The position numbers and the translations under genes were made by a program. From Pezizomycotina sp. ARF18 (lineage: Eukaryota; Ascomycota), in contig AZLU01000091.1 in assembly GCA_002224055.1 (NCBI GenBank), positions 1-64,000 of the forward strand: DNA of 64,000 bases. The letters run 5' to 3'. Positions 1 through 64,000 of the stretch are shown here, one piece after another (position 1 is the stretch's first letter; the number at the start of each line of letters is the position of its first letter). The notes under the pieces were generated by a model. It worked only from the letters and a program-made list of their open reading frames with translations, was not told the origin of the DNA and did not search any database.

Positions 1-746
1 CGGGTACAAGTTTTTAGAATTCACGTGGTCAGCCTCGCCGGGTAGTGGTGGGAGCTGGCGCTGTTGAGGCATTAAATTGGAGGAGACTATATCTACGGGA
101 ATGACGGACGAGGAGAGAAGATCTTGGGTCGGATCTCCAATGGCGTTAGTAAACCCGTATTCCCCCTTTAAAACTAAGAGAAACTGATTTCTAAAACTAG
201 GGAATGGCATGTCTACTGAATCATCGAAAACGGCAGATAATCTACGGTGATATCAAAAAATAACTCTAACGCGACCTCGTTTGGAATCCGGGCTAAGGAT
301 TTAGAATTAAAGTATAAGAGTTTTATCTTGGTGAACACCAAGTAACTGATAAATAAAAAAATGCAGCAGTCCTGTTGATACACCTGCGATGGTTATTTGT
401 ACTCATGTAGGAAGACCAAGATTTCCGGACCATTTTTTTTTTCTAATAAACATCCAGCCGTGAGGTACACAATATTGAAAGCCATTAAGAGATGTGACGA
501 AGTGATGGTACATGTAATAATATAATAATTTGAGAATTCCCCTTTAAAAAATAAAAACGAGTAGTGTTGATGGTACCCTGCCGAATGTGAAAAGATATCG
601 TCTCTGTTACTTTTTTGTTGATTCCTGAAAGTTACTTGCTCTCGTCTTACGATCGTCGCAGTCGCGCACGGGTCGAAATTTGTACATGATGTTGGGGTCC
701 GATTTTGAGAAGTTTCTCAGACATTATCTCCCAGAAACTGTTGGCA
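1..746. other. AT-rich spacer, no gene seen
   Basis: No reading frame with recognisable similarity is present on either strand. The sequence is AT-rich with short A and T runs and no clear repeat. Confidence 0.5.
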
Positions 747-1222
747 TTACTCCTTTCTTCTTGATCGTTTCCGAGATTCAGGCTTTCCCGGAAAGTAATC
801 GAAGCGGCCACGGTTAACCTTTATCATTACAATTAGTGCGCCGACGATGGCGTCGGGGTCGTCCAAGAAGCCGTCTATGTCAATCGACCAATTGCAGAAG
901 TCGGGACGCTCAATCTCCTTGTGCAACTGTTCTTCGGTCGCCGTTTGAAGGCCGTACATCTTCACTCGAAGCTTGCAGCGTACAGGAATACGGCTTCGAT
1001 TAAGGAGGTGATTTTCGACCAGTCGAAGCCGTCGGAGTAGATGAACTAAAAGAAGGCCTCATCGGGTATTACCCATCGCCGGCAGATGAAGCTGGGCGTG
1101 AGGGTTAGTATTCGCCAGCTTGCAGAGAAAATACTGAGACTTCAGTCTCAGAACGGCGGCGTGGACACGGAACTCAGCGGCCTCGGGGTCGGCGGGAGGG
1201 TGAGGTCGGACATGTCCTCCAT
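747..1222 (-). pseudogene. BTB/POZ gene remnant (subfamily II)
   Basis: Reading leftward from an ATG at 1222, the three frames together give BTB landmarks in the right order: 'MEDMSDLTL', 'EFRVHAAVLRLKSQYF', 'FIYSDGFDWSKITSLIEAV' and 'LYAASFE'. The last 72 residues form an open frame with 'DIDGFLDDPDAIVGAL'. BTB domains mediate dimerisation and often link substrates to cullin-3. At least two frame changes and an in-frame stop interrupt the domain, so as read it cannot make a whole protein. It lacks the C-terminal signature seen in its relatives. The BTB assignment is clear; whether this is a true pseudogene or a badly read gene is not. Confidence 0.6.
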
Positions 1223-2150
1223 GTTTCCATCCTGTATTTTCCGTTCAAGAAACCCCTTTCTTTTAGTAACATGCCTCACAGTTAGCCTAGCTGGGGCTAA
1301 GCGAAAAAGAGAGACTAGTTGCTAAAAAGGACTCAAACCTTTCAATTCCTCCTCCATAGCTCTCGACAGGAAAAAGGAAATTCGCGGCAGGTGCTTGAGG
1401 AAAGACTTCCTGCGATCTCCAATCTTCGCTCCGATGTCGCGCGCTTGTTTGAACCTTGAACGTCCGTAGAGAATGAAACTGCGACGGTTCTCGCGTTCAA
1501 GTTCCATCGTGTCCACATGGATTATTATGTACTTGCTGTAGGGTATTTGGTCTGGTTGCTATAAATTTCTTTACAGAGGTTTGTTTATGTTGGAATCGGA
1601 GAAGAGTTTGGTTGCTGGAATGAGAGCAATAAAATAAAATAAAATAAAATAAATAGTAAAATAGTATAAATAAAAAATAAAAAATAAGAAAAATTAATTC
1701 ATTATTTAATTAAACAAGACTAAGTGTAGTGGAATATTTATTATTTAATATTATTGTTTTTCTTTGCTCACATTCGTGTCTTTTTTTTTTTGGTCGGGAA
1801 AGAGAGGAAGTACCGGGGGCTCGGAGCTAAGCAATAAAGGCAGATGTTTTTAGGGAACCTTCAGGATGTACATAAGTAGGGATGAATGGATAAAATAGAC
1901 AATGGTCTCTTCGAGAATGGTGTAGAGCAACTGAGTCTACCCCGGCGCTCATGGTCGATCGCGTTAGGAATCGGAACAATTGTACATAGTTGTGGATGAA
2001 GTCGTACTCCCATCTCATCGTGCATCGTTGGCTTATTATAATTCAGAGAATACTAAGCATTTACTGGGAATTTATCCTCACGAATGCGTAAAAGTCGGTC
2101 TGCGCAAAATCGAGGGCAAGTCTTGAGTTCCAAATTTAAGTCCTAGTTAT
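1223..2150. other. spacer with AAAAT microsatellite
   Basis: Contains an (AAAAT)n tract at about 1629-1660 within a very AT-rich block to about 1760. The short open frames here show no recognisable motif. Confidence 0.45.
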
Positions 2151-2159
2151 CCTTCCTTC

Positions 2160-2679
2160 TTGTGATCTTATTGACATGATCCTCGTAGACATATGCCTCA
2201 AAAGCGCCGTCATAACGCCAATATTCTCCTCCAAATACGCCATGCGACGCTCATCCTCCAAGATATCCTTCATCATATCCCTTTTCCTCATCGCCATCGG
2301 TGGCCTCCTATCAGCGGCACCCGTACCATAATCTCCGGCGCCATCTGCAAAGCCTCGAAGACACCGTCACACAACTCAACCTTGTCCTTGTAGTACTTCG
2401 CCTCCGCGTCACGTCGCTCAGCTGGCCATGTGGCTTGCTGGAAAAAAAAACAGTGGCAAAGTATACAAAACGGAAGAGATGGTCAAACTGGGGGCTACTA
2501 TAGACGGCGATGGAATGTGGTTCTTGGGACTGTACCAAAACTATGGATTCTGCAGCCCTGGATACGTTAGTACCATCCGGGACGTTCTTTGCCGGCGGGA
2601 GGATCACACCTGAGTCGACGGTGCGTGCATCCATTACTATTGCCGGGGGCCAGATGTTAGCCAGGGTAAGCCCGGACAA
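2160..2679 (-). CDS. hypothetical protein, unrecognised
   Basis: A 122-residue frame opens at 2679, and two overlapping frames continue downstream with charged, helix-like peptides such as 'AERRDAEAKYYKDKVELCDG' and 'DMMKDILEDERRMAYLEENI'. The amino-acid bias and GC content resemble real coding sequence. A possible short intron (GTATAC ... TTTTTTTTTCCAG) lies near 2443-2475. No family is recognised. The charged C-terminal helices could be the end of another BTB-array protein, but the BTB landmarks themselves are not visible. Confidence 0.25.
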
Positions 2680-3652
2680 GAAAAGATGCTACGGGGTTGT
2701 ACAGACGTCACATGCTACAGGTAAAAATATTTACGGGGCCCCATTCTTTCACCGGGCGCTAGTCTGCTACGACCAGCAGAGCGAACAAAAGAGGGTCCGC
2801 TTCTGCAACAGGGCTCCGCCAAAGAATAGATTTAAGGATCATGATGGATGCGAGAAATTCAAAGTAGGCTTCAATGGCAGGTTGGCTCTCAGCCGCCGGT
2901 GCTCACGACTCATCAACTGGCGGCTCGGGTACGGCTGCGGCCCCGCCTCCGGCCCCCCTCCACAGTAACCTCCCGAGAGTCCCGGGCCATCGGATTGGCA
3001 TCAACAACCAGGACGTTAGGCCCACGGCTGAAGGACCACAACCAGAACACCCCTTTAACACCTTTCTATCCCACAATTCGTACAATTCTGAGCATGATAC
3101 CCCCACTCCTTCCTCTCCTTTCTTTCTTTCTGGAGGTTTTGCTGTCTTTCTGTTCTTCTGTTTATCTCTTTTCCGGTTTTCTGTTTTTCGTCTTTCTGTC
3201 TTCCTGTCTTTTGACTTTTTGTCGTCTTATCTTCCTGTTTTTTGTCTTCCTTTTTCCTGTCTTCCTCCCTTCTTGTCTTCCTTCTTCCTTGCCGTAGATC
3301 TCTCTCTATTCTGCTGTCTTGCTCCAGCCCCATCCCTCTTTATCTCGCGTGCAAGTAGCTGTAGTTATTTACTTAAATTTATTCTTCCAAAACTCACGAT
3401 GACAAAAGCAACGACTCCTGAACATTCGTAACCACTTCGCATGAAACCCGCCGAATATTAAGCAGCGGATACCATAGCAGACGATGCAGGCAAAGAGCTA
3501 CGTTCGAACTCTTAATGTGAATTATATGGATTTTGCTTTCTATTCTGTACTAGTATTTTGTGTAAATTTATTATTATTATTTTTTTATTATTTATTATTT
3601 TTTTATTTTTTATTTTATTTTTATTTTTATTTTTATTTTTTATTTTTTATTT

Positions 3653-3689
<37 letters not shown>

Positions 3690-3941
3690 ATTTTTTATTT
3701 TTATTTTTTTTATTTTATTTTTTATTTTTATTTTTATTAGTCTTAATTTTCTACTACTTCTTTGCTTTTCCCTTTATTCTTTCCTTCTATCAAACCAAGC
3801 AAATAAAATCAATTACCACAACCATCCAGAACTTCTACAAACAAGCAACATCGTCACCGTATTCCTACCTCTAGTCACCTTGTGAAACAAGATCAATCTT
3901 AATACTCCACCTTACTCTCTCCATCTTCATCAATTCTCACA
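2680..3941. other. spacer with pyrimidine-rich and T-rich low-complexity tracts
   Basis: A pyrimidine-rich strand (CTTT/CCTT/TGTCTT type) runs about 3095-3310, and an ATTTTT-type low-complexity tract runs about 3569-3745. The hydrophobic open frames across these tracts are composition artefacts. Confidence 0.6.
3569..3745. repeat. (T4-6A)n low-complexity tract
   Basis: About 175 bp of irregular TTTTTA/TTTTA units lie 200 bp upstream of the BTB gene that starts at 3942. Confidence 0.85.
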
Positions 3942-4985
3942 ATGTCTAAAGCTCCAACCAAAGACACCCAGGCCGTCTCCGCTGACGCTGGTACCAAGGA
4001 CCTCAAGGAGAACGCTCCCAAGGCCGACAACCCCACGAAGACCGAGGAGAAGGTTGAGAACTCCCCTAGCCTGAAGGACCAAAACCTGACGGCCAAGCTC
4101 CAGGACTCCATCCAAGCAACCATCAACGGCGTCAAGGGCCTCTTCATCAAGGACGAGGACCAGTCCGAGCCCAAGCTCACCGAGACCACGACCCTCAACC
4201 CCAACATCCCCAGGATCACCGTCACAACGTCCAGGGCATGAGAACAGGGAGAAGGACGTTAAGGGCCCCGACGGCAAGTACAGCCGGGTCTCGCCAGGTA
4301 ACCGTCACCTCATCCAAATTGATTCTCAAAACAATAATCTTTGCTGATTTATCTTTTTCTCTCGGTTTGTATGAAGCACCTTGAGAAGTACTCCGACCTC
4401 AAGCTCATCGTCGCCTTCCAAGAGTGAATACCCCGTCCACAAGATGATCCTCCTCGGCCACTCCCCCAAGTTCGAAAAAGTCTCTCGACACCACCACTAC
4501 CCCTCACTCCATCACCATCCCCGACGCCGAAGAGGAAACCTTCGAGCAGATCCTCGAGTACCTCTACTGCGAGAAATTCCCCAACACCAACATATTCGAG
4601 ACAGCGAAGCTCTACGTCGCCGCCAACGAGCTCGGCATGACCGCCCTCCGCGTCGACGCCGTCGCGGACTTTTGCGAAAAGGTTAAGCAGGAGGGTTTCT
4701 TCGTCAAGCCGAACTTTGAGGACTTCTTCGATGAGAAGGGGAACGAGACGGAGGCGTTGAAGAGGTACGATGGGGACAAGCGGCTCTTATTGGTGCGTTC
4801 TTGCTATCTTTGAGGATACGGGTATGATCCCCACTGGCGGGAAGGATCAGAGCCAGATCATGCCGTACGGGTTGACGAAGATGCTCGAGGTTCTGAAGGA
4901 TAAAGGTTGCTTGGGTACTCTGCTCGACCAGCCCCTCGTCCGCAGGTTCTTCAAAGGTAACGCGGCGCAAGCTTTGCGGTCTTGA
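3942..4985 (+). CDS. BTB/POZ protein (subfamily II)
   Basis: Exon 1 (3942-4297) encodes a Lys/Glu-rich polar leader starting 'MSKAPTKDTQAVSADAGTKD'. An intron (4298-4376, GTAACC...GAAG) precedes the BTB domain, which begins 'LEKYSDLKLIV' and continues with 'EYPVHKMILLGHSPKFEK', 'EQILEYLYCEKFPNTNIFET' and 'AKLYVAANELGMTALRVDAV'. The C-terminus has 'KGCLGTLLDQPLVRRFFKGN', matching the end signature of its paralogs. It is probably a cytosolic or nuclear adaptor; the substrate is unknown. Frames change several times (near 4230, 4430, 4480 and 4790), so either the read contains indels or the gene is recently broken. The ATG at 3942 fits the context and reading. Confidence 0.72.
4298..4376 (+). other. 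intron before BTB domain
   Basis: 79-bp GTAACC...GAAG intron joining the polar leader to the BTB start. Its position matches introns in at least ten paralogs in this window. Confidence 0.55.
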
Positions 4986-5493
4986 CGTACTACCGCTCCG
5001 TGACCATAGGGCTTAAAAGGAAGATGAGAGATATCAGATTTTTTTTATACTTACAAAAAGGGATTTAATTTCTTTTTATTGTTTTCTTCTGTTAACATGG
5101 GCCTGTTTTCTTTTTTTCTCTTCTTAAGTACTTTGATCTTTCTCACGGTATATCTCTACAACGGAAATAACAAACATATGCACGGTTTTCTCTTGAATAG
5201 TTACAAGCCGTATTCCTTTTCCTTTATTACGAAATGTAAAATAGGAGAGATACAATTACGAATCAGCAATAGCCATCAAGCACATACATTAAATTCTAGT
5301 GTTCATTCAGTTATTAACATTATTCCTCTCGCACCGTTACTGCTTGTATGTACTCCTTTTCCATGACGTTGGCTTACTAACCCCCCCTCCCCCCCCCTCT
5401 TTGGCTTTCGATCTTAACGGGTAGAATTCCCTCAGCATGTTCAGCGGTATCCACCTTTTAGTCCTCCCAATACTCCGTTCGTGCTTAAGCCTT
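4986..5493. other. spacer between converging BTB genes
   Basis: AT-rich 3' flank of the plus-strand BTB gene, with an interrupted C-run at about 5381-5398. No gene seen. Confidence 0.5.
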
Positions 5494-6131
5494 TCACGCT
5501 CGCTTCATCCTTTTTTTGGTTTTTTTTTTAAAAAAAAAAAAAAAGAAGCCCTTATCTTCGCTGCTCGCGTAATAGTACAAGAGCTTCACAGACGCGTCGT
5601 GGTTCTTATCGAGGAACTCGTCCATCTCGGTGTCCCGCGTGATGAGGTGCTTCAGGAAGCCCTCGGAGCGGACCGCGTCGAGGATCTTGCGTGATGTCTC
5701 GGCGTAGTTCTCGGGGAACGAGAGCACCAAAATAAACCCTTCCTTCAACTTCTGCACAGCCAGCGTCGTAACGGGGTTAGCGGGACACCCGTCGGCGCCG
5801 AATTCGGCGTATTTGCGTATCCTCTCAACTTTCTCTTCAAAGTCCTCCACGGCTTTCTCCGCCAGCGACGGGACCTGAAATTCTTGTGTCCATGGCGTAT
5901 AGCTTCGCGGTGTCTAGTATGTCTTTTACGTCGGGATACGAGCCGGCGTCGGAGTAGATGGAGTCCGGGAAGAGTTCCATTGTTTCCGGCCCGTATGTCG
6001 GGAAGCTGAGCGTGTCGTCCGCGTGGCGGAGCTTGGCGGTACGGGTGAAGTAGGCCGACCTGTTCGCCAGCATGGCCCTGTGGGCGTGGAAGTAATGGCC
6101 GCGGACGTCGAGCGTCACGTCTGAGAGCTCC
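5494..6131 (-). CDS. BTB/POZ protein (subfamily II)
   Basis: The domain starts at about 6131 after a likely splice acceptor: 'ELSDVTLDVRGHYFHAHRAM' then 'LANRSAYFTRTAKLRHADDT', 'DILDTAKLYAMDT'. After one frame change near 5880 the C-terminal half follows, with 'KLKEGFILVLSFPENYAETS' and the signature 'EMDEFLDKNHDASVKLLYYY'. It converges on the BTB gene at 3942-4985. The frame then runs into a T10/A15 block, giving an artificial Phe/Lys tail, so the true stop may be missing or misread. An ATG at 6159 or further upstream in a first exon could be the start. Family assignment is strong; the exact ends are not. Confidence 0.72.
5520..5544. repeat. back-to-back T10/A15 homopolymers
   Basis: Ten T are directly followed by fifteen A, at the 3' end of the minus-strand BTB gene. 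Two similar T-run/A-run junctions occur at 32477-32512 and 48176-48203. Confidence 0.9.
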
Positions 6132-6159
6132 TAGATCTCTGCCATCCTGTGAGCTCCAT

Positions 6160-7218
6160 GGTGTCAGAAGAAACGTTTTTTCCCATAGCAAACCGTTAGG
6201 ATTCTGCTGATGCAATGTTTTCTTTTACTTTTGGATCCCCGGCCGCTTTACGCCACTCATTTTTTTCGCATGCCGATGATGGGCGTGGACGCTCTCGGGG
6301 CTCTCCCTTCTAAGTCCGATTGTGACGTGTTCTGTGTTACTCTAGATCCAGTAGCCTTTTTGACAATACGGTCGTATTTTTAGTGATCGCGTGAACGGGT
6401 TCTTCCGATAACCTGCCGGCTTATAAATCAGGATGCGAAAAAAAAAAAGTGAAGTCCGTCGGACGAAGTAAAAAGCGCCAACCCCTCCTTTTTTTTTTTT
6501 CGGCATATTGAACGCCTTCCCAAGTTGGGAAATTCAAAATTGTGACCTTTCAAATGGCGCGTTAACAGCGAGCGCATGCGTGCACCAAGCGCCGGGCAAT
6601 GCAAGATTGAAACCGTTTCTGTCTAAGTGTATCCGCTGCTGATGTGATGTCGCTACTCGCTGTTGTGTGACGGAGCAGCTAGCTGCCCCTCGATGTTTGC
6701 TGCTCGATAGTTTGCTGCTCGGTGTAGTTTTGGCCATACTATTACCCAACGGATTGCTCGATATCCGCTACTCGATGCCCTTCTTTTTGTTCTGGGCCCG
6801 TCCAGGACGTTGTTTGCCGACAGCATATCCTGTCTTGGGCGTCGTCTTATACGCAGACGGTTCCCCAAAAAAAAACTTCCTCCGTTGTGCATAAGCGGGG
6901 ATTTTGCTTCGTCGTTAGTATACCTACTTATCACTTACTATGAATAATGATGAACACGCGAATAGCTTCTGAATAACTACTGGTGATCCTTGTTTATTTG
7001 ATATGGAAAGGTGTCATATTTCCGAGAGCCTTTTCTGACATGCAATTTAAAATAAAAAATAAAAAACAAATGGGAGAGGTTTTTAGAATAGAAGCGCCCT
7101 TTCCCTTAAGAATACTCCGTATTGATAGACAAATACCATTGGAAACGATTATATATAAGACTGTCCAAAGCAAAAAAGAAAAAAAAAAATCCGCTTCTCC
7201 TCCATTTAAACATTTTCT
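6160..7218. other. spacer with TGCTCGAT-type degenerate repeats
   Basis: No gene recognised. Between about 6625 and 6780 short related units (ATCCGCTGCT, TGCTCGAT, CTACTCGATG) recur on the plus strand. Open frames across it are repeat-driven. Confidence 0.4.
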
Positions 7219-8127
7219 TCACCCACTCCTGTACCTAGAGTTCGAATGGCTGCGCTCCGTGAAAAAGATAAGGACGTGCGCAGACATCTCGTGGTTATCC
7301 CTCAGAAGCTGCTGTACTTCTTCGCACTGGAACACATCCTTTTCGTACTTGCGGTCCGCGATTGCCGTGAAGAGGTCCTGGAAGAAGCCCGCGTACTCGT
7401 TCCGGTACACCTTCGAGAGGATCTTGAGTACCTCGACAATCTCGTCGATCGCGTCCGGCTCCGATAGGTTGTCGGTTTTCGCACGTTTCACCGTAGGTTC
7501 CAGTAGTCCTTCCTCGTCCGGTAGTCGTCGTCCGTTCCGGTGGTGACTGTGGCTGCGGAAGCCTTGGCCGACGCTCTGGAGAGAATGACGTCGTTCGCGG
7601 AGAGAGTCGCTTCGGCGTTTGGAGTTTGCTTAGGACGACCGCGTTTACGTGGCCTCGGGTCCTCCTCCTCGGCTCCCGCTGCAGGTTATTCAAAAGCAGC
7701 TGCTCCCTAGCTACCGTTCTCATATCAAGCGAGGAAACATTCGCAGGCTCGTACCGCTTACCCGGAGCCGCGACGCTCGTGCGCCTCAGTCACCAATCTT
7801 GTCGACGAGATCCGCTATCGCGGCGGCTTTCAGACCCGGTGCGTCAAAGTAGTCCGCCATCGCGAAGAGCTTCGCCGCTTCGACCATGCCGCCCGTGACG
7901 CCCCAGTGGCCGTAGAAGTAGACGACGAGGTACTTGAAGATGTCGGGATCCTCGTCGGGTAGGTCGACCTTGGAGTCGACGGATTCTTTGAACGTGTGTT
8001 TGTCGCTGAGCAGGCGGAAGAAGTAGTCGGAGTGCGAGCTCATGATGACCTTGTGGACGTCGAAGATGGCGGTTGGGTCGGTGCCGACGCGGATCTGCAG
8101 GTCGGTGAAGTGTTTGCCTTGGAGCAT
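7219..8127 (-). CDS. BTB/POZ protein with AT-hook in linker (subfamily I)
   Basis: The first 113 residues are an uninterrupted BTB domain: 'MLQGKHFTDLQIRVG', 'FDVHKVIMSSHSDYFFRLLS', 'VDLPDEDPDIFKYLVVYFYG' and 'AAKLFAMADYFDAPGLKAAA'. A splice acceptor (CAATACAG) lies directly upstream, so a short first exon is probably missing from this model. The linker contains 'PRKRGRPKQT', an AT-hook core (RGRP), at about 7629-7649, suggesting nuclear DNA contact. The C-terminal 90 residues are open again ('EVVEVLKILSKV'-like helix, then 'EVQQLLRDNHEMSAHVLIFF'). Frames change around 7790 and 7485. It is the best-preserved BTB domain in the window. Confidence 0.8.
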
Positions 8128-8756
8128 GCTGTATTGTTTGAAAGAGAAAGTTTCGAAACCAGTGAATCAGAGCAAGAAAATTAAAAGCGGCAAACGGAGG
8201 GGAACGAAATCCGGGTTGACATACGACAGCAGTCCGCCTGGATCCTTCGAGGTCATCTTTGCCCCTGAGAATGTGGTAGCTACCACCGGTATCGAACGAT
8301 TGCTTGAGCGGATAAAGCCGTACCCCTCTAGTATTGCTAAAACTTGAAAGAGTCCTTGAAAGCTTTGTAGAGCTTTGGTGTACCAGTACGCTGCGGTGTA
8401 TAGATAAAGGGGTAGGATTTTTTGACTGCTGGGTAATGAGGTTTTATGAGTCTGGGGACCCTCTCAAGGTTTTTTTCTCTTCTTTCCTTTTTTTTTTTTT
8501 TTTTTTTCCTTTTTACATTATTTTATTTTCTAGAAAAAAGAAGAATAACCAAATCAAATACTTGGTCAAGTGCATAAAAGAATAGATCGAGTACGTAAGA
8601 ACTCAAGTAAATACGTATAAATAAACGAAGATAGCATAATAAACCCAACTGCCTCGCTTCCTTCAACACTGCACCTTTAAAAACGAGTTTAAAAAAAAAA
8701 AAAAAAAAAAGGAATTACGGTCATAGAGCCTAACCGAACCATCCAAGGTTCCAACG
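8128..8756. other. intergenic between divergent BTB genes, with long T and A runs
   Basis: A T-run of about 22 lies near 8487-8508 and an A-run of about 20 near 8691-8710. This should hold promoters for the two divergent BTB genes. No TATA box is clear. Confidence 0.45.
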
Positions 8757-9736
8757 ATGTCAAGTTCGCGCTTCACCGAAGACATGGGTAACATCGTCTC
8801 GCGACGGACCAGCAAATCTTCCTCGGAGGCCCCGAGCCGGGCCAGGGCTGAACAGGTATATTAACCCTTTCCCCTTAAATCCCCGTTCACCTCCCCCTAT
8901 ACGACCCCCTCCATACTAACGCCTGCCTTCCTCACAGCATGAACAAAATGCGCCACCACTCCGACCTCACCCTCCTCGTCGCCCCTCCCAGCGGCCCTTC
9001 AGAGTCCACAAGGCAATCCTCGCAAAGCACTCCCGCTTCTTCGACAAAGCCATGCGTCCGCACAACCACCGCTCCTCTTCCTCCTCATCGCCGGCACAGT
9101 TAGTATCTCCCGTATCGAAGTACCCGATTTGGACGAGCCGACGTTCCCGCTGGTACTCGAGTTTTTATACTCGGAGAAGTTCCCGAAGGGTATGACGCTG
9201 CTGCAGGCCGCGTGGGTGTTCACGCAGGCTGCGGGGATATTGAAGGCCGGGAAGATGAAGTATAAGGCTATTAAGAGGTTTTGCGAGAAGATTGCGGAGG
9301 AGGAGTTTTGTAGGAAGGTTGTTGAGGAGAAGGAGGGAGGGGATACGTCGGAGGAAAGTGAGAGGGAGACAAAGTGGAGACGCAACGGGCGGGGAGGGCA
9401 GTAAAGACGGAGAGGACAGAAGCAAGGACGAGAAGAAGGAAAACAACAAAGGGAAGGAAAGGTAGGTAAAAAATCATCGAAGCGAAGAAAAAGAAAGCGG
9501 AGGAAGCGAGGAGTAAGTTCCAGGAAGACCTCGATACGCTGTGCGAAGCGATGATAGTCCTGTTTACGGCGTATCAGAACGACGACGCGAGTACTTCCTG
9601 AAGGTACTGGACGTTTTGAAGGAACGGTCTGCTGAGCGATATCATGAAGATGCCGAGGATGAGGCGGTCGCTGAGGGGTAACGAGGACGCCGCGCTGGCT
9701 GTTATTCAGTACATGGCGGAGAATTTTAAGCTGTAA
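8757..9736 (+). CDS. BTB/POZ protein (subfamily II)
   Basis: Exon 1 (8757-8855) encodes 'MSSSRFTEDMGNIVSRRTSK' plus a Ser/Arg leader. An 82-bp intron (8856-8937) has a perfect TACTAAC branch site and CTCACAG acceptor. The BTB domain follows: 'MRHHSDLTLLV', 'FRVHKAILAKHSRFFDKAMR', 'EPTFPLVLEFLYSEKFPKGM' and 'QAAWVFTQAAGILKAGKMKY'. A Glu/Lys-rich linker leads to 'FQEDLDTLCEAMIVLFTAYQ' and the end signature 'RMRRSLRGNEDAALAVIQYM'; TAA is at 9734-9736. About four frame changes occur (near 9000, 9110, 9400, 9590). The exon-intron structure and domain order strongly support a real gene, intact or recently decayed. Confidence 0.75.
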
Positions 9737-9849
9737 CTAAAGGATTCTGCCGGAGAACGTTCTGTTACTTTCGATGCATCTCCGGCGTTTAGACTTGTAA
9801 AAAGAGATCGATTACGACAAAAATCCGGTTCCTTCGAGAAAATCCGTTC

Positions 9850-10266
9850 ACTGTGTTTTGCTGTATTCGACTGTTTGACTTCTTCTGCAACGGATGTCTA
9901 CCAATTCTACGGCAAGCTTTTCGTCGCGGCGGTGAAACTCGGTATCGATGAGCTTAGGTGGGACGCACTCTACTACGTCCAGATACCATCGACAAAAGAG
10001 ACCTTTGCGCCCCGCCGCCGGGGATGGGGTACGAATTCATGCTCAACGACCCCCGCGCGTCGCGGGAAACGACGGATTTGCACCTCATCTGCGATGCCTT
10101 CTTGATCACGCTGGCGGATTTTCAAAGAGGAAGAGGTTCCACAGTACCTCGAGATCGTTATTACTGCACTGAGCCAAAAAGGGAAGGGTTTGCTGGGGGG
10201 CTTATGTGGAGTATCTGTCCGAAGTTGATATCGTCTACGTACTTCCAAGTTAATAGCTACTTGTAG
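9850..10266 (+). pseudogene. C-terminal fragment of a BTB-array gene
   Basis: Peptides in shifting frames match the region after the BTB fold in neighbouring genes: 'DVYQFYGKLFVAAVKLGIDE', 'GYEFMLNDPRAS' and 'ETTDLHLICDAFLITLADFQ', then 'EVPQYLEIVITALSQKGKGL'. No BTB 'SDL...VHK' start is visible between this and the previous gene, and the final Asn-containing signature is absent. It is best read as a truncated duplicate of the gene that ends at 9736. Confidence is moderate because only the helical tail can be compared. Confidence 0.5.
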
Positions 10267-10705
10267 ATGTGACTGTACATTTTAGAACGAGATGTATTTG
10301 ATCCTTTGGGAGGTTTCAAATACACCCAAATTTACTATCCTTTACTTTTTTAGTAGCCAGTACTACTAAAGTAAAGCAATAACTTTGTAGTCTCGGAGCA
10401 GCCGTGAGTGCTGGCTGCTCCGTTCAATCGTGGATATCCGCTGCTTATGTAATCTTGCAGTGGTATCGCCGCATCAAGCAAAAGTTCTCGGGTTATTTTC
10501 AGGTCCCGTTTTCCCCCGCAAGCTACAGTGACTCCCTTATTCCTGACGATAACCAGCGCTCGACGAAAGCCGAAAATCATACATACCGCAATTTGAAGTC
10601 GAAGCCAATTCCCAGTAAGCTACGACTCGCAGCCGGAATAGTAAACGATGAGTGCAGGATACCCGGGTTTGATAAAGGAGGGACGCCCGTCCTTCTAAAA
10701 AAAAA

Positions 10706-10736
<31 letters not shown>

Positions 10737-10891
10737 GAAACACTGCTATTTTCACAGCCTTGTCTCAACTTCTACCTCTTTGATTATTTATTATTATTAT
10801 CGTGATTTGGATTATCTTTACATCGTTTCTTCCGAGTTTTTTTTTTTTTCTTCTAAACACTATTCCTTCCCCGTACGCGTACACATGAAGG
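10267..10891. other. intergenic with hairpin and long A and T runs
   Basis: Contains a perfect 10-bp stem-loop (10394-10422), an A-run of more than 20 near 10698-10722 and a T-run near 10838-10850. No gene recognised. Confidence 0.5.
10394..10422. other. perfect 10-bp stem-loop
   Basis: CGGAGCAGCC (10394-10403) and its exact reverse complement GGCTGCTCCG (10413-10422) flank a 9-base loop. Confidence 0.8.
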
Positions 10892-11503
10892 ATGAAGGAG
10901 ATCGAGGACCTCTCGGACTCCACGCTGATGGTCGGGGACGCCAACCCGCGAAGAGTTACATTTTCCGCGCCCACAAGGCCGTCCTCGCCAACAGCTCGGC
11001 TTACTTCAGCGCCCTCCGCGGCGTCGCCGCGGTCCACATGCCCAACGACGACCCGGATACGGTGGGGTGGTTCCTGGACTACGTCTACTCCGGCGAGTTC
11101 CCCAGGCTCAGAAGCGTCACGGAAACGGTGAAGCTCTACGTCGCGGCCTCACAAATTCCAAGTTCCAGCGTTGGCGAACGCAGCTACGGCGGAACTTCTG
11201 CGGGAGAGTTTTAAAACTCGATACTTACTTTAAACCTGATATAATGGACTACATGCGTGAGGACATCGCCAAGGTGGGTGCGGCACTGGCTCAGGTCCTC
11301 AGCGTCGTGCCGGCGGACAGCCAACGGACAACTACCGGGAAAATTGCCGGAAGGTTCTCGACAAGGTCCGAGAGAAGGGTTACCTGAGCTACTTGATCGA
11401 GTCCGATAAGGACATGCGTGCTTTCATGACGGATAATAACGTCGCGTCCATTGAGATATTGATCTACTATGCGGGTAATGACGACAGGAAAGTAGGGTAT
11501 TAA
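10892..11503 (+). CDS. BTB/POZ protein (subfamily II)
   Basis: The domain begins 'MKEIEDLSDSTLMVGDAN', then in the next frame 'YIFRAHKAVLANSSAYFSAL', 'MPNDDPDTVGWFLDYVYSGE' and 'RSVTETVKLYVAASQ'. The tail shows 'DYMREDIAKVGAALAQVLSV', 'KVLDKVREKGYLSYLIESDK' and the signature 'DMRAFMTDNNVASIEILIYY'; TAA is at 11501-11503. Three to four frame changes are needed. An ATG at 10885 is an alternative start, and an upstream first exon may exist. It converges with the minus-strand BTB gene at 11753-12761. Confidence 0.72.
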
Positions 11504-11615
11504 GCGGAGACGGCTAGATGCTCCCCGGGAGAGAATCCAACCGCAACCATGGCTACCACTGACTCGAAAGCAGTGAAAGCAGTGAAAGTAGTTATATATA
11601 TAGATTGAATAGACT

Positions 11616-11630
11616 GGGGGGGGGGGGGGG
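11616..11630. repeat. G15 homopolymer
   Basis: Fifteen consecutive G on the plus strand between two converging BTB genes. Confidence 0.9.
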
Positions 11631-11752
11631 AAAGGATGAAGGACGCTAAGGGACAAAAAGGGCAAGGAAAAGGAAAACCAAATTGACAAATGTAAACAAA
11701 GCAAAGTGCCGAAAGCTCAGGCGATATAAAATTACCTGGAAAAGTAGAAAAC

Positions 11753-12761
11753 TCATGGATGGCTGCTCCACGACAACAGATGGCGTAGAAGAAAAAAAAG
11801 AGAGAATAGAGCAATACCTACCACGATACGCCATATCCAGCAGCCCTTACCGATCAAATCCATAAAATCCGTAAAATCGCGTATTTTTCTCGTCACGGTT
11901 TCATAATATAATATCACCATCACTTCCCACCACCACCTCCGCCAAATAATCGATAACCACCATACACAATCCGGGTGCCCCGCCATAACCTCCCTAACCC
12001 CCCTAACCTTCAACACCGCTCCCAACCAACCCTCCACATCCAAGCACCTCACGATCTCCTCATAAACCTCCTCACTACACGCACAATAAGCTCCAAACAC
12101 CACCTCGACCGCCTCCGCGACCTCATTGTGGAACCCCCAATTCCCACCGATCTTCTTCAGTTCTCCTTGAAGTCGTCGACGGCGAGTATTTGTAAAGCCG
12201 GCGTACCGTGTCGTGCGCGGCGGTGTACACGAGGGCAGCCTCGAGGAGGTTGTGGTGGGCTGGTACTCGTCCATGTGCAGGAAGTACAGCAGGTTGCCGA
12301 ACGCGAGCGATATGCCATCGACGGCGGAGATGGGAGGGGTTATTTCGCAGGGGGAAGAGGAGGAGAGGAGGTCGGCGAAGAAGGCCGATGAGCCGTTTGC
12401 GAGGACGGAGTGGTGGGCGGTGTAGAGCTTGGAGCCGACGCGGAGCCGGATGAGGGGTCTTTACTGTAGGTAGGGGCGAAAGTGGATTAGCATTGGCGTG
12501 AGTAGAGGGGGGGAGTGGGAGTTAGGGAAGCTTGGGGGGAATGAGGAGAGGAGGAGGAAGGGGATTGCTCACGCGGCCCGACAGCGAGCTCCTTGGCCCC
12601 CTTGCTGAAGCCGTGCTTGCGGACGTGGAGGGTGGCTTCCTGCTTGGGGGTATGCTGCTCGTGGGTCGTCGAGGGCGATTCCGCTGTCGTCGTGGTCGGC
12701 AGGAGGAGCCGCCTGGCGGGCTTTCGTCCCCCTTAGAGAGTGAGCGGCGTCGGGAGGTCAT
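11753..12761 (-). CDS. BTB/POZ protein (subfamily II)
   Basis: An ATG at 12761 opens an Arg/Ser/Pro-rich leader ('MTSRRRSLSKGDESPPGGSS'). A 109-bp intron (12464-12572, GTGAGC...CTACAG) precedes the BTB domain: 'IRLRVGSKLYTAHHSVLANG', 'SAFFADLLSSSSP', 'LEAALVYTAAHDTVRRLYK'. Then 'NEVAEAVEVVFGAYCACSEE' and 'GVREVMAGHPDCVWWLSIIW' give the C-terminal helix and end signature. The last part of the open frame ('FTDFMDLIGKG...') is probably 3' flank, so the true stop may lie nearer 11880. Frame changes occur near 12250 and 12200. Confidence 0.65.
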
Positions 12762-13090
12762 TGGTAAAGTCGCTGTAGACGGTAGTGAAGGATGGAGATG
12801 GTATGATAGAAGCCCAGCGGTGAGAGCTAGAGGTTGATGGTGATGGTGTGCAGGTAGGGTGGGCGATATGGAGAAAACTGAAAACGCTGTGATGATGCCA
12901 GGACATTTTAAATATTTATTTGATTTTTCTATTTTATTTTTCACCTCCTCTTTCAACTTTCCCCGCCTACTACGAAAGATCACACGTTATCCCAGTGTAG
13001 TTCATCATTTAATCTGAAATTTGAAGCGATTCAAGTCCTTCCTCGGGAGCATCTCAGGAGCACAGTTACAATAATAATTACCTACCTCTC
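12762..13090. other. intergenic, AT-rich
   Basis: Probable promoter side of the minus-strand BTB gene. No gene recognised. Confidence 0.4.
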
Positions 13091-13218
13091 CTACCTCTCC
13101 TCCCTCTTTTTTTTTCTTCTTTTCCCCTGGATTTTGATCTTATATAAAGTCTTGCTTTTGTCTATAACTTTGCCTTTTCTACCAGTAGCTATCAATACCG
13201 TTTGAAAAAAAAAACCAA

Positions 13219-13622
13219 TCACGTTCGCGCTGACGGCCCATAGGGAAAAGTACCTTCGCCAGTATCCGCGCCCCTTCCACCACCGTAGTCGCCGGAAGGA
13301 CGTACCTGACGGCATACAAGCAGGAGCATGCCGTCAACTGTCAGTTCCACGCCGTGCTTTGTGTCGTAGCAAGCCAGGGCACGCAGCTCGCGGACGGAGG
13401 CGCTAGTCACAGATCGTTGGGCCCTTCATTCTCCCTCGGCCGCTCCATCGTCTCCTCGTTATTCGCTGCGTCGAGCTGGTATCTGAAGTACTGGGCGATG
13501 GAAGGAGGACGTGGCGAGGCCGCCCATTCCGGAGCCCCAGTACTGGGGAAGGCGGTGGGGGACTCGGAGACGACGGCGGGGACGACGGAGATGAGTAACG
13601 ACGGTAACGACGGGGAGCCCAT
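13219..13622 (-). CDS. hypothetical coding remnant, unrecognised
   Basis: Two overlapping minus-strand frames carry gene-like GC-rich coding sequence: one ends '...AQYFRYQLDAANNEETMERP' and the other contains 'ASVRELRALACYDTKHGVEL' and 'TVDGMLLLVCRQV'. These could be one protein read across a frame change near 13400. No domain is recognised. It lies between two BTB genes but shows no BTB landmark, so it may be a helical tail of a lost paralog or an unrelated gene. Confidence 0.25.
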
Positions 13623-14110
13623 GGCGGACCTCGAGTCTGGAAACCGCCCCGCTACGCCGCCGCCGATCTGGCGTCTATGCTAGCTGGGATGCCCAAGAGT
13701 AGCGAGCTTGCACTGCAAAGAAGAAGAGAAGAGAAGCTAAAAGAAAAGAAAAATAACCTGAGAGATTTTTAATCAAAAAACAATATATATATATATACAT
13801 ATCTATTGAAACCTCTGGGGGGTTGGTAGGTGTGGGAAGGGGCTACGGTAAGAGATTCCTCTTCCTATCCCTCAGGGGACGCAGCAGGGACTTCGGTCCC
13901 ATCCAGATATTTGATATTTTCTACCGTCACGGTAATACATCTCCCTCGAAACACTCCAAATCCATCTCTTCCCACACACGACCACCAAATCTACCTCCTC
14001 CCACTGTCCTCAAGAGGCGGATTCATACTTCACAATATATCTTGCTTACGGGTACCTTTGCGAAGACCCCGACTCGGACCTACTAAGCCTCAAAATCAAT
14101 CACAAAAACG

Positions 14111-14995
14111 ATGGCCAACGAACCTTCCTCGGGCACCCATCCGGTCTCGGCGTTTCCGAGGGTACGCGCGCCGTCGCATTCAAAGGCTTCGAGAGCAACA
14201 GCAACGGAGGCGGGAGCTCCAACGGCCCGGACTTGCCAGGTATCTAACCCCGCACCTCTTCGAAATTTCTAACCATCTTTTTTTTTCAGGCCTCTCCTTC
14301 CGGCGAACCTGCATGTAATACTAACGTAAAATTTTTGCCTGTCTACAGGAGGCGACAAAAACGTTCTGACCGCTTACCTTACCCTCCCCCTCCCTCCGCG
14401 CTAAATGGTTCCCGATCCACCGCCTCCGCCACTCTACTTCATACGAGACCACGCCCCCGAACCGCGCGCGTTACCTACACCGCGCCCGCGCTTGCAATCC
14501 CGAGCGGCATACCCTAGGATGTTCTGATGGACGTGCTGGAGTTCATTTACGCCCGCCGACGGCAAATTCCCCGCATGGACGACAGAGCAAGATAATCTTC
14601 AGGGTAGCGGAGGTATACGTCGCGTCGTGCGGGCTTGGTGGTTGGCGCGCTGAAGATGCTCGCGGCGGAGGAGTTCGAGAGGAGGCTCGCGGTGCAGGAG
14701 TTTTGGGATAGGTCGCCGGAAGGAGCGGATGAAAAATTGTCGTATAAGGGGAGGAATTACGGGGGGATGTGAAGCTGCTGGGGACGTCGTTGAAGCTTAT
14801 GCTGTTGGCATATGATGATACGGACAAGGAGATTTTTCGAGGGGATTTTGCTGCGTTTGGGAAATAAAGGCTTATGGGTACGTTGCCGGCGTCGGATGAG
14901 ATGAAGCCTTTCCTGGCGAACCACCAGGAGGTCGTGCTGGCGCTGCTGGAACTTTTACGCGAGGAACGATATTCCGTGAGACTGGCTGAAACGGG
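14111..14995 (+). CDS. BTB/POZ protein, decayed (subfamily II)
   Basis: Exon 1 starts at ATG 14111 ('MANEPSSGTHPVSAF') and ends at a clear donor. The 109-bp intron (14240-14348) has a TACTAACG branch site and GTCTACAG acceptor. BTB landmarks follow, scattered over frames: 'MDVLEFIYA', 'KFPAWTTEQDNL', 'VAEVYVASCGL', 'GALKMLAAEEFERRLAVQEF'. The tail reads 'KLMLLAYDDTDKEIFRGDFA' and the signature 'EMKPFLANHQEVVLALLELL'. The start of the BTB fold is hard to read, and frames change more often than in its neighbours, so it may be genuinely degenerating. It converges with the phosphatase gene. Confidence 0.6.
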
Positions 14996-15167
14996 CATCT
15001 GTCCATGTCGACGAGTTTTGATACCGCACAGCGTTACACGTCGTATTCATTCACTGGGGGGATCAGATAGGCAATGCACGATCTCTATGCTCTAACTTCA
15101 GACTCTTTCTTCTGTTCTTAATGTACATACTTATCAACAATGAACACGACGCACGACGTCCCCCTTC

Positions 15168-16966
15168 CTACGGCTTCCTCTTCAGCAGCGTCACCTTATC
15201 CCCCACGCTCCATCCTCCCCTTCACAAACGTCCACACCGCCTTCTCCCTCGTCACGTCCAGCTTACTAAACCCGTAATGCGTCTTATCCAGCACCGCCGT
15301 AATCGGCGTAACGCCTGCCCTTTCTAAACTCACTATGGCTCTCGATGTTCCCGCCATACCGTTAATAATATGCGTTATACTCTTCCCGTTGTTAACACGT
15401 ATGTACCATTATCCACAATACTCCCCGTGTCTATCGTCCCATTAACGCCCAACGGATATAACCTTTCGTACCAGTGTATGTGGCCCGCGAAGTACGCGTC
15501 GACACCGTACTTCAGGAAGAGAGCTTCGAACGCGTTACGCACGTCTTTTTGATAGGATGATACGGCAGATGAGTACATCGGCCGATGGCCATTGACGAAT
15601 ACCCACGGCGTTTTCTTCCTGTCGATAGATTTAAGGTCGTTGAGTAGCCAGTTGTACTGCTCGTACGCGGCGTTGTTCTTCCAGTCGTTGTTTGTAATAT
15701 ACCCGAACGGTCCCGCGTCGGTTATCCTCGTCTCGTTCACCTTCGGGTGTGCTGTCTCATCGTCCCGAACAAATGGCGACGAGGGAGAATACGCGAAATC
15801 CGTCTCCGTATTGATACTGATAAAGAGCCAAACCATAGTCAAAGCTATACCAATAATTCCCTTCCCTTTAGACTCGGAACCGGGCATGCGGAAGCGGTGC
15901 TGGAACGTCGTAAAATTCCTCTGCGAGGGCGGGCAGGAGTAAGTAACTTAACCCGCTCTTCCCGGATGCCGTAGAATTAGGTTTGTTATTATTAAGGAGT
16001 GCCGTGAGCTCGTATTCGGTCGTCGAACTCGCCGCATGAGGCTTCGTGGTTACCGGGAGAGTACCATGTACGGAACTTTACTAGCAACGGAATTCATCCA
16101 TTGCTGCCAGAGGTCCCAGTTGCTCTCGTATAGTACGCTCATCTCGCCGCCGCGGGGACCGCCTTGGTTTGGTATTTCACCGGCTGGTAGTGGATGTGTT
16201 GGTGTACTCTTCCGGATACGGTGGTCCGCCGGGTATTCGGTAGAGGAGCCGTTGTAGCAGACCGGCCAGTCAGATTCGCAGGGAGGATACCGGAGTACCA
16301 GTCGTCCGCGTACGAAAATATCCCGCCGTGCCACACGACAGTTTAAACCTTCGGGTGATGGCTTTTTTGAGGTACTTCTGCGTACCCTGGGCGTTCGTAT
16401 ATCCCATGTCGTTCAATACGCGACCGTAAACTTCCCTCGTCGCCCGCAGCGGGAGCGTTTTAAAAGTAAGGACGTCGGACGTCGTAGTCCCGTTCGAAGC
16501 GGGGATGTAATAGTAGTACTCCTACCGGGTTTTACCCCGTAATCTGAACATCGTGAAAATACTGACTACACTGCGTCACCGGCGCCATACTACACGGCGG
16601 CGTGCGGTCGTACGTCTTCGTAGTTCCGCTCGCGGTATTCTGTATGCGGCTGTGGGATTCACCCCATCGGACTGTTGGAGGGCCGCGCAGGCCGAAGGGG
16701 GTTTGGTAGTGAATGTTCACGCCGTCGGGATGTACGAGAGCGAGATTACGTTGACATTGTTGGTGGGGCGGAGGCAGGAGGTTCGGACGGCGGGGGGTTC
16801 GATGAGGCGCGGGAAGCCTTTGCCGTTGCCGTTGACGGTGGTGTCGACCCAGTCGCCGACGGGGATTGCGGGGCCGGTGTAGGGGTAGGTGGTGTCGACG
16901 TCGCGCTTGACGGTAAAGCGGACGCGAGAGTCGCGCTGAGGAGGGCGGCTGTGATGGTGCCTTCAT
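15168..16966 (-). CDS. purple acid phosphatase (metallophosphoesterase)
   Basis: Reading leftward from ATG 16966: a secretory leader in a neighbouring frame ('GTITAALLSATLASALP'), then 'DGVNIHYQTPFGL' and 'DRTPPCSMAPVTQCSQYFHD' of the N-terminal domain, then the catalytic domain: 'FSYADDWYSGILP', 'SNWDLWQQWMNSVASKVPYM', GNHEAS near 16055, 'VNGHRPMYSS' near 15590, 'VDAYFAGHIHWYERLYPLG' near 15480, and a C-terminal 'PITAVLDKTHYGFSKLDVTR'. This order is that of secreted fungal purple acid phosphatases (di-metal phosphomonoesterases that scavenge phosphate). About ten frame changes occur. In the GDxSY motif a short G-run and a long T-run displace the metal-binding Asp. Residue conservation is otherwise high, which is unexpected for an old pseudogene. 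Confidence 0.88.
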
Positions 16967-18195
16967 CTTATAAGGCAGAAAGAACAATCTACTAAGAACG
17001 AACGAAATTTTTTTTTTTTTTTTTTGAGAATGAGTGTAAAAGGGATTCCCTTCCCTAAAAGTTAAACTTTCCTAAGCCTTCAGTCTTCTCTAGCCAACGC
17101 CATGCCTGGATATGCTTGCACTCTTTATATGCTCGTGGGTTACTCCCCTCATACCCATTTTGTCAGTATTTCGTCTCTCCAGGTAGTTCTCCGCGGCATG
17201 CTGCCGCTGTCCCCTTGCCCTCCTCCCCCCAGCTATCTAGGATGAAGCTGGTATCTGTCCGGTCTTAGCAGGCGGTCGTGATGCCTGGAAATTACGAAAA
17301 TTCGGCACGATCGGCATTCAAAAATGTAATTGACCAATCAGCACTAAGCTTTTCTCAAACCTCCAATACGGAAAGTTCTTGGAACCTATCGCCGTATCCT
17401 GCTGCGCGCGTGTGGTCCAACACAACGATCCTAGCTAGCTTTTAACTCATTATTGCTTCCTATCTAACTAGTTTCTCGATGGAAGCAAGAGTGGAGTATT
17501 TCAAACTTCTAGTCGACGGACCTTCCGATAGCGTTGCTAGTTTGGTAGACAAGCTTTTTTTCCTGCCAATGCTCGGTTAGGATGCGATAGCGTACTCGTT
17601 GGCCTCATGCTATTGTCGCAAGAGAAAATGTGGAGACTGAAGAGATGAGAGATTGCAACAGTCCATTAATTTCGCCCTCGTGCCGTCCGATGAGATATAA
17701 ATGCCTGCTTGCGTGTTTTTCTTTGCATATCCACCACACTTGAGACATCATTCGGTATTCCCGAGAGAAGCCGGGTATCGGACGGTTTGCGATCGTGAAA
17801 AGCCAGTCTCTCGTCGCTCCGCGTATTAGTACTTGTTCCAAAAGGTGTTACGGATATCGCTAAGGGCTTTTTTTTAGGTGGTTTGGACTTTGTTGTTAAT
17901 TAAAGCAATGCGGTCTATATGACTAAAAATTCTATCGTAGATAATCAACAACAAGGATGGGGATATATACAGTAAATACGGGGCGGCTTGAAAGGAAACT
18001 TGGGCAAAGGGAACCGTGATCCGAAAGTCTTAGATGGGTCTCCACCAAAACGAAGAAATGGAAAATAAGAAAGACAAGGAGAAAAAAAAAAGCCAAAATA
18101 ACTGAAACGCACGCTAGATTTCATAGAAACGCTAAAACGACATAGGAAACCGGTTCGAAGGATCAAACGTCAAAAAAACCACTGCGAATTCTGAA

Positions 18196-18429
18196 TTACG
18201 CCCTGGATATCAGCTTCACTTTCATAGAAGCGGCAGGGATCATTTCATTGCGTAGAGAAAGAACCCTAATATAGATCTTTCCTCTTACGCGAACAAATGG
18301 AAAAGACCATAACAACCAAAAGGATGTGGCGATATAGAAGATAAGTGCCCAGAATGCCATGAAGCGGGCAAATATGACGGGAAGAGCATGGATTCGCCCG
18401 CGTTCGGTGGCTGGTACAGTACAATGCAT
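18196..18429 (-). CDS. possible small single-pass membrane peptide
   Basis: The 77-residue frame has one strongly hydrophobic segment of about 20 residues ('FMAFWALIFYIATSFWLLWS') followed by a basic stretch, suggesting a single membrane helix. A minus-strand TATATAAAG lies about 265 bp upstream. There is no recognisable family. A 30-40 bp stretch around 18376-18412 resembles 23779-23820, hinting at a small repeated unit. An unrelated spacer is equally possible. Confidence 0.2.
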   Translation of the reverse strand: MHCTVPATERGRIHALPVIFARFMAFWALIFYIATSFWLLWSFPFVRVRGKIYIRVLSLRNEMIPAASMKVKLISRA

Positions 18430-20063
18430 ATTGATGTTATTGCCTTTGTTTTTTGCGTGTGAGGTTTGAAGAAGAACCTAAGGACTACGGCGGGGGTTGG
18501 TATGAAGTTATGCATCTTGGTATTGGAGGAAGTTGAATGGTTTATATAATGATGTATTGATTGTTCGAGCTTGAGATTGTATGTTGGTATTGTGACTTGT
18601 ACGGTGTTGGATAATGATATTGATATCGGGAGGGCGATAGCGTTGTGGATGGTGTTCGCTCGGGAGAAGCTCCGGTTAGGCAAATCGCCTGACTTTATAT
18701 AGGAACTCTGGGTACGAGAACGTCATTTGCGGGTTTTGAGGTCACCATAGTTGAAGATTTCAGTATCGTGAATAATTCAGTCTTATAGACAATGAACAAT
18801 CGTGAAGACTCAACTGTTAAAGCTTAACTTGAATTGTAGCAGTTGTTGTTAAAAAACTACCGTAGAGGGAAAAACTAGGTGCTCTAAGTGGTGTATCTTG
18901 GATATTCTAAATCCGATTTGTACTAATCTCACGATAATGGAGGTCGCGGTGTTGAAATTCGTGAGATTTAGGTCCATGTACGTAAGGATCAACCGGCTTA
19001 AAGGTCTAATCAATCTTTAAAGGATGTGAATTCTACACCATATTTTTAATGATATGTAGTAGCGCTAGATTGTCTCGCTTCAATCTTCACAAATTAGTAA
19101 AACCCCCAATATAACCCCCAATATAACCCCGGTATATGTGGTAATTTATCATTGTCTATCTGGATCGTGACTTCAGTTCTCGTGTAAGCTGCTTTGGTCT
19201 CGGAACGGAGCTTAGAGCTTAATGTGAATTCAGATGCTCCGAAACCGAATACTTTGCCTCATTTTCAGCAAGAAAGCCATAGGACGGCGAACTTTGGCGA
19301 CTTCTTGCACGCTAATTCGCCCAAAAAAAAAAAAAAAAAAAAAGAAAGAAAGAAAAAAAAAGGGAGAGAAAAAAAAAAATACTGAGGGCGCCTGGCTCGC
19401 CGGCGATTGGCATATCGTCCATCTAAAGTATGATAATTCATCTTAAGATCATAAGTAGAGGTAAATTGAAACCGCCCCGCACTCTCATTGACTACATAAC
19501 ACTGCCTTCATTTACTCCAACTTTCTGACATATCTTCAATTTTCTCAAGGATCATACCCAGCGAATTTCTTGTGTGTAAGAACCCGCAACAGTCCTCTTT
19601 TTGATGATTCCACCGTTCCGGATATTCGTCTCTCCAGGCGCTAAAACGGTTGAAAGTCAAGCTTGGAGGTTTATGAGACAGGTCTAGACAGTCCTTGGTG
19701 AACTCTGGAAAAGCCCGGGAAATAGGATTATGGAATTAGTTTCAAAAAGCGCCAGTGAGCGTAGAAGATCTCGTGATGGTAGACTTTCCGATAGAATCTA
19801 CAACTGTCGTCCGTTTTCGTGGATATAATTATGTGTAAATGTTTAGGGGGGTACCATTACAGCTCCACGGAGAGTACTGTCCTGTCTCTTCGACAATATG
19901 ACCAAGTCATGGCTACGCAACGTAGATTCATCAAGAAGATGTTGCAACTAAGAGTTCTGCCGTTAGTCTGCAGACGGATACTGGAACTTTCTGGGCCGCG
20001 TCATAACATTTATCACGCTCGATATTCATCCTTATACTTCCAGTAATGCCATATATATTTCAA

Positions 20064-20070
20064 TATAAAA
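20064..20070 (+). promoter_or_regulatory. TATA box of F-box gene
   Basis: TATAAAA about 135 bp upstream of the ATG at 20203. Confidence 0.45.
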
Positions 20071-20202
20071 GCCCTTGTCCATCAGTCGTGTTCATTTAAA
20101 CTTCTCAAAAATTGCTATTGCGCAGTACTCGTCTCTTCACATGTTGCTAGGGTTTGTGCTTGTATACTCAAGTACGGAACACAACGCTAATCCAACACCA
20201 CA

Positions 20203-20964
20203 ATGCATATGTCAACAAATTCCGAAAGCCGCCTCCAGCAGAAGTTTGGCTGGAAGTATTTTCCCATCTAGAATACGAAAGACCTGAAACGCATCGTCCC
20301 GAAGGCGTGCAAGTACTTCCGCGACCTACTCAAGAAAACCTCGAGAAAAGTCATAGCGAGATCGATAAAATCCTGTTCCGCGATATCCGGTTCGGGGTAT
20401 TCCCGGAAACCTCTCTCCAGTAAAGTCCGCCATCACCTCAACCGCATGATATCCTGCCCGAAGCGAGTATCCACCACCTGGGCTCCAAAGTTCTGCTTAT
20501 ACTGGAGAACATTTATATCCCATCGCGCGTAAAATTCGACGTGGAAAGATTGTTCAGGTGCTTCTCGCTCGACGTCACTGACCACGGGAGGAAAAACTGG
20601 CAGGAAAATGCTACCAGCCCCGCCGTCGCAGGCCTAAGCTTTATCTTGCAGGGCGATGAAGTCTTCCTCTATGCAAGATCTTCATTCGAGATTGTACTCA
20701 CGTCTTCTCAGGCAGACCAATTACGGTGTTCGATGTTATGATGGCCTCGCTTGTTGCGCTTTATAGGGGTTCTAAGCTAAACGGGACAGTAGGCGTGGAG
20801 TGATCGAGAGGCTGAAAGTAAAGGGATACAGGGATATTCACCATGCGGTTTGGTGGGCGTTGAATTCAGGGAATGAGGAGGTGGAGGAAGCTAAGGAGGC
20901 TTGCAAGATTGTCAAGAAGTTTGCGGTGGAGACGGGTTTGGTTGACAAGCTGAGCGGAGTATGA
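20203..20964 (+). CDS. F-box protein
   Basis: Starts 'MHMSTNS' and, after one frame change, shows an F-box: 'PPPAEVWLEVFSHLEYERPE' with 'LKRIVPKACKYFRDLLKKTS' in the adjacent frame. F-boxes bind Skp1 and recruit substrates to SCF ubiquitin ligases. The rest is a fungal-specific C-terminal half: 'LEKSHSEIDKILFRDIRFGV', 'LLILENIYIPSRVKFDVERL', 'NATSPAVAGLSFILQGDEVF', 'TVFDVMMASLVALYRGSK' and 'IHHAVWWALNSGNEEVEEAK'; TGA is at 20962-20964. Length (about 250 residues) and layout fit the short F-box proteins common in Pezizomycotina. Four to five frame changes occur. It has its own TATA box and no visible intron. Confidence 0.65.
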
Positions 20965-21829
20965 CGTAGAAATTTGGTTCGGTGGTTGACAAGGAAATGG
21001 TCCACCCTGGCGGGGTAAAGGTCCACCATCCAATCCTCGTGATAACGCGAGTAGCATCAGGGAATTAAACAACCAGAGTAATTATTATATTTAACAAGAT
21101 AAGTTCACACTGTCATCTTATTCGCGGGGCTCAATCTAGTGAATATGTACCGTAGTTACTGCACCATAGAAAGCCTTGCAAAGTCTATCTGTGTTCTGAT
21201 CACTATAGTAGTAAAATACAGCTACACAGAGTGGGCGTATTGATAAACCCAATGGAGACCACGCGACAGTTCGGCCTAGACCCGCTTCGCGAAGCTGGCG
21301 CTGATTGTTCTGAAGTTGGTGCTGATCGTCACGGTACTCCCCATCTCGACATTTGAATTCAGGACGGGAGTTTTCGCCAAGTCCAATCTAACCTTCAGGG
21401 AAATAGATATTCCGGTGAGTTACCCCTTTCGGGATATCGAGGGTACCTTATCATGATTGCAGTATAGACGGAAATTAATTGTCAACATTGCTAATTCTGT
21501 CCCGCAGACGGCGATCTTAGACCTCGTTTGGCTACGGAGAGAATTCGAGGGTTTCATATCAGGAGTTCGGGGCGTATCTGAATTGTGAGCGTTTGCCGAA
21601 ATACGAGCCAGCCAGAACCCGATCTGGGTAGTTTTCCCCACTGCCTGTGATGTTCACGGCTTTTCTATCCGTTCGAAGTTGAGAGGTCGAATAAACAAGG
21701 TCCGATTTTATGTTTCAATTTTCGGTATCGGTTACGAGCGTATTTAAGAACGGCCCCGCTCCTTGCTCTCGCCGCGACTTTGCGACAACCGTTAGTTGTC
21801 CCAGATGGGCAATTAGAATCAAGTAGACA
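20965..21829. other. intergenic, no gene recognised
   Basis: Moderately AT-rich. Short frames only, none with recognisable motifs. Confidence 0.4.
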
Positions 21830-23041
21830 GTGCGGCTTCGCCTTTAACAGGGACCTCAGCATCAGCGATACTACAGTGCATCAAGAGCTCACTCCGCTTA
21901 CACAACACGCTGAGATAGACACCCCTAAGATAGCATATGAGAAAGGAATGGCAAGGTGGCCAGCTGGTGGTGAGTACAATGCTTCTTGGAATATATCTAT
22001 ATTCACGAGCCCTAAGCGAAGAGTTGCCGTAGATATGGCAATGGGCATGTGTCGGCTTCAGCTTATCGTCGTCCTCATCAGGTTATACGTCGACTTTAAG
22101 GGCCTCAGGAAGGGCGTCGCGTGGTACCGCGACGTTCTGATATTCTCGCCTGGCTTCTGGTCATAAACAGCGCCCTGACATCCTTCATGAACCACTACAA
22201 CAATTTCAACCCGGACTACAGCAACGTTTACGAACTTACCCGCGGAAGATCAGATCGCTGCTAATAAGGTCAGGTCGTTATTTTTCTTTGTTGTGGCATG
22301 TATTTCCACACGGTGTTCTTCTCCCTATGCTAACACAGTATGTAGGGCGATTGGCTCTCTCTCCTTTTCGGTGACACCATGCTTTACATGTGCAAAGTCG
22401 ACCTCTCTCCCTGTACCACGAGCTCGCGCCGCGCCCCTACCACCCCAAAATCTTCCTCTTCATCCTCTTCGGCTGGTTTGTCGTTCTCACGAGTTTTTTC
22501 ATGTTTTTCATCTATATGTTCGTCTCGTGCATCCCCATATCCGGTCAGTGGGAGCAGCTCCCTACAGCGTCTGCTTCGACGCGGAAAAGTTCGTCTACCT
22601 GTTCTTCGTCCCGCATTTCATTAGCGACGTCGTAATCTACGCTATCCCTGCGTCATAATATACGCATGAAAAATATGACGACGGAGCGGAAGTGTACGCT
22701 GCGTCGATGTTCATCGTGGGTTCGTGAATTTGGCCTGCGTGGTCATCACGCTGACCACGTACGAGGTCTCGGCGCAGACGGCGCTTTCGGAAGAGCGGAT
22801 GTGGGCGGTTTACGGATCGGGTACATTTATTTCGATCGTGCAGCTGCTGACGGCGATGGTGGTGGTGTGCATGCCCCAGCTGAAGCCGTTCTATAGGTTT
22901 CTAAGGGGTAAGATTGTGGACAGGAAGGTGGATGTAGATAAGAGCGACTCGGATCGGGAGTCGTACGAGACGCCGGCAAGTCCTGGTTCCCGTGCACGAA
23001 TGCGAAACAACTTTCAAATCAGGACAGTCTCCGGAAGGTGA
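21830..23041 (+). CDS. SAT4/rhodopsin-like 7TM integral membrane protein
   Basis: Across frames, hydrophobic helices appear in order: 'MCRLQLIVVLIRLYVDF', 'AWLLVINSALTSFMNHYNNF', 'MYFHTVFFSLC', 'FLFILFGWFVVLTSFFMFFI' followed by 'CIPISGQW', 'KFVYLFFVPHFISDVVIYAI', 'FVNLACVVITLTTYEVSAQT' and 'FISIVQLLTAMVVVCMPQLK' with 'PFYRFLRG'. The 'C(I/T)PxSGQW' loop and the closing 'MPQLKPFYRFL' are typical of the fungal SAT4-type rhodopsin-like family, some of which (PTH11-related) act as surface sensors. Splice sites are likely near 22267 and 22340. Several frame changes are present. The start codon is uncertain. Confidence 0.68.
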
Positions 23042-23869
23042 AGCAAGAGCGTACAACCGACTTCATCCGAGGACAGCTGAGGAGGCCATGATGCTGGGGA
23101 TAGACTTGAGAAAGGTCATTGAGTGATATAACGGCCCTGTAAAAATCTCATATAATAATGTTGGCATCACTTAAGAATTAATAGTATGTGCTGACTTCAG
23201 TACGGAGATATAAATGATGAAACTGTATCTATAAATTAGTAAAGTAAACAAAAACCGTTTTCATGGCCAGGACACAATTAAAATTCGCAATAGGACTAAT
23301 TTATCTATTTACTCGGGAACTTGAATTCTGCGCAGTGATAGACTATTAGTGAAACTATATAGAAGGCATGTAAAAGCAAGCTCAAACAGCATTTATAGCT
23401 AGAATTACGGTCGCAGCGGAAATGACACCCTCATCTTCTCGACCGACGGGAAGTGGACTGAGTACACGGCTCCTTCAGCCCTCCTTTTTTGTGGAACAAC
23501 AAGAGCGTCCTCAATAAGAATAAAGAACTTCGGAGGGCTTTCCGTACGTCGAGTTTGATAACAGCGAGGGTGCTGAATAGGAGCTAAGAGATGCCGGATT
23601 TTTGCCGTAGGATTGTACACAGCGGTGGGAGGCAATTTATATAGTGGATACGTCGTTACTTTGCAGTACTTTTCATGGGTACATAGTATCTGCTCGCGTC
23701 AGAATAGTATTGTATTTTAAGAAGTTGTGTTGATTATCCGAAACTGCCCTGGTACAATATTTGTGAATATGGCTTGAAGAGCATGAATGCGCCCGTATTG
23801 CGGGATTGGCTACAGGTACTTGCACATGGAACAGGAATCGCGAATGTATCATAAAGCAAAAATTATCAG
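23042..23869. other. intergenic with minus-strand TATA
   Basis: No confident gene. A minus-strand TATATAAA (23637-23644) lies just upstream of a 76-residue minus frame (23405-23635) of unknown nature. Confidence 0.35.
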
Positions 23870-24540
23870 TCAAGCGATCGTTAGAGAACGAATAATTTGG
23901 GTAGCCAATAGCGGATTTTCTTGTATAGGCTCCTGGATTTCATAGTCTCGCAAATAGCGCACTCCACACTCCTGTTATACTAAGCGTCTTAAGAAGCTTG
24001 TCAAACAGAGCTGCGTCTCTTGTTTGATAAACCCCCAATAAGATAGCCACTGCCGCAGCGATATCCGTGATCCTGTCCTTCACGCCTTCGTCTCCAAGCT
24101 TCTACCAACGGGATTAACGTGAACCCAACGATAGGGAGCCCTAGCAACAACCGCGCGGAGGTCACCCGTTTTCACCACGGTACACCAATTCCTGCAGCGT
24201 GTCCTGTCCGAAACCTCCTCCTTGTTTGCGATCTTATCGATTACGTCTACCATCGCCGCCTTCTTCAGCTCCGGAGAGTCGAAGTAGTCCGCCATCGCAT
24301 ATAACTTCGCGGGTTGGAGCAAGCGCCAGTTAATCAGCCAACCTCCGTAGAAGTATACCAGCATCGAACCGAAGACTATGGGGTCGTCGTCGGGAACTCG
24401 ACCAGAGACTCTGCAGACTCCCTAAAGATGCTGAACTTCAGAAGTCGGCGGAAGTACCCGAGTACGCGGCAGGATGACCCTATGCACCTGAAACAGCGTG
24501 GGGGGTTTAGCACTCCAAGATTGACTAGTTTGAATTCGGT
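23870..24540 (-). CDS. BTB/POZ protein (subfamily I)
   Basis: After an unclear N-terminus the frame gives 'VHRVILP', 'YFRRLLKFSIFRESAESLVE', 'DDDPIVFGSMLVYFYGGWLI' and 'AKLYAMADYFDSPELKKAAM' with 'VDVIDKIANKEE'. The second half shows 'KDRITDIAAAVAILLGVYQT' and 'RDAALFDKLLKTLSITGVWS', and after another frame change the signature 'EIQEPIQENPLLATQIIRSL', ending at a stop at 23870-23872. The order and spacing match the other subfamily I genes. Frame changes occur near 24400, 24180 and 23960. Confidence 0.68.
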
Positions 24541-25459
24541 CGTGTCTCGGCACCCAGTTCAGCTGCTCTTTCAACCTTTATCGTTAGGATCTGAGTTCTC
24601 CGGTTGTGAACATTCTACAACAAGAAAACGAAATGAAAGTATGTCAGCGATGCAAAATGCCTACTCTGGGGTGTCGGATTGTTCATCAGTACGCACTCTG
24701 AATAAAGAACTGAATTTAATCGCTTGAAGACGGCTTTAGGGTTACGCTGAACGGGAGATATCATATTCCTTGGCTTGAGGAATATCTTCGATTTCAAGGA
24801 TTTTGCAAGAGAAGCAGCCGATGCGAAAATACAGGATCCACGGAGGTATCTGCCGATATCAATTCTTTTTCATGTAAGGCTACTTGTTTCGCTCATTATC
24901 GAGCCGATCATCTGTTTATAGGCTCCTGTGAATTGAATTGCATCTGAAAGGTTCAAGTAGCAAATCCCACGAAAAAAATGGACGGAAAGCTAATTTATGA
25001 AAAGACTTGGAGAAAGTTTGTTCTCGTCCACAGCCCCTTTTTCCCGGCCACGCACGCTTTGGGGGAAAAAGGAGAAAGTCAAAGAGAATTCTAATATCAA
25101 CGGCACATATAAGAGTTAGTATCTGCGCATCTAACGATTACTGTTACAGATTTGCGTCGGAATTTCAAAAGGTACAGCTAGCTAATTTTCACTTTGGAAT
25201 AACGGGACGGATTCTAACCGAAGAGCTGTCGATATCTTTCAACAGTAAATACTTTCATGCTTGCATAACCGTTTGCCTTTCAATGACAGCAGCAACGGAT
25301 GGGCAAGCTTCTCATGGAGTCATTGCGGCTTTTAATTTCAATTAGCTCCTCAGGTGTGCTACGATAATGTCTCTTTTAAATTACGCTCAAAATTTGAACT
25401 ATGAAAGACTTTTGAAAGCTCACGCGCACTAATGTTACTCCCAGCTCTTGATACTTTCT
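24541..25459. other. intergenic, no gene recognised
   Basis: Only short frames without motifs on either strand. Confidence 0.4.
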
Positions 25460-26574
25460 TCATGCTTCCCGAAGGATCCTAGAGAGTGCGCCGATGACGA
25501 ACATGGAAAGGTCGGAATTGTCCGCCGGCAGCGTGCTAACATCCTTGGCCTTGATGATGAATTGCCATTCATCGAAAGATTTGATAGCCTTGTCCGTGCG
25601 GTCAGTCACTGCCTTGATCAGATTATAGAAAAGTTCGGCGTCCCTTTTGATAAAGCTTAAATAGCGACTGACTGTATTAGTCATGAGATTGATGATGTTA
25701 GCCATTTCTTGATCCCCTTCCTGTTCCAGCTACCGTCGCCTTCCGAGTCAGAGTCGTCATCGGAGGAGAATAGGAGGATGAAGACAAAAAAAGGGTTGAG
25801 CCATCGAAGTAAGGAGTGATATTCGTGGGTTGTTGGTTGATATGCAGTGCTGGCTGATCTTGGGCTATAGATTTGTCTTCAACGGCATGCGCAGCAGGCT
25901 TAGCCTCTTCTTCTGGCTCCGAACCCGGCTCATCTGTCTGGATGACGGCGCGGTTGCGTAACATGGAATGCCAATGAGTCTTCATCTCGTCCTTCCTGTG
26001 AGACCCCGCGATAGCATATTCCCGCAACATCCCGAGAGCTTCGCTAGATCTAAAGGCTATCAAGCCCTGTGTAGATTCAAACGATCTTTTGCTAGTGGCT
26101 TCGCTGAGTCTGTATCTCTTGTACCTCAGAACTTCAATCGTTTCCATAATGTACGCCATGGTAGCCTTCTTCAGTTCCGGCGCGTCGAGATAGTCCGCAA
26201 GCTCATAAAGCTTAACGCTGCTGTTAATATCATGTCGGTCAACCACGTGCCGTAAACGAAGCCACGAAGCGCTCGAAGATCTTGGAGTTTTCGTCCGGGA
26301 GTTTGACGTGCGACTCCACAGACTCGGTGAAGTTTCCGCTTCCTGTGAGGAGCTTCCTAAAGTAGCCCGAGTAAGCTACCACGATGGCTTTGTGAACCCG
26401 GAAATCTTTCGGGGCGTTAAAGCCGAATGACACGGTCAATCTGTGAAGTAGCCTTTCTTCAAGAGTCTGAGCCATACGAAATGTCAGCGTATTTATCTAA
26501 AGGATTCTTATATTCGGTTAAGACTATCTTACGTATCTAGGGGGCCGAGATCCTCCGATAGATTGAGCTCCATT
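25460..26574 (-). CDS. BTB/POZ protein with acidic linker (subfamily I)
   Basis: Exon 1 starts at ATG 26574 ('MELNLSEDLGPLDT') and ends at a GTAAGA donor (26533). The BTB domain begins 'LKKGYFTD' and 'LTVSFGFNAPKDFRVHKAIV', then 'AYSGYFRKLLTGSGNFTESV' and 'HVKLPDENSKIFERFVA'. A 182-residue open frame follows with 'SSVKLYELADYLDAPELKKA' and an acidic linker ('EPGSEPEEEAKPAAHAVEDK'). The last frame (25705-25460) has 'MANIINLMTNTVSRYLSFIK' and the signature 'TLPADNSDLSMFVIGAL'. Frame changes occur near 26450, 26250 and 25700. A long open linker suggests the gene is, or was recently, functional. Confidence 0.75.
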
Positions 26575-27369
26575 TTGGCGGTTACTTCAAGTTCTGCTTC
26601 TTTATACAATGCAGGAGTAGCTCAGGAGTAGCTGGATATGCTTCGATTCGAATAGAAGCCCGATATATCTACCGATGTGAAAGCTATTTTGTTGGAACTA
26701 TCGAATACTGTCGTAGTAGATTAAGCAGAAGGTGAGAGACGGCGTGGCATTTATAACCAGTAGGAATAGACGGAGATCCACCTATAGACCGGAAGCAAGA
26801 TGAAATTAGGGCCAAGGGCAATAGAATGCATGTCTCATATAAGATCCTATATTTAATTATGGTGGAGGAATACTACGAGGGTCAATAACATGCGACATAA
26901 TCGTACGGAGTGACCCCACGGCGGATGAACTCCACATACTAGGCCATTATTTTGATTCCCTCCTTTATATACTGCTTCTCCCCTCACGATAGCCACGTGC
27001 CATAAGATATAATTTCTATTTTTGTATTGCTTTCGATATCGATTTATTTAAAGCAACTATCTCTTCCTTCGTTATCTCATAAAGGCCAAGGCTTGATAAT
27101 ACATGGTTGTGCTTTATATAAGTCCATACAAGTAACTTTCTACAAAAGGATATCGCCAGCACGTTATTCTGCCACCAAAAATAAAGTCCTTGAGAGTCGG
27201 ACTTTCATTCCTTGAAAGTAAAATATTTAAAAAAAAGAACAGCCAGGGCGGGGTTGCCAGGCATCATATCACGTATACGCTCCTTCGTAACCAACTCCTG
27301 CAAAGCGTTTTCGGAATAGGGTCCGGTTTATCACAGTGGCCATGGCCGCACCCGCTACCGGCCACGCAC
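26575..27369. other. intergenic, no gene recognised
   Basis: AT-rich upstream region of the minus-strand BTB gene at 25460-26574. No gene seen. Confidence 0.4.
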
Positions 27370-28328
27370 GCCCATGCCTGCACCTAGCTGCGGCGCCGGG
27401 CTGGATGCGATAGTTTTAATGAGCGCGCGGAACAAGGCAACATCCTGGCTCTGCTAGAACCTGCCGAATGCCACGAGGGCGTCCGCGACCTCGTCGACGA
27501 TGTCCGCCATGAGATCCTGCTTTTCGTTCTTCCATTTGTCGATTTCCGCGAGCGCTTGTGCATCGATTGGACTACCCCATCCTCCGTCGTGATCGTCCTC
27601 TGCGTGCGGAAGGGGGAAGCAGGTTCAGGTTCAAGCTCTCCGTGGCTTTCTTCCTTGCGGGATGCGATGCTGGTGCGCGGGCCCAAGAGCGAGTATTCAC
27701 CTTGTAGTAACCCGGCAACCCGCGAACCTTCTGTTTCCTTGAAACCTCGTACATCATCTTGTCGTCGGGATGCGACTTCTCCCTAAGATTCAACTCCAAA
27801 CGTCATTGAAGTGCTTCTTCGAATGCGACTCAGCAATCGCCTTCCTTCTCTCCCCGAGCCTCTGCATCTTCTACGATATCCACCATCGTTGCCTTCTTCA
27901 ATTCGGGCGCGCCCAAAGTAATCCGCCAGTTCGTATAGCTTGACGGAGCTACAGATATTCTCATCAATGAGCCAATCACCGTAAAAGAAAGCGATCGAGC
28001 GTTCGAAGACCTCAGGGTTCTCATCGGGGAGCTCGACCTGCGATTTTACGCATTCGGTGAATTTGGCGGCGTTGGGGCCCGTGAGAAGTTTGAGGAAGGA
28101 GCCGGAGTAGGCGGTCATGATGTTCTTGTGGACGTGAAAGTCCTGCGCGGGAGTACCAACTGAGATGACGAGGTCCGCGAAGAAGCGTTTCATTAGGACC
28201 CTAGGAAGCGTATCACTGTTAGCAAAGCCGCGGTCTGAGATGATGGAGCTAGAAGGGGATACTTCGTTAGCTTACATTCGGAGACCGCCGAGATCAGCGG
28301 GTGTCTCATCATTATGAGCTTTGTCATC
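27370..28328 (-). CDS. BTB/POZ protein (subfamily I)
   Basis: First exon peptide 'DKAHNDETPADLGGLRM' splices over a 75-bp intron (28201-28275, GTAAGC...CCTAG) to 'VLMKRFFADLVISVGTPAQD'. BTB landmarks: 'FHVHKNIMTAYSGSFLKLLT', 'QVELPDENPEVFERSIAFFY' and 'SSVKLYELADYF' then 'PELKKATMVDIVEDAEARGE'. The linker is open as 'NLREKSHPDDKMMYEVSRKQ', and the helical end reads 'ALAEIDKWKNEKQDLMADIV', 'DEVADALVAFGRF' and 'QSQDVALFRALIKTIASSP'. The final Asn signature is not visible, so the tail may be truncated near 27400. The true start may lie in a further upstream exon. Confidence 0.72.
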
Positions 28329-29160
28329 TGTAAAAAGAGAAAGATGGATTCCTTCAACAGACGCTACTTGCATCAAAGGGTGTGATTCTTCGGGGCGTTG
28401 TTGTAGTTGGATATGAGGGACCAGGAGTATATTTGTACTTTAGAAGGTTATGGAGATGTCCCAGGAATTTATTTGTTTGCAAAGTGAGAGGCTGTATGTA
28501 AAGATATTTAAAACGGAGCCCGCATCTATGAAAAGGAAATTGATTGTTCAAGTCGAATCTTGGAGTCTTGATCGTCGATTTCGTTCCCTAGTTCGTATTA
28601 ATATCTCTAATATGTGAGATATCGTGGCAAAATTATGCTAGGTTTGTCGTAATTCGTAATAAAAAGGAATAGTAGGAATAGTACGCCTTTCGTCTCTGGA
28701 ATTATATTTTGCCTTTCAGAACATGACTTCTATAGAATGCATTGTTGCCTTTTCAGATACAAGGAACTTGAGTATTAAGGAGAGAACTATAGTTTTAGCA
28801 AGATCACATCTATGTATCCGTATAGTTAAGTAAGTTTATTAAAAGATCATTGATACATTTGTGAAGTCATCCTAAATGCAAATGCATGCATGTTTTTAGA
28901 GGACTCTCATATACTCCTCTATTCTTCCGTATATTGATCTTTTCTTTGAGCTGGGAGTATTTGCATATATGCATATTAGTATTTCTCAACCCCTTTCTTC
29001 TCTCCTTGTACGGTCTCTCTTTTCGAATTTTCTTTTCTCCTTCTTGCCTGAAAAAGATTGTAACAGTAATAGAGATAACAAGGAAGCAGACGCGGAATAT
29101 CAATAAGCCCCCTCTCCTTCTCACTCGCGATTGGACGGAGAAACTCCGATAACGAGCATG
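28329..29160. other. intergenic, AT-rich, no gene recognised
   Basis: AT-rich with scattered short frames. No motif recognised. Confidence 0.4.
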
Positions 29161-30246
29161 CTAAGCCCGATTCTTCCTCAACGCAGCTTGAACCTCACCA
29201 TCCCTGAACACCCACTTCTCGTACCCTTCCCCGCGGATCGCCTCGAAGAGCTTCTTGTAGAGCTCCATGTCGCCCCCTTGGTAGACGCTGCACAAGATTG
29301 GGATCGCCTCGGTGATTTCGTCGAGCAGCTCGTTCTCCTGCTGCGGCGTGGCGCCTGCGAGTTCACTTGCGCGATCGGCGGTGGGGTCTTGTTTTGTGGC
29401 GGCAGACGTGTGGAACCTGGTACGATTGCCTCCAATCGCGTGGCTCCACCTGCTCCCAACATCTGCCTCGTTGCGCGAAGACGGGCTTGTTGCAATTGAC
29501 TCGTATTTTGGTGGGTGGTCGGGTAGGGTGAGCTACGGCGGCAGAGAGGGATGGAGGCAGCTGCATCGGACGAGCGGAGGGCGGGGCCAGCGGGTAACCT
29601 CACCATGAAGATATTTGTACGGGTAAACATCCTCGCGTTCCAGCCGCCCTTCTCGCTCTTCTTGCTCTTCTTGCTCTTCTTGCTCTTCTTATCAAATCTG
29701 CAAATCATGCTGACGATCTCGTCCATTACAGCACTCTTCAACGTCGCAGCATCGAAGTAGTCTGCCATCGCGTACACCTTCGCAGCACGCAGGATGCTCG
29801 CAATCTCGGGTTTCTTGCCGTAGAACAGCATCACGAGGAAGTTGAAGAGTTTGGGATCTTCGTCGGGGAGGTTGAAGTGTGATTCCTTCGACTCCTGAAC
29901 TGCTCGCTCGTCAGAAGGCGGAAGAAATATTTAGAATGGGCGGACATGACGAGTTTGTGCAGCTTGAAAAGCTGAACTCCATCGCCAGCGCCAACAGCGA
30001 TGGTCAGGTCGGTAAAGTGGGCCGCTTGCAAGATCCTGAGGTCATGTCAATGGTTGGTGATGAGTCTAGCAGACACTACGCACAGCTAACGTAGTAGATA
30101 CACGGCACCGGTACTTTAGTGGTTATAAGGCAGGAGGCGGGGGTAAAAATACCCGTAAAGTCCGTCACTCTCCTCACCCGAAGCTCCTCCGGGCATCTCG
30201 CTGGATCGTTAGTGCTCGCTGTGGCAGAATCAGCAAGGGACGACAT
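29161..30246 (-). CDS. BTB/POZ protein with Lys-Ser-Lys repeat linker (subfamily I)
   Basis: Exon 1 (30178-30246) encodes 'MSSLADSATASTNDPARCPE' and ends at GTGAGG. The intron (30036-30177) ends CCTCAG. The BTB domain follows: 'ILQAAHFTDLTIAVGAG', 'VQLFKLHKLVMSAHSKYFFR', 'DEDPKLFNFLVMLFYG' and 'AAKVYAMADYFDAATLKSAV'. A run of KKSK repeats (29651-29690) could be a nuclear signal. The tail in another frame reads 'ELLDEITEAIPILCSVYQGG', 'DMELYKKLFEAIRGEGYEKW' and 'VFRDGEVQAALRKNRA' with stop at 29161-29163. Only about two frame changes are needed, fewer than most paralogs. Confidence 0.78.
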
Positions 30247-30513
30247 TGCTGTAATCTATGTAGGAGACACTGTATTAGAAAATACGCACAGTAAGCAAAA
30301 GAAAATGGGTCTACTACAGGGTCGGGTCATACACTGACAAGATATTCGATACGGGGTCATTTATGAAGACGAAAATGGCTCCAGTTCCTTTCGGTATATG
30401 TCGAATGTGTTTGTGGGTTGTTTTCGTAGTTAATTGTAGACGACGAAGAAGAAAGTCAAGTGACGAAAAGAAGCTGACATCGTTGCGCAAGAAAATAAGG
30501 CGGAAAAGCCAAG

Positions 30514-30551
<38 letters not shown>

Positions 30552-31200
30552 AGACCGAAGTAAAGGAAGCAACTAGAAGGTGTTATCAGCGCTGGTGGTA
30601 GAACACCTATCGCCCATCTGAAGCACTTGGTTTGTTCCAGAAATGCCCATGAACACAAGCCCGAGCGAGGCTAGCGAAGAGGCCATAAAATCAAGCAATA
30701 GCACACCAAAGTGTCAAGAACCTATCACCTATATACTGCCTTGTCCATGACTGTTTAACGTGAGTCTTTGGCGAGGAGGGGAAGCTTGGTAAATTAATAC
30801 TTTAGAACGTATACAGCCGAAGCCTAGAAAAGGAGTGTTTCGTTCTGTCAGAATCGTTTAGAAATCCGCAGGTGTGATATCGATATTTGCGAGTTCTCTA
30901 CTTAAATCTTTCTAAGATCTTCCTATCCTTTTCCATTCATTTTCCGTTTGCTTTCAGGATACTCGATGGCAATATATCTCTTATCCATTCTAGTTCACTC
31001 TGTACCTCTGCATATCCGGCTTGGCTTCACAACCTATTCACAAAAAGGACGGACCTCGCTGCACCTTTTGATACCTACACTTCAGTTCAAGGCGGAAGAT
31101 AGACGTGCGACAAAGACAACACCGCGATGATATCGAAAGAATCAGTTGCAGGTACAATCCCTGGTTTTCAAGCGAGGCAAACACTAGCGCCAAATTCATA
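30247..31200. other. intergenic with A37 run
   Basis: Probable shared upstream region of the divergent BTB genes at 29161-30246 and 31201-31928. Holds an A-run of about 35 (30516-30550). No gene seen. Confidence 0.45.
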
Positions 31201-31928
31201 ATGACCGGCTTCAATATGTAAGTGATACTGCATATAATAATTCATCATCATTTTTACTAAGCCGAAGCACATCAGGTTTTTCTAACATTTAAAATTTTCT
31301 ATTCCAGGATACTGAGCAAATCGCTTTTCTCAGACTACAAGCTAACTTCGGAGTGGAACACCGAAAATTCAACGTCAACAAGGCTGTGTTATCGCCTACT
31401 CGAATACTTCCTCGAAATGCTCACATGCGATGCATTCAAGGGGCTAAAGAGTCACGCGTCAATCTGCCCATGAGATCCGGACCTGTTCGTGTTATGCCTC
31501 CGCTGAATCTACTCTTATCTCCTGAAAGTATATACCGAGAATATGGTAAAATCCGCCGAGCTATACAGGATGGCAGATTACTTTGTCTTCCCGGAGGTGA
31601 AATCCTCAGTCGTGGCAAAAACTTGTCAAGTACGTCGTCAAAGAGCCGTGCTGTAACTTCTTTCGGGACTAAAGGAAGAAGGATGTATTGGTCTATCTGG
31701 CGGAAACGACGGTGGCTGGTGAGAACGACCTAACCCAAGGGTATTCTGAAGTTTCCTATTATTAGCACGTTTACCGAACGATGACAAGGATTTGTTGAGG
31801 GAGTTTTATCTTTGCGCTCCATGGAAAAAGGCCTTTGGAACAAATTCTTTAAATCGGCTGATGTCATGCGAATTCTGAGGTCTAACATGGATCTCGCTCT
31901 CCTCGTAATCGACACTTTGGCCGACTAG
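31201..31928 (+). CDS. BTB/POZ protein (subfamily I)
   Basis: A tiny first exon (31201-31217, 'MTGFN' plus two bases) splices over a 90-bp intron (31218-31307, GTAAGT...TTCCAG) to 'ILSKSLFSDYKLTSEW'. Then 'FNVNKAVLS', 'YFLEMLTCDAFKG', 'AKESRVNLP', 'NMVKSAELYRMADYFVFPEV' and 'KSSVVAKTCQ' are read in changing frames. The end is 'GLWNKFFKSAD' and 'VMRILRSNMDLALLVIDTL', with TAG at 31926-31928. The region between about 31640 and 31790 is poorly preserved. The 6-residue first exon is unusually short but keeps the array's shared intron position. Confidence 0.68.
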
Positions 31929-32746
31929 TCTGCTTCGCTCTCGTAGAGCTTCCATCGTATTCTCGCACATCTTCGAAAAGCAAAGCAAACAGATTATCTC
32001 GAGATTCAAAAGCTCATCTCTCGTCGCCTTAAGGAGTTGTGCAAGCAAGGGGCATCCGCCGGAATCGAAGTACAAATACAAGGTCATTTATTTCAAACCA
32101 CTTCTCCGAAAAGGCACTAAGATAATACTGAGAATAATTCTACTCGTATCACAGGCATTATTTGTTTGAAAAAAAAAAAAAAAGTCGTCTCCCAGCGTGA
32201 GATAGTAGATTCAAAGAATGAGATTTGAAAGCGTTGGGGAGAATTCATAGTCAGAATTTACTGTTAGAAAAGAAATGACTAGATGAAACGCCGTGCCCTT
32301 ATCTTCGCCTTCTGCTTCGATTCCTACCTAGCTGAAACTTATAAAATCTACGTCACACCCCTCACTTGAGATAGCATACTAGATACCAGAGCGCTTGGTA
32401 TTGTGTTTAGCTGATTGTTAACAATTGAGCATACCAATTACTTGTGAATAGTTCCAGCGATTTCTTTCTTCTTTTCTTTTTTTTTTTTTCTAAAAAAAAA
32501 AAAAAAAAAAAACTTGACAGCTTGGCAAATTTCTCCGACGACGGCTATCTATTTGTATTTTATTTCTTTCTTTCTCCCTTTGTTCCTGCATTCTCATCAC
32601 TTCCTTCTAATCTTGGAACCAAAAACCAACCAAAGAAACGAACAGTTGATTTGACCTATACCCTAGCCCCGATCGTTCGGCGAACTTAACTAGTAACAAA
32701 CGACAGCCAAAATTTTTCGTTAACGAACAGGTCAATTACAACATTC
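31929..32746. other. intergenic with T13/A21 homopolymer pair
   Basis: No gene. Contains a 13-T run and 21-A run separated by CT (32477-32512). Confidence 0.5.
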
Positions 32747-33491
32747 GGCGATGCAAACAGTAACGAGGATCCTCCGGCAACTGGTCTTCACAGATACATA
32801 AGCAATACAATGTCTTGATGTCTGATCGTATTGCTCTAGTACTGACTGGTTCTTCCCAGGCTTCTTAATGCAGGGCTGTTCTCGGATCTACAGGTGAATC
32901 TCGGAGCGGGGAAAAACGCGGAGTAATTTCGACGTCCACAAGAACATCTTGGCTGCATACTCAGGCTACTTCTTCAGGCTGCTGATGGGAACGGATTTAA
33001 GGAGGCTATCGAACCTCGCGTTAAACCTACCAACGAAGATCCTAAGCTTTTCCAACTATACCTTCGCTGTGTCTACGACAACGCTACCACGGTCCACTCG
33101 AAAACCCTTTTAGAGGCTGCTAAGCTCTACAGCATGGCGAATTACTTCGACTCTCCCGACGTCGAAACGGCCGCTATGAATGATATCGTTTCGCGCGTCC
33201 AGTTCGCGCCTCGTTCTACCTTCTTCCGTGATGATACTAAGTCGATGAGATCGTCGCAGGAGGCCTACTCGGAACCAGGAGTCATCCAGGCATTCGATAT
33301 CCTCAGCACCATCTACCAGAGCCACAGCGCGGAGTTATTCAGGCGCTTCATTTTCGCGGTTAATACAAAGAAGGGTATTGAAGCGGCTTGTTCAAGACGG
33401 CGGAGGTTAAAGAGCTTCTGGGTCGAATGCGGAATTGGCGGTTTTGGTCATTGATGCTTTTACGGACAAGAGGTTTTCGCTTGCTAAATGA
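32747..33491 (+). CDS. BTB/POZ protein (subfamily I)
   Basis: A first-exon peptide 'DANSNEDPPATGLHR' (about 32747-32794) resembles the 'HNDETPADLGGLR' leader of the gene at 27370-28328. An intron ends TTCTTCCCAG at 32859. The BTB domain begins 'LLNAGLFSDLQVNLGAGK', then 'FDVHKNILAAYSGYFFRLLM', 'NEDPKLFQLYLRCVYDNATT' and 'AAKLYSMANYFDSPDVETAA'. The tail is open: 'IQAFDILSTIYQSHSAELFR' and 'SNAELAVLVIDAFTDKRF', with TGA at 33489-33491. Frame changes occur near 32930, 33000 and 33390. Start codon not determined. Confidence 0.72.
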
Positions 33492-33731
33492 CGACTGTGT
33501 GAAAGGAAGAAAGTATCAATGTAAAAAGAATATGGTGGTGTGTTTTTCTGAATAAAGACTAAGAGATATTTTCATTTTTTTCACGTTTGTTCTTAGTTCT
33601 AGACGAAACTATCTTCACTCTATTCCCCATCTCTCGTCGCTCGATCTTACAATTACTCTAGAATTTATATGTTACAACGCCAGTCTCCTCCTTCAACAGT
33701 GAACATCCCCTTACAAGCTAGCATCTCATTA

Positions 33732-34121
33732 TACGCATAATTTCCCCCAAACCCGTGGTGGCAAGTAAACATCCCGGCCTCTTCGGCTTAGTGCAAGTAT
33801 CGTCTTCCCACCCGGGGACTTACGAATAACTTCCGTCCTTATTCTTCGTGCACTGGTAGTTCTTGCCCGACGAGCAGGCTCCCTTCGCCCACAGGACTCC
33901 CTTACTGAGGTCCGTCGCGCCGCTTTGCCGTTGAGCGGGGTCGCGTCTTCGGAGTGATGCTTGCAGTCGTTGAATTTGGCGATTTGGATTGTTATGCCTT
34001 CGGTTACGGGGCGGCAGTGGGCGTCGACGCAGTCGGTCTTTTCGTCGAAGACGCGCCAGATGGAGAAGTCGGCGGCCGCGGTGGCGGCGAGGACGGAGAA
34101 GAGGATGGCGGAGGAGCGCAT
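33732..34121 (-). CDS. small Cys-containing secreted protein
   Basis: ATG at 34121 gives a classic signal peptide, 'MRSSAILFSVLAATAAA', with likely cleavage before 'DFSIWRVFDEKTDCVDAHCR'. The mature part has spaced cysteines: 'DCVDAHCR', 'NDCKHHS' and, after a frame change near 33925, 'GACSSGKNYQC', 'DDTCTKP' and 'RPGCLL'. About 115-125 residues in all. Even cysteine number and small size fit an extracellular disulfide-bonded protein, possibly host- or competitor-facing. No family is recognised. A GTAAGT at about 33826 could be a splice donor instead of a stop-containing read-through. It converges with the BTB gene ending at 33491. Confidence 0.6.
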
Positions 34122-35142
34122 GGTGATACTTTTATTTATGATGTTCTTTTTGAGGACGTTTTGTTTGAGTAGTCGACAATATGAGATGCTTTTGGAGGTT
34201 GCTTGATAGATTGTCCTGAGCATGAACGTTGAAGACTGGTGGAAGTCGAAGCCCTTAAATAGTTGGAAGCCTCAGCGACATCCCGCATCCAAGAGCGAAC
34301 CGTAGCAACTATATAATATCAGAATCTTACTAGTGGTAATAGTATGATTGAACATGATCATGAAACTAGAAAGATAATCCACCCGTTCGCGAAACCCCCG
34401 CAGTTCTCCACTGTATCGTACGAAAGGAAAATAAGCTTTAAGAAATCGTCATATTTACGAATCGTCGCCCGCCAGACTGACGTCAAAAACATTGCATAAC
34501 GTTCCGCATCTCTACATATGGATCTTGACGGCTTCGCCTACAGCGATTCGGATTTTTGCAAGGAACTATTTCGCTTTCGGAAAGAGACGAGCGTTGAAAC
34601 ATGTCAGACATAAGACATCGAGTCAAGAACTTGGGTTTAAATTAGCTGATATAGCCTGGAAGTAATCTCCCTCTCGGCCGCGTGGCTTATATCCTTGCAG
34701 TCGTATACTACATGGATCATATATACCCAACTCCTACCTGCAAGAAAGCTGCACGACAGAGCGTGTTTTCATCTGAAAAAGGCGATAGCCAGTCGAATTT
34801 GAAATGATGGCCAAATGTGGTTCGACTACCGCGAGTCCGCGACCGCTAGAAAAGAAATGGAAGGAGAACAGGGATAAAATAGCAAAGACAAAAAAAAATT
34901 TTTTTTATAGAGTGGGGGAAAGCGGAGGAGAGCGGTGGCTCGTGCCCTGTGGCTCTGGTGCTAGTGGCTCGAGCAGATTGCGTGATTCGTGGCTAGAGTC
35001 CGGCGAAGGTCACTGCTCTGATCTGATAGGCTATTCGTAGCTGAGGGGAAAGCTTTCTCGTCATGAATTTTATCAGTCACCATGACCGAGTATACTTAGT
35101 ACTTCAGGATTGCAATTCCGGGTTGAGGGACGAAATCAAACC
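34122..35142. other. intergenic, no gene recognised
   Basis: No motif-bearing frame seen. Probably holds the chromate-transporter promoter. Confidence 0.4.
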
Positions 35143-36897
35143 ATGTTCCTCCAAACTTCATTCAATCAGCAAGTCTCCGCTCTACAATCGCTTGTTCGGC
35201 GTATCAATGGCGCCAGGCATGAACGCGACAGCATCGACCGCCGGAAGTCACTCCCGAGCCGCTTAGCAGACGTGTTTCTGCGCACATGGGATCTCGGTTT
35301 CATTGCCTTCGGCGGTCCGCCGTCGCACATACGCATCCTTCACTCGAGGTTCGTCGCGGGCGAAGGGGGTGGTCAGAAATGGGTTGATGAACAGACTGTA
35401 AGAGCCGCAATGACTCTCGATATTATAGCAAACGATTTGTCTAACGAAATTTGGTGATATTTATTTAAGTATCAAGAACTCTTCGCCTCTGTCAAGCTTT
35501 ACCGGGACCCGCCAGCACGAAACTACTCTTCTGTATCGCATTATACCATGCGGGCTTTATACCGGCGTTACTTGTTTTCTTTATGTGGAGGTATTTTTTC
35601 CACTCCCGATCAAATATAATAATAAACCCTCGTAATTAACCGCTCCTCGAAAGTCTTCCGGGAGCGATCGGCATGTTCGCCTCGCTCTCGGCGTACAACA
35701 TATCAAGAACACACTACCCGCACCGGTCTACGCGCTCCTCTCGGGAGTGAACGCGTCCACTGTCGGAATTGTCGCACTTGCCGCCGTTCAGCTCGCGGAA
35801 AAGGCTATTAAAGATAAATTATCACGGCTTCTGGTTATATTTGGCGCGTGCGCGGGATATGTTATAATGCGCTGTGGTACTTTCCTGTTCTTATGGCCGT
35901 AGGAGGTGCCGTGACAGTCGTGTGGGACGGCTGGATGAGTGTAAGGGTCAGTAAAGTTAGAAACAGGTTCACGCGGAGGAAAAGAACCCGCTCGGAGGTT
36001 TCAAGGCGGGAAGATGGCTTTTCTATGGAGGAAGAAACGAATTCAACAACGGGACGGGGAGACGGCCGTGCGGACATCTATAACCACTCTGCCGCGCCAC
36101 GAGCACCGGTGGAGGCGGTAATACTATCAGATCACCTAATCCGTGTTAAGGTTGGAGTTGCGATTGTGGGGTTGGTATTCGGTAAGTATCATTCACTTAT
36201 TGACAACTATAGACGTTTAAACGATATTCAACAAACATTACTTTTATCCTTGCCGCTTCTAACTAGTATTTCAGCAATTTTAATCGCCGTCCTTGTCGCC
36301 CGCGTGCGTCTACCAGATCCCCCGCTAACTCTTGACCTTTTCGCAAACATGTATCTCGCCGGCACAATAATCTTCGGCGGCGGTCCCGTCGTCATCCCGC
36401 TGCTCCGCTCCTACGTCGTCGGCCCCGGCTGGGTATCCGGCCGCGACTTCCTCCTTGGACTCGCGATAATCCAATCCTTCCCCGGCCCGAACTTCAACTT
36501 CGCAGTTTACCTTGGCGCATTATCTCTCCAACATTCTAACCCAATTTTTGGAGCATTTCTAGGATTTCTAGGAATATTCTTTCCTGGATTAGCGCTCGCA
36601 GTCGCAGCGCAGGGGTTTTGGAGAGCGCTAAGAGCACGGAAGTGGGTTGTGGATTTGTTGAGGGGTGTTAATGCGACTGCGGTGGGACTTGTTTTTGCGG
36701 CTGTTTACAGGCTTTGGGAGATCGGGTATTTGACAGCGGGAGAGGCAGGAGGGAAGAGTCTGGCGGAGGAGCCGTGGTGGGTTGTTGTTGCGGCGGTGAC
36801 GTACGCGGAGAGCGCGTGGTTTGGGTTGCCTCAGTGGTTGGCGATAGTGTTTGGGAGTGCGTTGGGACTTTGCTGGTATGGCGCCGTAAATTCCTGA
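35143..36897 (+). CDS. CHR-family chromate transporter
   Basis: Two homologous CHR halves are visible. N-half: 'RTWDLGFIAFGGPPSHIRIL', 'WVDEQT' | 'YQELFA', 'ALPGPASTKLLFCIALYHAG', 'SLPGAIGMF' and 'PAPVYALLSGVNASTVGIVA'. C-half: 'FANMYLAGTIIFGGGPVVIP', 'FLLGLAIIQSFPGPNFNFAV', 'FFPGLALAVAAQGFWRALRA' and 'QWLAIVFGSALGLCWYGAV'. The family exports chromate or moves related oxyanions across the plasma membrane. Introns: 35398-35470, 35591-35653 and 36182-36274 (the last divisible by three and read through). Three single-base losses in C or G runs (35475-35490, about 35680, about 35851) shift the N-half; the C-half is intact. TGA is at 36895-36897. Confidence 0.88.
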
Positions 36898-37216
36898 GTC
36901 TTGCCTCTGAAGTAGAAAATTACCATACAAATTTTCAAACTATTTAATGATCCATAGCAGATTCTACTCAGAATCCGGAGGCGTTATTCGGCTGGTAGAG
37001 AATTCTTGCGGTGGGTTTTCGGAGATTCATGACAGAGTTATTCCGAACCTGCTATAGGTACAGGGCAGCAGCGTTTCTAAAAGCATATATTTGAAGCTAA
37101 ATTCTGAGATTCACCCATGCTGAAGAGTATAGTATTATATGTCACTGTATAAAATGGACAGATTTATTCAGCGATGGGTAAGACAGCCGCTCCGTTGGAT
37201 TTGCTGCGTAATGAAG
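36898..37216. other. intergenic between converging genes
   Basis: Short AT-rich gap. No gene seen. Confidence 0.5.
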
Positions 37217-38397
37217 CTAGCTACTCCACTCACGATATTTCCTTTGGAACCTCAGGAACTCGGTAGGTGATAGACCAGATAGCTTGGCTCCTTCTGCTCG
37301 GATTCTCGCTCTCAAGTTAGAAGTTAGGCAACCATTAGTACCAGAAATTAGACCACACAACCGTCTAGCACCACCACTTCCAAGAATTTTCATATATGAA
37401 GAGCTTGGTGCTACGCTTATTCGGACTTTTTCAAGGGTCAAGAACAACTCCTTCAAGGAGCCATCCCATTTGCTTAGATTTTCTCTGTTATGAGAGCCCA
37501 TGTACTCATCAAACTTGTTTCGCTCAAGCCAACGTAAAAAAGATCCATAGGTTATGCTTAAACAATCTTCGGTGCACATATATACCGGGCTTTCAGTCCA
37601 TTCGTCGCATGCAGGCGCATTTCTGATTATGTTCAGGTACAATTCCAGAATGCCGATAAGGTTTTCGAAAATTGTCCTACGACGATCCACTATTTCATCT
37701 AGCGGTAGGGATTAGTTCATTGTATGTTTGCAAGATCAAATATTTGCGCTTTTCAATGTTGATATTACTTATGACTTTCTGCGGAACAAGAGAAATATTC
37801 AGCAGCTTGTCGCCTATGAAGATTCACCCTCACATCCACTCGTCGGCGCTCTGACTTTCATGTTTTCTAGCAAACATTTTGTCAGGTCTGTGAAACTTGA
37901 AGAATCCCGAACGTAGGTCCAATAAATAGCCAGTCCTCGCAGCCTTCGTCCAGTGCTTTCTTCGCCCAGGGCGCTTTCCAAAGATCTACGGTTGTTATTA
38001 TAGAGCCCGCGCAATCATACTTATCGCACACCACGGCTAAATCCCGTAACTGCCCGAATGTGACTGACTCAGGTACTTTGTCGTGCTTGTGATGAATAAT
38101 CCATAAAACTATTAATAATGCGTTTGGATTGTCGTCAAACAAATTGAAAACCGGGATGCGACTATTGCCCACTTGCCCTCCATTGGAATCCACTGTACCG
38201 GCAAATGGAGAATCTGGGTCCAGTGACTTGTTCCAGACAGGTGATGCGAGCCGGAGCGAAAGACCAGAGACAAGGAAATGGTAGACCTTTCCGGCTGTAG
38301 TGAGTGCGAGGAGGAGATCCCCAAAAGCGCAGGGCTCAGAGTCTGTATCTAGCGTTATTGGCGACGCCACATCTCCGTTGCTCGGTTCGGTATCCAT
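37217..38397 (-). CDS. BTB/POZ-like protein of the long fungal type
   Basis: Opens at ATG 38397 with 'MDTEPSNGDVASPITLDTDS'. The BTB-like fold reads 'YHFLVSGLSLRLASPVWNKS', 'RIPVFNLFDDNPNALLIVLW', 'IIHHKHDKVPESVTFGQLRD' and 'LAVVCDKYDCAGSIITTVDL'. A gap or intron region (about 37690-37880) separates a 157-residue open C-terminal frame: 'MDRRRTIFENLIGILELYLN', 'CTEDCLSITYGSFLRWLERN', 'LKELFLTLEKVRISVAPSSS'. The 'IIHH...VCDKYDC...W' pattern is that of fungal BTB proteins of about 350 residues, distinct from the other array members, and it lacks their end signature. Confidence 0.68.
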
Positions 38398-38864
38398 ATC
38401 TCATGCTCCTGCGGTAGCTTGGTTCGTAGTCCGTGGATCCACCACAGTAGAAGATGAGGCTGGGGAATTTGTTTTCGGTAGTTTGCTCTTGGAGCTCAAA
38501 GACAAATATACGGTGCTTGTCAACCTACATCAAGCTACTTCCGACGATAGATATACGGCTAGGCGAAATAAAACTCCGCCTCTCTCCCGACAAGGCTTCA
38601 CTCCCGCAACACCACGACCTTTCCGAGCGCTTCTGAGCGGGATGCCGCAACAATTGTCAACGATGTAGCATTGAGGTTTATTCAAAAGGAATGGGAGGAA
38701 GAGAGCTAAAATCCCAGTTGTCCTTTTATTTATTTATTGATGGATCTATTTTTGTAAATTTAGAACTTATAAGAAATTTCTTGGGCTAATTCAGCTGCTC
38801 AACCTTCTCTCAAGAGACATACATCTGTTCTAACTCGTCTTATCGACCGTATATCGATTACATC

Positions 38865-40456
38865 TCAACCATCGCTCACCTGAAACGTAAACTCTAGGGT
38901 AATATCTATACTTGCAGCCTCAATCGAAATGACTTCAATCGTCATCCGAGTATTCTTCGCGAACATGTCCTCGCATTCCCATCCTTCCACATTCCAATAC
39001 AAATCGAAAAGTCCTGGCCACATTACGAAACATTCATCTTCCTGTTGCTGCTTGTAATACAGAGCAATGCGCAAATGATTAATTTTTGGAGATGCAATCG
39101 TAGCTAAGAAGGTGAATCTCTGCCAAAATACCGGGCCCAGCTTGTTGGTAGCGTATGTAGCAGGGCTATCATCGATAAGGATTACTTTCAGAATCCCAAG
39201 CGGTCGCAGGGCGGGGACGATGGGTGTCGAAGGGTCATGTCCCAGGGCCTTAATAAGCAGAATGATAGCTAACTCTTTTTCAGAATGGAAATGCTCCTAT
39301 ATTCCCCTCCGGTAGTACGCTGAGTTCGATGAGCCGACGGTGTACAGCAGGATATACCTGTGCAAAATATCCTCCTAAGTTTGACAGCATCGACATCGTG
39401 AGAGAACTGGATCTCTAGTCGTTGTAGCCTGGAACCCGACCGGGAATCTGACATATAATTGAATAAATGTAGGCCTATACTTCCACACCGAATCTTCTCG
39501 AGAAGTAGACCGTTCCTTCTTGCCTGGGCCCAGAACTGCGTAGCGTATCTCCCAGACCTGATCGTACGTTATCATGATCTCACGTAGCGATTCCAAAACT
39601 TTAAATCGCGTAGAGTCTCTAAATGAAGGGAAACTGGGATCTGGTACTTTGAGCCAGTTGATACTGCGTATACTCCGAAGCCGTCATTTGGATAGTCTCG
39701 CCAGCAGTGAGAGTAAGAAATTCTGATAACGTTCCGCTTCGAGAAGTTCCAGTCGAGGCGACCGCTTTACCACGCTAGCGACCGCCGCTTCGAAGCCATA
39801 AACATCGGGGCAGAGAAACCGTTGTAAGCCAGTGTGTGAATATCATGGAGAGCCGTAGAGTTATTATCTGGTCCATAGAATTTCTCTGCTGGGTGCAGCT
39901 TATTTGTACTTTTAACAGGTATGTGCTTTTCGATGCAAACTCTGCGAACTGCCCTTAACGTCTCCTTAGTTTTTTCATGGCTCCAAACCTCTACCTTCAG
40001 AGCAACATTTCGACCGCATAAAAGAAACTAAAAAATCTCCTTGTGTATACAAGCTTTGGTAGGCCGTAGAGATGTAAGAGGAATATTTCACTGCTGTGTT
40101 TCCGATATGCCGGTAGATCAAGCGTAATGGACTTAACGATGGGTTGAATCGAACGTAAAGAGTCGTAGACATCGTCGGATGAAACCGCCCTGGCTTGGAA
40201 GGCCCCGGTAAGAGCCATTTAACGTGTTTCACTCGATCGGACGCTAGTTGAACGAAGGCCGGCGTACGAGAGGTTTCGTTTTCCTCGGTCGGCTGTTGTC
40301 GCTTCTCCGTGAGGCGAAGTGCGTTGATTTGTTGAAGGAGATTGATCTACTCTCGAATAGCAATAGCCTTGGTACGAGCAACCTAGTAAAAGCGGGATGC
40401 ACCAACCTGAGCGTTTTCAGATCATCGTGTGTAAGCCGGTAGTGACACAGTAGCAT
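38865..40456 (-). CDS. F-box protein, long fungal type
   Basis: Begins at about 40456: 'MLLCHYRLTHDDLKTLRLVH' and 'PAFTRLLVPRL' form the F-box core helices. Then 'SSDDVYDSLRSIQPIVKSIT' and 'LDLPAYRKHSSEIFLLHLYG'. The C-terminal part has 'SRLQRLEIQFSHDVDAVKLR', 'VYPAVHRRLIELSVLPEGNI', 'VWEIRYAVLGPGKK' and the closing 'FDLYWNVEGWECEDMFAKNT'. The order fits F-box proteins of about 450-550 residues with no separate substrate domain. The middle (about 39600-39950) is hard to read. Many frame changes are present, so this may be a decayed gene. The start may lie slightly upstream of 40456. Confidence 0.5.
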
Positions 40457-43149
40457 ATTAGCTCCATGGGTCTGGTACTATTGGTAGGATGTCAACACAA
40501 TTAAAGGGGACAAATTGAGAAAATCGAGGGCATGACTCGTACAGCTGTATCATTTATAATTATGTCCAGAAGCTCAATGGGCAAATACAGCAGTTTCATT
40601 TCTCTTTCGGCCGCGTAAGGACCTCAAACAATAGCGTTATGAATGGCTACTGAACTCATATGAAAATTTTACGTGAACATGTATTGCATTATTACGATGG
40701 GAAAGAGTAATTAAGTGTGTTAATAGAATAACTTCTTCTAGACCTGGTAGACTTTCAAGTTGAAGTTATGAATGGATCGCTCTGTGCCCTGTGCCTTCAA
40801 ATTTAAGGTTAACGTGTTTTCGTCGAAGCCTGAACTTCCTGTGAAGTGTAATTACTGAGGTCTTTTGGAACTTTGGAAGTTTGGCCAATATCCAATCGCC
40901 TCCAACTAGTATCTCGGAGGGCTCTTATGCTCCGTGGAGAGAAAATATCATTCAAAAGATAATGCGGCTTCAATCGAATACCCTAGGCCTTAACTCATCC
41001 GATACGTATATCCTTTAGTGAATAAATTTCAGTATTATCGTGAAGCATTTCGTAAAATGGTACCCTGCGTCATCTCTGTAGATACCTTGGGGAAGGGAAA
41101 GGAATGAAATAAGATTCTTACAATAAGGTAATAAGATAATCCGGCAGGATTAAAAGAATGAAAAGTAAGAAATCCCGTACCCGATAAGTTCTGATTAACT
41201 TTTGCAAAGAACACTCGAGTCATGAAACCCGGAACCGTATTTTTTAACCGTAGTACTCGAAGCTACATCTCGTTGGTAATCAGGGTACGTTAATCAGGGT
41301 TATTTGAAAGGTTGACGTTCATGCGTTTTGCCATCTTTTCCATATATCTACCGTTTATAACCTCGTTCACAGATGCTGACAGGCTCTATTCGCATGTCTC
41401 GTATGAGCAACTATAAAATTAAAGAACTTCCTTTATACCGAAATGATAATGCTGTTCAGACATCAGGGTCTGAATCCGTGGATTTCGTGTTGAACGAGAC
41501 ATCAGCCATTAGTTTCAAAATTATTAGCGATTTTCCACGTGGGAATTATGAACCACTAACCGGAAATCCGGAGCGATTAATTTGTTGTCTCGTCTTTCCT
41601 CGTTCCTAATTATCGGTCACGGTGCCCAGATAATTGCGCGATTATTGTATTTACCCTGAGAGAGCTAGTTCATAGAACTAACTGTTTGAGCCCAGTCGAA
41701 TCGAATATTTTCCAAACACCTAACTTTCCAGAGTGCATGGCCATTCCTATACCGGCAGTCACGTCTGTTGGGCTGTTGAACCGGGGATGATAAGCAGAAG
41801 ATCCGGCGCTGGCTAACATCGCTAAAACCACCGAAACACACCCAAAATTGGAAAAGTCCTCAACTTTGCTGCCTTTTCAGGCTAGACCTTATCCACAACG
41901 TGGCCAGCCAGCGTGCGCCACCGACGCACTGACAATCTTTACGCTATTCCTTATATTTCTCGTTCAATTTCGATTTTTTCTTTTCTTCGGCCGTCTACGG
42001 CACAACGTAGGTGCTGTACGACACCCGCTAGGCGCCTTCCCGGATACATTTTTCGTGGGAAAATGAAGTTTTGCCTACCGATCAGCCCCTTGCCGCCCCG
42101 CTCAAATTCCTTACGAGCATATCAGCTACCACACTTTCTCATGGCGAATCCTCATATTCTCTCAGCATTCCTATGCTTACCTGTAAGTTTCTCGATTCTT
42201 CTTCCCCTTTCCGTTAACACGATGATTAAAGAACCCTGTTCCAGCGAGAATCCTATGAAGCACTGGCCTTTCCGGTTTTAATACAGTAGAAAGAGAAAAG
42301 TTTGATAACATTCATATTGTTGACGCCCGACCGGCTTTTTCTCGCGTGGGTCCTGCAGCTGCCATGTGAGCGCCACGCGGAAATATTCTTGTTATAAATC
42401 TAGCGAATAACATTCGCTCGATCGTCAGTTCTTAAGGATGCTCGTAGTTTGTAGCAAGACCGGGTAGCTAACCCTACTGCTTCTGAAACTACAAATACCC
42501 ATGCAACCTTGACGATATTCGGTGATGTTCATATTCTGGTCGGGAAAAAAGCTTAGCTCCCCATTCAGAAAGATAATCTTTGGCCTAGAACGACAACAGA
42601 AACACTCTACCATTAGTTACTTCGTGGGAAAAAGTTATTGTTTTCGACGCTTATACCTAGCAAAAGAGACAATTCAAATCGAGTTTTACAACATTGCGAT
42701 CGCTGAATCTATGAATTTCCCTATGACTCGTGGAGAATATCCATTTACGACTGTCTCTTATATAAAGAGTGACCCGCAACAACTTTTGCACCCTCCAGCC
42801 TGCTGCGACGCCAACTTTGTGGCTTTTTTTCTTGGACAAAGTTAAACAAGCGAGAAGAAGCCTTAAGTTCACGCTTCCCGAGAAAATTTGGCACCTCCAC
42901 ACACCTCTTTGCTGGCCTCGAGTATCTCGGTTCGTTAGCCGTTTTGGGCCTCCTTAACAACTAATAATATAAAATGGTCAGTAATCCTGTGTCTATTTCT
43001 TTCCCCCTGGGCCCCTGCCTCTTCTCGGTCGTGCGACATTTTCAACAGAGGCCAGAGAAAACGTTCGCTGACGACTGAAATCGCCAACTTGTAATTCTTG
43101 AATTTTTCAGCTCGGGTTAGACAGTCCAGCACCGACCAAGCCGACGACC
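40457..43149. other. 2.7-kb gene-poor region
   Basis: No confident gene. Short frames at 41373-41609 (plus), 41848-42281 (plus) and 42522-42845 (plus) show no recognisable motif. A possible signal-like start 'MANPHILSAFLCLP' at about 42140 runs straight into a GTAAGT donor, so a small spliced gene cannot be excluded. Confidence 0.35.
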
Positions 43150-44894
43150 ATGTCGAATCAGTCGAAAAATCTCGTGGAGCTCGGCCTAGCGGTCGAGAGC
43201 ATAGCATGCCCGGATAAAGCGATGCAGGAATGCATCAAAATGGTGCTCTCGACGCCGTCGGTATTAGCGAATGTTACAGAGATGCTAGGAAGTAGGAGAG
43301 CCGATAACGGCACAGACATGGTGTCTTCGATGAAGAAGCTGCTGGCGGCACTGGAAGACGTACAACATACCCGCACATGACCGGAACGTCCGCGGAGGTT
43401 GCCCTCATCATTTTCTTCAACGTGGTCGCAGTGCTGTTCATCGTGGTGCGGATATACGCGAGGCTGAAAGTAACGAATATTGTATGGGTAGACGACGGAT
43501 GGGCTATAATGGGGACGGTAAGGATCTCTAAGTTGATTGGGAATCGATACGCCCAAAGTTCGAGGGTGATGGGATGAATCATTTTCTGACCAGCGAATAT
43601 TGGTGCTCGATTATAGCTCTGCTCGATTATCACAATGGCCATCTACATGGCCACCCTGAGTAACTACGCCAAAGACAGACATATATGGGACGTACCCTTT
43701 TTGCAGTACCAGAACTGGTATAAGGTAGTTACACGACCTCCACTTGAATGACTTTCCAAGAATGCAGAGTTAATTAACGCTTGATGATTTTCTTAGTGGA
43801 TCACAATCTTCGAAGTGATGTGCTACTCTAGCATGGTCCCCGTAAAATTCGCCTTTCTCGCCTTCTACTACCGTCTGGCCGATGTCGACAACAACAGTAG
43901 GTGGCACACGCGAGCTATTCTTGTCCTCGGCTTGTACACCCTTATCCTTCAACTCGCGGTTATAATTGTTACGACGGCGATACACCTGCCACCACATCAA
44001 CTGGTGGGACGGTAGCTACGTCTTCGGCAATAAGTGCATGGACAGGGGCCCGGCTTATAACACCTGGGGAGCATTCATGAGCCTTGGTGACTTTTCGTAC
44101 TGTGAGTTCCCCCCAATCACTACAGAAATCGTGGAGGGTTTATTACGGCTGATCGGGATTCCTCCGCGAAATAGTTTGCTGCCTATTTGGACAGTATCGA
44201 AGCTAGAGATGAAGATAAAGGAGAAGATGAAAGTTATCGCGATGTTCGCCTTAGGTGCAGTGTAAGTTTATCCCACGATTCACCTTTATAAGGCCAGCTC
44301 GATTAAGAATACACACACTAATCATACTCCAGCGTCTGTCTTGCTGGCATCTTCCGCTTGATAGCTCTCAACTCCGCTAACGAAAACATTGATCAAACGT
44401 GGCACATGTACAACGCTGGTATCTGGAGCTTGTAAGATGACCTCGTGATTTTTTTTTTTTTTTTCCCTTTCCTTCTGGAAATATTTCGTTTGACTTTATG
44501 CTAAATAACAGTACCCCTCAGCGTCCAAATCGATCTTGCCATAGCAGTCTCCTGCATACCCGCCTTCCACTCTCTCCGCCGCCACACGAAAAAAGCCATG
44601 ACAACCCTCTCTTCCACCGCCGGTCTAGCTTTCTCAGCCGCAAAGCCGACCGTAGAAATCTCCGCTGCTCCTGTAGATGGGCACGACTACGGCCACGATT
44701 ACGGCGCGGTGGAGCTGTCGAGTAACGTCGGAGAAAAGCCGAAGAAGTCGAACCTCAAAGGCTACCAGAACGGGATAAGATTAACAACGGTTACGACAGT
44801 CACCCACGAGAGAGCTTCCCCTTCTCCTAGTTCCTCCAAGGGAAAGTTAAGAGATGAAGAATTGGGAATGGAGATAAGTCATGTTAAGGATTAA
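43150..44894 (+). CDS. SAT4/rhodopsin-like 7TM integral membrane protein
   Basis: A 76-residue extracellular-type N-terminus ('ESIACPDKAMQECIKM') leads to TM1 'VALIIFFNVVAVLFIVVRIY' with 'ARLKVTNIVWVDDGWAIMG'. Exons continue with 'YMATLSNYAKDRHIWDVPFL', 'WITIFEVMCYSSMVPVKFAF', 'LAFYYRLADVDNNSRWHTRA', 'ILVLGLYTLILQLAVIIVTT', 'MKVIAMFALGAV', 'CLAGIFRLIALNSANENIDQ', 'TWHMYNAGIWSL' and 'VQIDLAIAVSCIPAFHSLRR', then a polar cytosolic tail ending at 44894. The 'W.DD.WA..G' and 'YNAGIWS..E/Q...AV.C.PA' motifs define the fungal SAT4 family. Introns lie near 43517-43593, 43725-43798, 44262-44332 and 44431-44510. Three or four single-base shifts occur. Confidence 0.78.
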
Positions 44895-46378
44895 TAAACT
44901 CAATGGTATATGGAATAATGTGGATGTGTTATGATACCAAGCTTCTCTTCTCTATCTGTCAAGGAAATATTGTCCTCGGTACAGAGTTTTTCTTCGGACT
45001 GGCGTCTACGAGTCTGTTTCCTTTGACGGCGCTTCATAAATTACTCTTAATAAATAGTCACTCTTTTAATCCATATACACTCACCGAGACAGCCGCAGGA
45101 AGGTAGCTTACGGGTGCCCTCGTTGATTCTTTTCAGTTCGCCCTTTCAGGTTTATGTAGGCTTTATTACTTTTGCTCAGGCCGAATAGATATAATCAGAA
45201 AGTAATAAATAGTAGTAATGAGAAATATATCATTTTGGAAATTTCACGATAGTAGAAGCAAATATATTGATCCCTTCTTCAATCTGTCAAAGGTACTTGA
45301 TTTCTAGACCCACAAGTCACTTCAAGAAAAATTTGCCGGCGACTGGGCCAACCTTCTCTATTTTCGATGGAGATAGGAAAAATATGACTAACAAAGGAAT
45401 CTGAGATTGTCAGGCGAGCGCTGGTACTGATTCTTCCGAATCTAAAAAGAAAAAAAAAAAGTACTTCCTACGAAACGACTTTTGAGCTACGAGATGGGGA
45501 ATTTCGCTTGAGTATTGGCAGGAAGCTTAAGGACGGATTGCTTCGCTAGTTGCTTGCCGGTTCACAATACACCTGCTCTATGGAGCCTAGCAGGTAATCA
45601 ACGAATTGCTCGTATAGAATCCGGGTTCGGTACCTTTTCGGGCCTTAGAAGATCCACCAGAAAACCACGTTCATATATCCCCTTATCGGCGGGCATCGGT
45701 ACAAAATCGTTTACCACGTGGCGATGATCTCTTGCTTTGGAACCTGAGCTGACTGGGAGGCTTCATTTCTCGCCCTTGTATAGGAGACTATACAATTGTG
45801 TCTGAACGATCATGAAATATCAAGAATATAGGACGGGGAGCTATATTGATTGTGGCAATGAATTTTCAGATATCGGAGTCTGGGGGGGTTCATTAAAGCG
45901 ATCTACACTAACAAAGTCGAAAAGAGAAAAAAGATGGTGATGATGATAATTGGATTCAAGAGAAGTATCGTAAGAGGTTCCGAAAGGACTGATTCTTATG
46001 AAATGGGACATACCCTAAGTGATTTCGGACTAAAAAGTGATCACAATAGAGAGAAAGCTGCTTCGCCGACTCGAAAGACAAACCTGAAAATGATCAGTTT
46101 GAAACCACCGAGCAGATAGATTTAACTGTAACCTTGCGGTCTGGCCAATTAAGCTAAGCAACCACCATTCTGACTTAGTGAGATATAGAGCGAGCTTTGG
46201 ATTTTTGGTAAACAATAATAAATAGAGTTTTACAATAAATGACCACCTCTTGTTGGGGTGTTCGCTGGGCGTTTATAGTTTTGTCTGCGGAATTCATTTA
46301 AGGGCCGGGCATTTGTGTTCCGATGTTTCTCGGGACTTAAAGCTCTCCCCGAGGTTTTCTCTTGAAAGGAAATTACAC
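44895..46378. other. intergenic, no gene recognised
   Basis: Short frames only. An A-rich tract lies at about 45445-45460. Confidence 0.4.
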
Positions 46379-46387
46379 TAAAACTTT
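46379..46387. repeat. 9-bp target-site duplication, left copy
   Basis: TAAAACTTT, repeated exactly at 46999-47007 on the other side of the transposon. Confidence 0.85.
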
Positions 46388-46998
46388 GGGAAAATCTATT
46401 TTGCCTACATGATTTTGAGTTATTTTGCCTAACGTGCTGCACTAGCCTGCGAGCCACCACCTAGCCGGCGAGCCAGTTACCAAGACCTCACCAAAAAAAA
46501 TATTTCATATACCCCTTATAACGCAACTTAAACCACAATTTTATCACCATTAAATATAAACAAAGCTTTAACAACGAATAGCGTAACAACTACTCTACGA
46601 ATCATTACCAAACGAAAAACTATAGATATATATGACGAAATATACAATATATTTCAATTTTAGACGATTTAAAGAGATTTTAGATTTTTTACGATTTTTT
46701 ATTATTATCACACATGTATATTCTAAGTATATAATAGTTAATCGCGAATAACTTAACAACCACCGCAGACAACCACCTAATTTTTAATATTTATAATATT
46801 TATAGGCTATAGATTATCGTATTAAATTTCTATAAATATTATACCGTTATCATTAAGATATTCGTGATTTTATTTTACTAGTAACCCTGATTTTTTGCTG
46901 TGGTTTTGGCTGGCTCGCTTGGTAGGTGGTGGCTCGCAGGCTAGTGCAGCACGTTAGGCAAAATAACTCAAAATCATGTAGGCAAAATAGATTTTCCC
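46388..46998. mobile_element. MULE-like non-autonomous DNA transposon
   Basis: 611 bp with terminal inverted repeats. The outer 76 bp, starting GGGAAAATCTATTTTGCC, are identical at both ends, and the match extends to about 89 bp with three mismatches. The element is flanked by a 9-bp direct duplication TAAAACTTT (46379-46387 and 46999-47007). Long inverted ends plus a 9-bp target duplication are the hallmark of Mutator-like elements. The interior (about 46490-46870) is very AT-rich with no transposase frame, so it needs a partner in trans. The identical ends argue for a recent insertion. Confidence 0.85.
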
Positions 46999-47007
46999 TA
47001 AAACTTT
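46999..47007. repeat. 9-bp target-site duplication, right copy
   Basis: TAAAACTTT, the partner of 46379-46387. Confidence 0.85.
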
Positions 47008-47044
47008 GGGTAGGGGACTGCAATGTGAAAAATAGACTGAGGCA

Positions 47045-48160
47045 TTGATTCTTCGTATACATCAGAGAAGAAGAGCCGTAAATCGACTCGAGTGAGCCAT
47101 CCCCAGCACCAAATATAGCCCCGTTCGGGCTGAGGCAGCTATAGCTACCGAAATCATGCGTGCGGAAGCGAAAGGTAAGCGACATGACGTCGTCGCTGGG
47201 GATGGTTCAGGATATGTAAACTTCCGACGCGTTCGCGACGGCCAAATCGTACCTTCCACCGATAACACCGCGTCCAGGTTGGTACGAAGCGAACTCTAGG
47301 ATCCACAGGACGAGTTCGGGGGAAGCCTCTCGTAGAGAATACTGATAGCTTCGTTTACTTCATCGTTCGAATCCGGGTGGTAGAATACGGGCACATAACC
47401 CTTTGTATCGGGAGGTTTCGGGTCCCAGTCGCGTTTTCCACTTAGAAGTTTTTTGACTTTCTCCATTTATCCTTTCTCCTCCCGGAAACAGAAAAAATAT
47501 CGCGCCGGGGGAATCTTCTATATCGCGAGATCTTGGCAGAGCTTCGGAGGTTTTTATAATAGCCAGAACTGTGGAGTTCGCCTGTTCAGCCGCACCCCTG
47601 CATGCGGCCTGACAGATTTCAAATTGGGGATGCTGGACCATGCAAGGCGGTTAGGAAGAAAATAGGGCTGACAGATAAGCTACTTCGAGCGATTTTGGTC
47701 GGTATTCACATCGCGGGATACTTGAAATATTAATTGTATATATGGCTGGGAAACCTCGAAGATTTCGCCCGATTTCTGGCCTATCTTGCAAGCTGGAAAA
47801 CTCGCTGCATCCTTTCACCATGCCACCGGAGCCTTCTTGCTTCGACTACTCACAGAGGCGAACTCTACGCTTGACCGATACTCCTACGTGTCCGACAGCT
47901 TAGTTTGCCTTTCCGAATTCTTCAATTTTGCCATATCTTCTTCTTTCCTGGCCAGGATGATATCAGACTGTGAATTCGTCAAAATAAGCTGGTTCTTCTT
48001 TCGGAGTTATACTTCTGCCTCCAATGACCAAGTCGTATCGCTGTTAAAGCGCTGCAAAACACGAGCGCCAGAGCACATTTTTATAACCTTTAATAGTCTT
48101 CGAATTCTGAGCGTGACCTCCTTGTTGTTTAATGTCGTAGGTCGAAACTCCTACAGTTGA
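47045..48160 (-). pseudogene. unrecognised decayed gene with F-box-like motif
   Basis: Reading leftward, several frames carry gene-like peptides: 'YDLVIGGRSITPKEEPAYFD' near 48000, 'KRDWDPKPPDTKGYVPVFYH' near 47410, 'SPELVLWILEFASYQPGRGV' near 47300 and 'DDVMSLTFRFRTHDFGSYSC' near 47180. The 'PELVLWILEFA' helix resembles the start of an F-box-like segment, and the 'RFRTHDFGSYS' part is reminiscent of a fungal family that follows such a segment, but the match is not certain. Stops and frame changes separate the pieces. The adjacent MULE-like insertion lies just beyond its 3' end. Confidence 0.3.
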
Positions 48161-48175
48161 AGCGGTCTTTTTTTC

Positions 48176-48203
48176 TTTTTTTTTTTTAAAAAAAAAAAAA
48201 AAG
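48176..48203. repeat. back-to-back T12/A16 homopolymers
   Basis: Twelve T directly followed by sixteen A, the third such junction in the window. Confidence 0.85.
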
Positions 48204-49429
48204 AAAAAGAATAAAGTAGGCCGTCGTTGTTCTGTCGCGGAGAATCGGAGGATAAGCTTCGGAGATGATGGTGCTATTCGGAGCGAGGCTCCGCGATCTA
48301 AGTTCAAGCTGCAAGGCACCGTCTCATGCCGTTTTAATATTGATCAACGGATTCATGTACGAACCCTTCTACGAGAATCAAACGATAGTGTCTGACATGT
48401 TTTCATGCTTGCCAGCTTGAAAAAAGGCTAAATCTCAGCGGACCGAATTACATGACACTAATCATCCCGGTTATTTATATATATATATATATTTTTCAAT
48501 ATTTGTAATGCTCATTTGGGATTTTCAGCAAATAATAGTAGGAGTCTGTATCGCCGAATCAAGAGGCAAATCATAAAGGACGGCGTGAAGATCCACGTTG
48601 ATACATGAGACCATCTGTTTCCATGAACGATAATTACGCCGAATTTGATAAGAGAAAAAAATGTATCTACTACGATAAGGAAGGCATCTGCAAGAGCGGG
48701 TAGTATCCTCATCTCGTATCTTGAGAACCCCGTAATAAGATCTCGTGTTTTCCGTTCTGTACAGTACAACCTTTCTGAATAGGCAACTGCGCGACGAAAA
48801 TCGACTGGACGTTGAAGAAAACTCTCATTGAACAAGAAACAAATAGAGAAGAATTTTAGAAGCGAGAATTTAAAATATAAAAACTAGGGGCGGCAGACCT
48901 AGGCGGCTAGTATCGCTGCAGCCCGAGATAACCAGCAGGGGACCCCGTGCTTTATATTGTCGTGTTCCAGTCCGTAATTCATCGTATTCGGGTCTCATAC
49001 TTATACTTGGGCAGGCTTATTTGGAGGGTCGAAATCGGTAGTGACCAAACAATCTCGGTAAATAAATAATGCATTGGAAAACGTGGAAAACACAGGGTTC
49101 TAACTAACTAATTCCGTATTAGCGCCACAGCCCGTATTCACGAAACTGCCGAGCGCAATCTAGCAAGTTTCAAATTCTGTTGAAGCTTTCGGCGACTGCG
49201 GTAATCGGTTTGTCCGATTCTAATGTTCTAGAAGGCAGCTCGGCTTGAAGTTTACAGAGGCTATATAAACGACGATCAATCGCGACTGCCCTTCTTTGAT
49301 TATCAACACTTTAATCAACGTCAACCAAACATTCTTTCATATTCACAAAGCAAGAAACCCTACTACCTAGACATCTATCACTCATCATTTCGTATATAGA
49401 CGTATATATAATTAAACGTATAGAGCACC
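48204..49429. other. intergenic, upstream of secreted-protein gene
   Basis: No gene recognised. TATATAA at 49263-49269 is a likely TATA box for the gene starting at 49430. A (TA)n tract lies at about 48476-48491. Confidence 0.45.
49263..49269 (+). promoter_or_regulatory. TATA box of secreted-protein gene
   Basis: TATATAA about 160 bp upstream of the ATG at 49430. Confidence 0.5.
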
Positions 49430-49958
49430 ATGCTTGTCTCCTTTAAAACCACTATAACTATCCTAATTGCTATGCTCCTCGCAGCATCCAATCCCGTTTT
49501 CGGTCTCCCTGCGCAGTTGTCGTCTCGATCTCGTAAGTTAAACTACCATCTCATCGAACGTTATAGCATTAAAACAGCTCTACTGCGGAAAACTATCATG
49601 TGAAGCACTAACGTGCCGCCAAAAAGCCAATGGCCCGTTCGACTTCAATCACGTTATAATGCCTCAACCCGGGCAACAGCACGTGGACTTAAACGCAGAT
49701 TACGTCCAACAGCATATCCAAAATATACAGCAAAACGGTGGCACGGCGCTATATCGCTACCAGCTCCGCGGCACTGATCATACGTTCACGCACTTCGAAC
49801 CTTTGAGCAACCGTTATTTCGACCTGAACTCAATTGGAGCCGTTGGCCAAGCGGTACCGAGGAATTCTCAGTATTTCACCCACCACCCTGCGGTCAACGA
49901 GTTCATTCAGTCGGGGGGAAGGTCGTTCGGAGGGAGCCGTCCTTGCGTGATCTGCTAA
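49430..49958 (+). CDS. small secreted protein, candidate extracellular or effector-like
   Basis: Two exons (49430-49532 and 49567-49958) give 164 residues with no frame break. Signal peptide: 'MLVSFKTTITILIAMLLAAS' with cleavage near 'FG|LPAQ'. The mature protein has 'YCGKLSCEALTCRQ' (C-x4-C-x4-C) near its N-terminus and ends 'RPCVIC'. The middle is Gln/His/Asn-rich with 'GGTALYRYQLRGTDHTFTHF' and 'FDLNSIGAVGQAVPRNSQYF'. No family is recognised. Size, signal peptide and cysteines fit fungal candidate effectors or other secreted proteins. The inferred intron is only 34 bp, below the usual fungal minimum; the next AG (45 bp) breaks the frame. Its clean frame contrasts with almost every neighbour. 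Confidence 0.68.
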
Positions 49959-51860
49959 GGGATGATATTTCGAGCTTGAGAAAAGAAAATTATGAGTGAA
50001 GGAGCGTGAAAGTTATTTATCAATATCTTTCATCCTGGGGCAAGCTTTAATGAGGAGGGTAGATATAGGGGTTTTTTCTTGTTCTTCCCGTTTGCGTCTT
50101 TTCCGTCTTGTTGTTTTCCCGTACTGCATAGCGCGGCATATCATTCGTAATGTATTTAATTTTTTAAATATAGATCCCTAATCCTACTAATACATCGGAA
50201 AATATATCTCCTCAAAGCCATTTGACGAAAGGATTATTAATTTGAGATTGAGTTGATTACTATGAGAACTTTCGGAGACTGGATTATCATGTGATGAAAT
50301 TGATAGACCCCTATCTAATATAACAAGCTTGAGATCAATACATAAATCATTATACATGATTCGAAACTACTTATACCATTGCCTAGGCCGTGAAAGGAAT
50401 ATGCGGGAATCAGCGAAAATAAGAAGACTTAAATAGTTGCAATAAATATCTAGCTCGAACTTGCTATATTACACTATTCTCCACTGCGCCGTCATAGAGT
50501 CCTAAGAGGGATTATAGATTGCACCGATATAACCGTGTTTCAAGAACAAAAATATATATCCTAGAAAAGGCAATTAGTTCGAGGAAGAAAAGAGAAGACA
50601 GATACCATGTCCTCGAGTAGACGCGACGATAAGAAGGACTCCCACAAAGGCGGCAAAGAATCTAAGCCTGAAAAAAGCCACAACCTGCGCCATCGCGCTA
50701 TCCCGTTGGGAAAAGACTTTTTTGCTAAGTTAATATCTACGGTCAAGGAAGCGCATAGAGCAGCAGCCAGACTTGCCATCGCGGGGCTGCTTTAAGATCT
50801 TCAAGGTACGGCCGAAGAGCGCACCATCTGTGAGGAGCCGCGGGGTTTATTCCTTGCCGGGAGAGGATTGGCTCAAGGCAATTACCGCTCCGTCAACTTC
50901 ATCGGTGGGCAATGCCTCATAGAGCCTGGCTTTTGTGTTAGGCCAATAAATAAATTTTAATTAGCTTAGAAGGGAAAAAAAAGAAAAGGAAGCATGCTTT
51001 CTTCATAGCTTGGAATTTTAACTAAATCCCCTTTTATACAAACTTTTGCTCCAACAAACAAAAATACAAATAATACACATCCACTCATTCTTACTCCGAT
51101 TTATTGCCGTACCAACGAAAAGATGAACAGTCACGAAGGTTATAATGGCGATTCCTTCAGTCATGATGGTAATTAGCGGAGTTCTCGCAGCTTGCTCTCG
51201 GTGTCGTTGTTTGAAATGCAAATTATTGTGTTTGCTGACCCTCGGGGTGAGAGCCGCGTTAACTAGGATTTCGACTCCCGAAGACACCTCCGGCCTCCGA
51301 GTCCCTATGGAGTTTCTGTTTCAAGTATGGTTACATCGCCAATGCATTCAATCGTCGCCTTTCGACGCGCGAAGCCAGCTAATCTATGTCTCTTAGGTCG
51401 TTGAATCTGGCCTTGAAGATCAACCAATTCTACGAGGACTTCTGCATCCCTCGCTGACCGAAAGTTTTAAATCCACTAAATATTCCGAATTGCCATGGCA
51501 AAAGATCAGAATCGACGATGGCTGAAGACATGGAGCCTCGTCAGCAAAGGGTGGTGCACATTCATAACTTGGGCTTTAATATACGAAGGGAATACGCTGT
51601 GAAATCTCTTTCTCGCTGTTAGTGTCGAACTTGAGAGCTTCGGAGCCTTTGCTCGAGCTTGAGGGCATCTACCTCCACGAGAAGGTGGAGAATGAAGAAG
51701 TTATATATTATGTACATTTCTGAATGAGGTGCTAATCTACCATTCAATCCGTAAATCTCGGCCTGCTTAATCCCACCGAGTCCGGATCTAGGAAAGATAC
51801 AGATGCAAATCAATTGGATCTAGAAAAGAAATTAGAAAAAGAAAATATACATTAGTCTCA
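49959..51860. other. 1.9-kb gene-poor region
   Basis: A 62-residue lysine-rich frame at 50607-50795 ('MSSSRRDDKKDSHKGGKESK') could be a small gene, and 'TWSLVSKGWCTFITWALIYE' near 51520 resembles an F-box-type helix pair, but neither is convincing. Otherwise AT-rich spacer. Confidence 0.3.
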
Positions 51861-52712
51861 ATGGCTGAAATTAGAACGCTAGATAGCTCTGAAAGGATCA
51901 AAGCATTCACCAGGTAAGAGACTAAATCCCTTCCCCCGCCTTTATTTCTCTATTCCTGGGGGAAAAAAACCCTCCTTCTAACTCTCTTTCTTTTACAACA
52001 ATAGGGCCTACCTCCGCGACCGCGACCACGACATCTCCATCTTCACAAACGAAAGAGGGCAACTACGGAAAATTCCTCGTCCACTCGAAGTCATCTGCGA
52101 GCAGTCCGCCTACTTCCGTGACATCCTCGATAGCGACTTCGCCCCATGCAGCGACGACGGCACGCAGCACATCCACATCCGCAGTTTCGACCGCGAAACC
52201 GTCGAGAAAGCGCTCCGGTTCATGTACAACGATTCAACACATAACCTCATACAAGTCTCAGGGGGTCTAGTTAAGGCGCCAGACTATTCGTTTTCGCGGG
52301 CTTCCTAGGCTTAAGAGGCTACTGCAAGAAATCGTCGACATTGAATTGCCGCCGATAATAGCGCATTTCAAACTAGAGGACAAGGAACTCATACACTAGA
52401 GTTTTTTTATGCATTCTTGGGGGGTGTGCTGTCGAAGAGGCGGTGGAGGCGTATAGAGTACTCAAACGCGCTCATAGAGGCGTGGGAGATGATGTACAGT
52501 TACCGGGATAAGAAAAAAGACTTTCGAATCCTATGGAACGACCTGAAGGGGTGGATGGGGGGGCACGGGGGGAGCTGGCTGATGAGAATTACCAGAGGGC
52601 TGTTATGGGTACTCTTAGGGAGATGGAGGTTATGGCGATTATGTCGAACGAGGATGCTAATTTGGCGTTGCTGGTGTGTGAGCTTTTCTTGATCGCTGTT
52701 ACTGCGGCGTGA
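51861..52712 (+). CDS. BTB/POZ protein (subfamily II)
   Basis: Exon 1 starts at 51861 ('MAEIRTLDSSERIKAFTR'). A 91-bp intron (51914-52004, GTAAGA...CAATAG) leads to 'AYLRDRDHDISIFTNE', then 'EGNYGKFLVHSK', 'ICEQSAYFRDILDSDFAPCS' and 'SFDRETVEKALRFMYND'. Later frames give 'GFLGLRGYCKKIVDIE', 'NALIEAWEMMYSYRDKKKDF' and the end signature 'VMAIMSNEDANLALLVCEL', with TGA at 52710-52712. About five frame changes occur, including two around the BTB 'VH' strand. The first exon, intron position and end signature agree with the other array genes, so membership is secure. Confidence 0.72.
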
Positions 52713-53559
52713 AAGTGGGGGGAGGGGAAGCTTTTGTGGCTTATTAGCACAAGGCTTGATACTCGTCAAGTAATACGATAGTCAATGGACTACACTTTCT
52801 TCTCTTTCTTTCTTTCTTTCTTTCTTTTTTTTTTTGAGGAGTGTTATTGGCATTCGCAAAACGACGTATCGTTAGCGATTTATCAAGAGGCTAAGTATAT
52901 TAGTATCGGGTTTTTGGTATTTTGTTTCGAAATATTCAAACAATCAACTCGTGCAATTATCAATTTGCTTCGTTTCTTGGCTTTCGGATCACTCTTTCGT
53001 AGAAAATAACGCGCATGCAATCCTTGCTCCTATATTCGAACTCTGATGTTCGATAGCGAATAGTCCACAAACATTATCCATGCAAAAATTTACCCCTGAT
53101 CACAATAGAGAAACATATCGCGAATTATTTAAGACCTCAATAAGATCTAGTTGAAGCTTCAACTACAGCCCTGACATAACCCAAGCATTTCAGAATATAG
53201 AATATTACCAGGCCGAAAAGATTGTTTCATGAAAGGCTTTGCAATTCTCCATCTGTTATGCCCTCTGCCACGGCTCCCCGCACGAGGTCAACCCCTTGAG
53301 AGTTTCCACGTGTTTCCAGATGCTTTCTTATTGCAACACAAGGAGACGGAACGTTGACCCCGAGGTCTTCTTTCAGAGCAGAGCATGCGCGGTAGTTTTA
53401 ATACTACTGGCGTAAACACCTAAATTAAAAGAAAGGGAAAAAAAAGAAAGAACAGTTAGTCGTCCTCCCCAATCGTCAAAAATTAGGATCAGTATTTCAT
53501 CCGTCCTTACTTTCCTTCGTTTCGTTTCATCCACTGAGAGATGTAAAAAAAAAAAATAG
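52713..53559. other. intergenic, no gene recognised
   Basis: Contains a (CTTT)n/T run at about 52797-52836. No coding motif seen. Confidence 0.45.
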
Positions 53560-53685
53560 ACGACTCACAATCGTAGCTATCCTAAGTGTGGGCGTAAGAT
53601 ACGCCGTCGACGAGGTCGCCGTGGTTATCGATTAGACGCTGAGGAAAGCGAGGAAGGTGACGAAGAGTTGCAAAAGAACTGACAT
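53560..53685 (-). CDS. very short secreted peptide, start of gene
   Basis: From ATG 53685 the frame gives a signal peptide, 'MSVLLQLFVTFLAFLSV', followed by a stop. In the next frame a polar peptide continues with 'LIDNHGDLVDGVSYAHT' and one cysteine near the end. A hydrophobic start with small aliphatic residues at the cleavage region, then a short acidic peptide, is like the other tiny secreted genes to the right. No family is recognised. Too short for certainty. Confidence 0.35.
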
Positions 53686-54441
53686 AGTGGCTAGCACTTA
53701 TGGGGAATTGTTGTTTCTAGGAAGCACAGAAAGGGTACGATCTTATATGTGTGGTTCTCGGAAAGGCGAAAATGGAACTCAGGAAGGAGAAGATGAGCTA
53801 CTCTTAAGTATGTGCGAGTTGAGCGCAAGTAAGTACTGCGACGGAGAGCTCTTATCTAGCCATTTATCCAATCAGAAACCCGCCTTTATCTTTCCTCTCC
53901 TTCAGCTCAAGATTTTTCCAATATTAAGCTATTTTCTTTTCTTTTCTTTTTTTAACCTATTACTTCCAACGATTTCAGGACGCGGCTAAACCCTGTATCT
54001 GCAGGTCGGAACTACGGCAAAACATATGCATCACATATACATTAAAAGAATCGTTTAAAAAGTGATGAAAATACCACTGATCATCAAAACTACGTAGCTT
54101 TGCTTTGGTTCTCTTTCCTTTTCTAATCAAAAGGAAACGCAGAAAAGAAAAGGCCCGAGAACCCTTTTTGCCATAGACACAAGATTTACGCGATAACATT
54201 TGTGATTTGTGATAAATTAGTACTCCTATAGCGGCTGTTTTTAGAACGTATAAAACCAACCTAGCGACTTCGATATGCCTAAGTATGCGGGAGTACCTAT
54301 AATAAAACTAATATTACTATCAATCCCTGATTTCATATTAATCCAAAAAAGGGGAAAAGAAGGGTGTGTGCCTACAAGAGTAAATCATCACGTATGACTA
54401 TACGGAACGCCATTACAAAGTCGTCGTATTGGTCCTGCAAA
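53686..54441. other. intergenic, no gene recognised
   Basis: No motif-bearing frame. T-rich tracts at about 53930-53952. Confidence 0.4.
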
Positions 54442-54648
54442 TTAGTACAGCGCGCAGCGACGACGTGTGGGCGGCAGGTTCTGACGTCTCAGGGACCGGG
54501 AGGGGTTAGGGCACGTGATCTTCGGTTGCGAGTCGTCGGATGAGCCGTCGTCGGATGAGCCGTCGCCGCTTTGGGCGGCGGGGGCGGCACTGACGGCTGT
54601 CACAAAGGCGAGGAATGGAATGAGGATCATTATGAAGGATGACGGCAT
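54442..54648 (-). CDS. small secreted protein with Asp/Ser repeat
   Basis: 68 residues in one frame. Signal peptide 'MPSSFIMILIPFLAFVTAVS' with cleavage near 'SA|APAAQ'. The mature peptide has a short tandem 'GSSDDGSSDD' repeat, then 'KITCPNPSRSLRRQNL' and 'RRRCALY', giving two cysteines and a basic tail. No family is recognised. The DNA repeat CGGATGAGCCGTCGT explains the peptide repeat. The C-terminus may be altered by a frame change, as the last 20 residues are Arg-rich. It could be an extracellular or effector-like protein. Confidence 0.5.
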   Translation of the reverse strand: MPSSFIMILIPFLAFVTAVSAAPAAQSGDGSSDDGSSDDSQPKITCPNPSRSLRRQNLPPTRRRCALY

Positions 54649-55128
54649 GACTAACTATTTGTACTGATGGCTTTAGAAACACAGAAGATGAAGTATACTG
54701 GGAATATGCAACGTCGATTTCGGTCTTCGCTTTGGTTCGGTGGTTCGTTTCCTGTTTATTTATCACCGGGGTTTTATTTATCACCGGGTAATAGCAGGAG
54801 ATGGGTAAATTGGAATACTAAGTGAAATTACGTAGAGGAAAGGCGGCATTCGGTCCTCTTCATAAAGACACTGTTTCCCTTATGAGCTGTCTGTGCTACG
54901 TTTGACGAACGAACAACAATTAGTGAGAGGGCTGAACGGCTGTTACTTTTTAGGTTTATCGCGCTTAACCGAATTCGATCGATATAACGCTGCACGCTCA
55001 GTCCAGATGGAAATGCTTAGGGCTGAAATAAGTAAAAGTGGGGAAAGTATAACCGCCAAGAAAGAAATAACAGCGACACACACCGAAGACAAATTACGTA
55101 TTTTCCCCCTCGCCTCCGAGAGATACCA
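54649..55128. other. intergenic, divergent promoter region
   Basis: Lies between the minus-strand secreted-protein gene and the plus-strand BTB gene. A direct repeat 'TATTTATCACCGGG' occurs at about 54756-54789. Confidence 0.4.
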
Positions 55129-55882
55129 ATGGACGCTTCAGCACCTGTGGCACCCGAGCGCGCTAGCAACCAGCCTCCTCCAGCGAGAAACTGGGTCATC
55201 AGTTATATCAACGATGTCGGGAATGTCGTCCGCGGCGTCGGAGCCGTCGACCGCGATAACGAGCCCCCGGGGGTCCGTCTCGGAAGTCCGCATAGCGGGG
55301 TTTCGGAGATACCCAGGTAAACAAGAACAAAACCCCTTTTTCTCCGCACCCGCGACGAGTTTTCGCTCACCGCGATGTATTTTTGAAGCATGTTCAACGA
55401 CCATCGCTACTCCGACCTGACGATCTACACCCGCTCCGACCCATCCACGTCCACCGCGCCATCGTCTGCCAGAACTCCACCGTCCTCGACGCGTGGTGCG
55501 ACGCCCACCGCGACCAAAATGTCTACACCATAAAGCAGTTCCACGGCGAAGCCGTGCACTGCGTCTTCTCCTTCCTATACAGCGGTAGACTAACACAGTG
55601 CCGCACTCGACCTCTCGAATTACAAGTCCTCGCGTGCGCTGCCGATGCGCTCGTGTCTCGCGCACTTAATGCCGACGAGGGGACTAGTATGGCGGAGATG
55701 CTGGTCGAGGTTAGTTTGGAAGTGTCGGGGAGTGAGTATGTTAGCTTTGAGAATTTCGTGGTTGGGTTGAGTAAGGCGGGATTGGCAGCGATGTTTTGGA
55801 GGAGTGGATGAGGATTACGATGGAGAAGTCGCCGTGGCTGGCGATGGAGGTTTTCAAGGTGCTTATCAGGCATTGTCAGTGA
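55129..55882 (+). CDS. BTB/POZ protein (subfamily II)
   Basis: Exon 1 (55129-55316) encodes 'MDASAPVAPERASNQPPPAR' and a polar leader. A 72-bp intron (55317-55388) precedes 'MFNDHRYSDLTIYTRSDP', then 'HVHRAIVCQNSTVLDAWCDA', 'YTIKQFHGEAVHCVFSFLYS' and 'LELQVLACAADALVSRALNA'. The tail reads 'FENFVVGLSKAGLAAMFWR' and, in the last frame, 'MRITMEKSPWLAMEVFKVLI' ending with TGA at 55880-55882. Only two frame changes are needed (near 55440 and 55800), making this one of the better-preserved array genes. Confidence 0.75.
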
Positions 55883-57439
55883 TAGGAAGGAGTGTGTATG
55901 ATAGCCACGAGCAACGTCTTTTGGTTAATAATGCTTTTTGATACCTAAACTCGAGAACTTTCAGGGGCTTGTAGCCGTGCGCTTCGTTAGCACGGATGCT
56001 GGCGCTAAGAATGTCTAACGACACGCACTGAGCTTACGCTACACGCGAATTATTCCAGTGCTCTATTATAGATGCCTTTGTGTCTCTTCTCTCATTAGTC
56101 AAACCCATTCCTCATATGAAGCCTTTTCCTTTGGTCTTCTCCGCCAGGTGAATATCTGTCAGACCGTATTATTGCCCATTTATCTTTATCGCTTGCATCA
56201 TATTTAATCCTGTACTCAGATGACTCTCAATCCCGCAAGCGTTTTTTTTTTTTTTTTAGAAAACTCATAGGTAACAAAATATACCACCGACTAATGAACC
56301 CGAGCCACCGCGCCGCTTTGGATTTCAGTAATCTGTAAATATGACTACCGTCATGCGACTTCCTCCTGAGAAGTTTTCCTCTAAGCGTAACTGATTTACA
56401 GTCGCTTACGGTTCATATTTGCGCACGCACGCTTATAACCTAGTGGAAACTAATATAGTATATAGGTATCGCTACTTAGACATGTTAAGGACTTCTATAC
56501 ATACAGAAAAAAAAAAAAACACGGAAGAGTACTAATTTGAAATATCCATTGCATCGAAGAGAAAGAAAGAAAGGGAGAAAAGAATCTTCAACGAAAGCAA
56601 CTATTCTACACCCTATACAGGCCATCCCTGTAAAAGGCTCACATTGCCTTAGAAGCGTCGGTACACACAGTGCGTATGGTATTTCGGAACAAATATCAAG
56701 TATCGATCGCAAACCCGCCTCCCTGCACTGCGCACTGGTAGTGCATGGCGCTATAAAATCAAGAGATTATCAGCGTCAGTATATTGTATCAAGAGAACCT
56801 GAATTAAAAGTTGGCAAAACAAAAACGAAAGTACAACAGTCATAGGGGATTGGAAGGGAAATTTGAATGTAACGAACTTTGAAACACTGGCCCCGACGTT
56901 CTAGTATACTAGAGCGCTCTCCAGCCTCAGTTTTTCGGTGACAGGGCCGAAGGATAGTCGTCCGTTGGCGCCTAATATATACGTCTTTTAATGTTATATT
57001 GCCAAAGTGTTGTTGGAAGTGCACTAAAACTCTGCTGCGGTCGTTCATGCGATGTTGCCGCCAGCCATCGTACAGGAAAGAATAAATCTTGAACAGAGTA
57101 CTATTTGAGGAGACATGAAGGTAAAACGAAGCTGGGAAGCCAATAATTTCGAAAGGTTGTCAACAAGGAAAGGAATAGAAAAACGGCGGTATCGATGCTC
57201 ATAGGACAGTACCGACATTGAGGCCAAATTATGAGTAACCTAGGCGCTTTCGATTGTGTTTTGTTACCCTTGACACTTGTGGACGAAAATGTCACAATAA
57301 CCACAACATTGCCATGCTGCACTTCTCTATTGAAACCAAGAAATTGTCACCATTTGGATACCCCGGAACAGATTCCATATGATGGAAAAAAAAAAAAAGG
57401 ACTGTCGAGGATAAAGAGAAAGTGGAAGGTATTCAGGAT
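55883..57439. other. intergenic with possible faint copy of a secreted-gene unit
   Basis: No clear gene. A weak match to the body of the 63.4-kb secreted gene is seen on the minus strand at about 56890-56985 (GGCGCCAA followed by a similar GC-rich stretch). A T-run lies at 56244-56259. Confidence 0.35.
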
Positions 57440-57660
57440 GCTACTGACCTCCAGCTTCTTTGCAAGGAGGCCTTCCTCGAGTCTCGAGTTTATTGAAGGG
57501 CTTTTCAGTCTCACCCTTCGGACCACTGCACCAAAGATACATCGTTGGGTGGTGGCGGCGTTGCACTTGCGGAAGTGAACAGCGAAGATATAGTTGAGTA
57601 GGATGCTAAAATCTCATCGCTTCTCTATTAGGAGTGCTAGAATCGCCTTTCGGAAGTTGA
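57440..57660 (-). pseudogene. decayed member of the small secreted family
   Basis: Minus-strand sequence aligns by eye with the gene at 63160-63484: 'TTCCGA..GGCGATTC' followed by 'TTC.C.CGCAAG.GCAACGCC', then a similar GC-rich tail. Translated, the shared part gives 'FRKCNAATTQ' against 'CFDRKRNAGANS'. The signal-peptide region is not recognisable here. It is best read as a decayed copy. Confidence 0.4.
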
Positions 57661-57932
57661 GGGAGAATGGGATGACTTGGATGCCTGGCTAAACCTGAAT
57701 AATATACGCAAAATGTATCGTGTGGTCCGGACTCTGGTGGTACACTTTATATGGGGTCCAGGATGGGAAGTGGAGTTTCTTTATAGATATTTCATCCCAT
57801 GGATCGATCTACCGCCCAAAATCTCATCAATGGAGTTTTACCAGGAGGATTCCAAGCACGGAAAGATCCCGGTCCAGCCCCTTTCGTTTCTTTCTTCTTC
57901 GGTTCTCTTTGTTGGAACACCACTCCGGTGTG

Positions 57933-58040
57933 TATATAAGGGAGCCCAATCCCCCTCCATCAGACATTAAGCAACTCAATCTACATCCACTTCCATGGTG
58001 TCCCAACACTCTTTTTTGTTTTTCATAAGCCTCGCACCAA
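57933..58040 (+). CDS. possible tiny secreted peptide with TATA promoter
   Basis: TATATAAG at 57933-57940 is followed 54 bp later by an ATG (57994) encoding a 23-residue hydrophobic peptide ('MVSQHSFLFFISLAPK') that ends in a stop. The layout TATA, short leader, signal-like start is that of the neighbouring secreted genes, but the peptide is too short to be convincing and may be the broken start of a longer gene. Confidence 0.2.
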
Positions 58041-58430
58041 AAACATGCGCAGCTAATAAACCCTAATGATGCCAGCATAATAAAACCCGAAGACCTGCAC
58101 CGTCATTGCCAAAAAAAAGAATTAAAAAAAAGAATCCTGGGTTTTAAGCTCACCCCTAAGCTAGGGAATATTTGTAAAGCCACCTTTACGATTCCAATCA
58201 TTATCAGCTAAGTGCTGGATAGTATAATACCCCGGATGAACTAGAAACGGGAGCTTATAAGTGGCGTAGTACGAATCTCCAAGTTTCAATATATAGTTTT
58301 TATATTACCCGTCGGAACATAATGCATCCCAATCCTTGGCCTTGCGCATTGATATCAGTAAGGCGCAGAGCTTTGTTTCAAGATTCCTAGTTCTCAAGAC
58401 TGAAATGGCGATCAAAACTAATGACATCTG

Positions 58431-58497
58431 CTTGAACTTGCGGCCGTTCGGGCGATGCCGGCGTATTTCACCGATGTTGAGCCGGGCCTCGCCAGAA
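58431..58497. repeat. secreted-family upstream box, copy 1
   Basis: Contains TTGCGGCCG, GGCGATG and GATGTTGAGCCGGGC in the same order as copies at 62112-62180 and 63693-63769. Lies about 0.8 kb upstream (minus strand) of the decayed copy at 57440-57660. Confidence 0.55.
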
Positions 58498-59369
58498 AGA
58501 ATTAACAGCAAGATGCGGAGTCTTGCTTCATCAATAAATCTGATCAACTTTCAAACCCTGATCGATTCAGTTGTGATTTACCCAATCCGAACCCCTAATC
58601 TTTCTAATCGATCGTGGAATACGGCTAAGTTTTTTTTTTTTTTTTTTAGAGCTAGATATTCTGAGTAGACCAGCATCTTGAGGCAACGGATGTGTAATCC
58701 AGTATTGGAACAAAAGGTAATTTATATAGCCGTTTCCCGATATAATAGCTGCAGCCGAGACAAATTGGGCAATGCTTTTCTGGAAACAATCAGCATGGGG
58801 TTTTGCGGTTTCCAACCTTCTCTCGACGAGTGATACTTATCATAAATAAATTGGTGGATGGCCTATAACCGGAATACAGCCGTCGTTGCTAAAAACCCAA
58901 AAGCCGGGATTACATCACAATCCCGCACATCTTGTTTCGGAGCCTTCGGCTATTCGCAGGTGGCACCGATAGCACCGACGGCTGCGAATAAAACTGTTAT
59001 TCTAGATGCGGTAATTATATAATTTCCCCACCTTCGACGCAAATGTGCTAATAATACTACATTATAGAAGTAGATTGTCTTTTTAGACGTTAATCTTATA
59101 ATATCTAGCTTTCCGCGTATTTTATATAATTATACTTTATTAAGTTTAAGCCGTATTAAGGCGACCCTTAAATTTACGTTAGTTTATATGGGATTTTACG
59201 TTTTTTATATATATTTTAGTAGGAATCATAGGTTAGACTTATATCTGTTTAAACCTAACTAAGATTGACTGTTTAGTATACGCGAAGGGTATAGGGATAT
59301 TGAGAAACGACACTATCTAATGGCTGTGGGGATGATAGATTTGCCGTTGGTCGAAGTCCGATAAAGGGA

Positions 59370-59690
59370 TGACATAAAGATGTTAGTAGTCTGTAGATAG
59401 GGACATAGGATATCATATACCTGCAAAGACGCTAGACGTCCTTATAAATGCTCTATATAAAGATGTCGATGTTCAACATAGAGATATCGATAGCTAATAT
59501 AAAGATGTTGATGATAGAGATATTAGTACTCTATAAATGGGATATTAGTACTATATATGAGGATACCGATGTCCAATATAGAGATGTCAATAGCTAATAT
59601 AAAGATACTAGTACTCTATAAATAGGATTTAGTATTGTTGTAGGAATGTTAGTACTTTATATATAGATATTAATATTCTATAGGAGATGT
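59370..59690. repeat. degenerate AT-rich tandem repeat
   Basis: Units such as AAAGATGTCGATGTTCAACA and TAGAGATATCGATAGCTAAT recur with substitutions, e.g. near 59458-59520 and 59560-59620, with a TTAGTACTCTATAAAT spacer. The unit length is irregular. Confidence 0.5.
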
Positions 59691-59934
59691 TAAGAAAAGA
59701 AAGTAGAAAGAATTGTAAAGAACTATTTGATTTAGTATTACAATATTATAATATTATAAATTGGGTGAGAAAAGGGGAAATTGCATATAGAAAGCGTATT
59801 GTTTTAATTTTCCTAATTAAGAATACGTGTTTCTATTGTCCAGCTCCTCTATATAAATTTATATGTCCGGTCTAAAATAACGGAAATATTCGATCTTGTG
59901 TGAGAAAATCTCAATACACGGCTCTATAAGTAGG

Positions 59935-60105
59935 GGTAAAAATAATAGAAAATTTTCTCCTATACCCTTTAACTATAATAAAAACTCTGTGATATATACT
60001 TCTTAATTTTATATTGCGTAGCTATAGTAAAAATAGGGTTTAGCGTCTCGGAGCTTTATTATAGTTAAACGAGCTGGGAGAAAGTTTTTATCGTTTTTGC
60101 CTCCG
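59935..60105. repeat. imperfect inverted repeat inside AT-rich element
   Basis: About 60 bp at 59935-60000 pairs with 60045-60105. The core TTTAACTATAATAAA is identical, and most other differences are C/T or G/A transitions. Confidence 0.6.
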
Positions 60106-60184
60106 ATGCATGCGAAGACATGAAAGTGAAAGAATTTTTTAGAATTTGGCCTGCCCCTACAAAAAGCTTGTCGGGATTGTGACG

Positions 60185-61233
60185 TACTTCAGTTTAAAGC
60201 CCACCTCATACTAGTTACACAAGCTCAACCATGATCTACGGATTTGATAAGACACCTCTGTGAAACTAAAACATGGCTTCTAGGAGGATTGGCATGGAGT
60301 TCGGACGTTAAAGCTCTATAGGTGCATTGGAGAAGGGGGTTGGTGGCTTGGTGCATAATATCGATGAGGCGTGGGTGTAGGTCTTATATTTTCTCGCTAT
60401 CAAACGGTGGTCGGGAACGCCACCAATCAGTTTCACTGCGGTCATCATGCAATGCCAAGCGCTGTCGGTGATATTAGGGAGGCTTTCGTCGGAAAATTAT
60501 AGGTGATATTGACGGATTTTGAGCCGCAAGGCCGTTGTATCGAGTGGCAAGGCAGATGGGAATGTTGAAAAATCCCTTTAGGCTTTTCCTTACATTTTTG
60601 TATCTTTATTCCAGCATACAGTAAACCTAGTAGATCAAGTCATAAGATCTCGAAAAAAAAATTTTTTTTTAATACAATAACTGGCTTTAGCCCAAAGTCA
60701 AAGTCAGTCGGATCTGTGAAAAAAAAAAAAAATGAAAATGACGAAGTGCGCATTGCAAGTTCTTAGGCTCACGACTCAGTCGCCTACCTTTATCGGCCCC
60801 TTTTGAAGGCGGGAAGCTTCGCGATAAATATTGCAAAGGCACATTTGATATTCACTGACATTCTCTCCAAATTATCCATAAATAATGAAAATTGGGTGCG
60901 TGAATTCAACTCTATCGTCTGGGTAAACCATCCAATGGCTGTTATTGTTGATAATTGTTCGCGTGCTCTTGCCCATCCCCAGGCTAACATTTGAATTTAT
61001 GTGCAGGTGACTAAATGTATCAAATCAAAAGAATAAATGGGAAGAAAAGAAGACCCTAGCTCGGCCGTCACTAGAAGATATAAATAAGGGGGAAAAGGGG
61101 ACAGAAATATGAGGTTCAATGAATACGCTAGTCTTTATAGCTATGGAGTGGAAGCGCCTTGCCATGTAACTGAAACATTTCAGTGATGTCTTCAAGACTT
61201 AATGATTAAATACTTCGGTTATCGAGGAGGGTC
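60185..61233. other. intergenic, no gene recognised
   Basis: Contains A8/T10 (60653-60670) and A-run (60719-60732) tracts. No coding motif recognised. Confidence 0.4.
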
Positions 61234-61373
61234 TTACGATGGAGTTGATGTTTTTACTGCCGAAGCGGAGGTCTTGGTGGGACTTTCCGTATGTGTAGTA
61301 GTAGCGTTGGTGAAACCGGACATGAAAGCGCTGAAGGCGAAGAGGAAGCGAAGGAGGAAGTTGAGGCCTTCAT
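61234..61373 (-). CDS. member of the small secreted family
   Basis: From ATG 61373 the peptide starts 'MKASTSS' and, with one frame change, shows a secretory helix and 'FLFAFSAFMSGFTNATTTHT' followed by a Ser/Thr-rich tail, about 46 residues. It closely parallels 'VYLFAVGVIMSGFTAATTQV' of the gene at 63160-63484: identical 'MSGFT.ATT' and the same start. This points to recent duplication. No cysteines are present in the short tail. Function unknown; probably secreted. Confidence 0.5.
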
Positions 61374-62111
61374 TTTTCTCTTTCCTACGAAGGTGGGACT
61401 GTTTTCGAAAGTTGATGGAGAACGGATTAATTAGACAGTCTTGTTATTTTGGACGGTATTTTTGCTGACTACCTGGGAGGAAATAATGAGATTGTTGATA
61501 CAGTGAACTTGGGTCCCGAGCTGGGGGAACCACCGGTTTTATATAATTATCCACTCGATATATGATCGATACCCCGCCCAAGATTGCTATTGAAAGGGTG
61601 TACTAGGAGATGATCGGTACGACAACAATCTTCATACCGCCGTCTTGATTTTTCTCGTTTTCTCTCTTCCTGCTTCTTCCCCATTTCCTAGCAAGACTTG
61701 CACAACGAGGCATGGGCAGCTACGTGCGGCATCCACGTTTTAATTGGAGTATACCTGCCATTCCCAGACTGCCAGTAGCTTAAGGTTGCGAAAGCCTAGC
61801 GGCTAAAAGCTAGATATGCATACAAATTCAATAATTACTAACTACGGGCTAGGTAGGAAGATAACCCTGTAGAACCCTAAATTGATTCTTAGGTTCTCAA
61901 TTTTGTTTTCTTTTGGATTCCTGGAAATTTTTTTTTTTTTTTTTTTTAATCTGAGGCGCTGATTACAAAAGTTTGAGTCTCGAGATTTAAGGTTAATTTA
62001 TCCGAGAGAAGATGTTGTGGTACATGTACGTGGCTTTCCGCATGATAATGATAAGGCATAGATATATGTTTCAGGATTCCCAAACGGCGGTTAGAAGATT
62101 CGATGAATAAG
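61374..62111. other. intergenic, upstream of secreted-family gene
   Basis: T-run of about 18 at 61930-61947. No gene seen. Confidence 0.4.
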
Positions 62112-62180
62112 ATCTGCTGCGGTTTGCGGCCGATCAGGTATTGCGGGGCGATACCGGTGACATCAAGCCGGGCTTAGTTA
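62112..62180. repeat. secreted-family upstream box, copy 2
   Basis: TTTGCGGCCGATCAGG, GCGGGGCGATACCGGTGACA and TCAAGCCGGGC match copies 1 and 3 in order and spacing. Confidence 0.6.
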
Positions 62181-63159
62181 GCTGAATTAGACCAGCGAAT
62201 AAAAATGTACGGTAAAAATTGAAACTTGAAAAAATAACTATCAAATCTAAAAGATAATAATTATAATGCATAACTGTAGACGATCCACAACCCTAAAACT
62301 ACGGTATATAGATCTTGATAGAGCCCTCGAATTTCTTTAAGGCATCAAATAAGTCATTTATGTAGAGTCAAGTTTGGATTCTTACATATAAATCCCGAGG
62401 TTCATAGAAACGTTGTTGTAACTGTATTGTTGTAGAAGGGATGAGCATCCGCTGATAATAATGCAGAATGATTAAGTATAAAAGAGCTTATCATTGGTTA
62501 GTGGGTAGAATTCTATAACTTTGTTATCCATCTATTTCCTCCCCAGGCCCGATGAATTCCTGTCAGGGTCCAGCGAGACTACCAATATTTGCAAACGTTT
62601 CGCTATTAATCAAGCAGTGCAAAATTAATAAATAACATTTATCTTATTCTTATTAAATTGCATGTTTTACTAACGATGGGAGCAAAAAAGATGAAACATA
62701 TCAGGGAAGTTTCAGAATAAACGCTGATGTTATAAAAAGAGGGAAAGTAGTTGAGGGCTACCTCAGTATGTACATATTTCATCGAGAAAAGATTGATCAG
62801 AAATTGAAGAAAGACAAAAAAAAAAAGGGCAAAAGTAGAGGGAAAGCTAAAAGAGAATGAAGTTCGTGAAAGACAGAAATAGAAAGGAAAAACAATGAAG
62901 ATATACGGTACAGACACTCGTCATTTAAGGACAAATTCCGAGTTATCTCGGCTGCTCTGTTAGCGCTAACGAACCGACGGTGCTCGTTATTACTATTTAC
63001 ACCGCCCCACCAGTTGGTCTTTTGAGAACAACACTTAATGGTCCCACCAGGCACCGCTGTAGAATCAAGAGAATGTTAGCATTCGAATGCACTAAAACGA
63101 ATGAAACATAGCAGGAGAAAAGGAAGCGATAGGCGTGAGTAGAGAGAAAACTAGAATGA
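62181..63159. other. intergenic, AT-rich, no gene recognised
   Basis: No coding motif on either strand. Confidence 0.4.
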
Positions 63160-63484
63160 ATTTCAGCCAGTACGAACCTCCAGGCGGTTTACAAAGTCCA
63201 CTGCGAGGCTCGATTTTATTAGAGGCCTTTCCGGTCTCGGCCTTCCCGGTGGTAGGGTCGAGGGATGAATTCAGGAATTGGCGCCGGCGTTGCGCTTGCG
63301 GTCGAAGCAGTAGGGGATGGTATCTTCACGAGGGTACTCCTTTCTCCGACGGTCGGAATCGCCCGTCGGAAAGGGCGGGAGCAGACGAAGTCGCGGTCGG
63401 AACCTGAGTAGTAGCAGCAGTGAAGCCGGACATGATGACGCCGACGGCGAAGAGGTACACGGAGGTAGAAGTTGAAATCTTCAT
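63160..63484 (-). CDS. member of the small secreted family, longest copy
   Basis: ATG at 63484 opens a 52-residue frame with a signal peptide: 'MKISTSTSVYLFAVGVIMSG' and 'FTAATTQVPTATSSAPALSD', stop at 63326-63328. The reading continues in another frame with 'CFDRKRNAGANS' and a tail ending near 63160 that aligns with the copy at 57440-57660. A minus-strand TATAAAA lies at 63653-63659, about 170 bp upstream, with upstream box copy 3 just beyond. Probably secreted; function unknown. Confidence 0.55.
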
Positions 63485-63652
63485 TGTGTCTTATTTCTAG
63501 CGATTTTAATTTATAATTATAAAAGTTATGTGAAAGTACAATCGGACGGAGGCGTGTGAAGGAAGGTTTTTTTGGCTGGATGTTCTGCGTTTACTACAGG
63601 AAAGCGTCGATGGTTCGATGAAAAGGACTCCAGGACGGGAAGAAGGGCTCGC

Positions 63653-63659
63653 TTTTATA
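63653..63659 (-). promoter_or_regulatory. TATA box of secreted-family gene
   Basis: TATAAAA on the minus strand about 170 bp upstream of the ATG at 63484. Confidence 0.45.
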
Positions 63660-63692
63660 GCTCTTGTACTCCGGAAAATGCCATGAATGGCA

Positions 63693-63769
63693 CCTGCTGC
63701 GGGGTTGTGGACTGCGGCCGATTAGGCGACGCGGGGCGATGTCGCTGACATTGAGCGGGCCTTCCTCGC
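63693..63769. repeat. secreted-family upstream box, copy 3
   Basis: CTGCGGCCGATTAGGCG, GCGGGGCGATGTCGCTGACA and TTGAGCGGGCC, matching copies 1 and 2. Confidence 0.6.
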
Positions 63770-63886
63770 AAAGTTTGTTTGACATTTATAAGTTTAATCC
63801 ACTTATTTGCTTTCCGTAGCGTAGATTTGAATTGAAATTAATGAAAAGCTATTAATGTTGAACTGCTATGATTATTTTCTTATGGA

Positions 63887-63888
63887 AC

Positions 63889-63919
<31 letters not shown>

Positions 63920-63938
63920 ATTTATTTATTTATTTATT
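63887..63938. repeat. (TTTA)n microsatellite
   Basis: About 13 TTTA units with one interruption near the window end. Confidence 0.9.
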
Positions 63939-64000
63939 AACTTCGATATATCGGCGGGATTCTCTTGTAGCTAGGTTACTACCGGCGATATATAACGAAC

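Follow-up and report, generated by a model that had tools for sequence, protein, structure and literature searches.

A phi-x-E contact is described for both KLHL3 and SPOP. In KLHL3 the first hairpin of the BACK domain is the 3-box, which contacts Cul3, according to the available part of the source (PMC3616122). For the binding of SPOP to Cul3, the same part gives 13 nM for BTB-BACK against 1.0 "mM" as printed, probably micromolar, for the BTB domain alone. The BACK domains of SPOP self-associate with micromolar affinity, according to the available text of PMC9998093. In KEAP1 the 3-box lies at the start of BACK, and the remainder of the domain contributed little further affinity for Cul3 (PMC10564622, available part). 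A fungal BTB protein, Neurospora BTB1 (NCU04838), is reported to bind Cul3 by co-immunoprecipitation (PMC2996332, available part). A small open-licence search of the fungal BTB and BACK literature, by titles and the beginnings of abstracts, found no description of the tail discussed here, which is not proof of its novelty.

The window, that is, the whole stretch of DNA analysed, comprises bases 1-64000 of a contig of 152,461 bases, in a genome of 46.4 Mb (46,361,250 bases) and 408 contigs. At ten loci of its array (1, 2, 3, 4, 6, 10, 11, 12, 16 and 17) the predicted proteins are BTB proteins by Pfam PF00651, which scores over its cut-off in 10 of the 29 window ORFs scanned, one ORF per locus. 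These are ten of the 14 loci that carry a tail. Loci 7 and 14 match BTB below the Pfam cut-off; at loci 8, 9 and 13 the scanned frames yielded no BTB match, and their assignment to BTB is by eye. Genome-wide, 52 places match PF00651 at E ≤ 0.001. Contigs C5, C91 (the window's contig), C223, C298 and C87 hold several BTB places each, which suggests repeated local expansion. A BTB-like gene of another type was recognised by eye at 37217-38400 on the minus strand (SPVWNKSLDP ... HDKVPESVTF); two ORFs there have no Pfam match, and it has no tail match in the iterated profile list. The long open frame at 35818-36897 on the plus strand would encode a multi-spanning membrane protein, which we take to resemble chromate transporters. 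The features of the array are listed here with the E-values of the profile searches described further below.

4932..4982, plus strand: tail motif of locus 1, PLVRRFFKGNAAQALRS; BTB locus; quoted string at 4935-4982; frame stops after 17 residues; E 0.024, decoy level
5566..5631, minus strand: tail motif (helices C/D) of locus 2; BTB locus; quoted string at 5569-5628; seed row; E 1.8 with the profile without window rows
5632..5760, minus strand: helices A/B of locus 2 (3-box position)
7258..7323, minus strand: tail motif (helices C/D) of locus 3; BTB locus; quoted string at 7261-7320; seed row; E 0.14 with the profile without window rows
7324..7452, minus strand: helices A/B of locus 3
7789..8166, minus strand: BTB domain of locus 3; PF00651 E 8e-15; phi-x-E is FKE at 7981-7995
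9653..9718, plus strand: tail motif of locus 4; BTB locus; E 3e-6 with the profile without window rows
11408..11473, plus strand: tail motif of locus 6; BTB locus; quoted string at 11411-11470; E 0.0014 with the seed profile, 0.51 with the profile without window rows
11939..12004, minus strand: tail motif of locus 7; BTB below cut-off; seed row; E 0.043 with the profile without window rows
12005..12133, minus strand: helices A/B of locus 7
14895..14960, plus strand: tail motif of locus 8; quoted string at 14898-14957; weak, E 0.88; no BTB match in scanned frames
23943..24074, minus strand: helices A/B of locus 9 (23.9 kb); E 0.06 with the seed profile; no helix C/D seen; no BTB match in scanned frames
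25478..25543, minus strand: tail motif of locus 10; BTB locus; read by eye
27217..27282, minus strand: tail motif of locus 11; BTB locus; E 1.9 and 0.11 with two different profiles
27786..28271, minus strand: BTB domain of locus 11; PF00651 E 3.5e-11; phi-x-E is FTE at 28050-28064
29164..29199, minus strand: tail motif of locus 12; BTB locus; shortened by a stop codon; E 0.009 with the seed profile
29200..29328, minus strand: helices A/B of locus 12
31857..31922, plus strand: tail motif of locus 13; quoted string at 31863-31919; weak by profile, E 0.035; no BTB match in scanned frames
33400..33465, plus strand: tail motif of locus 14; by eye, without Asn; BTB below cut-off
52623..52688, plus strand: tail motif of locus 16; BTB locus; quoted string at 52629-52685; absent from the iterated profile list
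55790..55855, plus strand: tail motif of locus 17; BTB locus; E 5.3; by eye, without Asn

The tail motif is best explained as the final pair of helices in a short BACK of divergent sequence, which would come after the BTB domain in a large fungal family of BTB proteins. Next to the BTB domain would stand helices A and B, in the position of the 3-box, and then helices C and D, which would carry the quoted motif. By analogy with SPOP, the phi-x-E loop of the BTB domain together with helices A and B would dock on Cul3. Behind the 3-box, helices C and D would complete the stack of helices, and they could mediate BACK-BACK self-association, as in SPOP. The array would then represent a radiation of such Cul3 adaptors, some copies being without phi-x-E and several having frame changes. 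The anatomical part of this explanation, in which the tail is BACK helices C and D following A and B, is held with high confidence. The explanation as a whole, a divergent SPOP-like BACK tail and a radiation of Cul3 adaptors, is probable, and the balance tips slightly in favour of a Cul3 role of the array proteins, as argued by analogy.

The phi-x-E motif is present in window loci 3, 9, 10, 11 and 14 (FKE, FTE, FRE); at 9 and 14 it lies out of frame with part of the BTB domain. It was not seen in loci 1, 2, 4, 6, 7, 16 and 17, and these tallies leave out loci 8, 12 and 13. Elsewhere in the same genome it is read directly in L005, L007, L009 and L015, while in the three other rows of their alignment it falls at a hand-made join; it also occurs in L002, L006, L011, L012, L014 and L017. 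Two kinds of array locus can be told apart by this motif, at 4300-12550 and at 23900-33600 of the window, with locus 3 (7.9 kb) keeping the motif and loci 16 and 17 (52 and 55 kb) not showing it.

A cullin-3-like gene is present in the same genome, as identified by sequence matching. It lies on contig C13, in pieces in different frames; for both of the pieces tested Cullin-3 is the best match, its E-value being about ten times better than that of Cullin-4. The tested piece of another cullin gene matches Cullin-4 best; cullins lie on contigs C4 and C15 as well, and the Cullin-3 typing refers to the C13 gene. The reading frame also shifts between BTB and tail in the window, at 4375-4982, 5554-6200, 10880-11500 and 11756-12520. 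Since the pieces of the C13 cullin gene are likewise in different frames, the frame changes of the array may represent introns or assembly errors; indels are a further candidate cause. For the array proteins, binding to Cul3 and self-association are plausible by analogy, because phi-x-E occurs in some members, the genome has a cullin-3-like gene, and SPOP, KLHL3 and Neurospora BTB1 provide precedents.

The alternative that survives best accepts a BACK-like tail and gives it no role with Cul3: the tail would do no more than stabilise the BTB dimer, as might be the case in proteins of transcription or chromatin, or else the array would be non-functional debris. Frame changes between BTB and tail at several loci and the seven loci in which phi-x-E was not seen would fit this. 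The retention of phi-x-E in loci 3, 9, 10, 11 and 14 and in relatives on other contigs, the cullin-3-like gene, and the frame changes within that gene itself all weigh against it, and we consider it rather unlikely. Still more doubtful is a fungus-specific radiation of Cul3 adaptors with a BACK that has drifted too far for sequence models to recognise, in which the sub-group at 4-6 and 9-12.5 kb lost phi-x-E and kept a dimerising tail. If this were true, members of the sub-group would act as competing partners of the Cul3-binding copies.

The preferred reading, a divergent BACK tail in putative Cul3 adaptors, draws its structural part from an external homologue, P0024. Its confident model has two helix hairpins after the BTB domain in SPOP's arrangement. 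The model superposes on the BACK of SPOP together with the BTB domain, and in a short BACK of the SPOP type the tail takes the place of the second hairpin, the 3-box being the first. The module model of a window protein has five helices in a plausible order, with a pLDDT of 69.4 and no informative match among only five chains compared, a comparison that speaks neither for nor against BACK. An alignment that mixed window proteins with full-length external ones came out misaligned and was left out of folding. The fold is seen in the homologue, not in a window protein, and we infer from the model that the window loci share it. The curated cut-offs of Pfam BACK and BACK_BPM_SPOP were exceeded by none of the ten proteins scanned. 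With PF24570 at E ≤ 10, 23 of 24 external proteins had no match, P0005 alone matching, below the cut-off. Because these sequence models fail on the tail, it is said here to fold and work like BACK and is not filed in the Pfam BACK families. A genome search with PF07707 gave no matches, but its controls matched nowhere either, so that this is no sign of absence.

Other BTB genes of the same genome end alike, some with a VYxxTPxSDRGLRD-like segment, and, as judged by sequence comparison, a related tail is present in BTB proteins of other fungal genomes. Alignment-based database searches returned 6 and then 56 proteins, the latter among 7,999 scored candidates; a single-protein search with own-genome L007 returned none of 468 candidates. 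An organism name is carried by 24 of the 56 homologues, and 22 of these names are, by our own assignment, ascomycete genera. Thirty-six homologues were inspected and 24 of them aligned. The window-only and external tail profiles align motif to motif with an hhalign score of 23.6, against a maximum of 17.5 in 200 column-permuted controls; the probability of this match is only 48%, over 26 columns. In plain HMM searches, profiles of tails from other organisms alone did not reach the window loci, but did reach own-genome L025 (6e-9), L007 (2e-4) and L005 (0.002). The kinship between window and external tails therefore runs via intermediates. A direct comparison of the window profile with P0005 was unsuccessful. 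CxxC motifs follow the helical tail in L007 (two, 1220-1951), L025 (one, 279-980) and L014 (one, 666-998), and possibly form a small zinc-binding end.

The preliminary description had presented the C-terminal helix pair as apparently a second conserved module, outside the standard BTB fold. The pair is indeed conserved, outside the BTB fold and recognisable despite unalignable linkers; as a separate module of the array it is not supported, given the related tails in other genomes and a homologue whose hairpins are ordinary BACK-like ones, close to what that description had named as telling against its proposal. An array-specific module with its own Asn and function, unrelated to BACK, could still point to the blindness of the Pfam BACK models to the tail, to the external-only profiles that miss the window tails, and to the Asn itself, which has a higher frequency in window tails (8 of 14) than elsewhere (3 of 12 and 2 of 9). 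However, outside the window this position is mostly taken by N, D, H or G, other contigs and other fungi also have BTB genes with related tails, and the homologue's helix pair superposes on SPOP BACK along with the BTB domain, so that such a module is very improbable. The array tail looks like the ordinary short helical tail common to fungal BTB proteins and SPOP, a human ubiquitin-ligase adaptor, and not like a new module.

The resemblance among the tails of the predicted array proteins is real, in a looser form than first written. All seven quoted strings are present in the six-frame translation of the window, but the consensus given for them, [VM]xx[FLI]xxNxxxAxxLLxx[LF], matches nowhere in the six frames. 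A loosened version has three six-frame matches, of which the one at 31866 falls on an array locus, and at least three quoted strings (EVQQ.., EMDE.., DMRA..) have one residue more before the Asn than the consensus allows. Thirteen loci had been credited with the motif. With 14 tail-bearing loci tabulated, this count is about right, although several are weak or by eye: the tails of 10, 14 and 17 were chosen by eye, that of 12 is cut by a stop, and 1, 8 and 13 are at or near decoy level (0.02-0.05).

Tail profiles were run on the window and 33 fetched stretches of its own genome (194,830 bases in total). A seed profile of seven tails, three window rows and four from other contigs of the same genome, found the non-seed tails at 9620 plus (E 9e-5), 11261 plus (0.0014) and 29164 minus (0.009) and that of L016 (0.003), with the best reversed decoy at E 0.44. 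The iterated profile gathered 19 fragments, decoys then standing at E 0.02-0.05, near the inclusion threshold. The cleanest test was a search of the window with a profile of nine tails from other own-genome contigs, without window rows. It gave eight matches at E ≤ 2, seven of them on array loci and the correct strand, with that at 9620 strong (3e-6) and the best reversed decoy at E 1.6. The locus zones, which were drawn with the loci known, hold 12.2% of the six-frame residues, and the binomial P for seven of eight is then about 3e-6. Addition of four external tails (13 rows) weakened the result: of nine matches at E ≤ 2, five were tails, one fell within the BTB region of locus 12 and the remaining three lay outside these; the best decoy had E 4.9. 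Dinucleotide indices for a C-to-T mutation bias were mixed between array loci. A chance pattern of amphipathic helices selected by eye could invoke the written expression that matches nowhere and the several loci individually at decoy level, but is scarcely credible against the positional enrichment of seven in eight, the column-permuted controls and locus 4, strong in a profile without window rows. The permuted controls and the nine-tail profile refute a chance origin for the tail set, but this does not extend to every weak locus taken singly.

The tail belongs to the ordinary make-up of proteins of a known kind, although Pfam has no label for it. This accounts for a conserved ending of these fungal BTB proteins that Pfam does not annotate, gives array-type genes a testable function as ubiquitin-ligase adaptors, and spares the array from being taken to carry a new module. 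Neurospora BTB1 is, like the array proteins, a fungal BTB protein, and it is reported to bind Cul3 (available part of the source). The KLHL/KBTBD proteins (BTB-BACK-Kelch, PF07707) superpose on the P0024 model with a larger rmsd of 4.6 Å, and they have Kelch repeats and a full BACK, in which four hairpins are expected (PMC3616122, available part), neither of which was seen in the array proteins. NPR1, a plant BTB-BACK protein, also gives a larger rmsd, 3.9 Å, and the part of its chain that covers the same stretch of the model is longer (56-258). The SPOP/BPM-type MATH-BTB-BACK adaptors (BACK_BPM_SPOP, PF24570) are also among the closest known systems; the differences are that no MATH domain was reported among the scanned ORFs of the window and its own genome, and that the linker from BTB to helix A is variable.
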